A stretch of DNA of 64,000 bases. Source: Polytrichum commune (taxonomy: Eukaryota > Streptophyta > Polytrichopsida > Polytrichales > Polytrichaceae). Positions 1 through 64,000 of the stretch are shown piece after piece. Location: positions 54,803,169 through 54,867,168 of the forward strand of contig OX485806.1 in NCBI GenBank assembly GCA_950295325.1. Direction: 5' to 3'. The first letter of the stretch is position 1; each line of letters opens with the position of its first letter. The notes under the pieces were generated by a model. It ran no database searches. It was not told the origin of the DNA and was given only the letters and a program-made list of their open reading frames with translations. Position numbers and translations under genes: made by a program.

Positions 1-228
1 TCATTTTGACCTTTCTTCTTCTAGGCTAAATGCTAAATGAACTAATTTTCCCTAAATTCCCTATCAATTCTAACTTTTAATGCTAACATTCTAACTAAAA
101 GTGATCCCGCAGAGTGGTGGACCACTCAAAGGGTTCACACCGCCCCAATCGGGCCATTACCGTCAACGAGACCGAATGGGAAGGCTGTACCGCCTCACCC
201 TTCTCCGCAGGAGCTGATCCCCCAGCTG

Positions 229-1200
229 TGTCGCAACCCTTGCTAAGCCCCCTTGACAATCTTGCCAATTTTCAATTCTAGCAAAGGTTACGAGCGCTAA
301 CCATTCGCATTCCGCCATGCTAATGGTTAGCTCCTCCTACCCCGGACCTTATAGTTCATAGGAGGGAACCAACCCTCCTACTTTGCTTTTGGGACTCACC
401 CCTTAATCGGTAACCATTCCTTAGATGTGGACTTCCATCCATGGAAGCCCAATCCTATGTTGATCATCGCATTGCCGGAGCAACACTACAACAACCCGAA
501 CCATACTAGGCAACTATGGCCTCACAATGGACCAATGCCCATGGACGCCTTGCCGTTTGGCCTCGGGTGGGTGAGGCCACACCACCTCACCCATATAAGC
601 CTCTAGGACTCTACGCGGGGCCCCTACCCCACCGTCAACCAACCTCTTGTCTCTCTACCAAGAGTTGGGGCCAAGTGGACATTTTCCCTTAGCCGATGGG
701 CCTAGAAGCCCCCACAGCTTCAGACCATCATAACTTCCTTTTATGATGTCTGATCATAACAACCAACCACTCTATCTTCATCTACGCTTCACGTAGATGC
801 CGATGGACTCCTCACTTGCCCCATTCGGACAAGTGGTGAGGAAGTTATGCCTGTTTGAACCTTGGCAGTCCCGGGAATCACTCTCAGGCACTGCTGTACC
901 AGGGCGCTGTCCCGGGACAGCGCCCCACTCAAATGGCCATAACTCCTAGCTCACACCTCCGATTGAGGTGTTCTTGAGCATTCTAGAATCACCACGCCAT
1001 GAGCTACGCATAGCTCATGGCCTTACCCTTGTGCCTCCTAGTCTCCGTGGGTGGGAGGCGTTCCCAACGCCCGGGGCCCTCACCCACACTAGGATCACTT
1101 GGGCCCTCTCACCAACGGCGCCACAAGTCCCGGGTGTCACTCCGGGGTCCCCCTTGTGCCCATGGTGTTTCGGGCACTCCTCATGGAGAGGTGCGCGACA
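229..1200 (-). mobile_element. Solo LTR A (LTR family 1, long subfamily), 972 bp
   Basis: On the plus strand it runs from TGTCGCAACCC to GTGCGCGACA, giving TG...CA ends in both directions. It is flanked by a perfect 5-bp duplication AGCTG (224-228 and 1201-1205). The sense strand is minus, because copy D of the same family is followed on the plus strand by a primer binding site. It is GC-rich compared with its surroundings and holds the palindrome core CTGTCCCGGGACAG near 907-920. It has no internal domain, so it is a recombination product. It disrupts the MULE-1 transposase, and its edge supplies a false coding extension from 968 to 1200. Confidence 0.93.
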
Positions 1201-2348
1201 AGCTGGGTCATCTCTCGTTTGTAAGGTCTGTAAGACACCACCCTACTGTCTTGATACTTGCCAAGCTAAGATGTACTATGTTATTGGCAAAGGTGACATG
1301 ACCCGTGCATGCATCCATATGGGTCATCACCATCACCCTGTTTCGCAAGGTGTATGTAGAGAGTCTAAGGTCAAAATTCATGATCTCATTGGTAGAGAGG
1401 TTGAGAGGACTCCCACCGCCACCAACTCTGCCATTGCATTGGCTGCAAGTAAAGAGTTCCTGGCCAAGTATCTTCTCTGCACGGGATCTAATCCCAATAA
1501 AGTTATGGACCTGGAGTCCATGAAGTTTGTCATGGATAGGTACCAACACCTCAGCACCCCGAGTATTCGAAACACAGTCACTTCCTTCAAGCGCATTGGG
1601 CAAGGGGGGATCATTGACAGCATCACCGGACTGAGAGGTCATAGCAGTTGGCCCTATGTGCAAGAAAACAAATTCCCAGGCCAAGGAAAGCTGTTGGAGA
1701 AAGTCTATGTGTTCAAGATGTCCGAGGTGGGCCCTGGCTCTGGAGTGGACCTTGTCAGGAAAATGCAACCACACGGTGATCTGCAGGATGCTTGGGTCAT
1801 GTTTGACCATGTCAAAGCGTGTCAAGGGGTGGACAACCATGGCTTGCCATGTCTATGACTCGGCCTACTGCTGGGTTATGACTATTGCAGTATGTGATAT
1901 GCAGTCTGAGGATGTCACGGCGCAGAGCCTTCTTTGGCATGGGCTCAATGAAGTTATGCACAGACATGGCATTGCTAAAGTTAACTTCAAAGGGTTCATG
2001 GCGGACAGTGCACAAGCCAATTGGAATGCAGTTAGGATTATCTATGGCAATGGTGATCCCAAGGTTCCTATGGAGTCTCGCGAGAGGACATGTCTATTGC
2101 ATTGGACGGTGTCTATGGAACGCCACACCACCACCCACATCAAGCCCGACCTCCAACAACAACACAAGTTGTTATGCAAGCAGTACAAGGATGCCAAGAC
2201 TCCCGAGCAGTCCGAGTCCCGTTATCTTGCCATCCGGGCATGGTGGCTTTCCTCTGGAGCTGCATCCGAAGAAGGAATCAAGGACCTTGATACATGGCTT
2301 GCATTCTAGGACTTTTGTTACCGTCAATGGGGTGGTTTCATGCAACTA

Positions 2349-2479
2349 GTGAGTACCCACCCACTTTCTATTTCGCTTTTTGGTGTCAACTTTTTTTTTT
2401 GTTTTTTTTTGTGTCAGTTTAGGCTTTTGGCCTGTTTTTGTGCAAAACGTACTCACTACATTTTATTTATTTCTCTCAG
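2349..2479 (+). other. Intron in MULE-1 transposase (GT-AG)
   Basis: The donor CTA|GTGAGT lies just after the QWGGFMQL codons and the acceptor is the pyrimidine-rich TTTCTCTCAG. The next exon starts with codons for NFTDSELAEMPSCNL. The position is identical in MULE-2 and MULE-3. Confidence 0.8.
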
Positions 2480-3607
2480 AATTTCACAGATTCTGAGTTG
2501 GCAGAGATGCCATCTTGCAACCTCTCCGAGATAGTCCATAACAAATGGCTTCAGCAGTCTGGAACCGTGGCTCTAATCTGTATGTTGCGACCGTGGATGA
2601 TTTCGTGAGGGCGTTCATGCAATGTACGAACTACTACGCCTACTTGAAGGGTGATCGCTCTGGGGGTGGCCCAGGAAAAGAAGAACTTCGCCTTCGTGCT
2701 GCACTACGATCCGGTGACGCCAAAAGAATTGTTGCAGCACTCGAGCACATGCCTGGAACAGAGCATTGGTGCACCCGCAAACCCCAACTCGAAGGAGAGG
2801 AAGTCTTTGGCACCACCAAGCGCAAACTTGATATGCCCCTTGGTTCTGATCAAGATTCACATAGACCCGACAAGGTTAGCTTCTCTCATCCACGAGTGAG
2901 CACTAGGTCAACCAAGGCACGCACTGATTCCGCCACACCATCAGACCTGCCCCTAACACAATCCCCCGAGAAATCGATTCCACAACGGGTCACCCACGTC
3001 AATAACATTCAGGAGACCCACTGCGATGTCTCCAAGTGGCACATTTCTAGACTGCCCAAGACTTCCGCCAAGGCCTGCTTCGCCATGCAAGCTCGCACAA
3101 AGACCAAGTGCACCCAGAAGATCGTTCGGCATGGTAAAAGTACTCCAGCTCCTACGTACACCGGCTACATGCGCGATTACAAGAAGAACAAGGAATTCTT
3201 GACACAGTTCTTCTTCTGCAACGACGACATTGAGAGATGTGTCAAAGGCACTAGGAGGAAGTGGGTGCAGCACCGTCCGGATGTCCCGGACGTCTGGCCT
3301 GTCCTCACTGGGACAAACCTCACTCTCCAGGAGGTTTTGGCCCTTGAAGAAGGGGGATTCCAACTTCAACAGCGTCAAGATGTGTCACCCAGAAGACTTT
3401 TTGGCAACTCCTCCATGGCCGTACTCCCTACCCTAGCCCAAGCCAATCAATACCCTACGCTGAGGTTTGGAAAGAATATCCGACGCAGTAACAACGGTCC
3501 ATGCGTCCAACAACGCAACAAGTGGGAGTCAACCCTCAACGTCGACGGACAAATCACCTCCGTCACAATGATACCTCACCCAGGGATCGGGTGCATCATT
3601 CTCTTCC
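2480..3607 (+). pseudogene. MULE-1 transposase second exon, middle and linker region
   Basis: It opens with NFTDSELAEMPSCNL and HNKWLQQSG, loses frame by 1-2 nt near 2562, then stays open from 2545 to 3645. The conserved blocks also seen in MULE-2 and MULE-3 are NLYVATVDDF, a glycine-rich KEELRLRAA block, the LEGEEVFGTTKRK block, DIERCVKG, and VWPVLTGTNLTL followed by FQLQQR. The function of this middle region is unknown; its place between catalytic core and SWIM finger fits a structural or DNA-contacting role. The genuine coding sequence stops at 3607, where LTR B enters. Confidence 0.7.
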
Positions 3608-4544
3608 TGTCGCAACCCTTGCTAGTTTTCCTTCACTTAGCTTGACCGCCTTTCCAACCTAGCAAGTGCCACGAGCGCTAACCTGCACATCCCACGCACA
3701 TGCATGGTTAGCTCCCAAAACCGCGGACCTTCAAGCTCATGGCTAGGTCACCAAACCCTCCTACTCATGCATTCGGGACTCTCCCCTTCATAGGTAGCCA
3801 ATGGCTAAGGTGGACTTCCATCCATGGAAGTCCACTCTTGAGTTGATCATCGTGTTGCCAAAACAACACTACAACTACCCGGAGCACATTGCCAAGTATG
3901 CTCCGGGGGGGTCGGTCGGCTAAGCCGCCTCACCCATATAAGCCTCTAGGACTTTGGGCGGGGCCCCTACCCCAACATCAAGTATCCTTTTGTCTCTCTA
4001 CAAGGGTTGGGGCCAAGTGGACATTTTTCCTTAGCCGTTGGGGCTAGAACCCCCCAGCAGCTTCAGACCACAATAACTTCTACATATGATGTCTGATGCT
4101 CTCAAGCAACCACTCTATCGTCACCTACTCTTTCCGTAGATGCCGATGGACCCCTTTCTTGCCTCATTCGGGCAAGTATTGAGGAAGTTATGGCTCTTCA
4201 AACCTTGGCAGCCCCGGGCACCACTCCCAGGTCACTGCTGTCCCAGGGTGCTGTCCCGGGACAGCGCCCCACTCAAATGGCCATATCTCCTAGCTAGCAC
4301 CTCCGATTGAGGTGTTCCTTAGCATTCTAGAATTCCACCGCCATAAGCTCCTCATAACTTTTGGCCTTACCCTCATGACTCTTAGTCCCCGTGGGTGAGA
4401 GGCGTTCTCAACGCCCGGGGCCCTCACCCACACCAAGAATACTTGGGCCCTCTCACCAATGGCGCCACAAGTCCCGGGTGTCACTCCGGGGTCCCCCTTG
4501 TGCCCATGGTGTTGCGGGCACTCTTCATGGAGAGGTGCGCGACA
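3608..4544 (-). mobile_element. Solo LTR B (LTR family 1, short subfamily), 937 bp
   Basis: Its ends are TGTCGCAACCC and GTGCGCGACA on the plus strand, with a perfect CTTCC duplication (3603-3607 and 4545-4549). It is clearly diverged from A, C and D and closest to E, so the family has two subfamilies (about 972 and 925-937 bp). The palindrome core CTGTCCCGGGACAG is at 4251-4264. It sits in the transposase just before the SWIM finger. Confidence 0.93.
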
Positions 4545-4549
4545 CTTCC

Positions 4550-4815
4550 AGTCCTGAAAGAAGGCTAAGGTTGAAGACTACCGTATCTCTATCAGCACCT
4601 TCCCGTCCTGCACATGCCCGGATTTCGTGGAGATGTCAGCAAGAGCACTTGGGACGCGGCGCACTTGGGTGAACTGCAAGCACTTGTACTTCATCTTCCG
4701 TGTGACCTGCAACTTGGATCAATACCAAAATACTTTCATCCATGCTCCGAGCCTTAGTTTCAATGAAGTGAACCACCTCCTCGAAAGTGGCATCATGAAG
4801 CATGAAGGACCTTAG
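4550..4815 (+). pseudogene. MULE-1 transposase C-terminus with SWIM-type zinc finger
   Basis: Downstream of LTR B the frame resumes and reaches CTCPDF, then NCKHLYFIF, a CxCx(n)CxH arrangement known from SWIM fingers of MuDR-like transposases. It ends HAPSLSFNEVNHLLESG and then TAG at 4813-4815. A TGA lies near 4554, just after the LTR. The same block closes MULE-2 and MULE-3. Confidence 0.75.
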
Positions 4816-5423
4816 CGTGGATACCCGTAGGAGCTAGGCACCCCCCCTTATTTATAAATTCTCGCTAAGTCTTTCCTATTGCGTTGAGTATACTATAGTA
4901 TGAGTGCACATTTTCCGAAAATACCGTTGATATATCAGACCTATCATTATCTACATGATGTGAATTGTATTCATTTTTAGATATCTATAAAGGTTTCTAA
5001 ATATTTATGGGTCTCTCCTTCCAACGGTAGTTTTAGATGTTATTGAATGGTACGAGTTTTGCTACTTTGCTTGAATGCTTGAATTTTTTGACTTAGAATT
5101 TTCTCTTACGTTGTAACCATAGCCTATGATTAAGCGGCTCTCACCATAATATGAATAGTCAAAAGTTCCCTGGTTTAATTAGATCATGTGAACTAGTCTC
5201 TCTGAAAGGTACCGTAAAACCAAGTCTCTGTCCTTAAAGCCCTCAAAATTTGCACGGAAATAGGTCCATCATTTTTACTATAAAAAAAGGTCCCACGATT
5301 TTTTCTATTTATATTTGGAAAATTGGAAATTTTATTACTATAATTGGAAAGCGTTGATTTTTTTCTGCTCACCGTGAGCAGATTTTTTGCTCACCGCTCA
5401 CCGCTCGCGTCCCACCGCTCACA
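4816..5423 (+). other. MULE-1 3' non-coding flank and terminal repeats
   Basis: No gene is visible. The AT-rich sequence leads to a run of GCTCACCG repeats (5366-5423), including a small hairpin made of CTGCTCA and TGAGCAG at 5366-5382. This is taken to be the subterminal repeat region of the DNA transposon. Confidence 0.55.
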
Positions 5424-5904
5424 CGGTAGCGTCGTTGGACAAGTGGTCGGCTTGCAAGTGCATGCGACCCGGTTTATATTCCACCGTGTAATCAAATTCC
5501 TCTAATAGCAAGACCCACCTCGCTAACCTACCACTTAGCTCCGCCTTGTTTACCAAATACTTAATGGCCATGTGATCCACGAAGAAGACCACCGGGTTAT
5601 ACAAGAGGTAATGTCTAAACCTTTTCACAGAGAACACCATCGCCAGGCATTCCCTCTCGGTGGTTGAATAATTTCGTTCGGCCGGTGTCAATTGCTTGCT
5701 AGCTTTAGCAATGGGTTGATCTTTTTCTTTTTCTCCCGTAGATTGACAAAGCGCGCTACCCACCGCCACGTTGCTAGCATCACAAAAAACATGGAAGGGT
5801 TTATTCCAATCGAATGCCCTCAAAACGGGATAAGTGCTTAATTTATCCCTCAACTCGATCCTCGAAAGCCTTTTGGCATGCATCCGTCCATTCAAACTTG
5901 ACAT
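5422..5904 (-). pseudogene. gypsy RNase H domain
   Basis: The 160 codons show typical Ty3/gypsy RNase H blocks: the first acidic residue in VFCDASN, then PIAKASKQLTPAERNYSTTE with the conserved Glu, FVDHMAIKYLV, and the closing tether RWVLLLEEFDYTVEYKPG. The domain joins the RT frame by a frame change near 5880-5900. The last residues (SNDATV) come from the abutting transposon end, so the usual continuation into integrase is gone. Confidence 0.85.
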
Positions 5905-7450
5905 CCTTTTTGAGCAATTGTGTAATAAGGACCGCTATCTTTGAAAATTTTGGAATGAGTTCCCGGTACCATCCAACATGCCCTAGCAATTTAGAGATCC
6001 CTTTGGAATTGGTTGGAGTCTCCAACTCGCTTATGACCACAACCTTTTCCGGATCCGGTTCCCTCCCCTTTTCGCTAACAACATAGCCTAGCAATACTCC
6101 CCTATTGACTCCTAAGAATGTTTTATCCGGGTTCAAAGCTAACCTCATCTTCCTACACCTCACCAACGTCTCTCTAACATAATGTAAGTGATCACTCACA
6201 TTACTTTGAGTGCTAAAATCATCCACAAACACGGTCAAGGATTTAAACAACAAGTTCTTGAAGATATACATAACCAATCGTTGGAAAGTAGCCGGGGTAT
6301 TACATAGTCCAAATGGCATTACGATCCACACAAAAGTTCCCCAAGGTGTAGTGAAAGCCGTCTTATGGATATCTTGTAGGGCGATCGAAATTTGGTTGTA
6401 GCCCGCATACCCATCCATAAAAGTATATCTTGCATGACCTCCCACATCCTCAAGTAGCAACGTGATAAATGATAAGGAGAAATGATATTTTTGTGTGCAC
6501 GCGTTCAATTTCCTATAATCGACACACACCCTTAACTTTCCGTTCTTTTTCTTCACCAAAACCATTGGAGACACCCAATCCGTAATTTCCACCGGTTTAA
6601 TAAACCCGGCCTTCAACAATCTTTTCAATTCCGTCTTAACCACCAATTGCAATTTCGGGTTCATTTTTCTTTTCTTTTGTCTAATTGGCTTCGCTCCCGG
6701 AATCAATAGAATACGGTGTTCCACCATTTCTCTAGGAATCCCTTTAAGTTTATTGTATGACCAAGCAAAGGTGTCACTAAACTCATCTACTAATTCGCTA
6801 TACTCTCTAACCTCCTTCTCCTCCAATTTAGACCCCATCTTCATTTGGTGGACCTTGCCATTCTTCAACTTCACATTCACATACCGCCAATCCGCCTCCA
6901 ACACGTGGGTTTGCTCATCTTTGTTTCTATACCAATCCGCCGGCACATTGGGATAATCTTTGATATCGTGACCGACAACTATCCCCGTAGACGTAGTCCT
7001 AAAATGTAAAGGATCCTCTAACTTAGAAACCTCCAAGATAGCCTCCTCCTCTTGAGTCCCATCCACGTGTACTAGATTAACATCACTATCATCCACACTA
7101 TCCACCCAAGGCGTCAAACCCCCTAAAATCCACTCCTCTTCGGTGAGCACCTCACATGATTCCAACAACGAACAATCCTCGCCACTAGAACTAAATCTCT
7201 CATCACTCAAACATGGATGGTGAGATGTTGCCAATATATCGAACTCCGACTCGGGATATTCCTTTAACCATTGTGCATACTCCCCATTATTCCTATAATG
7301 GTAGAACCTAGGACCTAAACCTTCCGAACCCGAATCCATGATAGTGTTTTGACTTTTGGGATGAACAACTCCCACTAGAGCCTCCCATTTCTCATCCTTG
7401 GCTTTGTCAACACCTTCCTCCTCCAATGGTAGGTACAATTCTTTCTTCAT
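5843..7450 (-). pseudogene. gypsy reverse transcriptase with N-terminal linker
   Basis: The 535 open codons begin with an acidic linker and enter RT at SPMVLVKKKNGKLRVCVDYR. Next come FMDGYAGYNQI, MPFGLCNTPATFQR, the catalytic FVDD in TVFVDDF, and the thumb motif LLGHVGWYRELIPKF. All the usual motifs are visible, so this domain may be structurally intact even though the element is broken elsewhere. The frame differs from the protease frame upstream. Confidence 0.85.
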
Positions 7451-7476
7451 CCACCTTCCTTATGACCCAATTGATA

Positions 7477-7974
7477 CTATGACTCGATTATCCTTAGGAC
7501 CATAAGTAATGGATGGCTTTTTTCCCCTCCCCAATCTACTATGGCGTCCGCCATTCTTAACCAAGGCCTTCCCAACAAGATGGGGAATGTGTCCTTGTTG
7601 GAATGCATCTTAATCACATGAAAAATGATTAAATACTCCTCTTCCCCGGTGGTCATCCTACAATCCTTAATCATTCCCAAAGGTGTGGTTGAGCTTTGAT
7701 TTGCCATGTTTATAATCAAAGGTGAAGGACCCGTAAGACCAAGACCCAATTTCCTCATAGTGTGTTCCGGCAAGATGTTCAAACTACTACCTCCATCCAC
7801 TAGCACATTAGGAACCACCTTGTCCACTATGATGACCTTTATATCTATAGCCTTCACATCGCGACCTCCTTGTGATTGAATTCTAGCGGCAATTCTAGTT
7901 TTCACCTTCCTAGTCCTTCTATTCACCGGCATGCCGTCCTTGAGAGTCTTCCGTGCGACGGGTGAAATCTCCAA
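7477..7974 (-). pseudogene. gypsy aspartic protease
   Basis: The retropepsin-like sequence has VLVDGGSSLNIL as its active-site motif (DGG where DSG or DTG is more common) and a closing ILLGRPWLRMADAIVD block. It lies in the same frame as the upstream gag/linker segments, separated by single stops. It would process Gag-Pol. Confidence 0.75.
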
Positions 7975-8028
7975 TAGTTGTCCAAAGGTTATATCCGCCT
8001 TGAGCGAACTAAGGTCGGCCCATAAATC

Positions 8029-8706
8029 CTAAGCACTTGACTTCTCCACTTTGGCATTGCCGACACCATCAAACTTATCCAAAGGAATTTCCGGTCCTTC
8101 CCATTCTCCCATATCACTACCCTCTAAATCATGAACGACATTAGGTCTCTCCCTATCATGGAGGATCACATTCTCCTTTTCCAACTCTTTAGTGACCCTC
8201 CTAGCCACTCTAGCCATCTTGTCCAATTCAGAAATGTTAATGCCTTCGTTTAAAGAATATTCCTCTTGACCCTCCATTCCTACATCTAATGGATTTTTCT
8301 CCCTCATAGCCCTAGTTGTGACCGCCAAAGCCGGTGCCTCATGAATGACCTCATCATCTAGATTCCTCAACTCATAGATGATGGTATTGGTGTGTGGAGG
8401 CCATTGACCTTGTTCCTCTCCAATTCCCATCGGGAGAGGAAGCGTGTCATCATAATGAACATCCATCACACCATCTATAAATCTAACGTCTTGAGAATTA
8501 GACGGACCCGGATCCGTAGGAGGGGTTGGGCGCCTATTGTCAAAGTTTTGTGGACCTCCTTGTCTACCTTGAATCAGAATGTACCTGTTCGATGTTTGTA
8601 ATCCCGCCGGTGGATGAAACGTTTGTCTTGCATTACCATGGTCATAGTACAAATTCGGTGGCCTAAGATCATTCGGTGGTCCACCTTGTGGTCTAGCTCC
8701 CCTCAT
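8029..8706 (-). pseudogene. gypsy gag-pol linker region
   Basis: This is a proline- and glycine-rich open stretch of 225 codons between the zinc-knuckle segment and the protease. It shares one frame with both and is bounded by single stops at 8719-8721 and 8029-8031. No known domain is visible. Two isolated stops in an otherwise open frame suggest fairly recent decay. Confidence 0.6.
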
Positions 8707-8718
8707 GTTGTCTCGCGC

Positions 8719-9189
8719 TTATTGTTGTGTATTGGCCACCGGGTAAGGTACACTAATAACCTTGTCCGGTTGACGACATTCGTCCGAATGATGACTTCCG
8801 TCACAATTACTACAACCATAACCTTGCCCTTCGGACCAACATTGACCTTGGGTATGCCACCTTCCACAAAATGGATGGAACTCCTTCTTCTCATTGTCTT
8901 GACCCCTAGGAGGAGGACCCCTATTATTTCCTTGACCATATTTAGGTTGTACTTGGCCTCGTTGATTTTGTGGAGGTGGACCACCGTTTCTTCGTTGATC
9001 ATGGTTTTGTCCACTTCTACAAAATTGACGAGTGTGGCTCGGTTGGCCACATTGCATACACCATAAACCCGACGAATGTCTATCCGATTCAATTGGGGAG
9101 GAGGTCTCGGTTGTTGATTCTTCATCATTAACGACATTTGATCCGTGAGGCTTTGCATTTGCTTGATCATCACCTCTTGAAATCCCCAT
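8719..9189 (-). pseudogene. gypsy nucleocapsid region with zinc knuckles
   Basis: It carries Cys/His knuckles: CMQCGQPSHTRQFC (CX2CX4HX4C) and, further on, HPFCGRWHTQGQCW and CSNCDGSHHSDEC, the last two spaced like degenerate or alternative knuckles. Basic and glycine/proline-rich spacers lie between, as in nucleocapsid proteins that package retroelement RNA. It connects to the gag frame by a frame change near 9080-9110. Confidence 0.75.
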
Positions 9190-9953
9190 TGACTAGCACC
9201 CAACCTTCTCTCCACTTCCTCAAGATGAGGATCCGCTCTAGGGGCCGGTAATGCTAGAAGTGGCGCCGGTTCTCTAACCGCTAAAGGACGTGGACCCGTT
9301 TCGACCATAGCATAAGGAACTTGAGTCTCATACTTGATTGGATCTCCCGTGACCACCCTAGGTCGAATGGGAATGAATTGAGGTATCAATTCATCTTCCC
9401 TTCTCCACAACCTCTCGTGATTTTTATCCAAACTCTCTATCTCTCTAGCTGCCCGCTTCGCATCCGCCAATGTGTGAGGATTTCTCTCAAGAACTCCCCT
9501 AATTGTTCCTGACTTAAAGAACCCTTGAATGAAGAATTGCTTTAGTGTGTCATCGTTAAGCATGGTGCCCACAAATCATGTATACACTAAATCAAATCTC
9601 CTAATGTAAGCCGAAATCTCTTCTTCCCTACCTTGCTTCAATGAAGTTAATGCCCTCAAAGCCATGCTTTGACCAACCTCCGGAAGGAACTCGTTCAAAA
9701 ACTCCCTTTGTAATTTGTAATCCCTTTGGAACCATACCAGCCAATACCCCGGATTAGTCACGAGTGAACTAGCTAACCTCTCCATGTACATCTCCATATG
9801 CCTAGAAGGATCCTCATCCTTAGTTCCATAAAACTTAGGGAGGTGGGAAGGCATGTCCACCGCTTGTAAGTTTTGTGGAACCACGATTGGTAAGCCTCTC
9901 GGCCTAACCAATGGATCAATGGGTGGCATAGGAGGTATGGGTGGTGGATCCAT
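9080..9953 (-). pseudogene. gypsy gag (capsid region)
   Basis: It starts with ATG at 9953 (MDPPPIPPMPP) and contains the retrotransposon gag core: DPSRHMEMYMERL, then the segment ending REFLNEFLPEVGQSM and EEISAYIRRFD. A single in-frame TGA at 9576-9578 follows DLVYT; the frame then continues into GTMLNDDTLKQFFIQG. It would form the capsid of the virus-like particle in the cytoplasm. Confidence 0.75.
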
Positions 9954-11157
9954 TCTTCGGTCCGGATTTATGGTAACCGGTGCGCTCCCTTGTAACCCCT
10001 ATCAACGTTTATCGAAATTTCTTTCCTAAGTATATAATTTTTCGATGAAGTCTCACCACTCAACTTGGAAGGAGTTGCCTCTTTCTCAAGTTGAACCTCC
10101 GATTCTAATGTATTTAACAATGATCTAATACTAAGCTCGACATTCAAAAAACTTTCTATTCTAACATCAACTTCTTCTAACCCTTCGCTAATCCTAGATG
10201 ATCTCTTCTTACGCGTCGATTTTTCTAATTCTAGTATCAAGCTTGGTTTTTGGGATCGAGTTTTACCTTACATTTCATAAAGAATCGATCAACCCTTACT
10301 TGACCAAACACACTCCTCACCGACTTCCCTCTTTAATGTTATCACTTTTCTTGGTGTGACTTAAAAATTATGGAGGTGAGGAAAGAGAACCTGCAAGTCC
10401 ACTTAAGTGAAAAATCCCAAACAGAGGATAGGCATATTCATGTTAATTCTTAGTCAAGCCGGAGAATCATCTCCGTGCCATTTCTCAAATTGACACTCAC
10501 CACAATACCGAGAGTGGGGGGCTGACCTTTGTCATGCACCATATTAAAGACCGAGTCATCACCCTCTTGTCTTCAATACAATGCTATGACTAGGGAATTA
10601 CCCTCTACAACGGATAACGATAAAGACGAATACTAAAATTATTAATTAATTAATTAACAATTTCACTTTGAAGAAGTCGTCGTACCTTAAGCAATGGCTT
10701 CCCCCTGTAAGTTAGCACTCCCCTCGACCGTGACTCAATGTGACATCCCAATCACAATTTCTAACTAACAATTCTAATTTATAGTATCAACTCTCAAGTC
10801 CCAAGACTTGGAGACTCACCCCGGGGTGAGTGTCAAAGTCTAATATTCCTAAAATTAATTATCCCTCTAAAGTCTTAGTGAACTAATTGATCGTAAGTTC
10901 CTTTTATGTCCTTAGCAAATCCCAAAAAAGGATGTGGACATATCTTTGCCGCGCTCCTTCCTCAAAATGAAATTGCATAAATCACAATGCAATCCATCCC
11001 AAGGAAATAATCGAAATGCAACTAATCTAAATAATTCAAAAAATAAAAGCTTAAGAGTAAACACTTACCACGTCTTAAGTGCTCCTTCCTCTCTCTCAAA
11101 TTTGTGCCTCCAAGTCTTCTTAATTGCCTCCAAGTCTTGTGTCTACTTTCCGCTTCA
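9954..11157 (-). other. gypsy untranslated leader
   Basis: The 1.2 kb between primer site and gag has no convincing coding potential. A short open stretch (9968-10240) is charged but has no recognisable domain. Long leaders are usual in this group of plant gypsy elements. Confidence 0.5.
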
Positions 11158-11175
11158 CTCCCGGCGGACGCGCCA
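11158..11175 (-). promoter_or_regulatory. Primer-binding-site-like sequence next to the LTR
   Basis: Reading the minus strand, TGGCGCGTCCGCCGGGAG begins four bases after the LTR end. It resembles the TGGCGCCGTTGCCGGGG site used by many Athila/Tat elements (tRNA-Asp type) but differs in the middle. Its position supports the element orientation and the LTR boundary. Confidence 0.55.
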
Positions 11176-11179
11176 TTTA

Positions 11180-12115
11180 TGTGAGGCCAAACCCACCACC
11201 CTTAAGCGTCCTAGTCCGGGTGATGGTTTTGAGAATCACATGTGTCATACCAAAGCTTGTGGTAACATGGAATGTACTTCCATCTCAACAAGCTTCCAAC
11301 TCACTTGAAATCATGATGCTTTATTAATGCTAGTCTCTTGAATAGGTAGAGCATTGGCCTTCTCAAGGGTCGACCAACTACTACACTTAATCTTACTAAG
11401 TCCCCTACAAGTCTCTATGAATTCTACTAATTCCACTAATCCTTCCACTAATTCCCACACAACTCTAATTCTAAAATTCAATTCTATGAGAGGAACAACA
11501 AGAGGGAGAGAGAGTGAAGAAGAGGAGAAGGAAGAGGGTAAGGAGGCCTTGTATGAACCTCTCCCCTTTACCCACACTCCCCTTTCAATGCAACATGCTC
11601 ATGTGCCCACACACATGTGCAAGATGGAAGAGCGCGAAGGAAGAAAGAGTGAATAGGAACACAAGTGAGTGAAGAAGGTGAGAGAAATGAATATATAGGG
11701 GAAGGGAAGGGGTGAGCACCCCTCAAAGTTCAAGATAAGCCCCTCGATCCTCTCCTACTTCGTAGGCTCTTATTCTATCCGCCAAGTAAGCCCCTCGATC
11801 CTCGCCTACTTCGTATGCTCTTATCCTATCCGCTAAGCCTTCAACTCTTAAACCAACAAGATGGATCCCAATTCAAATATTTAAATTCAAAGAGCTCCCC
11901 TTGGTCCACCACATGCTACACTCACCTAACCAAAGAACTTCCTTCATGCCGCTAAGCTTTTAATTAACTACACCACATAAACCTAAGGCCTAAACATAAC
12001 TTCACACCAAGCCTCACTCTTTTTATATTTTTGAGAATAATCATAAAACATCAAAATGTAACTCCTAATGGTTTCAAAGGGTTAATAACACATGTGGGCA
12101 CCATTTTGGCTCACA
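11180..12115 (-). mobile_element. 5' LTR of the reverse-strand gypsy element (LTR family 2)
   Basis: On the plus strand it starts TGTGAGGCCAAACCC and ends TTTTGGCTCACA, ends shared with copies G, H, I and J in the window. The sense strand is minus, with a TATA-like CCCTATATATTC near 11689-11700. A 50-bp block with AAGCCCCTCGATCCT is duplicated at 11736-11830. The outer flank (CCATG) has no matching partner because the 3' LTR is missing. Confidence 0.8.
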
Positions 12116-12117
12116 CC

Positions 12118-12662
12118 ATGTACACAAGGTTGGGAAGATTTGCCAAGGATTTTAAAGGTATTTTCGCAGAAAGCCAATTGGTGAAGTTCTTTTTGTTAAG
12201 GATTGAGAAACACTTCATTGACTTCGCATTGTCCAAGAATATTATGAAAAGGCGGGCGGGTGACATTTGCAAAGGCATTTGTTGTTATAGAGCACTGTGA
12301 TTATGCCTTGTTTCAGCATGATGCCATTGATTTGATGTGTGGATTCTATCAAATTCCGAAAAACTTCGATCATGGCTACACTATTGTCAGAGACAGAGCT
12401 GGACAAATACTTATATCGTTGGACTTGTGAGCACTTAGGCCATGCTGAAAAGGATTATCTTTCAGAACAAAGGCAAGCCCATACCGTGAATAATCCAAAG
12501 CGGAAGCCAACTGTCTCCTCTAAGGATTCAACAAAGGAAACTAGTATATCTTTGCCAAAACAATTAAAGTGTTGTCATTGTGGATGGAACATTCACGCAA
12601 TGGAAAATTGCTTCGCTCTCCATCCAAAAAACACATTTTTCCGAATGGGAAAAGGTGTTTGA
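12118..12662 (+). pseudogene. gypsy gag remnant with CCHC knuckle
   Basis: A gag-like part (RFAKDFKGIFAESQLVKFF, 12130-12195) is followed after frame changes by a basic segment and a clean knuckle CCHCGWNIHAMENC (12574-12615, CX2CX4HX4C). Several stops lie in between. Its order before the reverse transcriptase supports a gag assignment. Confidence 0.65.
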
Positions 12663-13039
12663 GGCCATGATTGGCCTCTTGGAAGAGAGGTTCAAAAATT
12701 GAGCGTCATCTGGCCAAATTCTAGAATCAGCAACTCCATCCATAACTAAGGCTAGTTCTTCTACTCCAAATTATCACATGTTCGAAGCTTCGAGGGAGGT
12801 GGTGAATTTGGCAACTTTGTCACGTGCTCAATCCGTATCACAAGCCACACCTTTGACAATACAAGAATATGTAAAGAACTTATGGACTTAAAGAACTATT
12901 TTTCAAAGACCTAATAGGCTTAGTGTTTCCAAGAGGATTGGCGTCCAAGCTCGTTGCCGATAGCTTTTGGAAGCAAAGTTGATTGAACTGTCCAATAGGG
13001 AGTATGTTTGTCCTACGGTTATGTCATCAACAAAATATA

Positions 13040-14080
13040 TTTTAGACAATTGGACGGTGAAGCAAATGTGTGGTGATTATCGTCTAATTATCACCAACTT
13101 CCATTGCTTGCGGAAGATCGAGTAAAATCCTCATTATGGGAAGTTGATGATGATGGGAATGATCAATAGTACCATTGGAAGTTTCTTACCATTTGGCCTG
13201 AAGGATGCACCTACTGAGTTCCAGAGGATGATGGACCAAGTCTTTCTTAACTTGCCCTTTTCTCGGTGTTACATTGATGACGTGATTTTTTTCAGCAAAA
13301 CACCAAAGGAGTATGTGGAGCATCTGCAAGTCATTATAAAACGGTTGCGGCAGTGGGTATTACACTTGTACCATGGGAAGTGCAATTTTTTCCATGACCA
13401 ACTAGGATATATAGGTCATATGATTATCCAAGGAGGTTTTGGGGTGCAACAACTTAAGGTGGAGGCTTTGTAGAAGATCCCGACACCGGTCAATGTGCCA
13501 AGACTTTGTGTTTTCTTGGGCTTGGCAAATTACTACCGTCGATTTGTCAAAAACATTAGCTTGATTGCCAAACCTCTCACCATTCGTACGAACAAGGACA
13601 AACCTTGGACATGGGGTCGTGAGCAGCAATAGGCATTCGTGACATTGAAGCATAGACTAGGTGTGGCTCCAATGCTTCGACGTCCTGATGTCTCCAAATC
13701 TTTCTAGTTGCATACGGACTGGAGTTCATTGGATTTGGGAGAAATTTTTCACTCAAAATGATGACTTTGGTCGGGAGTATGTTGTTTCTTATGCTTCACG
13801 GAGCAGTAACACTGCGGAAGCCAATTATTTGTCCTATGAGGAAGAAGATTTGGCGGCGGTGTGGACTATTGCCCATTTTCAGCCATATCTCTATGGTCAG
13901 CGTTTTATTTTGGTGACTAACCATCAGCCTTTACGGTGGCTCATGGAGTCAAACAAACTTATTGGCAAGCTCGCCAAGTGGGTTTTATTGCTCTAGGAGT
14001 ATAATTTTGAGGTGGTACATCGTGCCAGTATTACCAACTTGGATACATATGGATTATCATGCAATTCAAGTCCTTTGGAT
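13040..14080 (+). pseudogene. gypsy reverse transcriptase and RNase H remnant
   Basis: The RT pieces are QMCGDYRLIITNFHCL (near 13065), FLPFGLKDAPTEFQRMMDQVF, and CYIDDVIFFS with the catalytic YIDD (near 13270). The thumb follows (FLGLANYYRRFVKNISLIAKPL, 13510-13580). RNase H has YASRSSNTAEANYLSYEEE, then TNHQPLRWLMESNKL (Asn where the third catalytic Asp of TDHQPL is expected), and KWVLL followed by a TAG. Stops at 13471, 13630 and 13706 break the frame. Confidence 0.8.
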
Positions 14081-14754
14081 GAGGACTTGACTAAAGCCAT
14101 GTGGCATGGGAATTGTGATCGAGAGGCAGTTCTAGGTTGGCATGCAACTTCTTATATGACTTTGTTTTTGGGTGTTGTTGTTGAGGTTCCGATACAATTT
14201 TGGGATTATGAGACCGATCAACCTCAAACTGTTGCGGATATATGGGGGATCTTCCCGTATTGCATAAGCTTGAACAGGGGACCTTTCCCTCGATGAGGGA
14301 AAATGATAGGATTGGACATTGAATAACAAGGTACCATTGGGAGAACGGTTTGTTATTTCAAATGTGGTTGGATGGAACAAGGCGTATTGTTCCAAGACTG
14401 GATCAAAGGGCCTCTTTGATGCGGCAAATACACAAGGAACTTGGCCATTCTCGCATACACAAGACACATTCGATCTTGCGTGGCCAATATTGGTGGACTG
14501 GTATGTATCAGCTTATGTCAGGAGGTGTGAAGTTTGTGACCGGGTCATGTGTAGCTTCAACACCTTGTCACCTCAATTACAGCCTTTACATATCATGGGA
14601 TTGGACCTCGTTGGTTGTTGGACTTTGTAGGTCGTTGGTTGTCACACCATGTGGAGCAAAGTACGTGTTACTGATGTGGAGCATTTTAACAAGTGGATTG
14701 AGTTTGTTGCCCTACCTTTTTAGATTGTGTGTTGGCATGTCTTGGAGCACTTTA
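14081..14754 (+). pseudogene. gypsy integrase remnant, N-terminal part
   Basis: It includes the tether between RNase H and integrase, then GTRRIVPRLDQRASLMRQIH, the HHCC-type region ELGHSRIHKTHS, and GQYWWTGMYQ with CEVCDRV in the neighbouring frame. The start of the catalytic core (AKYVLLM, VEHFNKWIEFVALPF) reaches 14754, where LTR I begins. Integrase would insert the cDNA copy into chromosomes; this copy is dead. Confidence 0.75.
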
Positions 14755-16421
14755 TGTGAGCCCTAAACCCCCACCCTTATGTGTCTAAGTCCGGGTGGGA
14801 ATCTGTTACTTCACATGCGATTGTTTGCTTTGGTTGCCTCTAGTGAGGAACTCCGCCACCCATGGACGTAAATACTAGCCACACAACTCTTTATTACTTT
14901 AATATAATGCTTGAATGTTCAAAAACACTCGTAGCTATTACATCGAGCACAAACTCCGTCTTACCTAGCACAATCTTCTCCTATCACTAATTCCCCACAC
15001 CCTACAAGCCCTTAATTTTTTCCCCTTTACCTAATTACCTAACATTAATCCCAACAATATTTTTCAAGGGGGTTAACCCTTAATCAGCCTTTCCTCCCTA
15101 CTGTCCAACATAGCGCCTTGCCCCATTAGTTCCTGGCTCATTACTATTGATCTCTAAGGACGCGAGCAGCCTCGGACTCCCAGTCTCCTTGAGAGCCATC
15201 TGCCTCGGCCTCTGCTCCAGTATGCCCCTTACTGGCCTTCCGACCGCTTGTCGAACTCACCCAATTCTCGCCACCTAGTAGTCAGTTAGCCAATTCTCCC
15301 ATTAGGCCATTTCCCCATCTTAGACTAAGTGCCAAAGACGTCGTATATGCATCTCTGTTATGCAGTTTCGGAGCTGGACTGTACAGCTCGGGCCTGCAGC
15401 TCTCCTCAAACTTCCACCTGACCTCCCATTCTGGCCTCAGTAGCCACCCTTTAAGTTGAGCTATCAATTAGTTTGTCAAGCAAGCAGCTTGCACTCTGAA
15501 CCACCAGCATCTCGCCATTCGAAGAGTACCAGTCCTGTACTCCGTGAATTGCCACTTGTTTCCTTGATACGAATACATCACTTTAATCCTACTTCCTAAA
15601 TCCGACCTCTTCAGCATGCAATTTTTATTTACCCTCTTCAGCCTCTGCAATCTTAGAGTGATCGGAGTGGTGGCGCCAGTGATTCGCCATTCCCCACACA
15701 ACTAGCCCCTTACCTTCAATCCCCACCTCGGCACCGCATTGGTATCGTTGCTTCACTGACTCCTCCGCCTCCTACCCATCCAACCCTCTTCCTGGATTGT
15801 TGGCTTCGGATCAGATTGCCTCCATCCTCCTCCCATTCGCCCCCAATTACTCTGTTTTGCTCCAACTTATTTCTGGTTTGGGTCCCTCTCCTTCAGCATC
15901 CATCCAGTCGCCCTCACTCAACCACAGACTCTCCTCTTCCCCCCTGCATACCGCCACACCTTGGGTTTTTTTACTACCTTCTGCCGTCGGCCGGTGCGGC
16001 CCCTGTCGAGAGCGTTCCAAAGAGAGATGGCCAGCTTCCCTCCCCAACCTCTTTGACCCCCCTACCAAAACCTAACTAGAATTCAGCCGACACCCCAGCA
16101 ACGGTTGGCCCTCGGCCCAACCTTAGCCTCTCACCCAACGTACCCAAAATGGACAAGGCTTCAATACAAAACAACCACCACTTCTTATCCTAACTAAAAC
16201 TAGGCTAATTAAATCACATCTACCTCTATTGTCTTACACTTGTTATCCCACTTCCCTCCAATGTAACCCAACTACTAACATTCTAGCCTATAGCTTAATT
16301 TAAATCAAACTTCGATGTGACACTCTTTTTTATGTTTTATATAATTAATAGAGTTTCCAAGCTCAAGTTTTAATAGGTTCAAAACTTAAACACACATGTG
16401 GGCACATGATTTGGGCTCACA
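14755..16421 (-). mobile_element. LTR I (LTR family 2), 1667 bp, inside gypsy integrase
   Basis: It starts TGTGAGCCCTAAACCCCCACC and ends TTTGGGCTCACA on the plus strand. Integrase coding stops at its left edge and resumes at its right edge (PTEVLTEQGREF), so it is an insertion. No matching 5-bp duplication is seen (CTTTA and CCGAC), and a few integrase codons appear to be lost, which suggests a deletion or later rearrangement. Open stretches near 15797-16079 are low-complexity Pro/Ser and are not taken as genes. Confidence 0.7.
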
Positions 16422-16796
16422 CCGACCGAGGTATTGACGGAACAGGGGAGGGAGTTCCTCAGTGTTTATGAGGAATTGTGCATTAAAACTCTCATAGATC
16501 ACTGCACCACCTCATGGGATCTTGCGGAGGCGGATGGCTTGGCTAAACATGTTGTTCAAACAACCAAACGTGGCTTAAGGAAGTATGGATTACTTTGGGG
16601 GAGCCACCGAGATTGGGACCTTATATTGCCCTGGATTGTAATGGGCTATCGATTTAGTAACCAAGCCCCTTTGGTGTCCTACAGCTTGTATCAGTTGTTG
16701 TATGGACGTAAGCCTATGCTCTCGAGTTTTACTCAGGGAAAACTAACTCATATTGTGGACTTGGATGATCCAAACATTTGGGGGGAAACTTAGTAG
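16422..16796 (+). pseudogene. gypsy integrase remnant, catalytic and C-terminal part
   Basis: It continues the integrase core after LTR I. It has EQGREFLSVYEELC (where canonical elements have DQGREF with the second catalytic Asp), HCTTSWDLAEADGLA (canonical EADGLAER), GYRFSNQAPL and LLYGRKPML, then DLDDPNIW. It ends at the MULE-type terminus at 16797. Confidence 0.75.
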
Positions 16797-18178
16797 TGTG
16801 AGCGTAGACCGGAGACCGAAGATTGGAGAGCGGAAAATTTTGACTTTGTTGGGTAAAAATATGACAAGCAGTGCTTATTTCCGTGGAATTTATAGATAGT
16901 TTGAATTCAATTTGTTGAAAAGACACCCCATTCATGTGGAGATAAAAACCCAACCTAGTTTGAGGAACAAACGGAACCTAAAGGCGTGGAAGAATGTATT
17001 TGTTATCAAAGATCTTATAGTCTAGGTTTCAAATGGTTTCATATTAAATTAGGGTTGACGTTAGTAATTGAAATCAAACATCAACATATGATGAAGAAGG
17101 AGTTGAATGGGGTTTGCAAGAGGTACATGGAATTAAACAAATGAACTTATAAAAAACTTAAACATAAACAATACATATGAGATGGAGGTAAACAATACAT
17201 TTGATTTAGGCATGACCACCTTACCCGATGCAAAAATGAAATTGATGCAATTTATTCCATTTTCAATCAAACCATATAGAGGCCTCAGTATACATCTTTG
17301 CAATATAACAATTCATATTTGGAAGGCAACGAACTTTAATCAAACGAGAGTGGCCTAAGTGCACAAACTATGATAAATCAAACTACAGGTGTATTAGTGA
17401 ACATACTTACTAGGACCAATATGGCCATTATATATATGAGTAGGTCTCCAGGTTTTGTGTTAAACTTACCTCCAACAAATGGTTTTTGAAAAGAGTCCAA
17501 GTGACCATGAAATATGATCATCTAATACCATGTAGAAATTCATTTAGACTTTACAACCATCTTGCAGTCACTTACTCCGTTGGTCCCTCAAGCATAATGG
17601 GATGCGAACTTGGACTATTTTTGAAATCCACCTTTGGGAGGTAAGCCTAACACAAAATCAAGAGACCCTCGCATTCCGAATATTCACAACCGTTGATTTA
17701 TTTTGTTTTTATCATGTGTGAAGACTCGCATGAATAGAAATCCATTGAAATAGCATATGATTGAGGGTTTGGTCACATATGGCTTTACACTACACTTGAG
17801 GTGCCGTGACCGCACTATATATTTTTGGAGGTATCTTGGGATGGCCTTTGGACACCTTCTGGTGGGCTCTCACAATGTCATGGTCACGACTCTTGGCTTG
17901 TGTGTGAAGTAGCCCATTAAATGTACTTAAATGTACTTAAATGATTTCCAGAAAGTGATACATTGCCCCAAGTAGCTAGGGTAGTATTTCCAAGTATTCT
18001 TAGATCTCTTGAATTCCCATACAAAAAATATATGATTGGCCGAGAAAATGTAGGTGAAGTTAGGTGCCAACCTCAAGACTTACAAAAATGTGTATCCAGT
18101 TCAATTTGCTATAAACAGTTTACTCCAGGGAAAAGAAAAAAGGTGTGCGCAAAAAGTCCAATTGGCTCCTCCATGTGT
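16797..18178. mobile_element. End of a further MULE-like element (K4), no gene in this part
   Basis: TGTGAGCGTAGACCGGAGACC at 16797 matches the left end of the MULE-2 composite (21800), and the TATTTCCGTGG motif follows at 16876. These place it as a 3'-side terminus of the same family. The rest is AT-rich with no convincing gene. An imperfect inverted repeat of about 33 bp (17445-17478 and 17636-17668, GGAGGTAAG...AACACAAAA) lies inside. Confidence 0.5.
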
Positions 18179-18718
18179 CTACACCCTATCGGTCGGGCAT
18201 ATCCAATACGGTGCACCTCGATGAAAGCTCATGCCATAGAACTCCACCACACAAAATGACATCTCTAATTCATCCCTTAGCGCAGCCAATTTCTGCAATG
18301 ACAAATCCCCCAAGTCTGACATAAGAATCCTTCGCGAAATACGTGAGTTGACGTGCCGACTATGTGAGAACCACATCAAGTTTTGTTGAAATTGAGTGAG
18401 GAGGTTATGTTCGCGTGGCAAACACACCCTTCTGACATCATTAGGACACATGATGTATTCATATTAAGCCAAACAAAGAGCATTGTACTCCGCACTTTTA
18501 TCCACAATCATTTTCCATGCTTTGCAAGATAGCCTTAAACTGTGGATTAACAACAAACGGAATTGGGTGTCCAATATTTTTTTTACACCCATATCCACCT
18601 TTGCGGCACCCACCAACAAGTTTGGCTCAAAGATTGTCAATTGAACATCTTGGTCCGGATACAATACAAGTGGCTCCATCACGTGGGATCGGCGCGATCT
18701 TCCCCAACCTGATGCGCC
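18179..18718 (-). pseudogene. Unidentified reverse-strand pseudogene
   Basis: A single reading frame of about 170 codons on the minus strand is broken only by a TAA at 18464-18466 and ends at a TAG at 18179-18181. It contains WKMIVDKSAEYNALCLA, CPNDVRRVCLPREHNL, SRHVNSRISRRILMSDLGDL, and FYGMSFHRGAPYWICPTDRV. The mix of aromatic and charged residues and the near-open frame look like real former coding sequence. I do not recognise the family. It lies between a MULE-type end and the 80-bp array, so it may be cargo or a remnant of that element. Confidence 0.5.
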
Positions 18719-18740
18719 AACCCCAATGAGTTACAAAATG

Positions 18741-20147
18741 AGACACATTCATCATATGAAACCAACCTAAGAATGTAGCCTACCTTCTACCCTCTCGGAA
18801 CCAATAGACTAATCCCAAGCACACACATTCATTCTATGAATCCAAACAAAGAATCGGGCCTACCCTCTATCCTCTCGGAATCAAGCAACTAATTTCAAGC
18901 CCACACATTTGTTCTATGAATCCAACCTAAGAATGTGGCCTACCCTCTACCCTGTCGGACCCAATAGACTAATGCCAAGCACACACATTCACCCTATGAA
19001 TCCAAACAAAGAATCTGGCCTACACTCTACCTTCTTGGAACCAAGAGACAAATCCCAAGCTCACACATTTATTCTATGAATCCAATCTAAGAATCTGGCC
19101 TACCCTTTACCCTATTGGAACCAAGAGATTAATCCCAAGCCCAAACATTTATTCTATGAATCCAATCTAAGAATTTGGCCTACCCTCTACCCTCTCGGAA
19201 CCGAGAGACTAATTCAAAACCCCACACATTTATTCTATGAATCCAACCTAAGAATTTGGCCTACCTTCTACCCTCTCGGAACCGAGAGACTAATTCCAAA
19301 CCCACACATTTATTCTATGAATCCAAACAAAGAATCTGGCCTACTTTCTACCTTCTCGGAACCAAACGACTAATCTCAAGCCCACACATTTGATCTGTGA
19401 ATCCAACCTAAGAATGTGGCCTACCCTCTACCCTCCTGGAACCAATAGACTAATCCCAAGAGCACACATTCACCCTATGAATCAAAACAAAGAATTTGGC
19501 CTACCCTCTACCCTCTCGGAACCAAGCGACTAATCCCAAACACACACATTCATCCTATGATTCAAACCCTAGAATCTAGCCTACCCTCTACCCTCTCGGA
19601 ACCAAACGACTAATCCCAAACACACACATTCATCCTATGAATCAAACTTAAGAATCTAGCCTACCCTCTACCCTCTCGGAACTGAGAGACTAATCCCAAG
19701 CGCACACATTCATCCTATGAATCAAAATTAAGAATTTGGCCTACCCATATAGTCTCTCGGAACCGAGAGCCTCCAAGAAAATACAAACATTCATCCTAGG
19801 ATTCAAAATTAAGAATGTGGCCTGCCCATTTAGTCTCTCGGAACTGAGAGACTCCGAAAAAACACAATGATTCATTCTATGAATCAAACCTAAGAATGTG
19901 GCCTACCAACTACACTCTTAGAACCGAGAGACTAATCCCAAACACACACATTCATTCTCTGAATCAAAATTAATAATGAGGCCTACCCTTCTAGTCTCTC
20001 AGAACCGAGAGCCTCCAGAAAAACACAAACATTCATCCTAGGAATCAAAACTAAGAATGTGGCATGCCCATCTAGTCTCTCGGAACTAAGAGCCTCCAAA
20101 ACACAAAAACATTCATTCTATGAATCAAACCCAAGAATGTAGCCTAC
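18741..20147. repeat. Tandem array 1, 80-bp period
   Basis: The repeating unit contains CACACATTCATYCTATGAATC, AAGAATSTGGCCTAC and CCTCTCGGAACCRAGMGACTA. Successive CACATT starts lie at 18744, 18824 and 18904, giving an 80-bp period and about 17 units with variation. Each unit contains the interrupted palindrome CTCTCGG-N2-CCGAGAG or a decayed form. The array continues for 46 bp after solo LTR C. Confidence 0.93.
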
Positions 20148-21120
20148 TGTCGCGCACCTCTCCATGAGGAGTGCCCAAAACACCATGGGCACAAGGGGGA
20201 CCCCGGAGTGAACCCGGGACTTGTGGCGCCGTTGGTGAGAGGGCCCAAGTGATCCTAGTGTGGGTGAGGGCCCCGGGCGTTGGGAACGCCTCCCACCCAC
20301 AAAGACTAGGAGGCATGAGGGTAAGGCCATAAGCTATGCGTAGCTCATGGCGTGGTGATTCTAGAATGCTCAAGATCACCTCAATCGGAGGTGTGAGCTA
20401 GGAGTTATGGTCATTTGAGTGGGGCGTTGTCCCGGGACAGCGCCCTGGTACAGCAGTGCCTGGGAGTGATTCCCGGGACTGCCAAGGTTCAAACACGCAT
20501 AACTTCCTCAATACTTGCCTGAATGCGGCAAGTGAGGAGTCCATCGGTATCTACGTGAAGCGTAGATGAAGAAAGAGTGGTTGATTGTTATCAGACATCA
20601 TACAAGGAAGTTATGATGGTCTGAAGCTGCTGAGGGTTTCTAGGCCCAGCGGCTAAGGAAAAGTGTCCACTTGGCCCCAACTCTTGGTAGATAGACAAGA
20701 GGTTGGTTGACGGTGGGGTAGGGGCCCCGCGTAGACTCCTAGAGGCTTATATGGATGAGGTGGTGTGGCCTCACCCACCCGAGGCCGAATGGCAAGGCCT
20801 CCATGGGCTTTGGCCCATTGTGAGGCCATAGTTGCCTAGTATAGTTCGAGTTGTTGTAGTGTTGCTCCGGCAACACGATGATCAACATAGGATTGGACTT
20901 CCATGGATGGAAGTCCACATCAAAGAAATGGGTTACCGATTAAGGGGTAAGTCCCGAAAGCAAAGTAGGAGGGTTGGTTCCCCTTCTATGAACTATATGG
21001 TCCGGGGTAAGAGGAGCTAACCATTAGCATGGCGGTATGCGAAGGGTTAGCGACTTGTAACCTTTGCTAGAATTGAAAATTGGCCAGATGGTCAAGGGGG
21101 GGCTAGCAAGGGTTGCGACA
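20148..21120 (+). mobile_element. Solo LTR C (LTR family 1, long subfamily), 973 bp
   Basis: It runs TGTCGCGCACC to GGTTGCGACA with a perfect CCTAC duplication (20143-20147 and 21121-21125). It is inserted inside array 1. It includes a TATA-like GGCTTATATGG at 20744-20754 and a version of the palindrome (TGTCCCGGGACA) near 20429-20440. It is very close to copies A and D. Confidence 0.93.
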
Positions 21121-21166
21121 CCTACCCTCTACACTCTCGGAACCGAGAGACTATTCCCAAACACAC
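21121..21166. repeat. Tandem array 1, last part after LTR C
   Basis: CCTACCCTCTACACTCTCGG and AACCGAGAGACT continue the array interrupted by LTR C. It ends exactly where LTR J begins. Confidence 0.85.
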
Positions 21167-21785
21167 TGTGAGGCCTAAACCCCCACCCTTATGCGTCGCA
21201 ATCCGGGTGGGAGTCTAAGGCTCGCATATACTCGATTGACGTTGCTCAACCCTCTAGCACCGTGTCAATAACAACTACCACCCTTCAGTGCCGTAGTTCT
21301 TATGGGGGCTCTTTGTTGATTCCCAAACATCAACCTACTACCAATGTCGTCCCAATGATATTCCAACACACACTTCTTTATTTGAGTACCATAAGGCCAA
21401 CAATATTAATGAAATACTGCTGAGCGTCCCGGTCAATCAACACACCATTCCCTACATATAGCATGTCCAACCCTCACCTCCCTACTACCCCCTCCCTAAC
21501 TACTTGTAACTTAATCACCTAGCATCTACCCTTAATGCCTTAGTACACTAACCCCTTCGTTTTACGCTTACAACCACGGGTGCGTAACCCATTGACCCTC
21601 CCTTAGAGCCCCCTTAGAGGCTCTCAGTATCCCAACTCCGCAGCTGATTGCACGCTGTTCATTCCCAAGACGAGCCCGTCAGGGCCCGTCACTGCCAGCT
21701 GCCTTCGTGGCCAGCTCTCAGGCTCCCTCGCTTCAGCACCAGGTTGCAGCCTCGGTGCCACATTCCGTCTCCATCCAGCCAGCAT
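21167..21785 (-). mobile_element. Truncated LTR J (LTR family 2, like I)
   Basis: It starts TGTGAGGCCTAAACCCCCACC as LTR I does and is cut at 21785, where the MULE-2 composite begins. No second half is present beyond the composite's right end at 33379, so the truncation is not explained by simple insertion. Confidence 0.65.
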
Positions 21786-21825
21786 GGACGACACAGCTAT
21801 GTGAGCGTAGAGCGGAGAGCGGAGA
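21786..21825 (+). repeat. Left terminal inverted repeat of the MULE-2 composite
   Basis: GGACGACACAGCTATGTGAG followed by CGTAGAGCGGAGAGCGGAGA. Its partner is at 33331-33379 in inverse orientation; related ends occur at 5423 and 16797. Confidence 0.6.
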
Positions 21826-22334
21826 AATAGAAAAAATAGCAAGTTTGTTAGACTAAATTTAGCAAAAATTAATAGCAAAGAATATTCCTGTAATATTCTA
21901 TAATATTCCAAAAATAGTATAAATGTATGACCTATTTCCGTGGTATGGATAGGTCCAAAAATAAATTAAAATGATCTGAATTTGAAATTGACTTTTTAAA
22001 TTTAGAAACCGGGAAGTACAAAAATGATATAAAAATTATGATAAAATAGATAAGTATATGATTTAAACCAAGGGTGATTCCAAAAAAGAATAATTGAAAA
22101 TGATTTTATCGAGTTTGGTATAATTGAAGAATGAGTCAATCAAAATACAAATGGCGACCAACTTGCTTCGTTTTCATTCTATCACTTTTATATTTGTCCT
22201 ATGTGTGAGTCAACCGTAGAGCTTGGACTCCCACAATTATTGTTTGTGGTGGAAGAAATTATCTATAGTTGAATATATATAAGGACATAAGTTAGACTCG
22301 TATCCAATACAGATGTAGAGTGTTTAGGGACACA

Positions 22335-22832
22335 ATGGGAGAGGAGAGAGACATGTTTGCTGGCCTAGGATGGGAGAAAAGGATTTGGAGTCTAGGAGAT
22401 CCCCATGTTCCTTTTAATCCATCGCCGGAACATGACAAAGGTGTTGGAAAGCAATGCAGTGATGACTACGAACTCACTCCATTTTCGCAGTCCACACAAG
22501 CCTGGAGGTGGAGGATGCAGGAGGAGCAGAATGAATATGCAAAGAATAATAAAACGCGAGCGGATGTGCAGGAGAAGGACGCTGAAGTGAATGAAGACGC
22601 TGATTTGGATGAAGACAAGACGACGAACGGGGAGGATGAGGTGAAGGTAGTAGGCGAATCTTCGATGTCTTTGTCGTTTCGCGAGAAGATGAGAGGATTG
22701 TCACCGCATCGTCATTCACTGAAGGATCGAATGAGGGATAAAACGGTGTCATACATTGATTTGCTTCGATCGGGTCCACCTCCATCAAGAAAGGAGGATG
22801 AAACATCTAGAAGGTTGGCGAAATGGAAGTAG
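22335..22832 (+). CDS. Acidic/basic hypothetical protein, 165 aa, convergent to MULE-2 transposase
   Basis: The ATG at 22335 opens a 165-codon frame ending TAG at 22830-22832. It has WEKRIWSLGDPHVPF near the start, a charged middle (EVNEDADLDEDKTTNGEDE) and a Ser/Arg-rich end (SFREKMRGLSPHRHSLKDRM, then SYIDLLRSGPPPSRKED). I do not recognise a domain. It overlaps the transposase C-terminus by about 26 bp on the other strand and lies inside the composite's ends, so it may be an accessory gene. Alternatively it and 26901-27299 are pieces of one plus-strand gene split by the transposase. An open frame with strong composition but no relatives here makes reality uncertain. Confidence 0.4.
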   Translation: MGEERDMFAGLGWEKRIWSLGDPHVPFNPSPEHDKGVGKQCSDDYELTPFSQSTQAWRWRMQEEQNEYAKNNKTRADVQEKDAEVNEDADLDEDKTTNGEDEVKVVGESSMSLSFREKMRGLSPHRHSLKDRMRDKTVSYIDLLRSGPPPSRKEDETSRRLAKWK

Positions 22833-25800
22833 ATTTGATAGACATAGGTAGCACCTTCAAATTGAACATGAAATGTTCAACCGGGAGAGAGACACATGGC
22901 ACATTTGAATATTGTAATACAAAATTTGGAAGGGAATAAAAATAATCTCTGAGATTATATTTATTATAGCAATCAATTATGAGTTCACATTCGGTCCAGA
23001 ACTGACCACATCCATTAGGACAAAATGTAGTGCTAGGATGAGAGCAATTATAGGAAGTAGACTGTGTCAAGAGGGCCCCTTCGAGGATGAGTTTGACCTC
23101 ATTGAAGCTAAAGGTAGGGGCGTGAATAAACAAGTCAACTTCGGGGTCTACATTAGAGACCTTGACAAATATGAAGTAGAGGTGCTTACAATGCAGGAAC
23201 GAATTTTGTTTACGGCCAAACTTTGATATCATATCCTTGAAGGCCGGGCAATTACACTCGGGCAGGGAACTGACTGTGAGTTGGTAAATTGATTGGGTAG
23301 GTGCAGGTTTGGACTGCAACATGATAACGCAACCAAATCCAGGGCATGGAATCATGGTGACCTTGAAAATGGTCCCTGGCATAGCTCGTGCAGATGCGAC
23401 CATCTGCATTTATTTTGTTGATGGTGCGGTCGCAGACCGTCTTGTAGTCTTGGACTACCTGGAAGAAGGACACGAGTCTAGGTTGGCTGGAACGTCCATT
23501 CCTGAGAGGTCGAGTGGAGGAGCCGATGTGTTGAAGAGGCGAGTGGGCTTGATGTGCTCTTTTTGAGGGAGCTGAAAGCCGACGTTCTCAAGCTTAAGGA
23601 TCTCCGGACGAGTGAGGTTGGTACCAATCTTGACAGGCCACACGGGCGGGATTGGAGGTCGTTCTTGGTCTGCAGAGAATTTGTCGACCCACTTGCGACA
23701 GGATCCTTTGACACAACGTTCAATATCGTCTCGGAAAAAAAAACTTCTCGACCTTAGGTGTTGTGAATTTGTAATAGTTCCAAACTCCAATGTATGCCGG
23801 TGCAGGGGTGCTCTTGGAGTTGCAGACGATTTTTGCAGTGCATTTCTTCTTTGTGACAACATGCATGGCCCAACATGCTTTGGAGGAATTGTAAGGAACT
23901 CGAGCAATATGCCAGAGCTTCTCGTCCACATTGGATTTTTGGACGGCAGTGACACGACGGAAATCCAATCCAGTAGGAGAGGGTGGTGGAACCTCGAGCA
24001 CTGTCGCAGAGGACTCCTCGACGATGGTAGGCAAAGGTGAAGCGTGAGATCTTGTGGTTCTCTGAGCGACACGAGGGCAAGAGAAGTTTAGGGTGTCGAG
24101 GCGGTGGGTTTCATCGTCAGCTCCAATGGGGGTGTCAGGCTTGCGTTTTTGGGAGCCAAAGACCTGGGCACCCTCAAGGTGGGGACTACGAGTACAAAAT
24201 TCCTCTTCGCCAGGCATGTCGAGAAGAACCTTTTGCAGGAAAGCGGGGTCACCAGTACGTTGAGCACGACGTTGAGCGGCACGAAGCTTGAGTTCTTCTT
24301 TGCTAGGGCCATCGCCGCCCTTAAGAAACTGATGGTACGCCACAACTAGGAGGAAGGCTCGAATATAGTCATCCAGAGTTGCCACGTATAGATTGCGACC
24401 TTTGTTGCCGGAAGCTTGGAGCCATTTGTTGTGAATGGACTCGGCAAGGTTGCAATTGGGCATTTGTACAAATTCCTCGGCGGTCATGATTTTCTCCTGC
24501 GAAATGGAAAGGGTGTGCAAGAAATAAGAAAAGTTTGAAAAAAAAGATAAAACAAAAAACAATGAGCAATAACACTAAAGACGCACCAATTCCATGAAGC
24601 CACCCCATTGTCGATAACGAAAGTGCCAGAAGGCCAGCCAAAGCTGAAGGTGTTTCAGCCCCTCCTCGGAGGTGCAGTTAGACGAAGCCCACCAGGCCTT
24701 GATGGCGAGGTACCTCGTTTCCGCCTCGAGCATAGAGGATGCGTCGCGATACTGCAGGCAGAGACGCTTGTGTTGGTCTTGCAAGTCATGCTTGATATAT
24801 AGCTTGGTGTGTTTCTCCAAATACTGGGTCCAATGGAAGTAGCATGTTCTCTCACGCCCATCGATGGGAACCTTTGGGTCTCCGGACCCGTAAACAATCC
24901 TCACGGCATTCCAATTGGCTTGGGCACTGTCGGCCATGAAGCCTTTGAAGTAAGGCTTGGGGATTCCATGGCGGGCCATGACGTGGTTGAGGTTATGCCA
25001 AAAAAGAACTTGAGCATCCTTGTCTTCGGATTGGAAGTCGCAGCAAGCAATGATCATGACGCGCTGGTAGGTTCCGTCGTATATGTGGCAGGCCATGGTG
25101 GTCCACTTGGCGACGCGTTTGACATGGTCAGACATGATCCAAGCATGCTCGAGATCTCGGCCAAGTTGCATGCGCTTTACCAGGTCGACACCACCACCAA
25201 GGCTGACCTCAGACATCTTGAAAATGAAAACTTTGTCGGATTCGTCACCCTGGCCTGGGAATTGATTCCGCTGGACATAGGCCCATGTGCTGACTCCTCG
25301 AAGCTTGGCGATGCCATCCATAACACCCAACCTACGCAAGTACTTGAAAGTGGTAACCTTGTTTTGGAGGTGAGGGGAATGTAACTCCTTGCAACGATAA
25401 AAAACGGGCTCAAGTTCTTCCAAGGAAAGGAGTTGATGAGGATCAATATCATTGCGGAGGAGGAACTCACCCACAAGGTCCTTGCTGGCTTCAAGGACGA
25501 TTTTGCTATGAGTGGCTTGGGGCGTTCGCTCGACGTGCTCCTCGATGAGGGCGTCGATGCGCTGTTGGATATCTCTGCAATTGCCAACCTTGACGGGATG
25601 ATGATGGTTGCCCAGATGAATACATGCACGCTAAGTGGTGGTATTGCCATGGACGTAGAAGATTCTGGCATGACATGGTGCAATGCATTTGGGAGGCTCC
25701 TTACATATCCGGCACATTAGAGTGGATCCCAAAAACAAAGGTCCACCAACGGGGAAGGGCTCCTTGGTGAATCCGTCGAAATCAGTATCATTGACAAAGG

Positions 25801-26695
25801 AAGTCTGATGAGCACGTTGTAGGTAATCGCACTAAGGATTTTGGCATTCGAGGTGGCCAACACAACAGGAGGAGCGAAAAACAAGGCCCATGTCATTGGT
25901 GATATTGGTGGTCTGGGTCTTAGTCCAAACATGGTCGTCATAGCGTTTGTCCATGCTGTCCATGGATTGGGCCTTATGAGAAGAAGAGACATCGACTGGG
26001 GGTAGGACAAACATGAGATCACCATCAAAGCGCGGCGGCAGGAAATTCACCTCTTGAATTTGCAAGGTGTCATAATCCAGCTTCTTGAGAATGTTCTTCC
26101 TACCGGGCATGGAAGCAAGAGAACGTAGACATTGAAGAATGGAATTTGAGGGTTTGGCTGGAAAGGGAGGAAGAGGAGACGGAGGAGGCGGGGTAACAAA
26201 GGTGGAACGGACGGAGGATGGGGATGGCTTGTGAATGGGAGTGGATACGGGGGGCTCATCACCGTCGGAGGAATCGGAAAGATGTATGGCAGTGTGCATA
26301 CCGGGTTCAGTCTTAACTTTGACAAAGGGATGAGTATTGAAAGTGGAAGCAGAGGAATGGGGAGGATTACGGAATTCCGTGGAAACATTCGTGTAAGGAC
26401 CTGGGAGTCCGTACACCCTGTATTTACCAGCGCAAAGTTCCCACGTTGAGGATCTGTTGTCGGCAACCCTAGGATTCTCACGCATGGTGAATGACAAAAG
26501 AGAAGTAGCAGTATCATAAATCTCGCGTTCGACCCATATTGTACTATCTAGCAACGAAAACCTGATACTAAGGTGAAGAGAAGAGACAGATGCAACACCG
26601 TTCGCATCCACGGGAAAAAGAATAGGGATTCCGAGGCCATTGGCACGGAGCTCAACCATTTCGGATACAGACGGCACGGTGGACGAGGAAGCCAT
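22807..26695 (-). pseudogene. MULE-2 transposase (zinc finger - MULE core - SWIM), lightly damaged
   Basis: This is the most complete copy. Exon 1 (26695-24587) starts MASSSTVPSVSEMVEL. It has a Pro/Ser-rich stretch, a CCVGHLECQNP and CRICKEPPKCIAPCHARIFY cysteine region that resembles a GCM/WRKY-type finger, IHLGNHHHPV, and the MULE core with CHIYDGTY (near 25075), FMADSAQANWNAV (near 24935) and CYFHW. Exon 2 (24496-22807) carries the linker blocks and a SWIM finger (CNCPAF...HCKHLYFIF). Damage includes TAG at 25832-25834 and 25631-25633, a frame change in a 9-base homopolymer at 23735-23743, and stops near 23450 and 23405. The C-terminus runs about 90 codons beyond the end seen in MULE-1 and MULE-3. 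Confidence 0.8.
24497..24586 (-). other. Intron in MULE-2 transposase (GT-AG, 90 bp)
   Basis: The donor TTG|GTGCGT follows QWGGFMEL and the acceptor TTTCGCAG precedes codons for EKIMTAEEFVQMPNCNL. It is at the same position and phase as in MULE-1 and MULE-3. The 90-bp AT-rich body has an in-frame stop soon after the donor, so it must be removed for full-length protein. Confidence 0.85.
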
Positions 26696-26900
26696 GGACA
26701 AAGAGAGGGGGGAATATGAAAATAGACCAAAAAGGGTAAACAAGTACAATGACCAAAAAATCTGTAAACCCTAAACCTTGAACACTGGCACTATATAGGT
26801 CAAAGAGGGTTGGGGAAGGGTCCTTTTGGGAGCGAAGGATAGGGATGCTGAGAGAGTAGAGAGCACGGAAAGGGAAGCGGAGGGGAACTGGGACGCACAC
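26696..26900. promoter_or_regulatory. Shared divergent promoter region of MULE-2 composite
   Basis: The 205-bp gap between the minus-strand transposase ATG (26695) and the plus-strand ATG (26901) holds CTATATAG at 26791-26798. This is palindromic in its core, so it can serve as a TATA box in either direction, about 95-105 bp from each start codon. Directionality and start sites are inferred. Confidence 0.45.
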
Positions 26901-27299
26901 ATGAAGGAACCAGAGCACAATACAGACTCTACAATAGATCTAGGAAAGAAGCGAAAGAAGCGAAAGGGAGGATTGAGTTTCAGCAATTCGAAACAGAGGA
27001 GACGGAGAGAACTGAAGAAGAAGGAGGAATCGTACATAGAGGGAAGAGGCACCCCATCAGACGTGCAAAGCACAGGTGGAGAGAGCAAGAGAGGATCTTC
27101 GAAACGGCAATTGAATCTGCAGCCGATAGAGGAAGACTGGGAGGATAGTGAATCCCCCGCACCATCTATGGAAGAGAGCGAGCATCCCAATAGTTCTAAT
27201 CAAAGCAGGTATCACGAGGAGACAAGAGATGATTCCATTCTTATAGTAAGATTGTTCTTTAAGTTATATGAACAATGGGCATTTGAAGATTTAATTTAA
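26901..27299 (+). CDS. Basic hypothetical protein, 132 aa, divergent from MULE-2 transposase
   Basis: The frame is open upstream to 26826, but the first ATG is at 26901; the stop is TAA at 27297-27299. It has a strong bipartite nuclear-localisation-like stretch (LGKKRKKRKGG and KQRRRRELKKKEES), then an acidic Ser/Pro-rich part. A candidate splice donor (GCAG|GTATCA) sits near 27207, so 27299 may not be the true end. MULE-3 also has a divergent gene with a basic first exon (52151-52450), so this may be the first exon of a partner gene. Downstream exons are absent and the 86-bp array follows at once. Confidence 0.45.
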   Translation: MKEPEHNTDSTIDLGKKRKKRKGGLSFSNSKQRRRRELKKKEESYIEGRGTPSDVQSTGGESKRGSSKRQLNLQPIEEDWEDSESPAPSMEESEHPNSSNQSRYHEETRDDSILIVRLFFKLYEQWAFEDLI

Positions 27300-29217
27300 A
27301 GCAAATACGACAACGGAATGCTTGAATGTTTGCGTCAATGTTTAGCTCCTATCTACATCTAAGAAAGGATGTATGTTTGTGGCAAGGTTTGGATATCGGC
27401 CACATTACAGAAAGGTTGAATGTTTGAGTTCAGGTGCAGGTCTCGGTTCCGATAGGGTACCTCCAGGAACCCTAACTCACAGCTAAATTTAGAAAGGTTG
27501 ACTGTTTGAGTAAAGGTTAAAATCTCGGCCACATTTTAGTGTGAGCACTAGGTTGGGAGATAATAAGGTGGTAGGATATTGATACAAGATTCTCAAGCTG
27601 TATGGATGGATGAAAATATGTTTGTGTAGTTGAATGTGTGTTTTCTTTCAAGTTATGTGGATGCTTTGAGATTATGTTTGGGTAGGATCTCGGCTCCAAG
27701 AGGGTAAGGTATGTGTTGTCTAGGACCAGATTTTGATTTAATGTGCATGCTCCGAATTTATGTTTGGGTAGGCTCTCGGCTCCGAGAGGCCAAGATCTTA
27801 GTTGAAGGGGACCAATTTGTGAATGAGTGTGGATGGTTGATATTATGTTTGGGTAGACTCTCGGCTCCGAGAGGATAAGGTCTTAGGTGTCTAGGACCAG
27901 ATTTTGATAGTGTAGGCTCTCGGCTCCAAGAGGGTGAGGTTTGTGTTGTCCAGGACCAGATTTTGAGGTTATGTGGAAGCTTTGAGTTTATGTTTGGTTG
28001 GCACTCGGCTCCGAGAGGGTAAGGTTAGTGTTGTGAAGGACCAGATTTTGAAGTTATGTGGACGCTTTGAGTTTATGTTTGAGTAGGCTCTCGGCCCCGA
28101 GAGGGTGATGGATTGGTTGTCTAGGACTAGATTTTGAGGAGATGTGGAAGCTTTGAGATTAAGCTTGGGTAGGCTCTTAGTTGAAGGGGACCAGATTTTC
28201 AAGTCATATGGATGCTTTGAGATTAAGTTTGGGTAGGCTCTCAGCTCCAAGAGCGCAAGGTATGTGTTGTGTAGGACCAAATTTTGAATTTATGTTTGGT
28301 AGGCTCTCGGCTCCGAGAGGGTAAGGTTAGTGTTGTGAAGGACCAGATTTTGAAGTTATGTGGACACTTTGAGATTATGTTTGAGTAGGCTCTCGGCCCC
28401 GAGAGGGTGATGGATTGGTTGTCTAGGACCAGATTTTGAGGAGATGTGGAAGCTTTGAGATGAAGCTTGGGTAGGCTTTTAGTTGAAGGGGACCAAATTT
28501 TGAAGTTATATGGATGTGAAGTGGTCTAGGACCAGATTTTGTATTAGTGTGGATGCTTTGATTTTATGTTTGGGTAGGCTCTCAGCTCCGAGAGGGTAAG
28601 GCTTTAGGTGTCTAGGACTTCTTTTTGGATTAATGTGGATAGTTGATTTGATTTTCAAGTAGGCTCTCAGCTCCGAGAGGGTAAGGTATGTGTTGTCATG
28701 CACCAGAATTTGGATTAATGGGGATGGTTGATTTTATGGTTGGGTAGGCTCTCGGCTCCGAGAGGGTAAGGTCTTAGTTAAAGGGGACCAAATTTTGTGT
28801 TAGTGTGGAGGGATGATATTATGTTTGGTTAGGCTATCGGCTCCGAGAGGGTAAGGTCTTAGTTATAGGGGGACCAGATTTTGAATTAGTGGGAGTGGTT
28901 GATTTTATGTTTGGTTAGGCTCTCGGCTCCGAGAGGGTAAGGTCTTAGTTATAGGGGGACCAGATTTTGAATTAGTGGGAGTGGTTGATTTTATGTTTGG
29001 TTAGGCTCTCGGCTCCGAGAGGGTAAGGTCTTAGTTATAGGGGGACCAGATTTTGAATTAATGTGGATGGTTGAATTTATGTTTGGTTAGGCTCTCGGCT
29101 CTGATAGTGTAAGGTCTTAGTTATAGGGGGACCAAATTTTGAATTAGAATGGATAGTTGATATTATGTTTGGTTAGGCTATCGGCTCCGAGAGGGTAAGG
29201 TCTTAGTTATAGGGGGA
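27300..29217. repeat. Tandem array 2, first block, about 86-bp period
   Basis: The unit contains GGTTAGGCTCTCGGCTCC, GAGAGGGTAAGGTCTTAG, GGGGACCAGATTTTG and GTGGATGGTTGATTTTATG. Consecutive TCTCGG starts at 28921 and 29007 give 86 bp. The first 250 bp hold degenerate units of irregular length. Units become more uniform rightwards, as expected for recent amplification. The interrupted palindrome CTCTCGG-CT-CCGAGAG is kept in most units. Confidence 0.93.
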
Positions 29218-31976
29218 TGTAGATAGGCTTTTAGATTGGGTTCCAATTAAGAAAACCACACAGGGAAGACCAAATGAGTGTCAAGTGTTACATCTAGGGA
29301 TCACCATTGAGTTAATTGATAGACTACAAGGGAATTAAGATGTATTTAGGACAACAAACACAGGGAAAAAGACTTCTAGAGTGAGTTTTAGGATTGATTC
29401 AATTAAGGTTGAGGGTCACTCACAGCAGTACATGCAATTGATCAGTCACTCTCTCACAACCCACTCTCATCAGTAACATCACTCTTATAATGTGTTTTGC
29501 AATTCAGGGAGTCACAGCTCAGCCATAGACATTTGAGTACGCCATAGTCTCAGAAAACCCAAGGCATGAACTCCTTGAGTAAACCATAGTCTCTTCAGTA
29601 AAGTAACCAAGTACTATAGGCCATACCACAGTTAGTAAAGATATCACAATCACATATGACTCCTTCTAATATGGTTAAGTAATTGAATTAATTGATTTAA
29701 GTTGAAATCACAGAGATGAATTAGTTCCTTAGTCAGTTTTAGACTTAACACTATCACAGTGGAATTGAATGCATTAAAATAAATGATTAAAATTAACAAA
29801 AGTCTAACGTGTGACAGTAACCTAGTGACCGAGTCTAGAACCGGGACCGTAAGAGTCTAATCGCAAGACCATAGTCTACACATCACGGCCATAGTCTAGT
29901 CACCAGTAACAGTCACAAGTAACCAGTGTCAAGTCACGTCTAAAAGGTAGGGCCATAGTCTGAGTAACCAGTAACTAGTAACAGTAGCCAGTAACCAGTC
30001 AGCGTCAAGTTCTCGAATGTGATGCTGGCCACTCCTCCTTTTATGCTTGCCTTGTTAGCCTCACCCAAACCATATGGGTTAATAGGCTAAACGCACCTTC
30101 GCGTCGCAACCGCGCCTACTCCTTTCACGTTCAGACGCGTCGTCGTCGGCCAAAGAATTCGCAGATCGATCTCTCTCGCCTCTCATAAATTTCATGATTA
30201 ACCATGGAGTCCTGCAGACTCCATAGCTTAGAGCTCCTCCTTTACTCGAGGTCTCGCACGATCTGGTCGCACTTCTTCAATTTATGGCTACCACAATTTC
30301 ATCAGGCCCAGCTTAACTGCCTACTCCACCCAAACCATTGGGATGCTGTGTCGATCAACCTCACTCCATAATTGGGGAGATTTTTGGTCACCATCGATTG
30401 AGATCTGAGAATCTGCAAGTTCCATCAGTTCAGAATGACTTTCCTCGGTTTTCCTTGATCGAATTGAGGTGTATACTGTGAATTCCTCAAAAGCGATCAA
30501 TAATTATCCTGCAGTCTTGAACTTCAACCCGTTATCTCTCAAACTCAACTGAATCCTTTGTAACTCCCTGTTGGTTCTTTCCTATCATTATTTCCACAAT
30601 CTCAATCTCTTCTCGAGAATTAAAGCAAACAGCAAACTGGTTAAGATTCCCCCTTTTTAGCTACTCGCCTGCGCATTCCCAGGAATCCTTCACAATAACC
30701 AGGACCGACCAATTCTTGTCTCTCAACATGCGAGACTTTTTACATGAGAATGACTTGGATCATTGATTCGGGTTGTTGTCCTCATTTATCAAAGCATTGA
30801 AGTCATCATTGTTTTGTGATTTTCACAAATAAGACAATTTCCTTTCACAGGAAAAGAAAGACAATTCGTGTATTTCCTTCCCCAAATTCATCTTAGGAAT
30901 GAAGGGGTAAAGGTCATTCCTTTCTCAGGAGAAACATCAATGAGAGTTATACACATCTCATATACACGAGTAAAGACACCCTATCACAGGTATTCATTCT
31001 CGAATTCCATACTCTGGCTTCACTTCAACCAGATCATGACTTCCGTGCTTGAAGTTCTCTTAAAATTACTCTAGGGTATCACTTCCAGAGGTAAACAGAT
31101 CCTTTCCCTCTCTTCCCAAGAGGGTCACTTGAACTTCTCTTACAGATTTTGCAAGGTTAATTTATGTCCTCACCCACAGTGGAATTTCACATCCCACTTG
31201 TGAAGTATGGTCATAAAGAATAACATCGGATTGGAGACACATTATCTGTTTCACACAATTCTACTCTTAACACACTCTTACACCAATCAGGCACAATTGA
31301 GGAATTAAAGTTGAACTAATTCGTGCCAGGATATCTCTTCCCAAGACTCCACAATTCGATCCAGAGTTTCACACTCGATCTCGGTAACTGATATGCTTAT
31401 TGAAGTTAAGATCACACACCCATGAACTTACTCCTTTCACAGAAGTAAGATATCACAACTTCTCTCTGGATTCTTCCCGAACCAGAAAAACACAATTTAA
31501 ATTAAGTGATTCACAACAAACACCAACACAACATATTCACTCCTCACACTTACAATGGATAAAATAGCTTCACGCTATAATATTAGGTAGAGTAAAATGT
31601 ACATTCAAAAAGGGCTTCACACCCAAGCAAGAATCGCTCAAAAAACAAGACAAGACAAGGGAGGCTCTCTTCTCGAGAGGGACTCCTTTCTCCTCCCCCT
31701 CTTCTCCTCTATATCCCCTGAACTAGCTTCCTTGTCTCTTGGGGCCAGATTTCATAAGGCTCTTCGACTTGGTCACATGTCTATTGCCCTGCCCAAAATA
31801 CTCTTCCTCTTGGAAACTGTTTCATATGAACTAAATGTCTCACCCTTAGCTCATTTCGGATAATTGGTCACTAATGACTTACTTTAGTGTCCATTTCATA
31901 TTTTGAGTGACAATATGAATTCACATTCTATCAAAATTCTAAAATGACTATTCTGAGACCAAAAAGTTGTACCACA
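29218..31976. mobile_element. LTR L (LTR family 3), 2759 bp, inserted in array 2
   Basis: It starts TGTAGATAGGC and ends TTGTACCACA, with a perfect GGGGA duplication (29213-29217 and 31977-31981). The array resumes in register after it. No coding region is visible. A TATA-like CTCTATATCCCC near 31709-31720 favours plus-strand sense. It is a long solo LTR or a non-coding short element. A relative (M) lies at 57910-59972. Confidence 0.85.
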
Positions 31977-33325
31977 GGGGACCAGGTTTTGAATTAATGT
32001 GGATGGTTGATTTTATGTTTGCTTAAGCTCTCGGCTCCGAGAGGGTAAGGTCTTAGTTATAGGGGGACCAGATTTTGAATTAATGTGGATGGTTGAATTT
32101 ATGTTTGGTTAGGCTCTCGGCTCTGATAGTGTAAAGTCCAAGTTGAAGGGACCAGATTTTGTGTTAGTGTGGATGGTAGATATTATGTTTGGTTAGGCTC
32201 TCGGCTCCGAGAGGGTAAGGTCTTAGTTATAGGGGGACCTGATTTTGAATTAATGTGGATGGTTTATTTATGTTTGGGTAGGCTCTTGGCTCCGAGAGGG
32301 TAAGGTCTTAGTTATAAGGGGAACAAATTTTGTATTAGTGTGGATGGTTGAATTTATGTTTGGTTAGGCTCTCGGCTCCGAGAGGATAAGGTCTTAGTTA
32401 TAAGGGGACCTGATTTTGAATTAATTTGGATGGTTTATTTATGTTTGGGTAGGCTCTCGCCTCCAAGAGGGTAAGGTCTTAGTTATAGGGGGAACAAATT
32501 TTGTATTAGTGTGGATGGTTGATATTATGTTTGGTTAGGCTCTCGGCTCCGAGAGGTTAAGGTCTTAGTTACAGGGGGACTAAATTTTGTATTAGTATGG
32601 ATGGTTGATTTTATGTTTGGTTAGGCTCTCGGCTCCGAGAGGGTAAGGTCTTATTTATAGGGGGACCTGATTTTGAATTAATGTGGATGGTTGATTTTAT
32701 GTTGGGTTAGGCTCTCGGCTCCGAGAGGGTAAGGTCTTAGTTAGAAGGGGACCAAATTTTGTATTAGTGTGGATGGTTGATATTATGTTTGGTTAAGCTC
32801 TCGGCTCCGAGAGGGTAAGGTCTTAGTTATAGGGGGACCAGATTTTGAATTAATGGGGATGGTTGATTTTATGTTTGGTTAGGCTCTCGGCTCCGAGAGG
32901 GTAAGGTCTTAGTTATAGGGGGACCAGATTTTGTATTTGTGGGAATGGTTGAATTTATGTTTGGTTAGGCTCTCGGCTCCGAGAGAGTAAGGTCTTACTT
33001 ATAGGGGGACCAGATTTTGAATTAATGTGGATGGTTGAATTTATGTTTGGTTAGGCTCTCGGCTCTGATAGTGTAAGGTCCAAGTTGAAGGGGACCAGAT
33101 TTTGTGTTATTGTGGATGGTTGATATTATGTTTGGTTAGGCTATCGGCTCCGAGAGGGTAAGGTCTTAGTTATAGGGGGATCATAGTTTGTATTAGTGAG
33201 GATGGTTGAATTTATGTTTAGTTAGGCTCTCAGCCCCGAGAGGGTAAGGTCTTAGTTATAAGGGGACTTGATTTTGAATTTATTCGGATGGTTTATTTAT
33301 GTTTGGGTAGGCTCTCGGCTCCGTG
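31977..33325. repeat. Tandem array 2, second block, about 86-bp period
   Basis: This continues the array after LTR L with the same unit and core CTCTCGGCTCCGAGAGGG in most repeats. It breaks off inside a unit (CTCTCGGCTCCGTGTAC) right before the right terminal inverted repeat. Confidence 0.92.
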
Positions 33326-33330
33326 TACTT

Positions 33331-33379
33331 CCTCTCTGCTCTCCGCTCACCGCTCACCGCTCACATAGGAGTGTCGTCC
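33331..33379 (-). repeat. Right terminal inverted repeat of the MULE-2 composite
   Basis: On the minus strand it reads GGACGACAC..CTATGTGAGCG, then repeated GTGAGCG and GAGCGGAGAG. It pairs with 21786-21825. Confidence 0.6.
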
Positions 33380-34310
33380 CATTCATTAAAAATAGGTTGT
33401 CCTTCATTGGGACCCTCTTCTAATGGGGATAGCAAAAGGCAAAAGCTTATGCTAGAAGATTATGTTGATGGTGAATTTCCTCGGTTCAAAATTGGTTGGG
33501 ATGGTTGGTTGTTCACAAAAAATATTCTGTCAAATAATGATGTATATGGCTTGCATGACCAAGATTTCATTCACAATGGGACGAAGCTTGTCAACCCACT
33601 GGATAGTGCAACTCAACATCTAGTATTTGGAAATGAAATTACTACCTTAAACCAACTATTTTTGGTGTATCATACCTTTACGGTGGTGTGAGCCCAAATT
33701 GATGCCCACATTGGTTGTTAACACTTGTAAAACATTACAAGTGGTGTTTTAGTGATTTATGATTATTCACAAAAATATAAAAAGAGTGAAGCTTGAAGAA
33801 AGCTTAGTTTGAAGCATTAGGCTTTTGTGGAGTGGATTTAAGTAAGAGAAGGACAAACCTTGGTAAAGTGTGGTAGGTAGAAAGCCAAGGTTAGTTAAAT
33901 GTTTGAATTAGGATCCTTGTTGATCATTTGAGGGAGGAAGGCTTAGGAGATAGGATTAGAGCCTACAAAGTAGGAGGAGATCTCGAGGGCTTATCGTGAG
34001 CCTTGAGGGTGTTCACCCCCTCAAACTCACTATATAATCCCTCATTCTTCCCTCATTCTTCCTCTCTTCCCTTCGTGCTCCAAGGCACCCCACGTGGTAT
34101 AAGTGTGTGTGTGTTCGAAGCAAGATTGGAGCACATGTGTGTGCTTAGTTTTTAGTTGGAGAGCCAAGGCTAGTTGGCCTTGAAGAGGGCTTGACCTCTT
34201 GTTAGAATTAGTTTTGGTGTGAATAATTTTAAGATATTTTATCGCTTCAAGTTGTAGTATTTAAGTTCATATTTCTTGGGTATTTCTTGAGTAGTCTAGG
34301 TTGTAAGGGG

Positions 34311-34800
34311 TATAACTTCCGAGCAGAAGAAGATACTTCGTTTAAATTTAGAGGGTTAGTAAAAAACTTGTTTATATGAACATGGTCAAAATCTGAGGAT
34401 GTTTGGAGTATTGGAGCAGCAGTTATGACATTCTGAACTTTGCCTACATTTTCAAGCTGAAATGGGCATAACTCCTGGACAAAGGCTTGGAAACGCATGA
34501 AATTTTGACGGATGCTTTGTTCTTAGATTTCCTAGTTGTGGTACAAATTTCAAGTCATTCCGAATAGATGAGAAGGAGATATATCATTCTGAAGTGTTTT
34601 CAAGAGTTGCAGACTAAAAATGCCATAACGTTTTGGCAGAAAATAAAAATAATTTGAAATTTCAGGGGGTCATAAAAAATTAGTTTTTGTGATTGCTCCC
34701 AAATTTTGAAGTTTTTTGGAGCCTGTGAGAGGAAGTTATGATATTCTGAAATCTGGGTAGACTGACACACTAAAATGGTCATAACTGTCGGACAGAAAAT
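34311..34800 (+). repeat. Minisatellite inside LTR G, 156-bp period
   Basis: TATAACTTCC, CATAACTCC, CATAACGTT and CATAACTGT occur at 34311, 34467, 34624 and 34780, spaced 156, 157 and 156 bp. Each is followed by a GGACAGAAA- or GGCAGAAA-like stretch. The units are well diverged. Confidence 0.7.
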
Positions 34801-35052
34801 GGGATAGGCTCACAAATTGGTGAGATGTTTTTTTTTTCTTTGTCTCCCTAGTTACAGATAAAATTTCAGGACATTCCGAGAAGTAATGGGAAAGTTACAC
34901 TATTAGCTAGTAAAGTCTAGGGGAACAAATGAAGTTTGCTTGGTTCCATTAGGGATAACCATTAGTTCATTAAACCATTATAGTGGTTGAAGCGTGAGGA
35001 GAAAACTACAATAAGTGACAAGTATTTATCAATACTTAAACTTGTGTAATTC

Positions 35053-35220
35053 ATGGAATCAATAAGCAAGAACTCATGTAGTAGTGTGGAGTCGACGGCA
35101 AGGACTCGCTTCACAAGAGGGATATCTTTGAAGGCATGCGTGGCCAAAGCGGCCGGGTGGACTTTAGAGAAGTACAAGGATGTGACATTACCCGAGATTA
35201 AGGAGTGTAAGAAGACATAG
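35053..35220 (+). CDS. Small LTR-embedded ORF, 55 aa (copy in LTR G)
   Basis: It runs from ATG to TAG inside the 3' part of the LTR in the sense direction. Its core, ESTARTRFTRGISLKACVAK followed by AAGWTLE, is nearly the same in the ORF of LTR H (60749-60961). Over the 28 aligned core codons about 13 differ only synonymously and about 4 change the residue, which suggests selection on the protein while the family was active. The antisense frame is also open in both copies but shows more residue changes. No known domain is recognised; the sequence is small, basic and contains one Trp and one Cys. Confidence 0.5.
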   Translation: MESISKNSCSSVESTARTRFTRGISLKACVAKAAGWTLEKYKDVTLPEIKECKKT

Positions 35221-36552
35221 TATAGACTTGGCTAAGTTGTGTATATTCCAACGATAGATTGGAATCATACATTGTGTTACAAAGAGAGAAATCTCTACAT
35301 GTCATTATAAACTTCTCCATTCGGGCTAGAACGAAATTGAAGGGTGGAGGCTTTTTGGTGACAGGTGGATTACCATGGGCTTAAAAAATGAGATGGTAAA
35401 AGAAAAGACCGACAACAATACAACGCCTTGCTTTTGGCAAGGTTCAACAATGTTTGGAGGAGTTGAGTTTGAAGCCAAAACATCGCCATAAGAGAACATT
35501 TGGCACTGAAATCTATTTGAGCATTATTGCTAATTATATTGATATTATTTGTCACCACATATGTCATTGTTTGATAGGGTTCTAGCTGCTTCTAAAGTTT
35601 CATTTTTCTTTACATTATGGAAGTTGTGGTTGGTTTTGGTGGGCACACACACAATTTGGGCCAAATTTTCATACGTTGACAAGCTTATCTAGATGCTCAA
35701 ATCTCATGTCACTATATAGTGTTTCTCATTAAATTCCTCAAAGATAGGTTTAACCATCTAGAAGTGCCCCTAATCTTGGTAGGCTCAAATGTTTGTGAAA
35801 TGTTTTACAGTATGGTTGGAGGAATGTTGCAGAATGAGCGATCATATGATGGTTGTGCTTCAATTGAGATTGTTGGTGCATTGGCAAGAATTGCAGAATT
35901 TGAATTTGAACTTAAAAGGCCATGTTATTCAAGAGCCCATAAAAAACAAACTCACATTTCGTTCGATCTTGAACTTAAGATTGGTGTCCCTCTTGCAGAT
36001 TTGAAGGATTATTCTAGTATTATAATTGAGGAACATATGGTGGCAGCCCTACATGGAGGCTTTGCTGAAGCTCAAATTACATGTGTAGCTCTAGGAATGA
36101 GACCAACTGAAATTGAACCTGAATGTTGGTGGATAGCTATTTGGGTACATAAGAGGTAGATGGAAACTCAAGTTTTTAAGGACATGAAAAAGGAGGACAC
36201 TTGTGATTTTCATCATACCACTGATCAATTTGATATGTCCTAAGATGATTAAACTGGTTCAAGTTCAAATTGTCCATCAGATTATGTTGACATCCATGAT
36301 GAACTAGATGTATCCATTTTGCAATTTGAATTAAGACACGTCTTGGATAGTATAGTTGATGAGCACGAAAAAATTTCTTTGGAACATTTTGTGGTGCCAT
36401 TTGTTTTTGTTGATGATTCCAAAATCTTTAAAAGTACCTTAGTCAATCAATTAAATGACAACCATAGGATGACTAGAATTAAATCTAGTATGCTATATAC
36501 CATGCTAAAGAAAATAATATCAAGAGCTGGTGATAATGGTTTTAGTTTGTGA

Positions 36553-37109
36553 TTGGGATGTGATTGTGTTGTGGTTTTTGTCAGTGAGGCAACAATTTTT
36601 TTTTTATAAATAAAGCCAAGAAAATCGAAATGATTGACCATTAAAACATGGTATTTAAGAAGAGTTTGTAGAATGCGTAGAAAAATTGTTAATAGTTGGT
36701 TGAAAATAAATAACCAATTGATTTGTTGGCTCGACCATCTCATATATAGATTGAATTGTGGTACCAAAACAATTATGGATCACTATGTACTTATCACTTG
36801 ATAGATCATATCATGATAGACTTGGAAACTATTATTGCACTAGCTACAATGACTTTTGTAGTAGAAAAACTTGTATGAATTACATCTTATGGATGAGAAA
36901 ATGTTTAACAATTTTGTCATTGATAAATAAGTACTTTTAAAGTAAAAACTTCAAGCCCATTTTTTAGACCATGTTTTTCATTGTGTAGGTTTAGGGTTAA
37001 GGGTTAGGGTTTAAGGTTTTGTTTTTCATTGTATATGTATGTTAGGTTTTTTGCTTTTTGAATTTATTTTGAACATGCATACATACATTAGGTTTCTTTT
37101 GTTATATAT
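36553..37109. other. AT-rich intergenic stretch with telomere-like motif
   Basis: No gene is seen. At about 36990-37017 there is a short degenerate run of plant-telomere-like units (TTTAGGG, TTAAGGG, TTAGGG, TTTAAGG). Confidence 0.5.
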
Positions 37110-37825
37110 GTATGTGTTTTTTTTAAGAAAGAAATGCGCAATGTGGTCCGGTTGCCGTAATAAAAATACAATTTTGCACCTTGGTGCGGAAATGCATTGT
37201 CATCTTTGTTTTGTTACAACACCATGGCAACATCCTCGCCTTGAGGTTTTTTTTTCTTGCATTTCAACAACTCGTGCATCAAACGTGTTGTCACGTAATC
37301 CATTGTAAGTTCTTTCATCGACATCGTCTTCATAGTTAGTAATTCAGTAATCAAACGATGTTGGTAAATTAATATCTTCGTCTCTCACGGGTACGTCCAA
37401 ACAATTGAGTTGATCCATGAGCACCTTAATCTTGTTAACATGCTCCAACAAGTCGTCGCCCTTTGCATCTTGCACGTGAAAAACTTACAACAAATGAAAA
37501 GAATGTTGGACAAATTCTTCATCTCGTGAATGTTATAAAGGGTCTTCTACGCCTTTGTAGGTCTTTTGCAACTCTTGATGTGCGGAAATTGGTTGTCTGC
37601 TAAGTTGACGCTAGTGATGGATATGGCCTTCCTAACACATCTTTGGTTATCCTTTAATACTTTGGAATTTGCATTGGAAGGTGGAGTTTCCTCAAATCTA
37701 TCCACAATATCCCAAAGATCCATGGATGCCAAGAACATTTTCATTTTGAATTTCCAAAGGTTAAGGCTTCTTCTATTAAACTTGCTAATGATTCTACTAG
37801 CCTCGCTCTCAAATAATGCCATCAT
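37110..37825 (-). pseudogene. Ty1/copia-type gag remnant
   Basis: On the minus strand the frame starts MMALFESEASRIISKFNRRS and has NLWKFKMKMFLASMDLWDIV, characteristic of the copia gag (UBN2-type) N-terminus. After a stop, shifted frames give LSNILFICCKFFTCKMQ, a DDLLEHVNKIK-like block and MKELTMDYVT. The end near 37140 has a decayed zinc-knuckle region. Several stops and shifts make it a pseudogene. No copia protease, integrase or RT follows. Confidence 0.7.
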
Positions 37826-38469
37826 ACGCTCAAATATACTTTCAAAACACTTAAACTAGTTTTTTGACTTACAATCAAATCCACACCAAATTAAAATATA
37901 ATTTTTTTTACACTTAAATCACTCAAATAAAATCTTCTTCAACTCAAATACCTTAAACTCTCAAATCATTCAATAAGATTTTTTACACCTCAAGAAAGTT
38001 TTAAAGACTCTCAAATTGTTCAAATAATATCTCCTTCACCTCAAATGTCTTATGCTCTCAAATTAATCAAGTTAGATCTTCTACACCTTGAGAAAGTGTT
38101 TATGACACTCAAATCCTTCAAATAAGATCTTCTTCAATTCAAATATGCCTTACGCTCTCAAAGAAATTTCTCAACACTCAAGCCTCTCAATTCATGTGCT
38201 ATTGGAATTTGTACACCTTCAAAGCTTTCAAAAAACCCTTAAACATTCAAAATATTCAAGTTAAATGCTTTCAACTCTCAAAAAACTAAAATCACATATT
38301 CTTGCATCAAACATACATTTAGGCAAAAGACAAAGAAATACTTACAACAATAAAATGCGCCTTCGTACACCTTCAACGCTCTAAAACTCCAACGCGCCAA
38401 ACTTTTTAGATCCATTTTGCAACCCTCAAAGCAATTAAATCTATAAGCACTTCACTTGCATGGTGGGCC
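37826..38469. other. Pyrimidine-rich CTCAAAT-type low-complexity stretch
   Basis: The plus strand repeats CTCAAAT and TCTTC-like words at irregular spacing. No gene is seen. It could be the leader of the copia remnant to its left. Confidence 0.5.
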
Positions 38470-41283
38470 TGTGGTGCTTTTGGGCACCCCCCTCCGAGGG
38501 AGCCTAAAAGTACCGCACAATCCCTTTGGTGAGGGTGGCCTGCCTTAGCAGGTGCCCAAGCCGAACCCGGTTGTTACGATATTTAATGGGTGTGTGGTGT
38601 TAGTGGAGGGATTTGGTAATCGCGTCGTATCCTTCCGATAGGTTGTGCCTATATATTAAGTGCCTAGGATAATTATCAAGTTTTCTAACCTAATGTCTAC
38701 TCTATCCTAGTCTACGCGCAGACGCACCAGCCTTGGGATCAAGGCAACCTAACCCTACTGGATGAAATAACCTTATTTTTTACCTTGGGCCACCTCTAAT
38801 TCTTTACTTCTTTTATATTAAATTATCTAAACAGGGGGACCTTAATTAAATCCCACCCTTTCAACCTTCATTATTAGTTTATGGTTAATTGAACAAAGCC
38901 TATATTACTAAGTTCATAAATTATGGCATCACCACCTACCTGTTTGATGCACGCCCTAACCCGAACCCTTCAAGGCCCTGTGCGGGTCTCTTGAAGGTTG
39001 ATTGATACTTACACCCTCCGATCTTTGTCATCGGAGGGGTAGTCCCAATCCTCCGAGTTAAGTTTCCAGTTGGTTTTTTGCCCACGGGGGTCGTACAAAT
39101 TGTGTTGGTTATTAATTAGTTTAACACGGTTTGACCACAAAAATTCAACTTGATGGGACTGGAAAATAAGGCAACATGTGTGTTCAACCTGTTGCACAAT
39201 CTTCAAGGGTTGGGGCCATTACCTCCAACCCTTGGGGCCAACAACATGATGGTGGTTTCGTGGGTCATTACTCCCACCTTACCACCTACAAACATACAGA
39301 GTGGTCATGCCGGTGATTAATCCGGCTTCACCACACACGAACGAGCTATGAATAAAAAGCTACTACCACAACATTTAACCGAGAGGCTCCGCACACATGG
39401 GAGTTGGACTTCCCCTCGGCGGCTAGGTGGGTGATGCCCCCCTAGCCTTACATGGATAGTTGGGTTGAGGTGAGAATATACCTTTGCCGCGCTCCCTCCA
39501 TTCCTAAATTGAAGGGTGTAGGGTTAAAATGCTTACCAATTGACTCCCATCTTGGCTTGGCGATGGTTGGTGCGGAACCCCTACTCCATTGCTCGGCCGC
39601 CCACAACACCAACTCGTACCCGCCACCTTTGGATGGACAAACCTCTTCTTGTAAGGCAGCAGACACCCCTTTGCTTAAACGGCCATAACTTTTGTCCAAA
39701 AGCTTCAATTGGAACAAGTATTAGTAATCTGGAAAGCTAACAACAAGAACTATTCCTCATCCAATTATCAAAGCAAATACATGTACCTTCTTAAAGATAT
39801 AAGCCTACAAAGTCAGCTCTTAGAATTCTAGAGGCAGCTGGGATACCTTCATTCAAACATCCATAACTTTTGCATATTAACTTAGATTCCAGCAAGCTTA
39901 GACTTTCTACAAACCTTAAAATCAGATCTACAACTATCCCAAATATCGAAACAACTCCATGATTCCTCTTGCAGGTATGAGCTTACAAAATCAGCTCTTA
40001 TATTTTAGGAGGCAACTGGGATACCTTTATTCAAACATCCATAACTTTCACTCCTTAAATCTGATTGTGACAAACTTATACTTTCTAGAAAAGCTAACAA
40101 CAAGAACTATAACACATTCAAATATCAAAGCAATTGGATTATTTCTCTTTTAGTTATGCGCATGCAAAGTTAGTACTTGTAGTTTGAGAGGCAGCTAGAA
40201 CACCTTCATTAAAACACTCATAACTTTCACAAATCAAATTAGATTCTAGCATGCTTATACATTCTAAAAAACTAACAACAAGACCTATAATATACTTAAA
40301 TACAAAAGAAACTGAATGACTTGTCTTTTAGTTATGCGTTTGCAAAGTCAGCGCTTGTAAATTAAGAGGCAGCTGAGACACCTTCACTCAAACACTCATA
40401 ACGGTTGCTCCCTAACTCTGATTCTAACAATCTTAGGCTTTTTGGAAAGCTAACATAAAGAGCTACATTCACTCAAAATCAGAAGGCTAAATTTTAATTT
40501 TTTGTGTGCACAACACATGCTTGAAAGTGGCATAGCAACTTAGGGGTGTGTTAAAAAACACACTACCTTCTCTCAAGAGTTCTAACTTAAGCCTATTGTG
40601 AATAAATGGGAATGGTTTTCTCCTTCTAACTACAATTCTAGAGGGCTTCGCTATGCAAAAAATGGAAAAAATTAGAGAGAAATTGAAAGGGGAAGAGGGG
40701 GTTTTATCATCCTTCAAAATGAAGGGTTGGACCCCTTCTCCCTTCCATTCACCGAGGGGTCCCGTTCCTTGAACGGTGGCAACCAAGCCCTCGGAGGTGA
40801 ATGGGGGTGAGGGGTGCCACCTCACACCCCACTTGTTCAAGCCCTTAGAAAAGCTTTTTTATTTCCATTTGGAATTCATTTTTGGTTGGCAAGGGTGGCA
40901 ACATGGCCCCCTTGCCTTAGTTGGCAAAATTCCTTACGCTCGTAGTTGTCACAATATTTTCTTTCTTGGCCGCTTTCGGAATTACCCTTGTTTTGCCGCC
41001 ACTTGACTTTCGCTTGCTTGATTTGGTTGTTCCTAACTTAACCTACCTACTAACTAGCCCACTACTTCACACTTCCTATTCGGGTAAAGGGCATTTCTCT
41101 TTTACCCTTTCGGTTTCTAATTTCTATTTGCCCAAGAGTTTAACCCAAGGGTAAAGCTCCTTTAGCCAACCTACCTTAATCTAAACGGTTTGTGCTAAAT
41201 TTCCCTATTATTCATCTAAGGGTTTTGCTAAAACACCTCAATTGTGAGCCAAATTGCCTTTGGGGGCAATTTTGACGCTCACA
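38470..41283. mobile_element. Long LTR-like element N, 2814 bp
   Basis: It begins TGTGGTGCTTTTGGGCACC and ends TTTTGACGCTCACA, with a near-perfect duplication (GGGCC 38465-38469, GAGCC 41284-41288). The right end resembles the GGGCTCACA end of LTR family 2. It has no coding region of its own; the short open stretches are unconvincing. It contains a 178-bp minisatellite. Confidence 0.6.
39660..40500. repeat. Minisatellite inside element N, 178-bp period
   Basis: CATAACT/CATAACG motifs at 39684, 39862, 40040, 40219 and 40397 are spaced 178, 178, 179 and 178 bp. Each unit also has AGGCAGCTGGGATACCTTCA or a variant just before the motif and a GCTAACAACAAGAACTA-like stretch after it. Confidence 0.85.
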
Positions 41284-41824
41284 GAGCCCATAACCTATTG
41301 GAATCAATAGGAGATAAGATTTCACAAGCATAAATACCTATACATAGGCATATGAAGAATGCTTGTAGTGAGATGATCACATGCACTCTTTGCTTATTCT
41401 TTTATTGTTTTTCTACTTGCCATTGGTTCATACATACAATATGGGATAATAGTCGTCCTTCTTCGGACTACCATTATAGCCATATTCTAACCTTATTCTT
41501 TCTCATGTTTCTTCCACTATATTTCTATAAACTACAAGAAATCTAATGCTCTACTTTCTACAACAAGATGGTTCGTTAGAAGATTTATATGTTAGAAAGA
41601 TATCCTTACCTCTATATGGTGGTATAGAAATCCATAATTAAGAACAAAACATACATGTAGAATGAGGAGACCAAAAAATAAATATCAAACCGATCATCCA
41701 GAGGCAAACATGTCACATACATATTCATTAAGGCAACAACATTGAAAAAACCAGCATGACAATGATCCCAAAACATTATAAATAACGTACATGGTTGATT
41801 GTGAAGATAAATCTAGTACAAAAA
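41284..41824. other. Non-coding stretch before the gypsy D element
   Basis: No feature is recognised. It ends in a short A-run at the LTR D boundary. Confidence 0.4.
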
Positions 41825-43727
41825 TGTCGCGCACCTCTCCATGTGGAGTGCCTGAAACACCATGGGCACAATGGGGACCCCGGAGTGACACCCGGGACTT
41901 GTGGCGCCGTTGGTGAGAGGGCCCAAGTGATCCTAGTGTAGGTGAGGGCCCCGGGCGTTGGGAACGCCTCCCACCCACGGAGACTAGGAGGCATGAAGGT
42001 AAGGCCATAAGCTATGCGTAGCACATAGCGTGGTGATTCTAGAAAGCTCAAGAACACCTCAATCGGAGATGTGAGCTAGGAGTTATGGCAATTTGAATGG
42101 GGCGCTGTCCCGGGACAGCCCCTTGGTACCAGAAGTGCGTGGGAGTGATTCCCGGGACTGTCAAGGTTCAAACAGGCATAAGTTCCTCAAGACTTGCTTG
42201 AATGGGGCAAGTGAGGTGTCCATCAGCATCGTCGTGAAGCGTAGATGAAGATTGAGTGGTTTCTTGATAACATCAGACATCATACAAGGAAGTTATGATG
42301 GTCTGAAGATGCTAGGGGCTTCAAAGCCCAGCAGCTAAAGGAAAATGTCTACTTGGCCCCAACTCTTCGTAGAGACACAAGAGGTTTCTTGACGGTGGGG
42401 TAGGGGCCCCGCGTAGAGTCCTAGAGGCTTATATGGGTGAGGTGGTGTGGCCTCACCCACCTGAGGCCGAACAGCACGGCCTCTATGGGCTTTGGCTGTC
42501 GCGCACCTCTCCATGAAGAGTGCCCGCAACACCATGGGCACAAGGGGGACCCCAGAGTGACACCCGGGACTTGTGGCACCATTGGTGAGAGGGCCCAAGT
42601 ACTCTTAGTGTGGATGAGGGCCCCGGGCGTTGAGAACGCCTCTCACCCACGGGGACTAAGAGTCATGAGGGTAAGGCCATAAGTTATGAGTAGCTTATGG
42701 CGGTGGAATTCTAGAATGCTAAGGAACACCTCAATCGGAGGTGCTAGCTAGGAGATATGGCAATTTGAGTGGGGCGCTGTCCCGGGACAGCACCCTGGGA
42801 CAGTAGTGACCTGGGACTGCCAAGGTTTGAAGAGCCATTACTTCCTCAATACTTTCTTGAATGGGGCAAGTGAGGGGTCCATCGGTATCTACGCAAAGAG
42901 TAGGTGACGATAGAGTGGTTGCTTGAGAGCATCAGACATCATATGTAGAAGTTATGGTGGTCTGAAGCTGCTGGGAGGTTCCAGCCCCAGCGGCTAGGGG
43001 AAAATGTCTACTTGGCCCCAACCCTTGTAGAGAGACAAAAGGATGCTTGAAGGTGGGGTAGGGGCCCCGCCCAAAGTCCTAGAGGCTTACATGGGTGAGG
43101 CGGCTTAGCCGACCGACCCCCCCGAAGCATACTTGGCAATGTGCTCCGGGTAGTTGTAGTGTTGTTTTGGCGACACAATGATCAACTCAAGAGTGGACTT
43201 CCATCCATGGAAGTCCACCTTAGCCATTGGCTACCTACTAAGGGGAGAGTCCCGAATGCATGTGTAGGAGGGTTTGGTGACCAAGCCATGAGCTTGAAGG
43301 TCCGCGGTTTTGGGAGCTAACCATGCATGTGCGTGGGATGTGCAGGTTAGCGCTCGTGGCACTTGCTAGGTTGGAAAGGCAGTCAAGCTAAGTGAAGGAA
43401 AACTAGAAAGGGTTGCGACATTGGCCCATTGTGAGGCCATAGTTGCCTAGTATGCTTCGGGTTGTTGTAGTGTTGCTCCGGCAATGCGATGATCAACATA
43501 GGATTGGGCTTCCATGGATGGAAGTCCACATCGAAGAAATGGGTTACCGATTAAGAGGTGAGTCCCGAAAGCAAAGTAGGAGGGTTGGTTCCCTCCTATG
43601 AACTATAAGGTCCGGGGGAGGAGGAGCTAACCATTAGCATGGCGGAATGCGAAGGGTTAGCGCTCATAACCTTTGCTAGAAACAAAAATGGGAAAGATTG
43701 TTAAGGGGGCTAGCAAGGGTTGCGACA
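41825..43727 (+). mobile_element. 5' LTR D (long subfamily), interrupted by LTR E
   Basis: It runs TGTCGCGCACC (41825) to GGTTGCGACA (43727); without LTR E and its duplication it is 974 bp, like A and C. A TATA-like CTTATATGG lies at 42429-42437. The palindrome CTGTCCCGGGACAG is at 42105-42118. Confidence 0.9.
42497..43420 (+). mobile_element. Solo LTR E (short subfamily), 924 bp, nested in LTR D
   Basis: It runs TGTCGCGCACC to GGTTGCGACA, with a perfect TTGGC duplication (42492-42496 and 43421-43425). It is close to copy B. The palindrome CTGTCCCGGGACAG is at 42777-42790. Its place inside D shows that the short subfamily moved after D was inserted. Confidence 0.93.
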
Positions 43728-43729
43728 CG

Positions 43730-43751
43730 TGGTATTAGAGCAGGGTTCCAA
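43730..43751 (+). promoter_or_regulatory. Primer binding site of element D (tRNA-iMet type)
   Basis: TGGTATTAGAGCAGGGTTCC starts three bases after the LTR end. It differs by one base from the TGGTATCAGAGC start common in plant retroelements primed by initiator methionine tRNA. Confidence 0.85.
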
Positions 43752-43789
43752 TATTTGAGCTATCATTTGGAAGGAGGCAGGGCTATCAT

Positions 43790-45110
43790 AAATGCGGGTT
43801 GTGATGGTGAGCCCAAGGTTTCCAAAAGGTTGTGAGGCTCAAATTGAAACAAGGATCATGTGCAAATGGAGTTTGACCATACCACCGGTTCTTATGACAA
43901 TGGTGGGCATGAGGGTGGATTTGGTAAGGAAAATGGAGGAGTGCTTTGAAAGGGCTCCCGCAAACCTCAAAAAGTATTTGGGGCCTAGAATACCGAATGC
44001 ATCCAAAACCTTGGAGGGCATTAATGTTGGATTGAAATTCCAATTCAAAATGCTTAGAAGGTAGTGATGTTGGAATGAATTTGGTGGAAATGACGCATCT
44101 AGGCCTCTTAAGGCGTGTATGCGCAAATTTCACACCCAAATGAATTGTACATCTTAGATGAACAAACTTTCTAAGAAACGCATCATTTTAGGTGGATTTC
44201 AAAAGCGGGTGGTGAATACCATGTTCAAATTTCCAATGTTTATTAAGGTCCTGGCGGGGATCATCAATATTGCCAAGAGCATTAAAGCGATGACTTCGAG
44301 GAAAAAAAAACTAGCGATGCCTTACACCAATGGGCATTGAAGGGAGATAGAAACCAAGCCAAATCATAGTGTTGCCGCGGACGGAATGTTAAAGGTTGGT
44401 TTTGCGGACCAAACCAACTCATGTTGTGGCCACGAATCGAATGTAAGACGATGGCTTTGTGGCCAAGGCTAGTAGCCTTAAGCCGAGGCCAAGTCTTTTG
44501 TACCTTGAGGCTAAAATGAATGGGAGAAATGTCTCAAGGTTGACAAAGAGGCTACCACTCCTTCTTGAGCCCAAAACTCACAAGGGAGTTGGGACTTGCC
44601 TATCGGTAGAGTGGGCAAGCCCACGAAGGTGTGGTTTGGAAAGGGCGAACCGCATGAGACAAAGGAGGCCACAATGCATGTAACCTTTCAATGTGGGACA
44701 TTGGATTTTTGTCAAAATTTCACGCCATGTGAAATAGATAAAATGCATGTCATTGTGAAGGTCGTCTTCTTTGAAACTCACATGATAGATGTGAGGTGCA
44801 AGCCGGTGTGCTTGCGGTGCATTGTGATGTGTCATAATGACAAAGAGTTGAAGTTCAAATTAACAAGGACTCCTATGGTAGGAGGACCCAAGTTGAATTT
44901 GGTCTTAATGGACCAAATGAAAAATGGAAAACATAATGGTCGTGGTTCGTTTGGAGCAACTCCAAGGAACTTATGGGGAGGCTAGGAAAAATGGGCCTCC
45001 CCTAAACCACATTGGTGGGATGTTGGTGAGATACAAGATGTATTTACCAATGTGTTGCCAAAAAATTACCGCCAAGGAGTGTAAAACAACTTTGCTCAAC
45101 GAGAGATTGA
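43790..45110 (+). pseudogene. Element D gag and protease remnants
   Basis: 43790-44340 is a degraded gag-like part with many frame changes (for example LVRKMEECFERAPANLKKYL). From 44596, 129 open codons include VTFQCGTLDFCQNFTPCEID and LKFKLTRTPMVGGPKLNLV, arranged like the end of a gypsy aspartic protease with its C-terminal extension. The usual active-site triad is not seen. The next part (45030-45070) reads like the protein just before RT, after which the RT core is missing. Confidence 0.5.
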
Positions 45111-45296
45111 GTTCTTGAGGTATGTGGTGACAAAGGAAGTTGGTGGACGAACATGAAAAATGTCAAGGCAATCCAAAAAGAGAATTGGCTCTTGACGCAA
45201 GAAAAGGGCTTAGGTCATTTGTTAGCCTAGCCAACTAGTACCACCACTTCATTCGAGGTTTTTCTAAGGTTGCTAGGACCTTAGTCAACTTGTTGA

Positions 45297-46965
45297 AAAA
45301 ATGGCTATCCCAAGAAAGGGATGAGCCTTGTCACCAAGCCTTTGGAGAGCTCAAAAATAAATTCTTTTCGCCGCCCGTGCTTAAGTTCGCGGAGTGTGAC
45401 AAACCTTTTGAGGTGCATATGGGGGCGAATGTATTTATCATTGGCGGATGTTGATCCAAGATGGATGACCATTGCATATGAAAGCGTTAAGCTCAATGGT
45501 TGTCGAACCTTTTCCAGCTTGTGCAAGAAATGGTTATCCCAAGAGTGTGATGAGCCTTGCCACCAAGTCTTTGAGGAGCTTAAGAGTAAGTTCTCTTCGC
45601 CGCCCGTGCTCAAGTTCGCGGAGTTTGACAAACCTTTTGAGGTGCATCTCGGGGAGTTCACTGCGATAATATTAGAAAACAACGTGCGGGAAAATATAGG
45701 GTAATTTATATTCACAAAAGGAAAAAACTTAGAATTTTCTTAGAAGTAATATAGGTGAGTATGTATGATAAAATTTTTATTATAAATAATATAGGATTGA
45801 TACAAATAACGCATATTTTTAAAATATTTTTAAAAATATACCATAGGATTTAAGGATCTTAGGTTTTTTTTTGAAATAGGGTGTCCTTTGTGTTCAGAGG
45901 CAGGAAGATTTTGGATGAAAAACTACGTCGATTCAGTTGAAAAAATGGGATGAAAGATTGATGAGGGCAGATAACGGATTCCTAGGTTTAGGATTAAAGG
46001 CATGCATTATTTGTTGATTATATACTAGTGTTCTTAAAAGCTAGGAATTGTTTTGCAAGACGAACATGACATCTTTCATTTGCTATGAACAGTTTTGCTA
46101 GTATTTTTTAATGCTAGAAACAATTTCTCAAGATAAATTAGAGGAGTTTTGGTTGGTCTTGTGTCTATCTGCTTCAAGCAAGATGTTGTAGTATTAACTC
46201 TATACCCTTCTACATTATTGCATGGACCCTATTTTTTCTTGCTTTGTTGTTGGTGTTTTAATTGTTTTTTTTTACACTCAGTACCGTTGTGTTTAATTGT
46301 GCATGTAACTTGATTGAGGAACATGGGTTGATTTTGTTGTTTGAAACTGTTTATGAACACTCTTAATGTAAAACCTTGTTGTGCCTTGGATTTTGGTGAC
46401 TTAGTACTTTGAATGCTCTTAAACCCTTTGGAGCAAAATCAAATAATTATAATGAACATACCTAGCTTAAAATTAGAGCTTCATCAAATTTAAAAGTAAT
46501 TATAGGGTCATTTTAAAAACAAGAAATTAGCAAATTATATAATACTACGGTACAAAAAATTGAGGATGGATAATTAAATACCCCTTGAATAAATACCCTT
46601 GTCACGCACGTGTATACATATATACATGTCTAGTGAACTCCCCGAGAGGTGCATACGGGGGGCAAGTGACTTTACCATTGGCGGATGTTGATGCAAGATG
46701 GATGGACATTGCATATGAAAACATGAAGCTCGATGGTTGTCCCACCTTGTCCGACTTGTGGAAGAAATGACTATCCCAAGAGTGGGATGATGTTTGTCAC
46801 GAGTCTTCGGGGAGCTTAAGACCAAGTTCTCTTCGCCGCCCGTGCTCAAGTTCGCGGAACTTGACAAACCTTTTGAGGTGCATACGGGGGTGAGTGACTT
46901 GCTAATGGTAGATTGTTGATGTAAGATGGATGGCCATTGCATATGAGAGCATGAAGCTCGATGGT
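45297..46965 (+). repeat. Triplicated about 231-bp RNase H module
   Basis: Module 1 is 45297-45527, module 2 is 45528-45647 plus 46655-46767 (split by element O), and module 3 begins at 46768 and is incomplete. Each has AAATGGCTATCCCAAGA, TTCGCCGCCCGTGCT and GACAAACCTTTTGAGGTGCA. They differ by many point changes, so the duplication is not very recent. Confidence 0.8.
45648..46646. mobile_element. Non-autonomous TIR element O, 999 bp, 8-bp duplication
   Basis: Perfect 15-bp inverted ends CTCGGGGAGTTCACT (45648-45662) and AGTGAACTCCCCGAG (46632-46646) are flanked by the perfect 8-bp direct repeat AGGTGCAT (45640-45647 and 46647-46654). No transposase is encoded. The 8-bp duplication fits hAT-type elements, but the end sequence is not a typical hAT end, so the superfamily is open. 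It is inserted in RNase H module 2. Confidence 0.8.
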
Positions 46966-47459
46966 GATCAAAGAAGACAACCAACTCATGACAAAGAACT
47001 TCTTTGCTGTAGTGCATTGCTTGAAGATGTGGCGACACTATTTAGGGTCGCACAAAGCAAAAGTCTACATGGATAATGTGTCCTAAAAGAATTTTGACAT
47101 ATAAGCGCAAGTGAGCGCCAAGTCATTGCGGTGGCATGATAGTTTGGCGCTTATGAAGGTGGATTTGATCCACAAACCGGACCGTGGAAATGTGGTGCCG
47201 GATGCGCGAAGTAGACCGGAAGAGTTCCAAGCAATGAGAACCATCCAAACCTTGTGGCTAATGTGTGCCGGCGAAGGAAACTTGTGATGCAAAATACGGG
47301 AGGGGTAAATTAACTACCCCAAAGTACAAAAGCTTTTAGGTGAGCTTCGTAAGAGCAAGGTGCTCAAAGAGGTTAAATTGGCGGACGGATTGCTCAAGTG
47401 CAAACAAAGTCGGGTATTTGTGCCACAAGGGAAGTTGAGGCTATCGGTTTTGAATAGGC

Positions 47460-47676
47460 AAGATAGGTCATCATTTTCTCTTGTAAGATCTTGAATATTC
47501 TCCTTAGATGACCCATCTTTCAAATCCTTTTCCAAAAGTGGTTTCGATATGTGCTCAAACATATCATTATCATCCTTAAATACAAAAAGATGTTTGGCAC
47601 ATGCGCGTATTGCTAGGATAGAAGATCCAGTGGAATATGTCAAATCAATAACGCGTCCATTTGTTGGTGTAAACAA
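47460..47676 (-). pseudogene. Methyltransferase-like AdoMet-binding block
   Basis: TNGRVIDLTYSTGSSILAIR followed by ACAKHLFVFKDDNDMFEHIS fits the C-terminal 'VLDPFxGSGTT...R...E.D' segment of N6/N4-type DNA methyltransferases. DLTYSTGSS stands for DPFAGSGTT, and an acidic residue ends the second strand. Upstream, FFQDLI and a stop precede LFTPTNGRV. It is only a motif-level match. Confidence 0.4.
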
Positions 47677-50118
47677 TTAAATAAGGTCTTGAAAAAAACG
47701 CGGTGATTTTTTATATGGCCTCCTCTAAGGTCTTCTCGATTTCAGAATAAACATGTTTTTTCATCCACAAAATTGAAAAACATGTTTTTGCTTTTCAATC
47801 CAGTGCCAAAATATGTGGATTTTGGTTGTTTCGTGGATTTTGTGGTAGTAAAATCCCTTACCAAGACATGAGCCATAAACGCCGGAGTCTACAACAAAAT
47901 ATAAATTGTCTAAAAACTTTGTACAATAAAAATAACACCAAAATAATTACATAAAAATAATTGCGATGTGTTATACTTACGTTGTAGGTTGGACACTCCG
48001 GATCCTTGAAAATCATGTACGAATTCAGGCAATAAAAATCCTAGAAACTTTCATGTTACCGTTGTGTAAGGTTGAATTCAGAACCTTCTTGGTTTGCATA
48101 TCGATAGCAGAAAATACTACGAGGACGCCATCATCAGACAAGATGGACTTGCACAAGGACATTGTTGCAATCATCCAGTTCTTGTCATATTTTTTATATA
48201 GAGGAATTTTAGCAAGTCTATTGGAGAGGTTGAAATCAAGACCGTCGGAAAATTGGAGAAAAACCAAGTCAACGGCAAAGGGAGTCGGATTTTTCATGAC
48301 ATAAAATTTCTGATTATCATTGAGCTGAAATACCACGACACATCATAATATAAGAATAAGAAATTAAATTAAATCCAAATTAAAAGAGAAAATACAAAAT
48401 CAAGATTACTTACATTTTCAATAAATGTCCGCCATTGGATCCACTCAGGAGGTCCTATATCCACTTCTTTATAATTGTTTTTTCCAGCAGTAGATCGAGC
48501 AAAAGAAAGCATGAGAAAATTCTTCAGTATGAATAATATTTTTCTCAAAACATTCATTGGCGCACGATGAATAGCGTTATAGGTGCTAGAATAATGAAAT
48601 TCCAATACATTGCACCTAGATTTTGAACTTTCGCCTCCGAGTGTATTCTTATCCAAATCATTGGAAAGAACAAACAATTCTTCATGTTGTGAAATTTTTT
48701 ATTGACATTGTATTTTGTTTTTGATAAACATGTTTTCTTTTACGACTTTTTGTCTATTTTGGTTCTGGCTTTTAAAGTTTGAGCAATACAATTTGTAATT
48801 GCAAAATTATGAGGATCTATTTTTTTTATCATTTATCTAACGGATTGTCTTCTCACTTGACGGACATACATCCTTAGGACAATCAAGATGCCAACCACAA
48901 TGCTCATAGTGTGGAAGCGACCAATCTAAATAAATCTCAGTATTGTACATGCATGAATCTCTTGCACCAATATCATGGAAATTCGGAAATAAACAAGGTT
49001 TCCTTGTAAGGTATTTGTACATAATCAAAACATATTGAAAATACCTACACACAAAAATATTATGAGCCAAATATTGAATGACAATTTAACAAATGTAATA
49101 AACAAATAAAAATAAAAATAAAAATAAGGTTGTATCTATATAATACATGTCTCATAGCAAGATTAATATTAGATTGCTCATCCTAAGCATTGTATTTTTT
49201 AACATTCCCGCTTTTGAATTTACGATAGAATATTGAATTGAAAGCCGCAAACTTTCATGTTTGGATATATTCGGAGAGAGTAGGCACATCTGCTGGCAAT
49301 TGAAGAGGAGTCGAAAGAATACTATGAAGCTTCTCAATAAAAAAATTCCAACTGTGCCTTATATGTAGACTTTGATAATCAATCATCAAGTGCATAATCA
49401 AAGAATTACGGTTTCAGAAAGTGCAATGCATCATTGTCAAACCTAATGCATCCATATTATTGATAGCAATACAATAAAGCTTTTCTTGTAACATTTTAGG
49501 CACAAAAAATGAACCCCAATGGTGTTTAACTTTTTCAAGGAAAACATGTGTGATGTTGATGTCAACAATCGCTAGGTGTTATGTAAAACCAGAAGACAAC
49601 ATTGCACATTTTTTGTTGACCGCTGTGGACATTATTTTTGAAACTTTTATGATGTTTTTCCAAGGGGATGAGTTTCATTGTAATGTTTGAGAGCAACATC
49701 GCTAGCCTCAGCAAATTTTTGCTGAACAGTTAAACAAAATTCAAAATTTATGAGTACATATAGATATAATGTAAAGTGAAGATGAACAAACATAAAGAAT
49801 ACAATAGGAAAAGTTAAATGAACTTACACTATACATGTAATTTATAAAAATTGGTCGTATAAAAAAATATCAAGTTTCGACGGACTTCTGTTCACATTTT
49901 TTATAACCTTTTGGATCTTGTTGTTCTTTTAAGGAAGTTAAAGGCATGGTGCCAATGCTTTACATCTTATACAAAGTGTGTACCAAACTGGTGAAAACGT
50001 AAGAGTTTCCGATCGACCTAAAAAAACATTAAATTGATTAGATTTTGGATGATATAATTTGAAAAATAAAATATAAACCAGAAATAATTGAAAGAAAACT
50101 AATAGGTAAAAGCATTAC

Positions 50119-50847
50119 TTGTTGATGTCGTTCATAGCAGTCAACAAGTTTGGAATGTAATTAGGTTGGTGTGCCAAAATAATAGAATATACAAAGACAT
50201 GACGTTCACAATCTTCAGTATGTACGCTGTCAATGTAATTTTTCCAAGTGAAAAAATTGTGATTACGATCCCATATAAAGAACATTTTGTTCTTCAATGA
50301 TGTAAATGAAGGGTCTGAGGCCAATTAAGATTCAAACACGGCATTGGTTTGTGTCCAATTTGGGCTTCAAGATGCACAAACCTCATCATCCACAAATTGA
50401 AAGTTTCCCTTAGAATCAGTGGTCGATATGTAAAATACACGGTCACCATTATAATAACCATTGAAGAAATAAGCCTCCAATTTAGTAATGTCAACATTTA
50501 AAGCAGGATGCACAAAAGCCATAAGAACCATGCGACATAAATGTACAAACAAACGAGATTTGGGTCCAGCACGGATTAAATAAATTATGGCAGTACAATT
50601 GACCTTTCGTTTGTCCGTAAGCTCCCACACTTTTTTTTGATAGGTTTTATTATCACCATCATTGTCTTCATCGAAGTCAAAATCATTGAGGGGTTCATAT
50701 AATTTTTTTCTTCTTCTTATTATTAAGATTTGATGAGATGTTATAATCATGATAAACTTGTGCGGATGGACGATCTTAAGTTGAATTTTTTATGGAATCA
50801 TCATCCGTGAAATTAGAAATTGTTTTCTCCACATGCATTGTTTGGTC
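50119..50847 (-). pseudogene. Second exon of the methyltransferase-like gene
   Basis: The acceptor CATTTAG|GACC starts at 50847. The frame matches exon 1 in phase but shifts in an A-run near 50710. It continues with FVHLCRMVLMAFVHPALNVD and YYNGDRVFYISTTDSKG, passes a TGA and a TAA, and then has MFFIWDRNHNF and PNYIPNLLTAMNDINK. The donor AACAA|GTAATG joins in frame to the acceptor TTTTAG|GTCG at 50017. The surviving splice signals show that this was a spliced gene. Confidence 0.45.
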
Positions 50848-50949
50848 CTAAATGCAAACAATGAAGCAAGTTTTAGAAATCGTTTTGATGAACTAAGTTT
50901 TAGAAATGTCAATAAATATTTGAAGGTAAAAATTACAAAAGAAGAAGAT

Positions 50950-51360
50950 GTAAAGAAAGAAAAATACATGTAGCAACAACAACTCCGATACCAACACTAG
51001 CGAAAGAATAACACCAACAACACAAACAAAGTAGCAACAGCAGCACCGGCTCAAGTACAAGAACAACAGCAGAAACAAAGCCGGAACAACAATACCAGCT
51101 CTAGCACCAGCAGCAAAATAACAGCACCAATAGCAATAATAAAGCAGCAACACCAGCACCAACACCAGGAGAAGAACAACATCAATAACAACAACAAATA
51201 AGTAACTAAACCCAGTAACACCAACACCAGTAGTAGTAGCACTAGAAGTAGTATCAGAAACACTAGAAGTAGTAGCAACACCAGTAGCAATACATGACCA
51301 GAACAATACAAGAAGAACAACAATAATAGCAACAACAACAACAACAACACACAACCACCA
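50950..51360. repeat. Imperfect CAA/CAG/AGC trinucleotide-rich tract
   Basis: The plus strand is rich in AACAACAAC, AGCAGCA and CACCAGCA words with little other content. The Cys/Val/Leu-rich open frames read from the minus strand are artefacts of this composition. It lies in what would be the first intron of the methyltransferase-like gene. Confidence 0.75.
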
Positions 51361-51435
51361 ACAAAAGGAACAAGAGAAAAAAATTCTAAGGTGTGATTGT
51401 ATGATTAGGGTGGCGGCTCACACTCAATAACTGGG

Positions 51436-52030
51436 GCAGATCATGTGCGTTAACGCACGGGGTCTTTGTGCCTTGCTGGAGGCCTTGTAAAGTTGCACGC
51501 ATAGACCCTTTGCGCTAACGCACAGGGTCTGTTCGCCAAACTACATACGTTTTAAAGGTTGCCAGCGCAGACCATGTGCGTTAACGCACAGGGTTTATAT
51601 CAGAGATTTAAAAAGTCTGGATTTGGTAGATTTTCCAAAAATTGTAAAATCAATAAATAATACAAATGATGCCTGAAAAAAATTTAAATTTAAATATCCG
51701 TAGCTATTATATTTCTTTAATATTTTTTCTTATTTGAAATCATTTCCTTATTCATTCTTCTATATATTTCATTATTTTTGGCCACCTCGTATATTTTGAG
51801 TTTGCGGGAACAAAAAATTTTATTACTATTTTTTATGATTTTCTAGCCATATATTGCATTAATATTTCAGCACACATATTCTTGATTTTCTGCATACTAA
51901 CCCCATTTTTGCCAAATTCCTTGCTCTAACCCTCTATACGTCGTTTCAAATTCTTTCAATAGGTATTTTTATATTTTGTCGCTCTTCAAGTCGTTGGCAC
52001 ATACCTTGTGCGTTAACGCATATGGTTCAC
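51436..52030. repeat. Four copies of a TGCGTTAACGCA palindrome
   Basis: TGCGTTAACGCA occurs at 51446-51457, 51577-51588 and 52009-52020, and TGCGCTAACGCA at 51511-51522. The first three are spaced 65-66 bp and sit in a larger near-palindrome with arms AGACC(A/C)TG and CAGGGTCT. They lie upstream of MULE-3 and inside the divergent gene. They may be protein-binding sites. Confidence 0.75.
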
Positions 52031-52150
52031 TTCAATAACATTTTCATCATTTTAAACTGTTCAACAATTTGTACTTAAATATAAATGTCATATTCTACGT
52101 TATTTTCATTTAATGCACTATCAAATTATATGAAAGTAAAGTTGACTTAC

Positions 52151-52450
52151 CTTTTTGTTTGTTTTGTTTTTTAAACCCATCTTCATTTCCAACTCCGATA
52201 TACGATCATCTGCATATTTTTTGCTTTTTGCACCTTCATCATCCTTCACTGCCATTGTCGATATTGTATCAAAATTCAATGGCTTCACGGTTTCTTTTAT
52301 TGTACTCAAAAGGATATTTTTCCCTTCCCTACTTGCATTCTTCTTTCCTACACTTAGTTTGAACCTCTCTTTTTCAAAAGTAAAATACAAAGTTTTCCTA
52401 CGTCTTCTTTTCTGCCTCACTAGTGTTCTCTCTACAACCTCCACCATCAT
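52151..52450 (-). pseudogene. Basic first exon of the divergent gene next to MULE-3
   Basis: It starts with ATG at 52450 (MMVEVVERTLVRQKRRRRKT), has further Lys-rich parts (FKLSVGKKNASREGKN) and ends KMGLKNKTNKK at a textbook donor AAG|GTAAGT (52151/52150). The basic stretch looks like a nuclear-localisation signal. It is arranged like the basic ORF divergent from MULE-2 (26901-27299), though the two sequences are not obviously alignable. Confidence 0.5.
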
Positions 52451-53082
52451 TGGTGTCTATGATATGTCCTCTACCACTCTACTTTCATATATTCTTCTAG
52501 TGTTTATATCTCACATAAACATGGTGCATATTACGATCATCCGTGTTGCAATAGGCGTCCAATGACCGAGTTATTTCAACGCATCTTTCATTATATTTTT
52601 ATTATTATATCCGCCAAATTTCTTTGATATCCCAACTTTCTACATCCATTTTGTTCTATTTATAATGGCCAATTATTTAATTTCCTAGCCAAATTTAATT
52701 GTTCATGCATCTACATCCAACATATACAGTCACATTTTAAAACTCTGCCAATTTGTTTACAATTTGACGCCATTTTCTCCATGATATCCGTACCCGCATT
52801 TCTCCCATGTGATAATCTTATATTACACAACTCCTTTGTGGGTTCAAATTTTCTATGGCTTAGTTTCCAAAGGAGATATTTTTTAGGATCTGGTTTAGGA
52901 TTTTATGCTTTGCTTGCAAATATTTTTTACTACTATTATGATATGTCTCCTTCTATACTATTAGATGCTATGGTATCACATGTTTTCATTTCCATCCATT
53001 ATTATATTGTACATTAGTCAATACGAAAATGACATTGATCCAATATTATTGTGATGTGTTGTTCATCTATTATTTGTTCTCC
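52451..53082. promoter_or_regulatory. Intergenic region between the divergent gene and MULE-3
   Basis: The 632 bp of AT-rich sequence separates the two start codons. No clear gene is present. It is the likely place of both promoters, but no single element stands out. Confidence 0.35.
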
Positions 53083-56000
53083 ATGGCTACCATTAGAGCT
53101 CACAGATCTTTTGTTCCCTTAATTTTGCCACTTCAAGATGATGGTCATGTGGATGTCTCAGAGGATTTACTTAGTTTGAGATTCAACCTCCAGATAGGAA
53201 CTATGTATTTAGAGCAGGAGATGTACTCTGCAGATGGAGAGGTGTATGAAACGATTCTAGTTCAAAAAAACAAAAATGAGGTTGGTTTTATGTGGATCTT
53301 ACGACATGGTTCATTTAGGGTGATAGGTATTTTTGAGTCTCAGATGTAAGCTTCAACTATCATATTGACGAATGAATTCGGTCATCCACAGTTCAAATTC
53401 CCTCTGTCGCATTTGTTAAATTGGAACCCATTGATGACAGTGTGTTTGTCCTATCAAATTCAGAAGATGATATTTCTGCATCTGTTGATTTTTCAAACAC
53501 ATCGTCGTTTTCATTTAAAAGTGTTCATTCCAATTCTTCACAACTTCCTATACATGTAGCCAAATTCCCAAGCGGTCATTTGTACAAATGGTTGGTTCCC
53601 CATATCTCACCTTCTCAACGTCCTCCACTACACCCTTCACCTTCATCTATATGGTTGACTATTGTTGATGCCTTGAAGCTTACAAAGTCAAGAAAAATAT
53701 CAAAATCAGATCTCGCATCCATTGATTTTGACAATGTAGATGTTCGTGATGTCAAGTACTTACCATCTTCTTTTAATGGCGACGTTTTGTTTTTCTTGCC
53801 CAATGTGGCACTTAGAGTGTCAAGTAGGTATGGATGCTCAATAGACAACATGGACAAGATGTGCGACGGTCACCCTTGGTGCACCACCAAAACCACCAAA
53901 CCCTTCCGGCAGTCTACTTGTGCAGGTCATCTTTAATATCCTAATGACTATTGTGATTGCATGCATCGCAATGGGGGTCTCCGGAACAACATTGAATGGA
54001 CTGGTTCAACTCCTCTCCCATTTGTTGTGGGTAATGTTCCCCCCCTGCTAGGTCCGTTATTGAGTGTAAGATATGTCATTCCACACTTGTGTGCATTGCT
54101 TTGTGTCATGCTCGAATAATATACATCCACTTCACATCTGTTGGAATGTTCAGGGCTTACATTCATCTTGGTGTATATGATCATCATTTGGCCAATGGCA
54201 CATGTCGTGAATCATTGGACATGACATACCAGTGTGTTGCAAATGAAGTATTGAAAACACTCACAACAAAAAATTCAGCCATAGTTGTGGCAGCGAGCAA
54301 ACAATCTTTGGCCAATTATCTTTTCAAATCTCCCGCTAGTGGCGAAAACCATCACTTGGCTGGTTCATCTTTAGAGGTGGTCATGGACAAATTCAACACT
54401 CTTGCGTCCCCAAATTGTCATAACTTTGTATCTGGATCAAAACGTTTTTTGCGTAGTGGAATGGGAACTATGGATACTACCATGACACTTAAAGACCACT
54501 CTGCTTTTAAGTTCGTCCATGGTAGTCGGTTCCCAAGGCAATCAAAAGATAAATTGTTTGTTTTTAAGATGTTTGTAGACCTTCCAAGTAGTGGTGTGGA
54601 ACTTGTGAAGATGATGCAAGTCGGGGAATATGGAGAATTCATGGATTATGTTTGACCATGTCAAACGTTTAAAAGACTGGACGACAATGATTTTCCATGT
54701 GTACGACAGTCGATACTGTAAAGTATTAACCATTACGTGTTGTTACATGCAATCTGAAGATGGTGTAGCACAAATTCTTTTTAAAGAAAATTTGATTTTT
54801 ATCATGGAAAAAATGGTGTACCAAACGTAAATTTCAAAGGGTTTATAGCTGACAGTGCTCAAATTAATTGGAATGCAGTGAGGGCGATTTACAAGGATGG
54901 TGACCCAAGTCTACCCATGGTTGCACGTGAGCGTACATGTCTTTTCCATTGGATTGCGAGCTTGAATAAGGTGACCCAAAAGTTTATCAAACCATCCTTG
55001 TAGTTTCAACACAAACAAATATGCAAGGATTACAAAGACGAGAAAATAATAGACAATGCCGAGACTAAGAATCATGTGATTCGTTCTTGGTGGTTGTTAT
55101 CCGGAGCTGCTTCGGAAGAAGGCATCATTGGCCTTTCAGAGTGGTTGGATTTTTGGCAATTTTGTTATAGACAATGGGGTGGTCATATGCTATTTGTAAG
55201 TACATATCAAAATTTATTATTCAATGTCATTCAATTTTCTTCCACTGTTATATATATCTTATAATTTTCTTATCCTTATATTTGTGTGTTGTTCATAGAA
55301 TATGACAATAAAAGAACGTGCAAAAATGCCAACATGCAACCTTGTAGAGACTGTACACAACAAATGGCTCCAACAGTCCAGCAACAAGATGACTTGTTTA
55401 TATGAAGCTACAATGGACAACATGATCTGTGCCTTCATGAAAATTGCAAATTACCGGACATGGTTGAAAGAAGGGTCTGATGGTAAAGGTCCTAATTCGG
55501 CATCCTTGAAATTCAAAGCGGCTGCCAAGTGTGGAGATCCAAAAATGTTGGTTGATGCCATGAAGTCTTACCCAGGGGCAAAAGACGTCAACACTAAAGA
55601 TTGTACATTGGAAGGGTCAGAGCTCTTTGGTTCCACCAAACGCAAATTCAACCTACCACCATGTGTTGATTGTGACTCTCATCGACCCGACAAAGTGAAC
55701 CATTCCATTCCTCGTCCCAACACCCGAGCAACTCGTCAACGCATAGAATAATCGTTGAGTTCCGCAATCATGGTGTACCTCATACTACATATGTGTTAGA
55801 GACTGATTGTTTTGCGTCATCCAACTTAGCCAAATGATGTTGGGCACTACAGGCCATTACAGGGACTATGTGCAATGCCAAAGTCAGGACTGTGAAACAT
55901 AGGACCCATGCTTGAACATACAAAGGGCTCAAGAAGGAATTTCGCTCCCCATCAATGTGGAGTATGAATTTTGGTTTTGCCCTAACGACATCAAGCGTTG

Positions 56001-56579
56001 TGTGAGTGGCAGTAAGAAAAAATATGTGTTAAATTGGCCTATAGTACCCAACACGTGGCCGGTGAAGATAGGTACCAATCTATCAAGAGAGAAGGTTTTG
56101 GCACTTGAAGATGTTGGATTTCAACTACAACAGAGGAAAGCATTGTCCCCTCGTTGTAGGCTTTCAACAGTCGCAACTCTCCCCATCCCTCGCTCGCATT
56201 TTTGTATGCCACCAAACCTAGACGTCCACCTTACATTCAGGTTTGGGAAGATAGTGCGTCGTAATCCAACAACACCGCTGTCACTACCATTTCATATCCG
56301 GGCTTTGGAGTGATAATTAACATTGTCTCCAAACAGGATATCACATACCATGTCATAATTGGCGACATCTTGCATTGCATATGCCCGGATTTCACGAAAA
56401 TGTCCTCTCATGCATTGGGAAAGATAGGAAAATGGGTGTATTATAAACATCTTTATTATGTATTTAGATTTTTATGCAAGGTGGATTACGAGAGTGACAA
56501 GTTCATTCATGCACCTACATATACCTATAATGAGGTCATGCGACTACTTGAACTTGCTGGTATTGTAGAATGTGAGTAG
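53083..56579 (+). pseudogene. MULE-3 transposase (zinc finger - MULE core - SWIM), decayed
   Basis: ATG at 53083 (MATIRAHRSFVPLILPL). The N-terminal part continues over a stop and shift (SIDNMDKMCDGHPWCTTKTT, then STCAGHL and a TAA near 53935). The cysteine region CKICHSTLVCIALCHARIIY follows near 54070, then IHLGVYDHH, VVAASKQSLANYL, and the catalytic core with FHVYDSRY (54695), FIADSAQINWNAV (54840) and CLFHW. After the intron come NLVETVHNKWLQQS, SELFGSTKRKF, DIKRCVSG and a SWIM finger CICPDF...YYKHLYYVF in which the expected third Cys is Tyr. Frameshifts occur near 53350, 54060, 54650 and 54825, with stops at 55003 and 55749. It is the most diverged of the three copies. Confidence 0.75.
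55196..55298 (+). other. Intron in MULE-3 transposase (GT-AG, 103 bp)
   Basis: The donor TTT|GTAAGT follows QWGGHMLF and the acceptor GTTCATAG precedes NMTIKERAKMPTCNL. It is at the same position and phase as in MULE-1 and MULE-2. Confidence 0.85.
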
Positions 56580-56828
56580 TATTGCAAGTGTTTTATTAAG
56601 CAACATATATTTGAATGTCAATAAATGATATGGTTTGGTTTGGATTATTATAAAAATATTAGCGATGGACTGAAAGTATTTCAAATGATCCATGGTAATA
56701 CATTTCATTCATTTTTTCTTCATTTAAAATCTTTACAATTGAAAATATTCAATTCATGTAGTACTATATTGAGTTCATGAACCCTAAATCCGTGCACCTT
56801 TACTAATTTTGAATTCATTACTCATGTG
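56580..56828 (+). other. MULE-3 3' flank
   Basis: AT-rich; no gene is seen between the transposase stop and the degenerate terminal repeats. Confidence 0.4.
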
Positions 56829-56912
56829 TTACCGCTCATTGCTCATGTGTTACTGCTCACTGCTCGTATCATATTGCTCACCGCTTAGTGCTTAATGCTC
56901 ATCGCTCATAAG
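56829..56912 (+). repeat. Degenerate CGCTCA terminal repeats beside MULE-3
   Basis: ACCGCTCATTGCTCATG, ACTGCTCACTGCTCG and TTGCTCACCGCTTAG, then CATCGCTCATAAG, resemble the CGCTCAC ends next to MULE-1 and MULE-2 and lie at the matching 3' side. They are more diverged, as is the gene. Confidence 0.5.
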
Positions 56913-57909
56913 ATAGCTTCCCTCGACAAAGCACCAAAAAAATTTAAGGAATTATAAATTTTTAAGAACCACGGATAGTAGGTTCTCATATTATTGGACC
57001 AACCCATATTAATGGTCAAAGTGGAGACAAAGGTTAGGGAACAACGAGTGGAAGAAAATAAGATTTGGGTAATTTGGACCAAGAGAAAATCAAAGATGAT
57101 GAACATGATTTGGTAATTGGTACTCCTTTCAAGACATATGTATTGATAACAAAGTCTACCAAAGGAAAAAAAATACTCTTACATCTCGAAAGCATAAAGC
57201 CAAAGCAAAGGAGAATTTTTTTCAATAACACTTAAACGATAAATGACCTCCAAATATGAAGTTGTAAACTAAAAATTTGAAAAAAAATTCAAACATATTC
57301 AAGACTAGAAAGGTCAAATGACTTAGATACAAATTTTTTTTTTAAAAAAACCTCTCAATAGAGAAGATCTTGAAAAACTAAATATATACTTTGACAAAAG
57401 ATTCAAGCAAGTTAAAACCCTAAGAGAAAATCTCAATCAAATTAACGCTCAGGGCAACACTAGAAATAATTTAATCAAACTGGCAATCCTTCTATAGAAA
57501 ACAAAGGTTCTTTTACCTACATCTAAAGGTTAGTTGTCATAGATACTTAATATAGTAATTCAACAATGTATTTACGACCAATCAAGACGATACCAATGTG
57601 ATTAAAATACAATTTATTTCTAGTGTTGAGGTTGTAATCACTTTAATCAAAAGTTGGTGAGGGTTTATTGAGGTGTGTGTCTCTGATGCATTTTTTTATC
57701 CTGGTTGTATATAAAATTAAGTGTTACTAAGACCTAAGATGAAGTAAAAATTTCTAATCGAGTAAGGTTGAACATGCTCTTGTCTCAAGATATCAAAAAT
57801 ACTAATAAGATAGGCCACAACATCATAAGAGAAAACATGAACTACGATATCTATATGGACCTTTCCAAAGGGGTATAAGGCTAGGAAGTGAGTGAAAGAA
57901 GGGAGACAC
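56913..57909. other. AT-rich stretch without recognised feature
   Basis: About 1 kb in which the open frames are short and unconvincing. Nothing specific is seen. Confidence 0.4.
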
Positions 57910-59972
57910 TGTAGATAGTTTTTGAGGTTGGGTTCCAATTAAGAAAACCACAAAAGGAAGACTAAATGAGTGTCAGGTTTCACATCTAGGGACCACCATT
58001 AAGTTAATTGATAGATCACAGGGGAAACAAGATGAACTAAAGACAAAAAAACCCTAGGAAAATAACTTCTGAAGGGGTTTTAGAATTTATTTAATTAAGG
58101 TTAATGGTCACTCAAGGCAGTACATGCAATTGCTCAGTCACTCCCTTACAACCCACTCTCGTCAGTAGCATCCCTTTTGTTATGCTTTTGCAATACAAAG
58201 AGTCACAGTCAGCAATGGTCTTTTGAGTACACCATAGTTTCATACACACAAGGTTAAAGTTTTTTTGTTTTAGTCCATAGTCTCTTCCAACAGTATCCAG
58301 TGACCATAGGCCATACCACATGTTAGATGACACTACCACTATATCTCCATTTACATTCCTATAATTGCAATATTGATTGATTAAAATTGATGGTATGATA
58401 TTCAATCTTCTTTTATCTCTTCAGTATTGGCAAAACAACGTTTAACTTAATGTTTTTTAAATTAAGTTATTATAATTTGCAAAAGTCTAATTACAAGTGA
58501 CACGAGCTAAGTGAACCGGAACTAAGCGATCGAGTCTAATCCCTAGGACCATAGTCTAGAGAGCGTCGACCATAGTCTTAGTAATCAGTCACTAGTAACC
58601 AGTTCCAAGTAATGAGTCTCAGAGGGCAGGCCATAGTCTTAGTAGCAGTCACAAGTAAGCGTCAAGTTCTCGAAGACATACCTGGCCTCTTAGCAGGCCC
58701 ACCAAACGTTATGGGATATGTGGTTGACTCCTTCACGACGCAGTCCACTTCCATGTCTCCGCGGCTTCAATCCTTGCATAGTAGTACTCATGTCTCAGAT
58801 TCCTTTTAAATTTCCCACCAAATGTAGTCAGTTCCCTTGAGATTATCTAGTGGTAACAAATTTCCCATGGTGGTGGGCAAAGGATCATAGATATGAGGCG
58901 TTCGTGTGAGGGTGACTTGAACACTATAAATCCCAGTTTCATCGAATCAATTTGTTCAACATCTTCTCCTCTCACACCCAAGGGACTATGGTCAATTACC
59001 AGGGTTACTCTTGGACGCAATATCCAAGTACATTCTTCCGAATACAAATATGTCCCGCCTGAATTAGCTTGCTGCACGAAAAGTAGGACAACAGAATTCT
59101 TCTCTCTTCACGAGAGGTAGTGACCACCATTCTCTGCTCTTTGAATATCCACTACTAAAAATACAACATCTCATTACACAAAGTGCACATCATCCTTTCC
59201 CAGGGATCACGAACTACTATCGAACACCGTCACTTGAATCGATTTACTTTCACAGTAATACAGATGATCAATAAGAATACTTAGAATCCATAGTATCTTA
59301 AAATTTTTCCTCTTTACAAACACGACTCACAAATCCCACACTTATATTATAATAAGGGACATAGTTATTACTCTCTTCCTGAGAGGATAATTAAGCTCTC
59401 CGATTGATATTTTGAGTCGTACTGGACTCTTCCTTCAACACAACCAAACTACCTTTAACTCACTTAAACCACAAGAACACTAAATCAAGATTGTGGACCA
59501 TGCACTCATCTTAGGGAAAGTAAATCTTAAAATATTATATCATATAAAAGTTTTGATACATCAAAAGGGCTTCACACCCAGGATAAACAACAAACTATAG
59601 TTTCACTTCTCAACAGAGAGGAAGGAGAGCTACCCTCTTCACGAGCGGTAGTGAGAATGATCCCTCCCTCTCTCTCTTTTCTTATGGTCATGGCCAATTT
59701 TTCCTACACACAAAAAATAACCGTCTTCCCAACCAATGCATCTATTCATAACCAGATGCCTAAGTTCTTCCAATCAATCCCAAGACTACAGCCCTTCCCA
59801 GCCGACTCCTCAGCTATGGTCTATGGTCAGGTTAATTGGGAATAGTCATTTCCGCTATATCTTTACTAATTTTCCATTTCTTCACTATTCTAAAGTTATA
59901 ACCTTACTTCTGACCTTAAACCACACTAAATTTCAAAAGTAAGTCTAAGTTGTCCAAAAAAAACGTCTCACA
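57910..59972. mobile_element. LTR M (LTR family 3, like L), about 2063 bp
   Basis: It starts TGTAGATAGTTTTTGAGG and follows LTR L closely over the first 250 bp (GGGTTCCAATTAAGAAAACC, CAGTACATGCAATTG). It is again similar in parts up to the end CGTCTCACA. A one-mismatch duplication (GACAC 57905-57909, AACAC 59973-59977) fits these limits. It is shorter than L through internal deletions. No coding region is seen. Confidence 0.6.
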
Positions 59973-60545
59973 AACACATTTCATCTTATTACTACCTGAG
60001 TTTGTGGAAACAACCTGGCCTTTGAGCCCATTTGAATTAAATTTTCAAGCAAAGATTGTATCTCAATATTTTTGAATGCATAGTTGCAAATCAATTGTCT
60101 GTGCTCCAAGTTATTTAAATTTATCTAGAGTGATTAAACTGGAATACAAAGAATTTTGTTTAATTTTGGTGTTGAAAGGATTGGATTATGGAATAATTTG
60201 TGGAGTTAGCAAGGAATTATTCTTTGGATTTGATTGTGAGTTTATGTGTTGGAATTTTCATATTAAAAATATAATCTTTTGGGTTGTGAATTGATTAAGT
60301 TACCACTGCATGCCAAGCTATGGTCTAGAATTTAAAAGAGGTTGATAGATTTCCGCGTTTGTGGGCCAAGCCAAAGAGGTTGTGTTGGTTTTGGAAGATT
60401 GATGATCTCAAAAGTTATTTTTACTTCTGAATGAATATAAGGCTAGCTCATCTATCCACCCCCATTATGCTTCAAGCCATAGTCTTCTAAATGGGAGGTA
60501 TTGGTGTAACCTTGGATGCAATGAGGCCATGTGAATAACCGCCCT
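59973..60545. other. Stretch without recognised feature
   Basis: AT-rich sequence between LTR M and LTR H. Nothing is recognised; a short open frame at 60076-60294 has no supporting evidence. Confidence 0.4.
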
Positions 60546-60748
60546 TGTGAGGCCAAACCCCCCACCCTTAAGCGTCCGTAGTCCGAGTAGTGGGTTTGGG
60601 CTCACATTCCTCCGCGGTATTGGATTTGGACTTGGATGAGTCCATAGTGCAAGGTTCACCCTTCAAGTGGTCTTGGATTTAACTGGAATTTCACTTTTAA
60701 CAACTCAATGTACGATTTCAATACGTATGTGGAGAATGCACAAGTTAA

Positions 60749-60961
60749 CTATGTTATTTTAACCTCCTTATGCTCGGGTGCTATTTTGTCTTTGTTTGCT
60801 TCTAACGTCCATCCGGCTGCTTTAGCTACACAAGCCCTTAAGGATATCCCTCTCCTAAATGGAGTCCGTGCCGTTGACTCTATACTACCACTTGAACTAT
60901 CACTTGTGTATTCCGTATCGCTACTATAAGAGGTATCACTTGGTGTCTCCATACCGTACAT
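60749..60961 (-). CDS. Small LTR-embedded ORF, 70 aa (copy in LTR H)
   Basis: ATG at 60961 (MYGMETPSDTSYSSDTEYTS), then a Ser-rich segment and the conserved core ESTARTPFRRGISLRACVAK followed by AAGWTLE, ending TAG at 60749. It sits in the sense direction near the 3' end of the LTR, exactly as in LTR G. The N-terminus is longer than in G and acidic/Ser-rich. The function is unknown. Possibly it is the end of a fused or relocated retroelement protein, or a peptide produced from LTR-driven transcripts. Confidence 0.5.
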   Translation of the reverse strand: MYGMETPSDTSYSSDTEYTSDSSSGSIESTARTPFRRGISLRACVAKAAGWTLEANKDKIAPEHKEVKIT

Positions 60962-61239
60962 AAGCCTTTAAGTATTAAGAAATACTTATGTGACTTATGT
61001 CAATCTCTCCCTCGCACCTTTGGTCTTTGCTTCCTTTGTCTTGCCATTGCGAGAGTGCTCCACATTCTCCATTAAGTTGTGCACGTGGTTTATTTTTAAA
61101 GAGAGGATGCAAGTGTTAAAAAAAACACTATTCTCTATAGTCAATCTCAAATACATTTACTTGTGAAAGCCACACATAACACTAACTAGCATAATGTAAC
61201 TAACTACTTGTCTATGAGCTAATTAGGTAGGCTATCTAC

Positions 61240-61550
61240 TAAGCTCCTTCATGAACCCATCTCTTTACTTTCTAATTACATAAACCTAGCTCCTTCATAA
61301 ACCCAGCTTCTTAGCTTCTAACTAAACAAACCCAGCTCCTTCATAAACCCAGCTCCTTCATGAACCCAGCTTCTTAGCTTCTAACTAAACAAACCCAGCT
61401 CCTTCACAAACCCAGCTCCTTCATGAACCCAGCTCCTTAGCTTCTAACTAAACAAACCCAGGTCCTTCATAAACCCAGCTCTTTACTTTCTAACTAAACA
61501 AACCCAGCTCCTTCATAAACCCAGCTCCTTCATGAACCCACAACTTTGTA
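61240..61550. repeat. Short tandem repeats in LTR H
   Basis: AACCCAGCTCCTTCATRAA (about 17 bp) and a longer unit with CTTCTAACTAAACAAACCC are repeated at least ten and four times in this stretch. This looks like local slippage expansion. Confidence 0.85.
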
Positions 61551-62761
61551 GTTGTAATCCCCAACTACCTCACTAATTATTCAAGCCCTTAACTAATCTT
61601 CCTACCTAATTTCCCTAATTCTACTAACAACCCCTTTCTAATCACACAATTCTTCTCTAATCCTAAAATCCTAAAATCCTAGAGAGGAGAGGGGGAGAGA
61701 GAATTTCCTAACTTCACTAAGACTAACTAATCCACACAAGTATATTTTTGCACTCATCACAACATCAAGTGCTCAACTCTTAAACATGGAACTTGCAACC
61801 ACGTGTATTCAAAACATGAACTTTAAGTACCACAAATTGGAATCATGAATTAACTTTAAAATCCTTCACGTCAACACTAATTCTACCAAGAGGTCAAGCC
61901 CTCTTCAAGGCTAACAAGCCTTGGCTCTCAAACTAAAAACTAAGCACACACATGTGCTCCAATATGGCTTCCCACACCCACACTTATAACTCGTGGGGTG
62001 CCTTGGAGCACAAAGGAAAGAGAGGATGAGTGAGGGAAGAATGAGGGATTATATAGTAAGCTTGAGGGGGTGAGCACCCTCAAGGCTCACGATAAGCCCT
62101 TGAGATTTCCTCCTACTTAGTAGGCGCCAATCCTATCTTCTAAGTCTTCCTCCCTCAAATGATCAACAAGGATCCTAATTCGAACATTTAACTAGCCTTG
62201 GCTTTCTACCTACCACACTTTACCAAACTTGGGATGCTTCAACCCAAACTTAGCCTCCTTCGCTTTCCGCCGCCATAACTTTCTCCCCTTACTTTCCCAA
62301 ATCGTCGCTCACCACTTAATTCAAACCACGATGCTTAACTCGTGATTTGATTGGTGCTTTGAGAATTTGCTTATCCTCCACCTTGCATTCTTCCTTGGGC
62401 CTTCCCCATTAAGTGGCCATGATGAGGTGGTCCACTTGTGCGCTCCATGTGATCCTCCATTCATCCCAATTCGAATGCACTTGCCTCTTGAGTCACTTTG
62501 GTTGTCTCCATCCATTTGTACTAGCCTACTCACTAACTACTCAATCCAAGTTCTCCTTACCTATCCTCATTCACTCAAATCCTTCCGAAGGTAAAAACAC
62601 AATAACAACTCACATCCTAGCCTCTTACAACATGGTACTTCTAAGACTAACATTTCACTCTTTTTATATTTTTGTGAAGTAACATGCTACTTCAAAGTGC
62701 ATCAACTAACGTTTCAAGGGTCTAAGACTAAATGTGGGCACCCTTTTGGGCTCACAGCCCT

Positions 62762-64000
62762 CCACCAACACAATCCTCTTACTTGGGGTTCGCTAAGAAT
62801 GCACATGAAGGAATGCCAAAATAATGTTCATGCCCACACGAAGACATGGCCAAGTCTACCAGCGGGCGCATACATTTCGCCCACTCTGAGAAACACTCTC
62901 CCGACAACCCCAAAACAACAAGAATGAACATGGAAATGGCAATTTCAACTTCATGGCAACATGGAGCAAACTCCTCAATATCCAACCATTCTCCCAACCC
63001 ACTTGAAGAAGTAGGACTACACATGAAATTGCAAAATTGAACCTCATGGCCACATGTACAACCACTATCCTCACATCACAACCACTATCCTTACAACACT
63101 TGATCAACAACAACGCAAACACAAAATGTTAAACTGTGGTTGTGTATAGACATTATTTCATATATAATTTGGGCTGGCAATGTTGCAGATTGGTGTTTAC
63201 GGGTGTATGTGGTGGTCTTTGCAGGCTTTGTAGCCGAGCACCGACTCCGGCATGGACATGGGCGTCCATCCCACATTCTTGCGAGGACGTGCATGCATTT
63301 GTTTGTGTGGTGTCAGCCAAAGGGTTTGATGCCTCTACCATGGTAGTCAATGTTAATTGTGCGAGTTTCAAAATGAGTTGCTTGGGCAATTCCTAGAACG
63401 ATGGAGACGAAGGCTTGAGTTTATGGGTTTTTGATTTCTTGGAAACACTAAATTTGCACCTCCACCGCATTTGTGCATTTTAGAACAATTCATATGCATA
63501 TTTAATATCCATGGAAACACATTGAAGGGTTGATTACCCAAACATGGAACACCCCAATTGTTTGGAGGCAAAACATTGTCGAAGACATCAATCTCCAGAC
63601 AAATCTTGAAATTAGGAAGGGGCACATGTTCCGACATGTAGGACTAGAAACAAAAAAACTTTATCATCCACATGCCCCTTTGGTAAGGATCGGGGGCGGG
63701 TGTTGTGGCAATTGTTAATGGCAAGAACTAAACTCTTGTACAACAATCCAGAATGTTGCACAAGTGTATATGTTCTCACACAACCACAAATGCAGCCAAG
63801 ATATGCGCAACTCTCCCTTTAATGGAGTTGGAATATGGAATGCATTGGACAAACACAAAAATACAAGGATGCCCTAATAATTGCAGTCCCCATTGCATGC
63901 CCTATCCAAAAAACTTGGGAACTGGTGGGGTTTTGTGATGCATTTCCATGCGACATTTGGTGATAACACAAAGTTGCGCCTCCATTGATTTGCAGAAAAC
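62762..64000. other. Right edge of window, no recognised gene
   Basis: Mixed sequence with several overlapping short open frames on both strands, none with a recognisable domain or typical composition. Nothing can be supported. Confidence 0.4.

What the first reader, a model, noticed from the sequence alone, without database searches (positions are those of the whole stretch)
35053..60961. A small ORF inside two LTRs keeps its protein while its codons drift
LTR G (35053-35220, plus) and LTR H (60749-60961, minus) each hold an ATG-to-stop ORF in the sense direction near the LTR 3' end. They share the core ESTART.F.RGISL.ACVAK plus AAGWTLE. Over 28 aligned core codons I count about 13 synonymous and about 4 residue-changing differences. 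LTRs normally do not code, so a selected peptide in one would be new. Caution: the opposite strand also has an open frame here whose third positions coincide with those of the sense frame, so wobble alone does not choose the strand. The sense frame does have fewer residue changes.
Basis: partly seen in the sequence, partly recalled or inferred. Interest (0 to 1): 0.8.

Follow-up and report, generated by a model that had tools for sequence, protein, structure and literature searches.

The report
Conserved mini-protein gene inside retrotransposon LTRs
The repeated ends of a large family of jumping elements in a moss-like plant genome carry a tiny gene of about 50 to 75 amino acids whose protein has been kept while its DNA letters changed, although such repeat ends are normally thought to hold only control signals.

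Summary
G and H are solo LTRs with 5-bp target duplications of one Ty3/gypsy clade in a 408-Mb plant genome. A wobble-degenerate pattern for the core ACVAKAAGWT has 945 exact genome matches, its reversed control none. Of 82 loci examined, 58 hold the core, 56 of these in an ATG-to-stop frame. Third positions carry most of the variation. Core pN/pS is 0.13 in sense (0.18, bootstrap 0.10-0.27, in copies sampled by their LTR end), near pol (0.12); the antisense shadow is higher. Substitutions that separate the strands choose sense. The ORF lies near the LTR 3' end, ahead of PBS and gag-pol, so it is probably an early cistron of the genomic RNA. It is not absolutely required: two H-derived deletions that lack it have 298 and 192 junction matches. 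I infer a selected microprotein; whether it acts in trans or as a peptide uORF is open. No transcript or translation data were available, and no second plant genome was searched.

The parts
33687..35363 (+). Solo LTR 'G' (TGTGAG...GTGACA), 1677 bp, flanked by GGTGG/GGTGG target-site duplication
   Evidence: sequence read directly. Another genome copy (L091) has the same ends and GGTCT on both sides
35053..35220 (+). G small ORF, 55 aa
   Evidence: 40 scored genome copies (the scoring limit; 204 candidates) at 96-100%
35116..35172 (+). Conserved core RGISLKACVAKAAGWTLEK of G
   Evidence: scan (18 of 19 template residues); family conservation
35300..35363 (+). LTR 3'-end stem-loop of G
   Evidence: Consensus fold with paired changes on both sides at 4 of 18 pairs (8 sequences)
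60546..62756 (-). Solo LTR 'H' (TGTGAG...CTCACA), 2211 bp, flanked by AGGGC/AGGGC target-site duplication
   Evidence: a full element of this family has a 3' LTR of 2152 bp, and its two LTRs are 99.95% identical over 1982 compared bases
60749..60961 (-). H small ORF, 70 aa (67 aa from the second ATG)
   Evidence: 396 genome matches to the H core with up to 2 mismatches
60797..60853 (-). Conserved core RGISLRACVAKAAGWTLEA of H
   Evidence: scan
60995..61156 (-). Remnant of the commoner N-terminus (MENVEHSRNGKTKEAKTKGAR...) upstream of the present H start; the H ORF has a different N-terminus
   Evidence: ORF list compared with the families
61111..61129 (-). Inverted repeat of AAGTGTT/AACACTT type ahead of the ORF, shared by many LTR families, in some followed by an AATAAA-like run; probably in R (inferred)
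   Evidence: Alignment; found by a simple expression in 31 of 48 non-G, non-H loci, with the A-rich run in 16 of those 31
60546..60606 (-). LTR 3'-end stem-loop of H
34962..35177 (-). Antisense shadow ORF of G (not thought to be a gene)
60708..60929 (+). Antisense shadow ORF of H (not thought to be a gene)

Best explanation
A clade of Ty3/gypsy retrotransposons in this plant carries, in the 3' part of its LTR, a separate small gene for a microprotein (51-74 aa in 55 of 56 intact ORFs) with a conserved core RG(I/M/L)SLRACVAKAAGWTLEK. Shown: the frame is kept and selected as protein on the sense strand across many LTR families, at a strength like that of pol. Inferred: because it lies downstream of the probable promoter/poly(A) part and upstream of PBS and gag-pol, it is an early cistron of the genomic RNA and is translated by scanning ribosomes, some of which pass its AUG. 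Inferred: the product, perhaps with a short helix over the core, acts in trans as an accessory factor of the element. That would let deletion derivatives that lost it go on spreading beside intact relatives.
For: 945 exact matches to the wobble pattern, 0 for the control. 56 of 58 core-bearing loci have an ATG-stop frame; frames +1 and +2 are closed in all 56. Entropy by codon position 0.25/0.24/1.08 over 52 haplotypes; 0 of 20000 permutations as extreme. pN/pS 0.13 over all haplotypes, 0.18 (0.10-0.27) over LTR-end-sampled ones, pol yardstick 0.12. Strand test: changes that are sense-nonsynonymous/antisense-silent seen at 1 of 14 possible (I to M), against 7 of 13 for the reverse class. Invariant M1, R21, S24, L25, C28, G34, W35, T36, E38 in the 26 sequences aligned. 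The ORF lies in families whose gag-pol is only about 77-80% identical in DNA. In the H element the LTR end is followed, a few bases on, by a PBS-like site and then a gag-pol ORF with gag, protease, RT, RNase H and integrase domains. Start context, for the start codons I took, has G at +4 in 44 of 48 but a purine at -3 in only 16 of 48, which fits leaky scanning.
Against: No transcript, start-site or ribosome data. The small ORF is not always the first ATG after the shared inverted repeat: 24 of 31 loci with the repeat have no ATG between, but 7 have 1-4, and H has three. Two H-derived deletions without the ORF have 298 and 192 junction matches, and 5 of 41 T-end LTRs belong to a further type whose core is replaced, so it is not strictly needed in cis. 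No Pfam match above cut-off, no PDB relative, no relative in viral contigs. The structure model is poor (mean pLDDT 54; one helix, residues 25-32). Nothing computed here separates trans from cis action. Pairwise pN/pS counts shared history many times.
Confidence: 0.45

Rival explanations
1. A conserved-peptide uORF: the nascent peptide acts in cis on ribosomes and sets how much gag-pol is made or how much genomic RNA is left for packaging.
For: Position ahead of gag-pol on the element. Distance from the core to the stop is 15 codons in 37 of 56 ORFs even where the tail sequence differs. Loss could raise gag-pol output and so itself favour the deletion lineages.
Against: The most conserved part lies in the middle, not at the C-terminus; core-to-stop distance also takes values 12, 13, 17, 18, 28 and 42. 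The H leader has 12 further ATGs ahead of the gag ATG unless it is spliced.
Confidence: 0.35
2. The antisense frame is the selected one and the sense frame is its shadow.
For: The antisense frame has no stop over the core in 52 of 52 haplotypes and a low ratio, 0.25.
Against: Its ratio is higher than sense in both samples; strand-separating substitutions favour sense, 1 of 14 against 7 of 13; it is closed in 39 of 56 whole ORFs. Openness over the core follows from the sense residues, which include no Tyr, His or Gln.
Confidence: 0.03
3. The block is kept as RNA or DNA (packaging signal, siRNA target, protein-binding site), and the coding look is incidental.
For: Another part of the LTR looks kept that way, the LTR-end stem-loop.
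Against: Three-base periodicity with free four-fold sites and nearly fixed first and second positions is not expected of a nucleic-acid signal.
Confidence: 0.03
4. Former coding sequence (captured host exon, or an old extension of gag) that is now neutral; the conservation is inherited from a past constraint.
For: Losses in spreading lineages. In the closest pairs (up to 8% apart) the core ratio is 0.26, higher than the 0.12 of distant pairs, as expected of copies that decay after insertion.
Against: Lineages with recent copies (LTRs of one H element 99.95% identical) still hold the intact frame, and between-family ratios are as low as pol. No meaningful similarity to the element's own gag-pol pieces (best E 0.34). 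The frame keeps a stop 12-18 codons after the core in 54 of 56.
Confidence: 0.1

Closest known systems
Conserved-peptide upstream ORFs of plant mRNAs (CPuORFs; recalled)
   Same: Short, peptide-conserved ORF ahead of the main ORF of one RNA (position on the RNA inferred here)
   Different: Lies in the LTR of a retrotransposon; conserved block is central; effect on the main ORF unknown
MMTV Sag and similar LTR-encoded retroviral proteins (recalled; PMC3026287 and PMC2276075 seen only in a search listing)
   Same: Protein encoded within the LTR itself
   Different: Sag is a much larger protein of an animal retrovirus (recalled); Pfam, PDB and viral-contig searches with the small ORF gave no relative
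Ty1 of yeast, whose Gag frame begins in the 5' LTR (recalled)
   Same: Coding sequence in the transcribed end of the LTR
   Different: Here the frame stops inside the LTR and is separate from gag-pol
Retrosat2/RIRE3/RIRE8 ORF0 of grasses (PMC3485330, passages read)
   Same: Extra ORF upstream of gag-pol in plant elements with long LTRs; terminal repeats quoted there are TGTCACACCC-GGGCGTGACA
   Different: The passages place ORF0 upstream of the gag-pol ORF and do not place it in the LTR; ORF0 evolves faster than ORF1 (Ka 0.2574 against 0.0783), whereas this core is as constrained as pol
Leader sORFs of plant pararetroviruses used in ribosome shunting (PMC5902531, passages read)
   Same: Short ORF in a long leader of a reverse-transcribing element
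   Different: Shunt sORFs are not selected for peptide sequence and end close to a large stem (recalled); here the LTR-end stem begins about 50-70 nt after the stop in most T-end LTRs

Membership tests
Ty3/gypsy LTR retrotransposon | LTRs with TG...CA ends, 5-bp target duplication, PBS next to the 5' LTR | tested here: met
Ty3/gypsy LTR retrotransposon | gag and pol with protease, RT, RNase H, integrase in gypsy order | tested here: met
   Retrotrans_gag and Asp_protease_2 in L002; RVT_1, RT_RNaseH, Integrase_H2C2, rve in L003, in that order
Ty3/gypsy LTR retrotransposon | lineage within plant gypsy (for example Tat/Athila or a bryophyte lineage) | not tested
   No chromodomain family among the Pfam matches; no tree was built
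Conserved-peptide uORF (CPuORF) | peptide conserved by purifying selection | tested here: met
Conserved-peptide uORF (CPuORF) | located in the 5' leader of the mRNA of the main ORF | tested here: inconclusive
   On the DNA it lies between a probable promoter part and PBS/gag; the start site of the RNA is not mapped
Conserved-peptide uORF (CPuORF) | peptide-dependent control of the downstream ORF | not testable with these tools
   Needs reporter assays
Ty1-like Gag start inside the LTR | frame continuous from the LTR into gag | tested here: not met
   In the 34 intact LTR-end-sampled ORFs the stop lies 59-255 bases before the LTR end; gag has its own ATG about 0.9 kb after the LTR end in the H element
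MMTV Sag-like LTR-encoded protein | sequence relation to a described protein family | tested here: not met
   Only a sub-threshold SLBB match, E 0.011, 16 bits against a cut-off of 27; no PDB match up to E 10
Pararetrovirus shunt sORF | sORF stop a few nt ahead of a strong stem; peptide sequence immaterial (recalled) | tested here: not met
   Peptide is selected; the LTR-end stem is about 50-70 nt after the stop in most T-end LTRs. The stretch between was not folded

The most novel reading that the evidence does not exclude
Plant LTR retrotransposons can carry a dedicated microprotein gene inside the LTR itself, translated as an early cistron of the genomic RNA and needed by the element in trans. 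Every LTR, solo LTRs included, is then a mobile copy of that gene, and deletion derivatives that lack it are parasites of the intact elements.
Probability: 0.4. Interest if true: 0.85.

Novelty: new variant of a known kind. Interest (0 to 1): 0.7.

Why it matters
LTRs of plant retrotransposons are treated as control sequence and are usually masked before gene or small-ORF annotation (general knowledge). A protein-selected ORF whose core is spelled out at 945 places of one genome shows that a class of microprotein genes can be missed this way. It gives a handle on how gypsy elements may divide genomic RNA between translation and packaging, and the nearly identical elements with and without the ORF form a ready natural comparison. 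Solo LTRs also spread a ready-made small ORF that a host could adopt.

Tried and rejected
Known family: Pfam gave only SLBB at E 0.011, below cut-off and covering 28 residues; rejected as chance. PDB: nothing up to E 10. Viral contigs: 111 pattern stretches, none confirmed. Fold: mean pLDDT 54, so no fold search was run. Capture from gag-pol of the same element: best blastp E 0.34, rejected. Splice fusion of the small ORF to gag: a donor-like GGTAAGT is conserved in four leaders but lies after the ORF stop and beyond the LTR, so it could shorten the leader but not fuse the frames. RNA-signal reading: rejected for the core on periodicity. Literature: phrase searches of an open-access library. 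Searches listed no paper; some searches listed papers of which no title or start of abstract reports a selected ORF within plant LTRs (searches showed 15 of 23 and 10 of 59). I opened passages of three papers only. This is weak evidence of absence.

Sampling and dropped rows: L005-L024 were chosen as 20 of the 21 core spellings I counted in the first 100 rows, so they are biased to the exact core. One search listed 100 of 2571 LTR ends, all without mismatch at fixed positions, which favours young copies; by my count 51 end in GGTGGTGGG ('T-end') and 49 in GGTGGGGGG ('H-end'). L025-L064 and L083 are 41 of the 43 T-end rows not yet fetched. The other 19 fetched rows are H-end rows that I chose, out of about 25, because no exact core match lay beside them; they say nothing about how common loss is. 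One search used cores with at least 12 of 19 template residues; 24 of 82 loci fell below this: L033, the five replaced-core T-end loci, and 18 of the 19 H-end loci.
Full report
What is in the window. The finding names two places. At 35053-35220 (+) there is an ATG-stop ORF of 55 aa and at 60749-60961 (-) one of 70 aa. They are not LTRs themselves. Each lies near the 3' end of a complete solo LTR: G is 33687-35363 (+), flanked by GGTGG on both sides; H is 62756-60546 (-), flanked by AGGGC on both sides. A scan at 8 or more of 19 template residues finds no third core in the window, although another, decayed gypsy element of the clade lies on the minus strand at about 5438-11241, with an LTR end at 11180.

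Genome-wide. The window is part of a 408-Mb assembly with 64 contigs. A light-harvesting protein of this genome is closest, among ordinary-length chains of the PDB, to entries 8htu and 7xqp, which I recall as moss; a 620-residue chain, 9vfj, scores higher with two stretches. I call the plant moss-like; the species is not known to me. DNA searches returned the limit of 40 scored copies for both G (96-100%; 204 candidates) and H (all printed as 100%; 431 candidates). A pattern that spells ACVAKAAGWT with every synonymous codon matched 945 places; the reversed control matched none. The first 100 rows held 21 synonymous spellings by my count. A looser pattern with all third positions free and up to two mismatches matched 1642 places, control 0; its 100 listed rows, all without mismatch at fixed positions, held one sense-changing third base, Cys to Trp.

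Which element. On contig C1 an H-type element has two LTRs 99.95% identical over 1982 compared bases, a PBS-like TGGTGCGTCCGCCGGGAG beginning a few bases after the 5' LTR, a leader of about 0.9 kb, then a gag-pol frame, read in two pieces and open in both, with gag, protease, RT, RNase H and integrase domains, ending about 60 bases before the 3' LTR. A second element (L089/L090, next to the LTR L064) has a related gag-pol, 77-80% identical in DNA to that of H, with its gag frame interrupted. A copy of the G family (L094/L095) also has a decayed relative of it behind the same kind of PBS; a second G-family copy (L092/L093) shows none in the pieces read.

The ORF across families. I fetched 20 core spellings (L005-L024), 41 'T-end' LTRs drawn from the LTR-end pattern without regard to the ORF (L025-L064, L083), and 19 'H-end' LTR ends chosen because no exact core match lay beside them. 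With the two window copies that makes 82 loci. 58 hold the core at 12 or more of 19 residues, in 52 different spellings and 29 different peptides. 56 of the 58 have an intact ATG-stop frame; the exceptions lost the ATG (L044) or have a stop (L060). Of the 41 T-end loci, 35 hold the core, 33 of these intact; L033 lost two core codons in frame; five (L025, L030, L041, L055, L058) have another sequence in place of the core but keep a related tail. Of the 19 H-end loci one (L076) is intact, one (L071) keeps half of the core, 11 share deletion A and six share a larger deletion B (for the loci not shown I go by the ORF remnants).

Selection. Over the 52 spellings the mean entropy is 0.25, 0.24 and 1.08 bits at codon positions 1, 2 and 3, and none of 20000 permutations of columns reached the contrast (51 spellings without a stop). 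Nei-Gojobori pN/pS is 0.13 in the sense frame, 0.25 in the antisense frame that shares third positions, and above 1.6 in the other four frames. In the 31 spellings from LTR-end sampling alone it is 0.18 with a codon bootstrap of 0.10-0.27, and 0.30 for the antisense shadow. The same measure on a pol piece between two elements is 0.12. In the direct comparison of one H core with the core beside the second element there are 10 synonymous changes in 13.7 sites and 6 residue-changing ones in 43.3, i.e. less strict than the family-wide figure. The N-terminal and C-terminal parts have ratios of 0.50-0.58 and 0.60-0.76 over all intact ORFs, so only the core is strongly held. In the closest pairs the core ratio is 0.26, as expected if inserted copies decay. 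Pairwise counts reuse history, so these are descriptive figures.

Which strand. I classed each possible third-position change by its effect in both frames. Changes that alter the sense residue but are silent in antisense were seen at 1 of 14 possibilities (Ile to Met, 11 haplotypes). Changes silent in sense but altering antisense were seen at 7 of 13 (49 haplotype counts). Over the whole ORF the antisense frame has a stop in 39 of 56. The sense strand is the coding one.

Where it sits in the RNA. Many families share an AAGTGTT(T)n AACACTT inverted repeat ahead of the ATG. A simple expression found it in 31 of 48 loci outside the G and H families. In 24 of those 31 there is no ATG between it and the start; five loci have 3-4 and two have one; an AATAAA-like run lies between in 16 of the 31. 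In H there are three ATGs between, so there the ORF is not the first one. After the ORF come 115-136 bases in most T-end LTRs, ending in a stem-loop with paired changes at 4 of 18 pairs, then PBS, leader and gag. I infer that the ORF lies in R/U5 and is an early cistron of the genomic RNA. The transcription start is not known. The H leader holds 12 ATGs ahead of the gag ATG, and a conserved GGTAAGT and GCAGGTTCT suggest an intron in it; that is also untested.

Evidence from losses. Deletion A removes the ORF from H-type LTRs and has 298 junction matches; deletion B removes more and has 192; the H core has 396 (each with up to two mismatches). In the 100 rows listed for each deletion many matches come in pairs about 7.4-9.2 kb apart in the same orientation, as expected if both LTRs of one element carry the loss and the element moved after it. 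The gag-pol pieces of one deletion-B element are 99.5-99.7% identical to those of the H element, though in that copy the frame is open only from inside gag. So the ORF is not needed in cis. This fits a trans-acting product that others supply, or an attenuating uORF whose loss raises expression. I lean to the first, narrowly.

What it is not. The frame is not a start of gag: it stops inside the LTR and gag has its own ATG. It matches no described domain above cut-off and no PDB sequence. Grass ORF0 (PMC3485330, passages) is an extra ORF upstream of gag-pol that evolves faster than pol. LTR-encoded retroviral proteins and CPuORFs are parallels in kind only (recalled). Paper searches of an open-access library showed me no title or start of abstract reporting a selected ORF in plant LTRs.

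Limits. One genome; no RNA; no relatives from other plants; an unresolved mechanism; the copies used for the selection figures come from one contig (C1) apart from the two window copies.

Noticed in passing
L065-L084; genome junction matches: Two deletion derivatives of the H LTR without the small ORF (298 and 192 junction matches) often come in same-strand pairs at element-size spacing, so they seem to have spread after the loss.
   Followed up: partly
C1:925459/934368 (L071, L072) and C1:13850395/13859770 (L077 and the core match): Putative LTR pairs at element spacing in which one LTR has deletion A and the other has a different or intact ORF; this suggests recombination or gene conversion between elements, or chance neighbours.
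   Followed up: no
window 60995-61156 (-): H LTRs keep a remnant of the usual N-terminus upstream of the present start; the N-terminus was replaced while the core stayed in frame.
   Followed up: partly
leaders in L001/L002, L087, L089 and window about 10089-11188 (-): Conserved donor-like GGTAAGT, acceptor-like GCAGGTTCT and a short stem GACACTCACC..GGGGTGAGTCTC ahead of gag; a possible leader intron and a packaging-type hairpin.
   Followed up: no
window 60546-60606 and 35300-35363: LTR 3' ends share a stem-loop enclosed by the terminal TGTGA/TCACA repeat, with paired changes at 4 of 18 pairs in 8 sequences.
   Followed up: partly
window 61242-61540: Tandem repeats of 17/46/63 bases inside the H LTR, which differ in number between copies.
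   Followed up: no
window about 5438-11241 (-): Decayed third gypsy element of the clade with the same kind of PBS; no core at 8 or more of 19 residues in the window beside G and H.
   Followed up: partly
window 18654-20067 and 27616-33389: Large arrays of about 80- and 86-base tandem units.
   Followed up: no
G000 C5:1751760-1846160: A cluster of 14 light-harvesting (Lhcb-like) gene matches of equal score within about 95 kb.
   Followed up: no
L092/L093 (C6:33053300-33059970): A G-family copy with the clade's PBS whose internal pieces show no gag-pol similarity; perhaps non-autonomous or interrupted.
   Followed up: no
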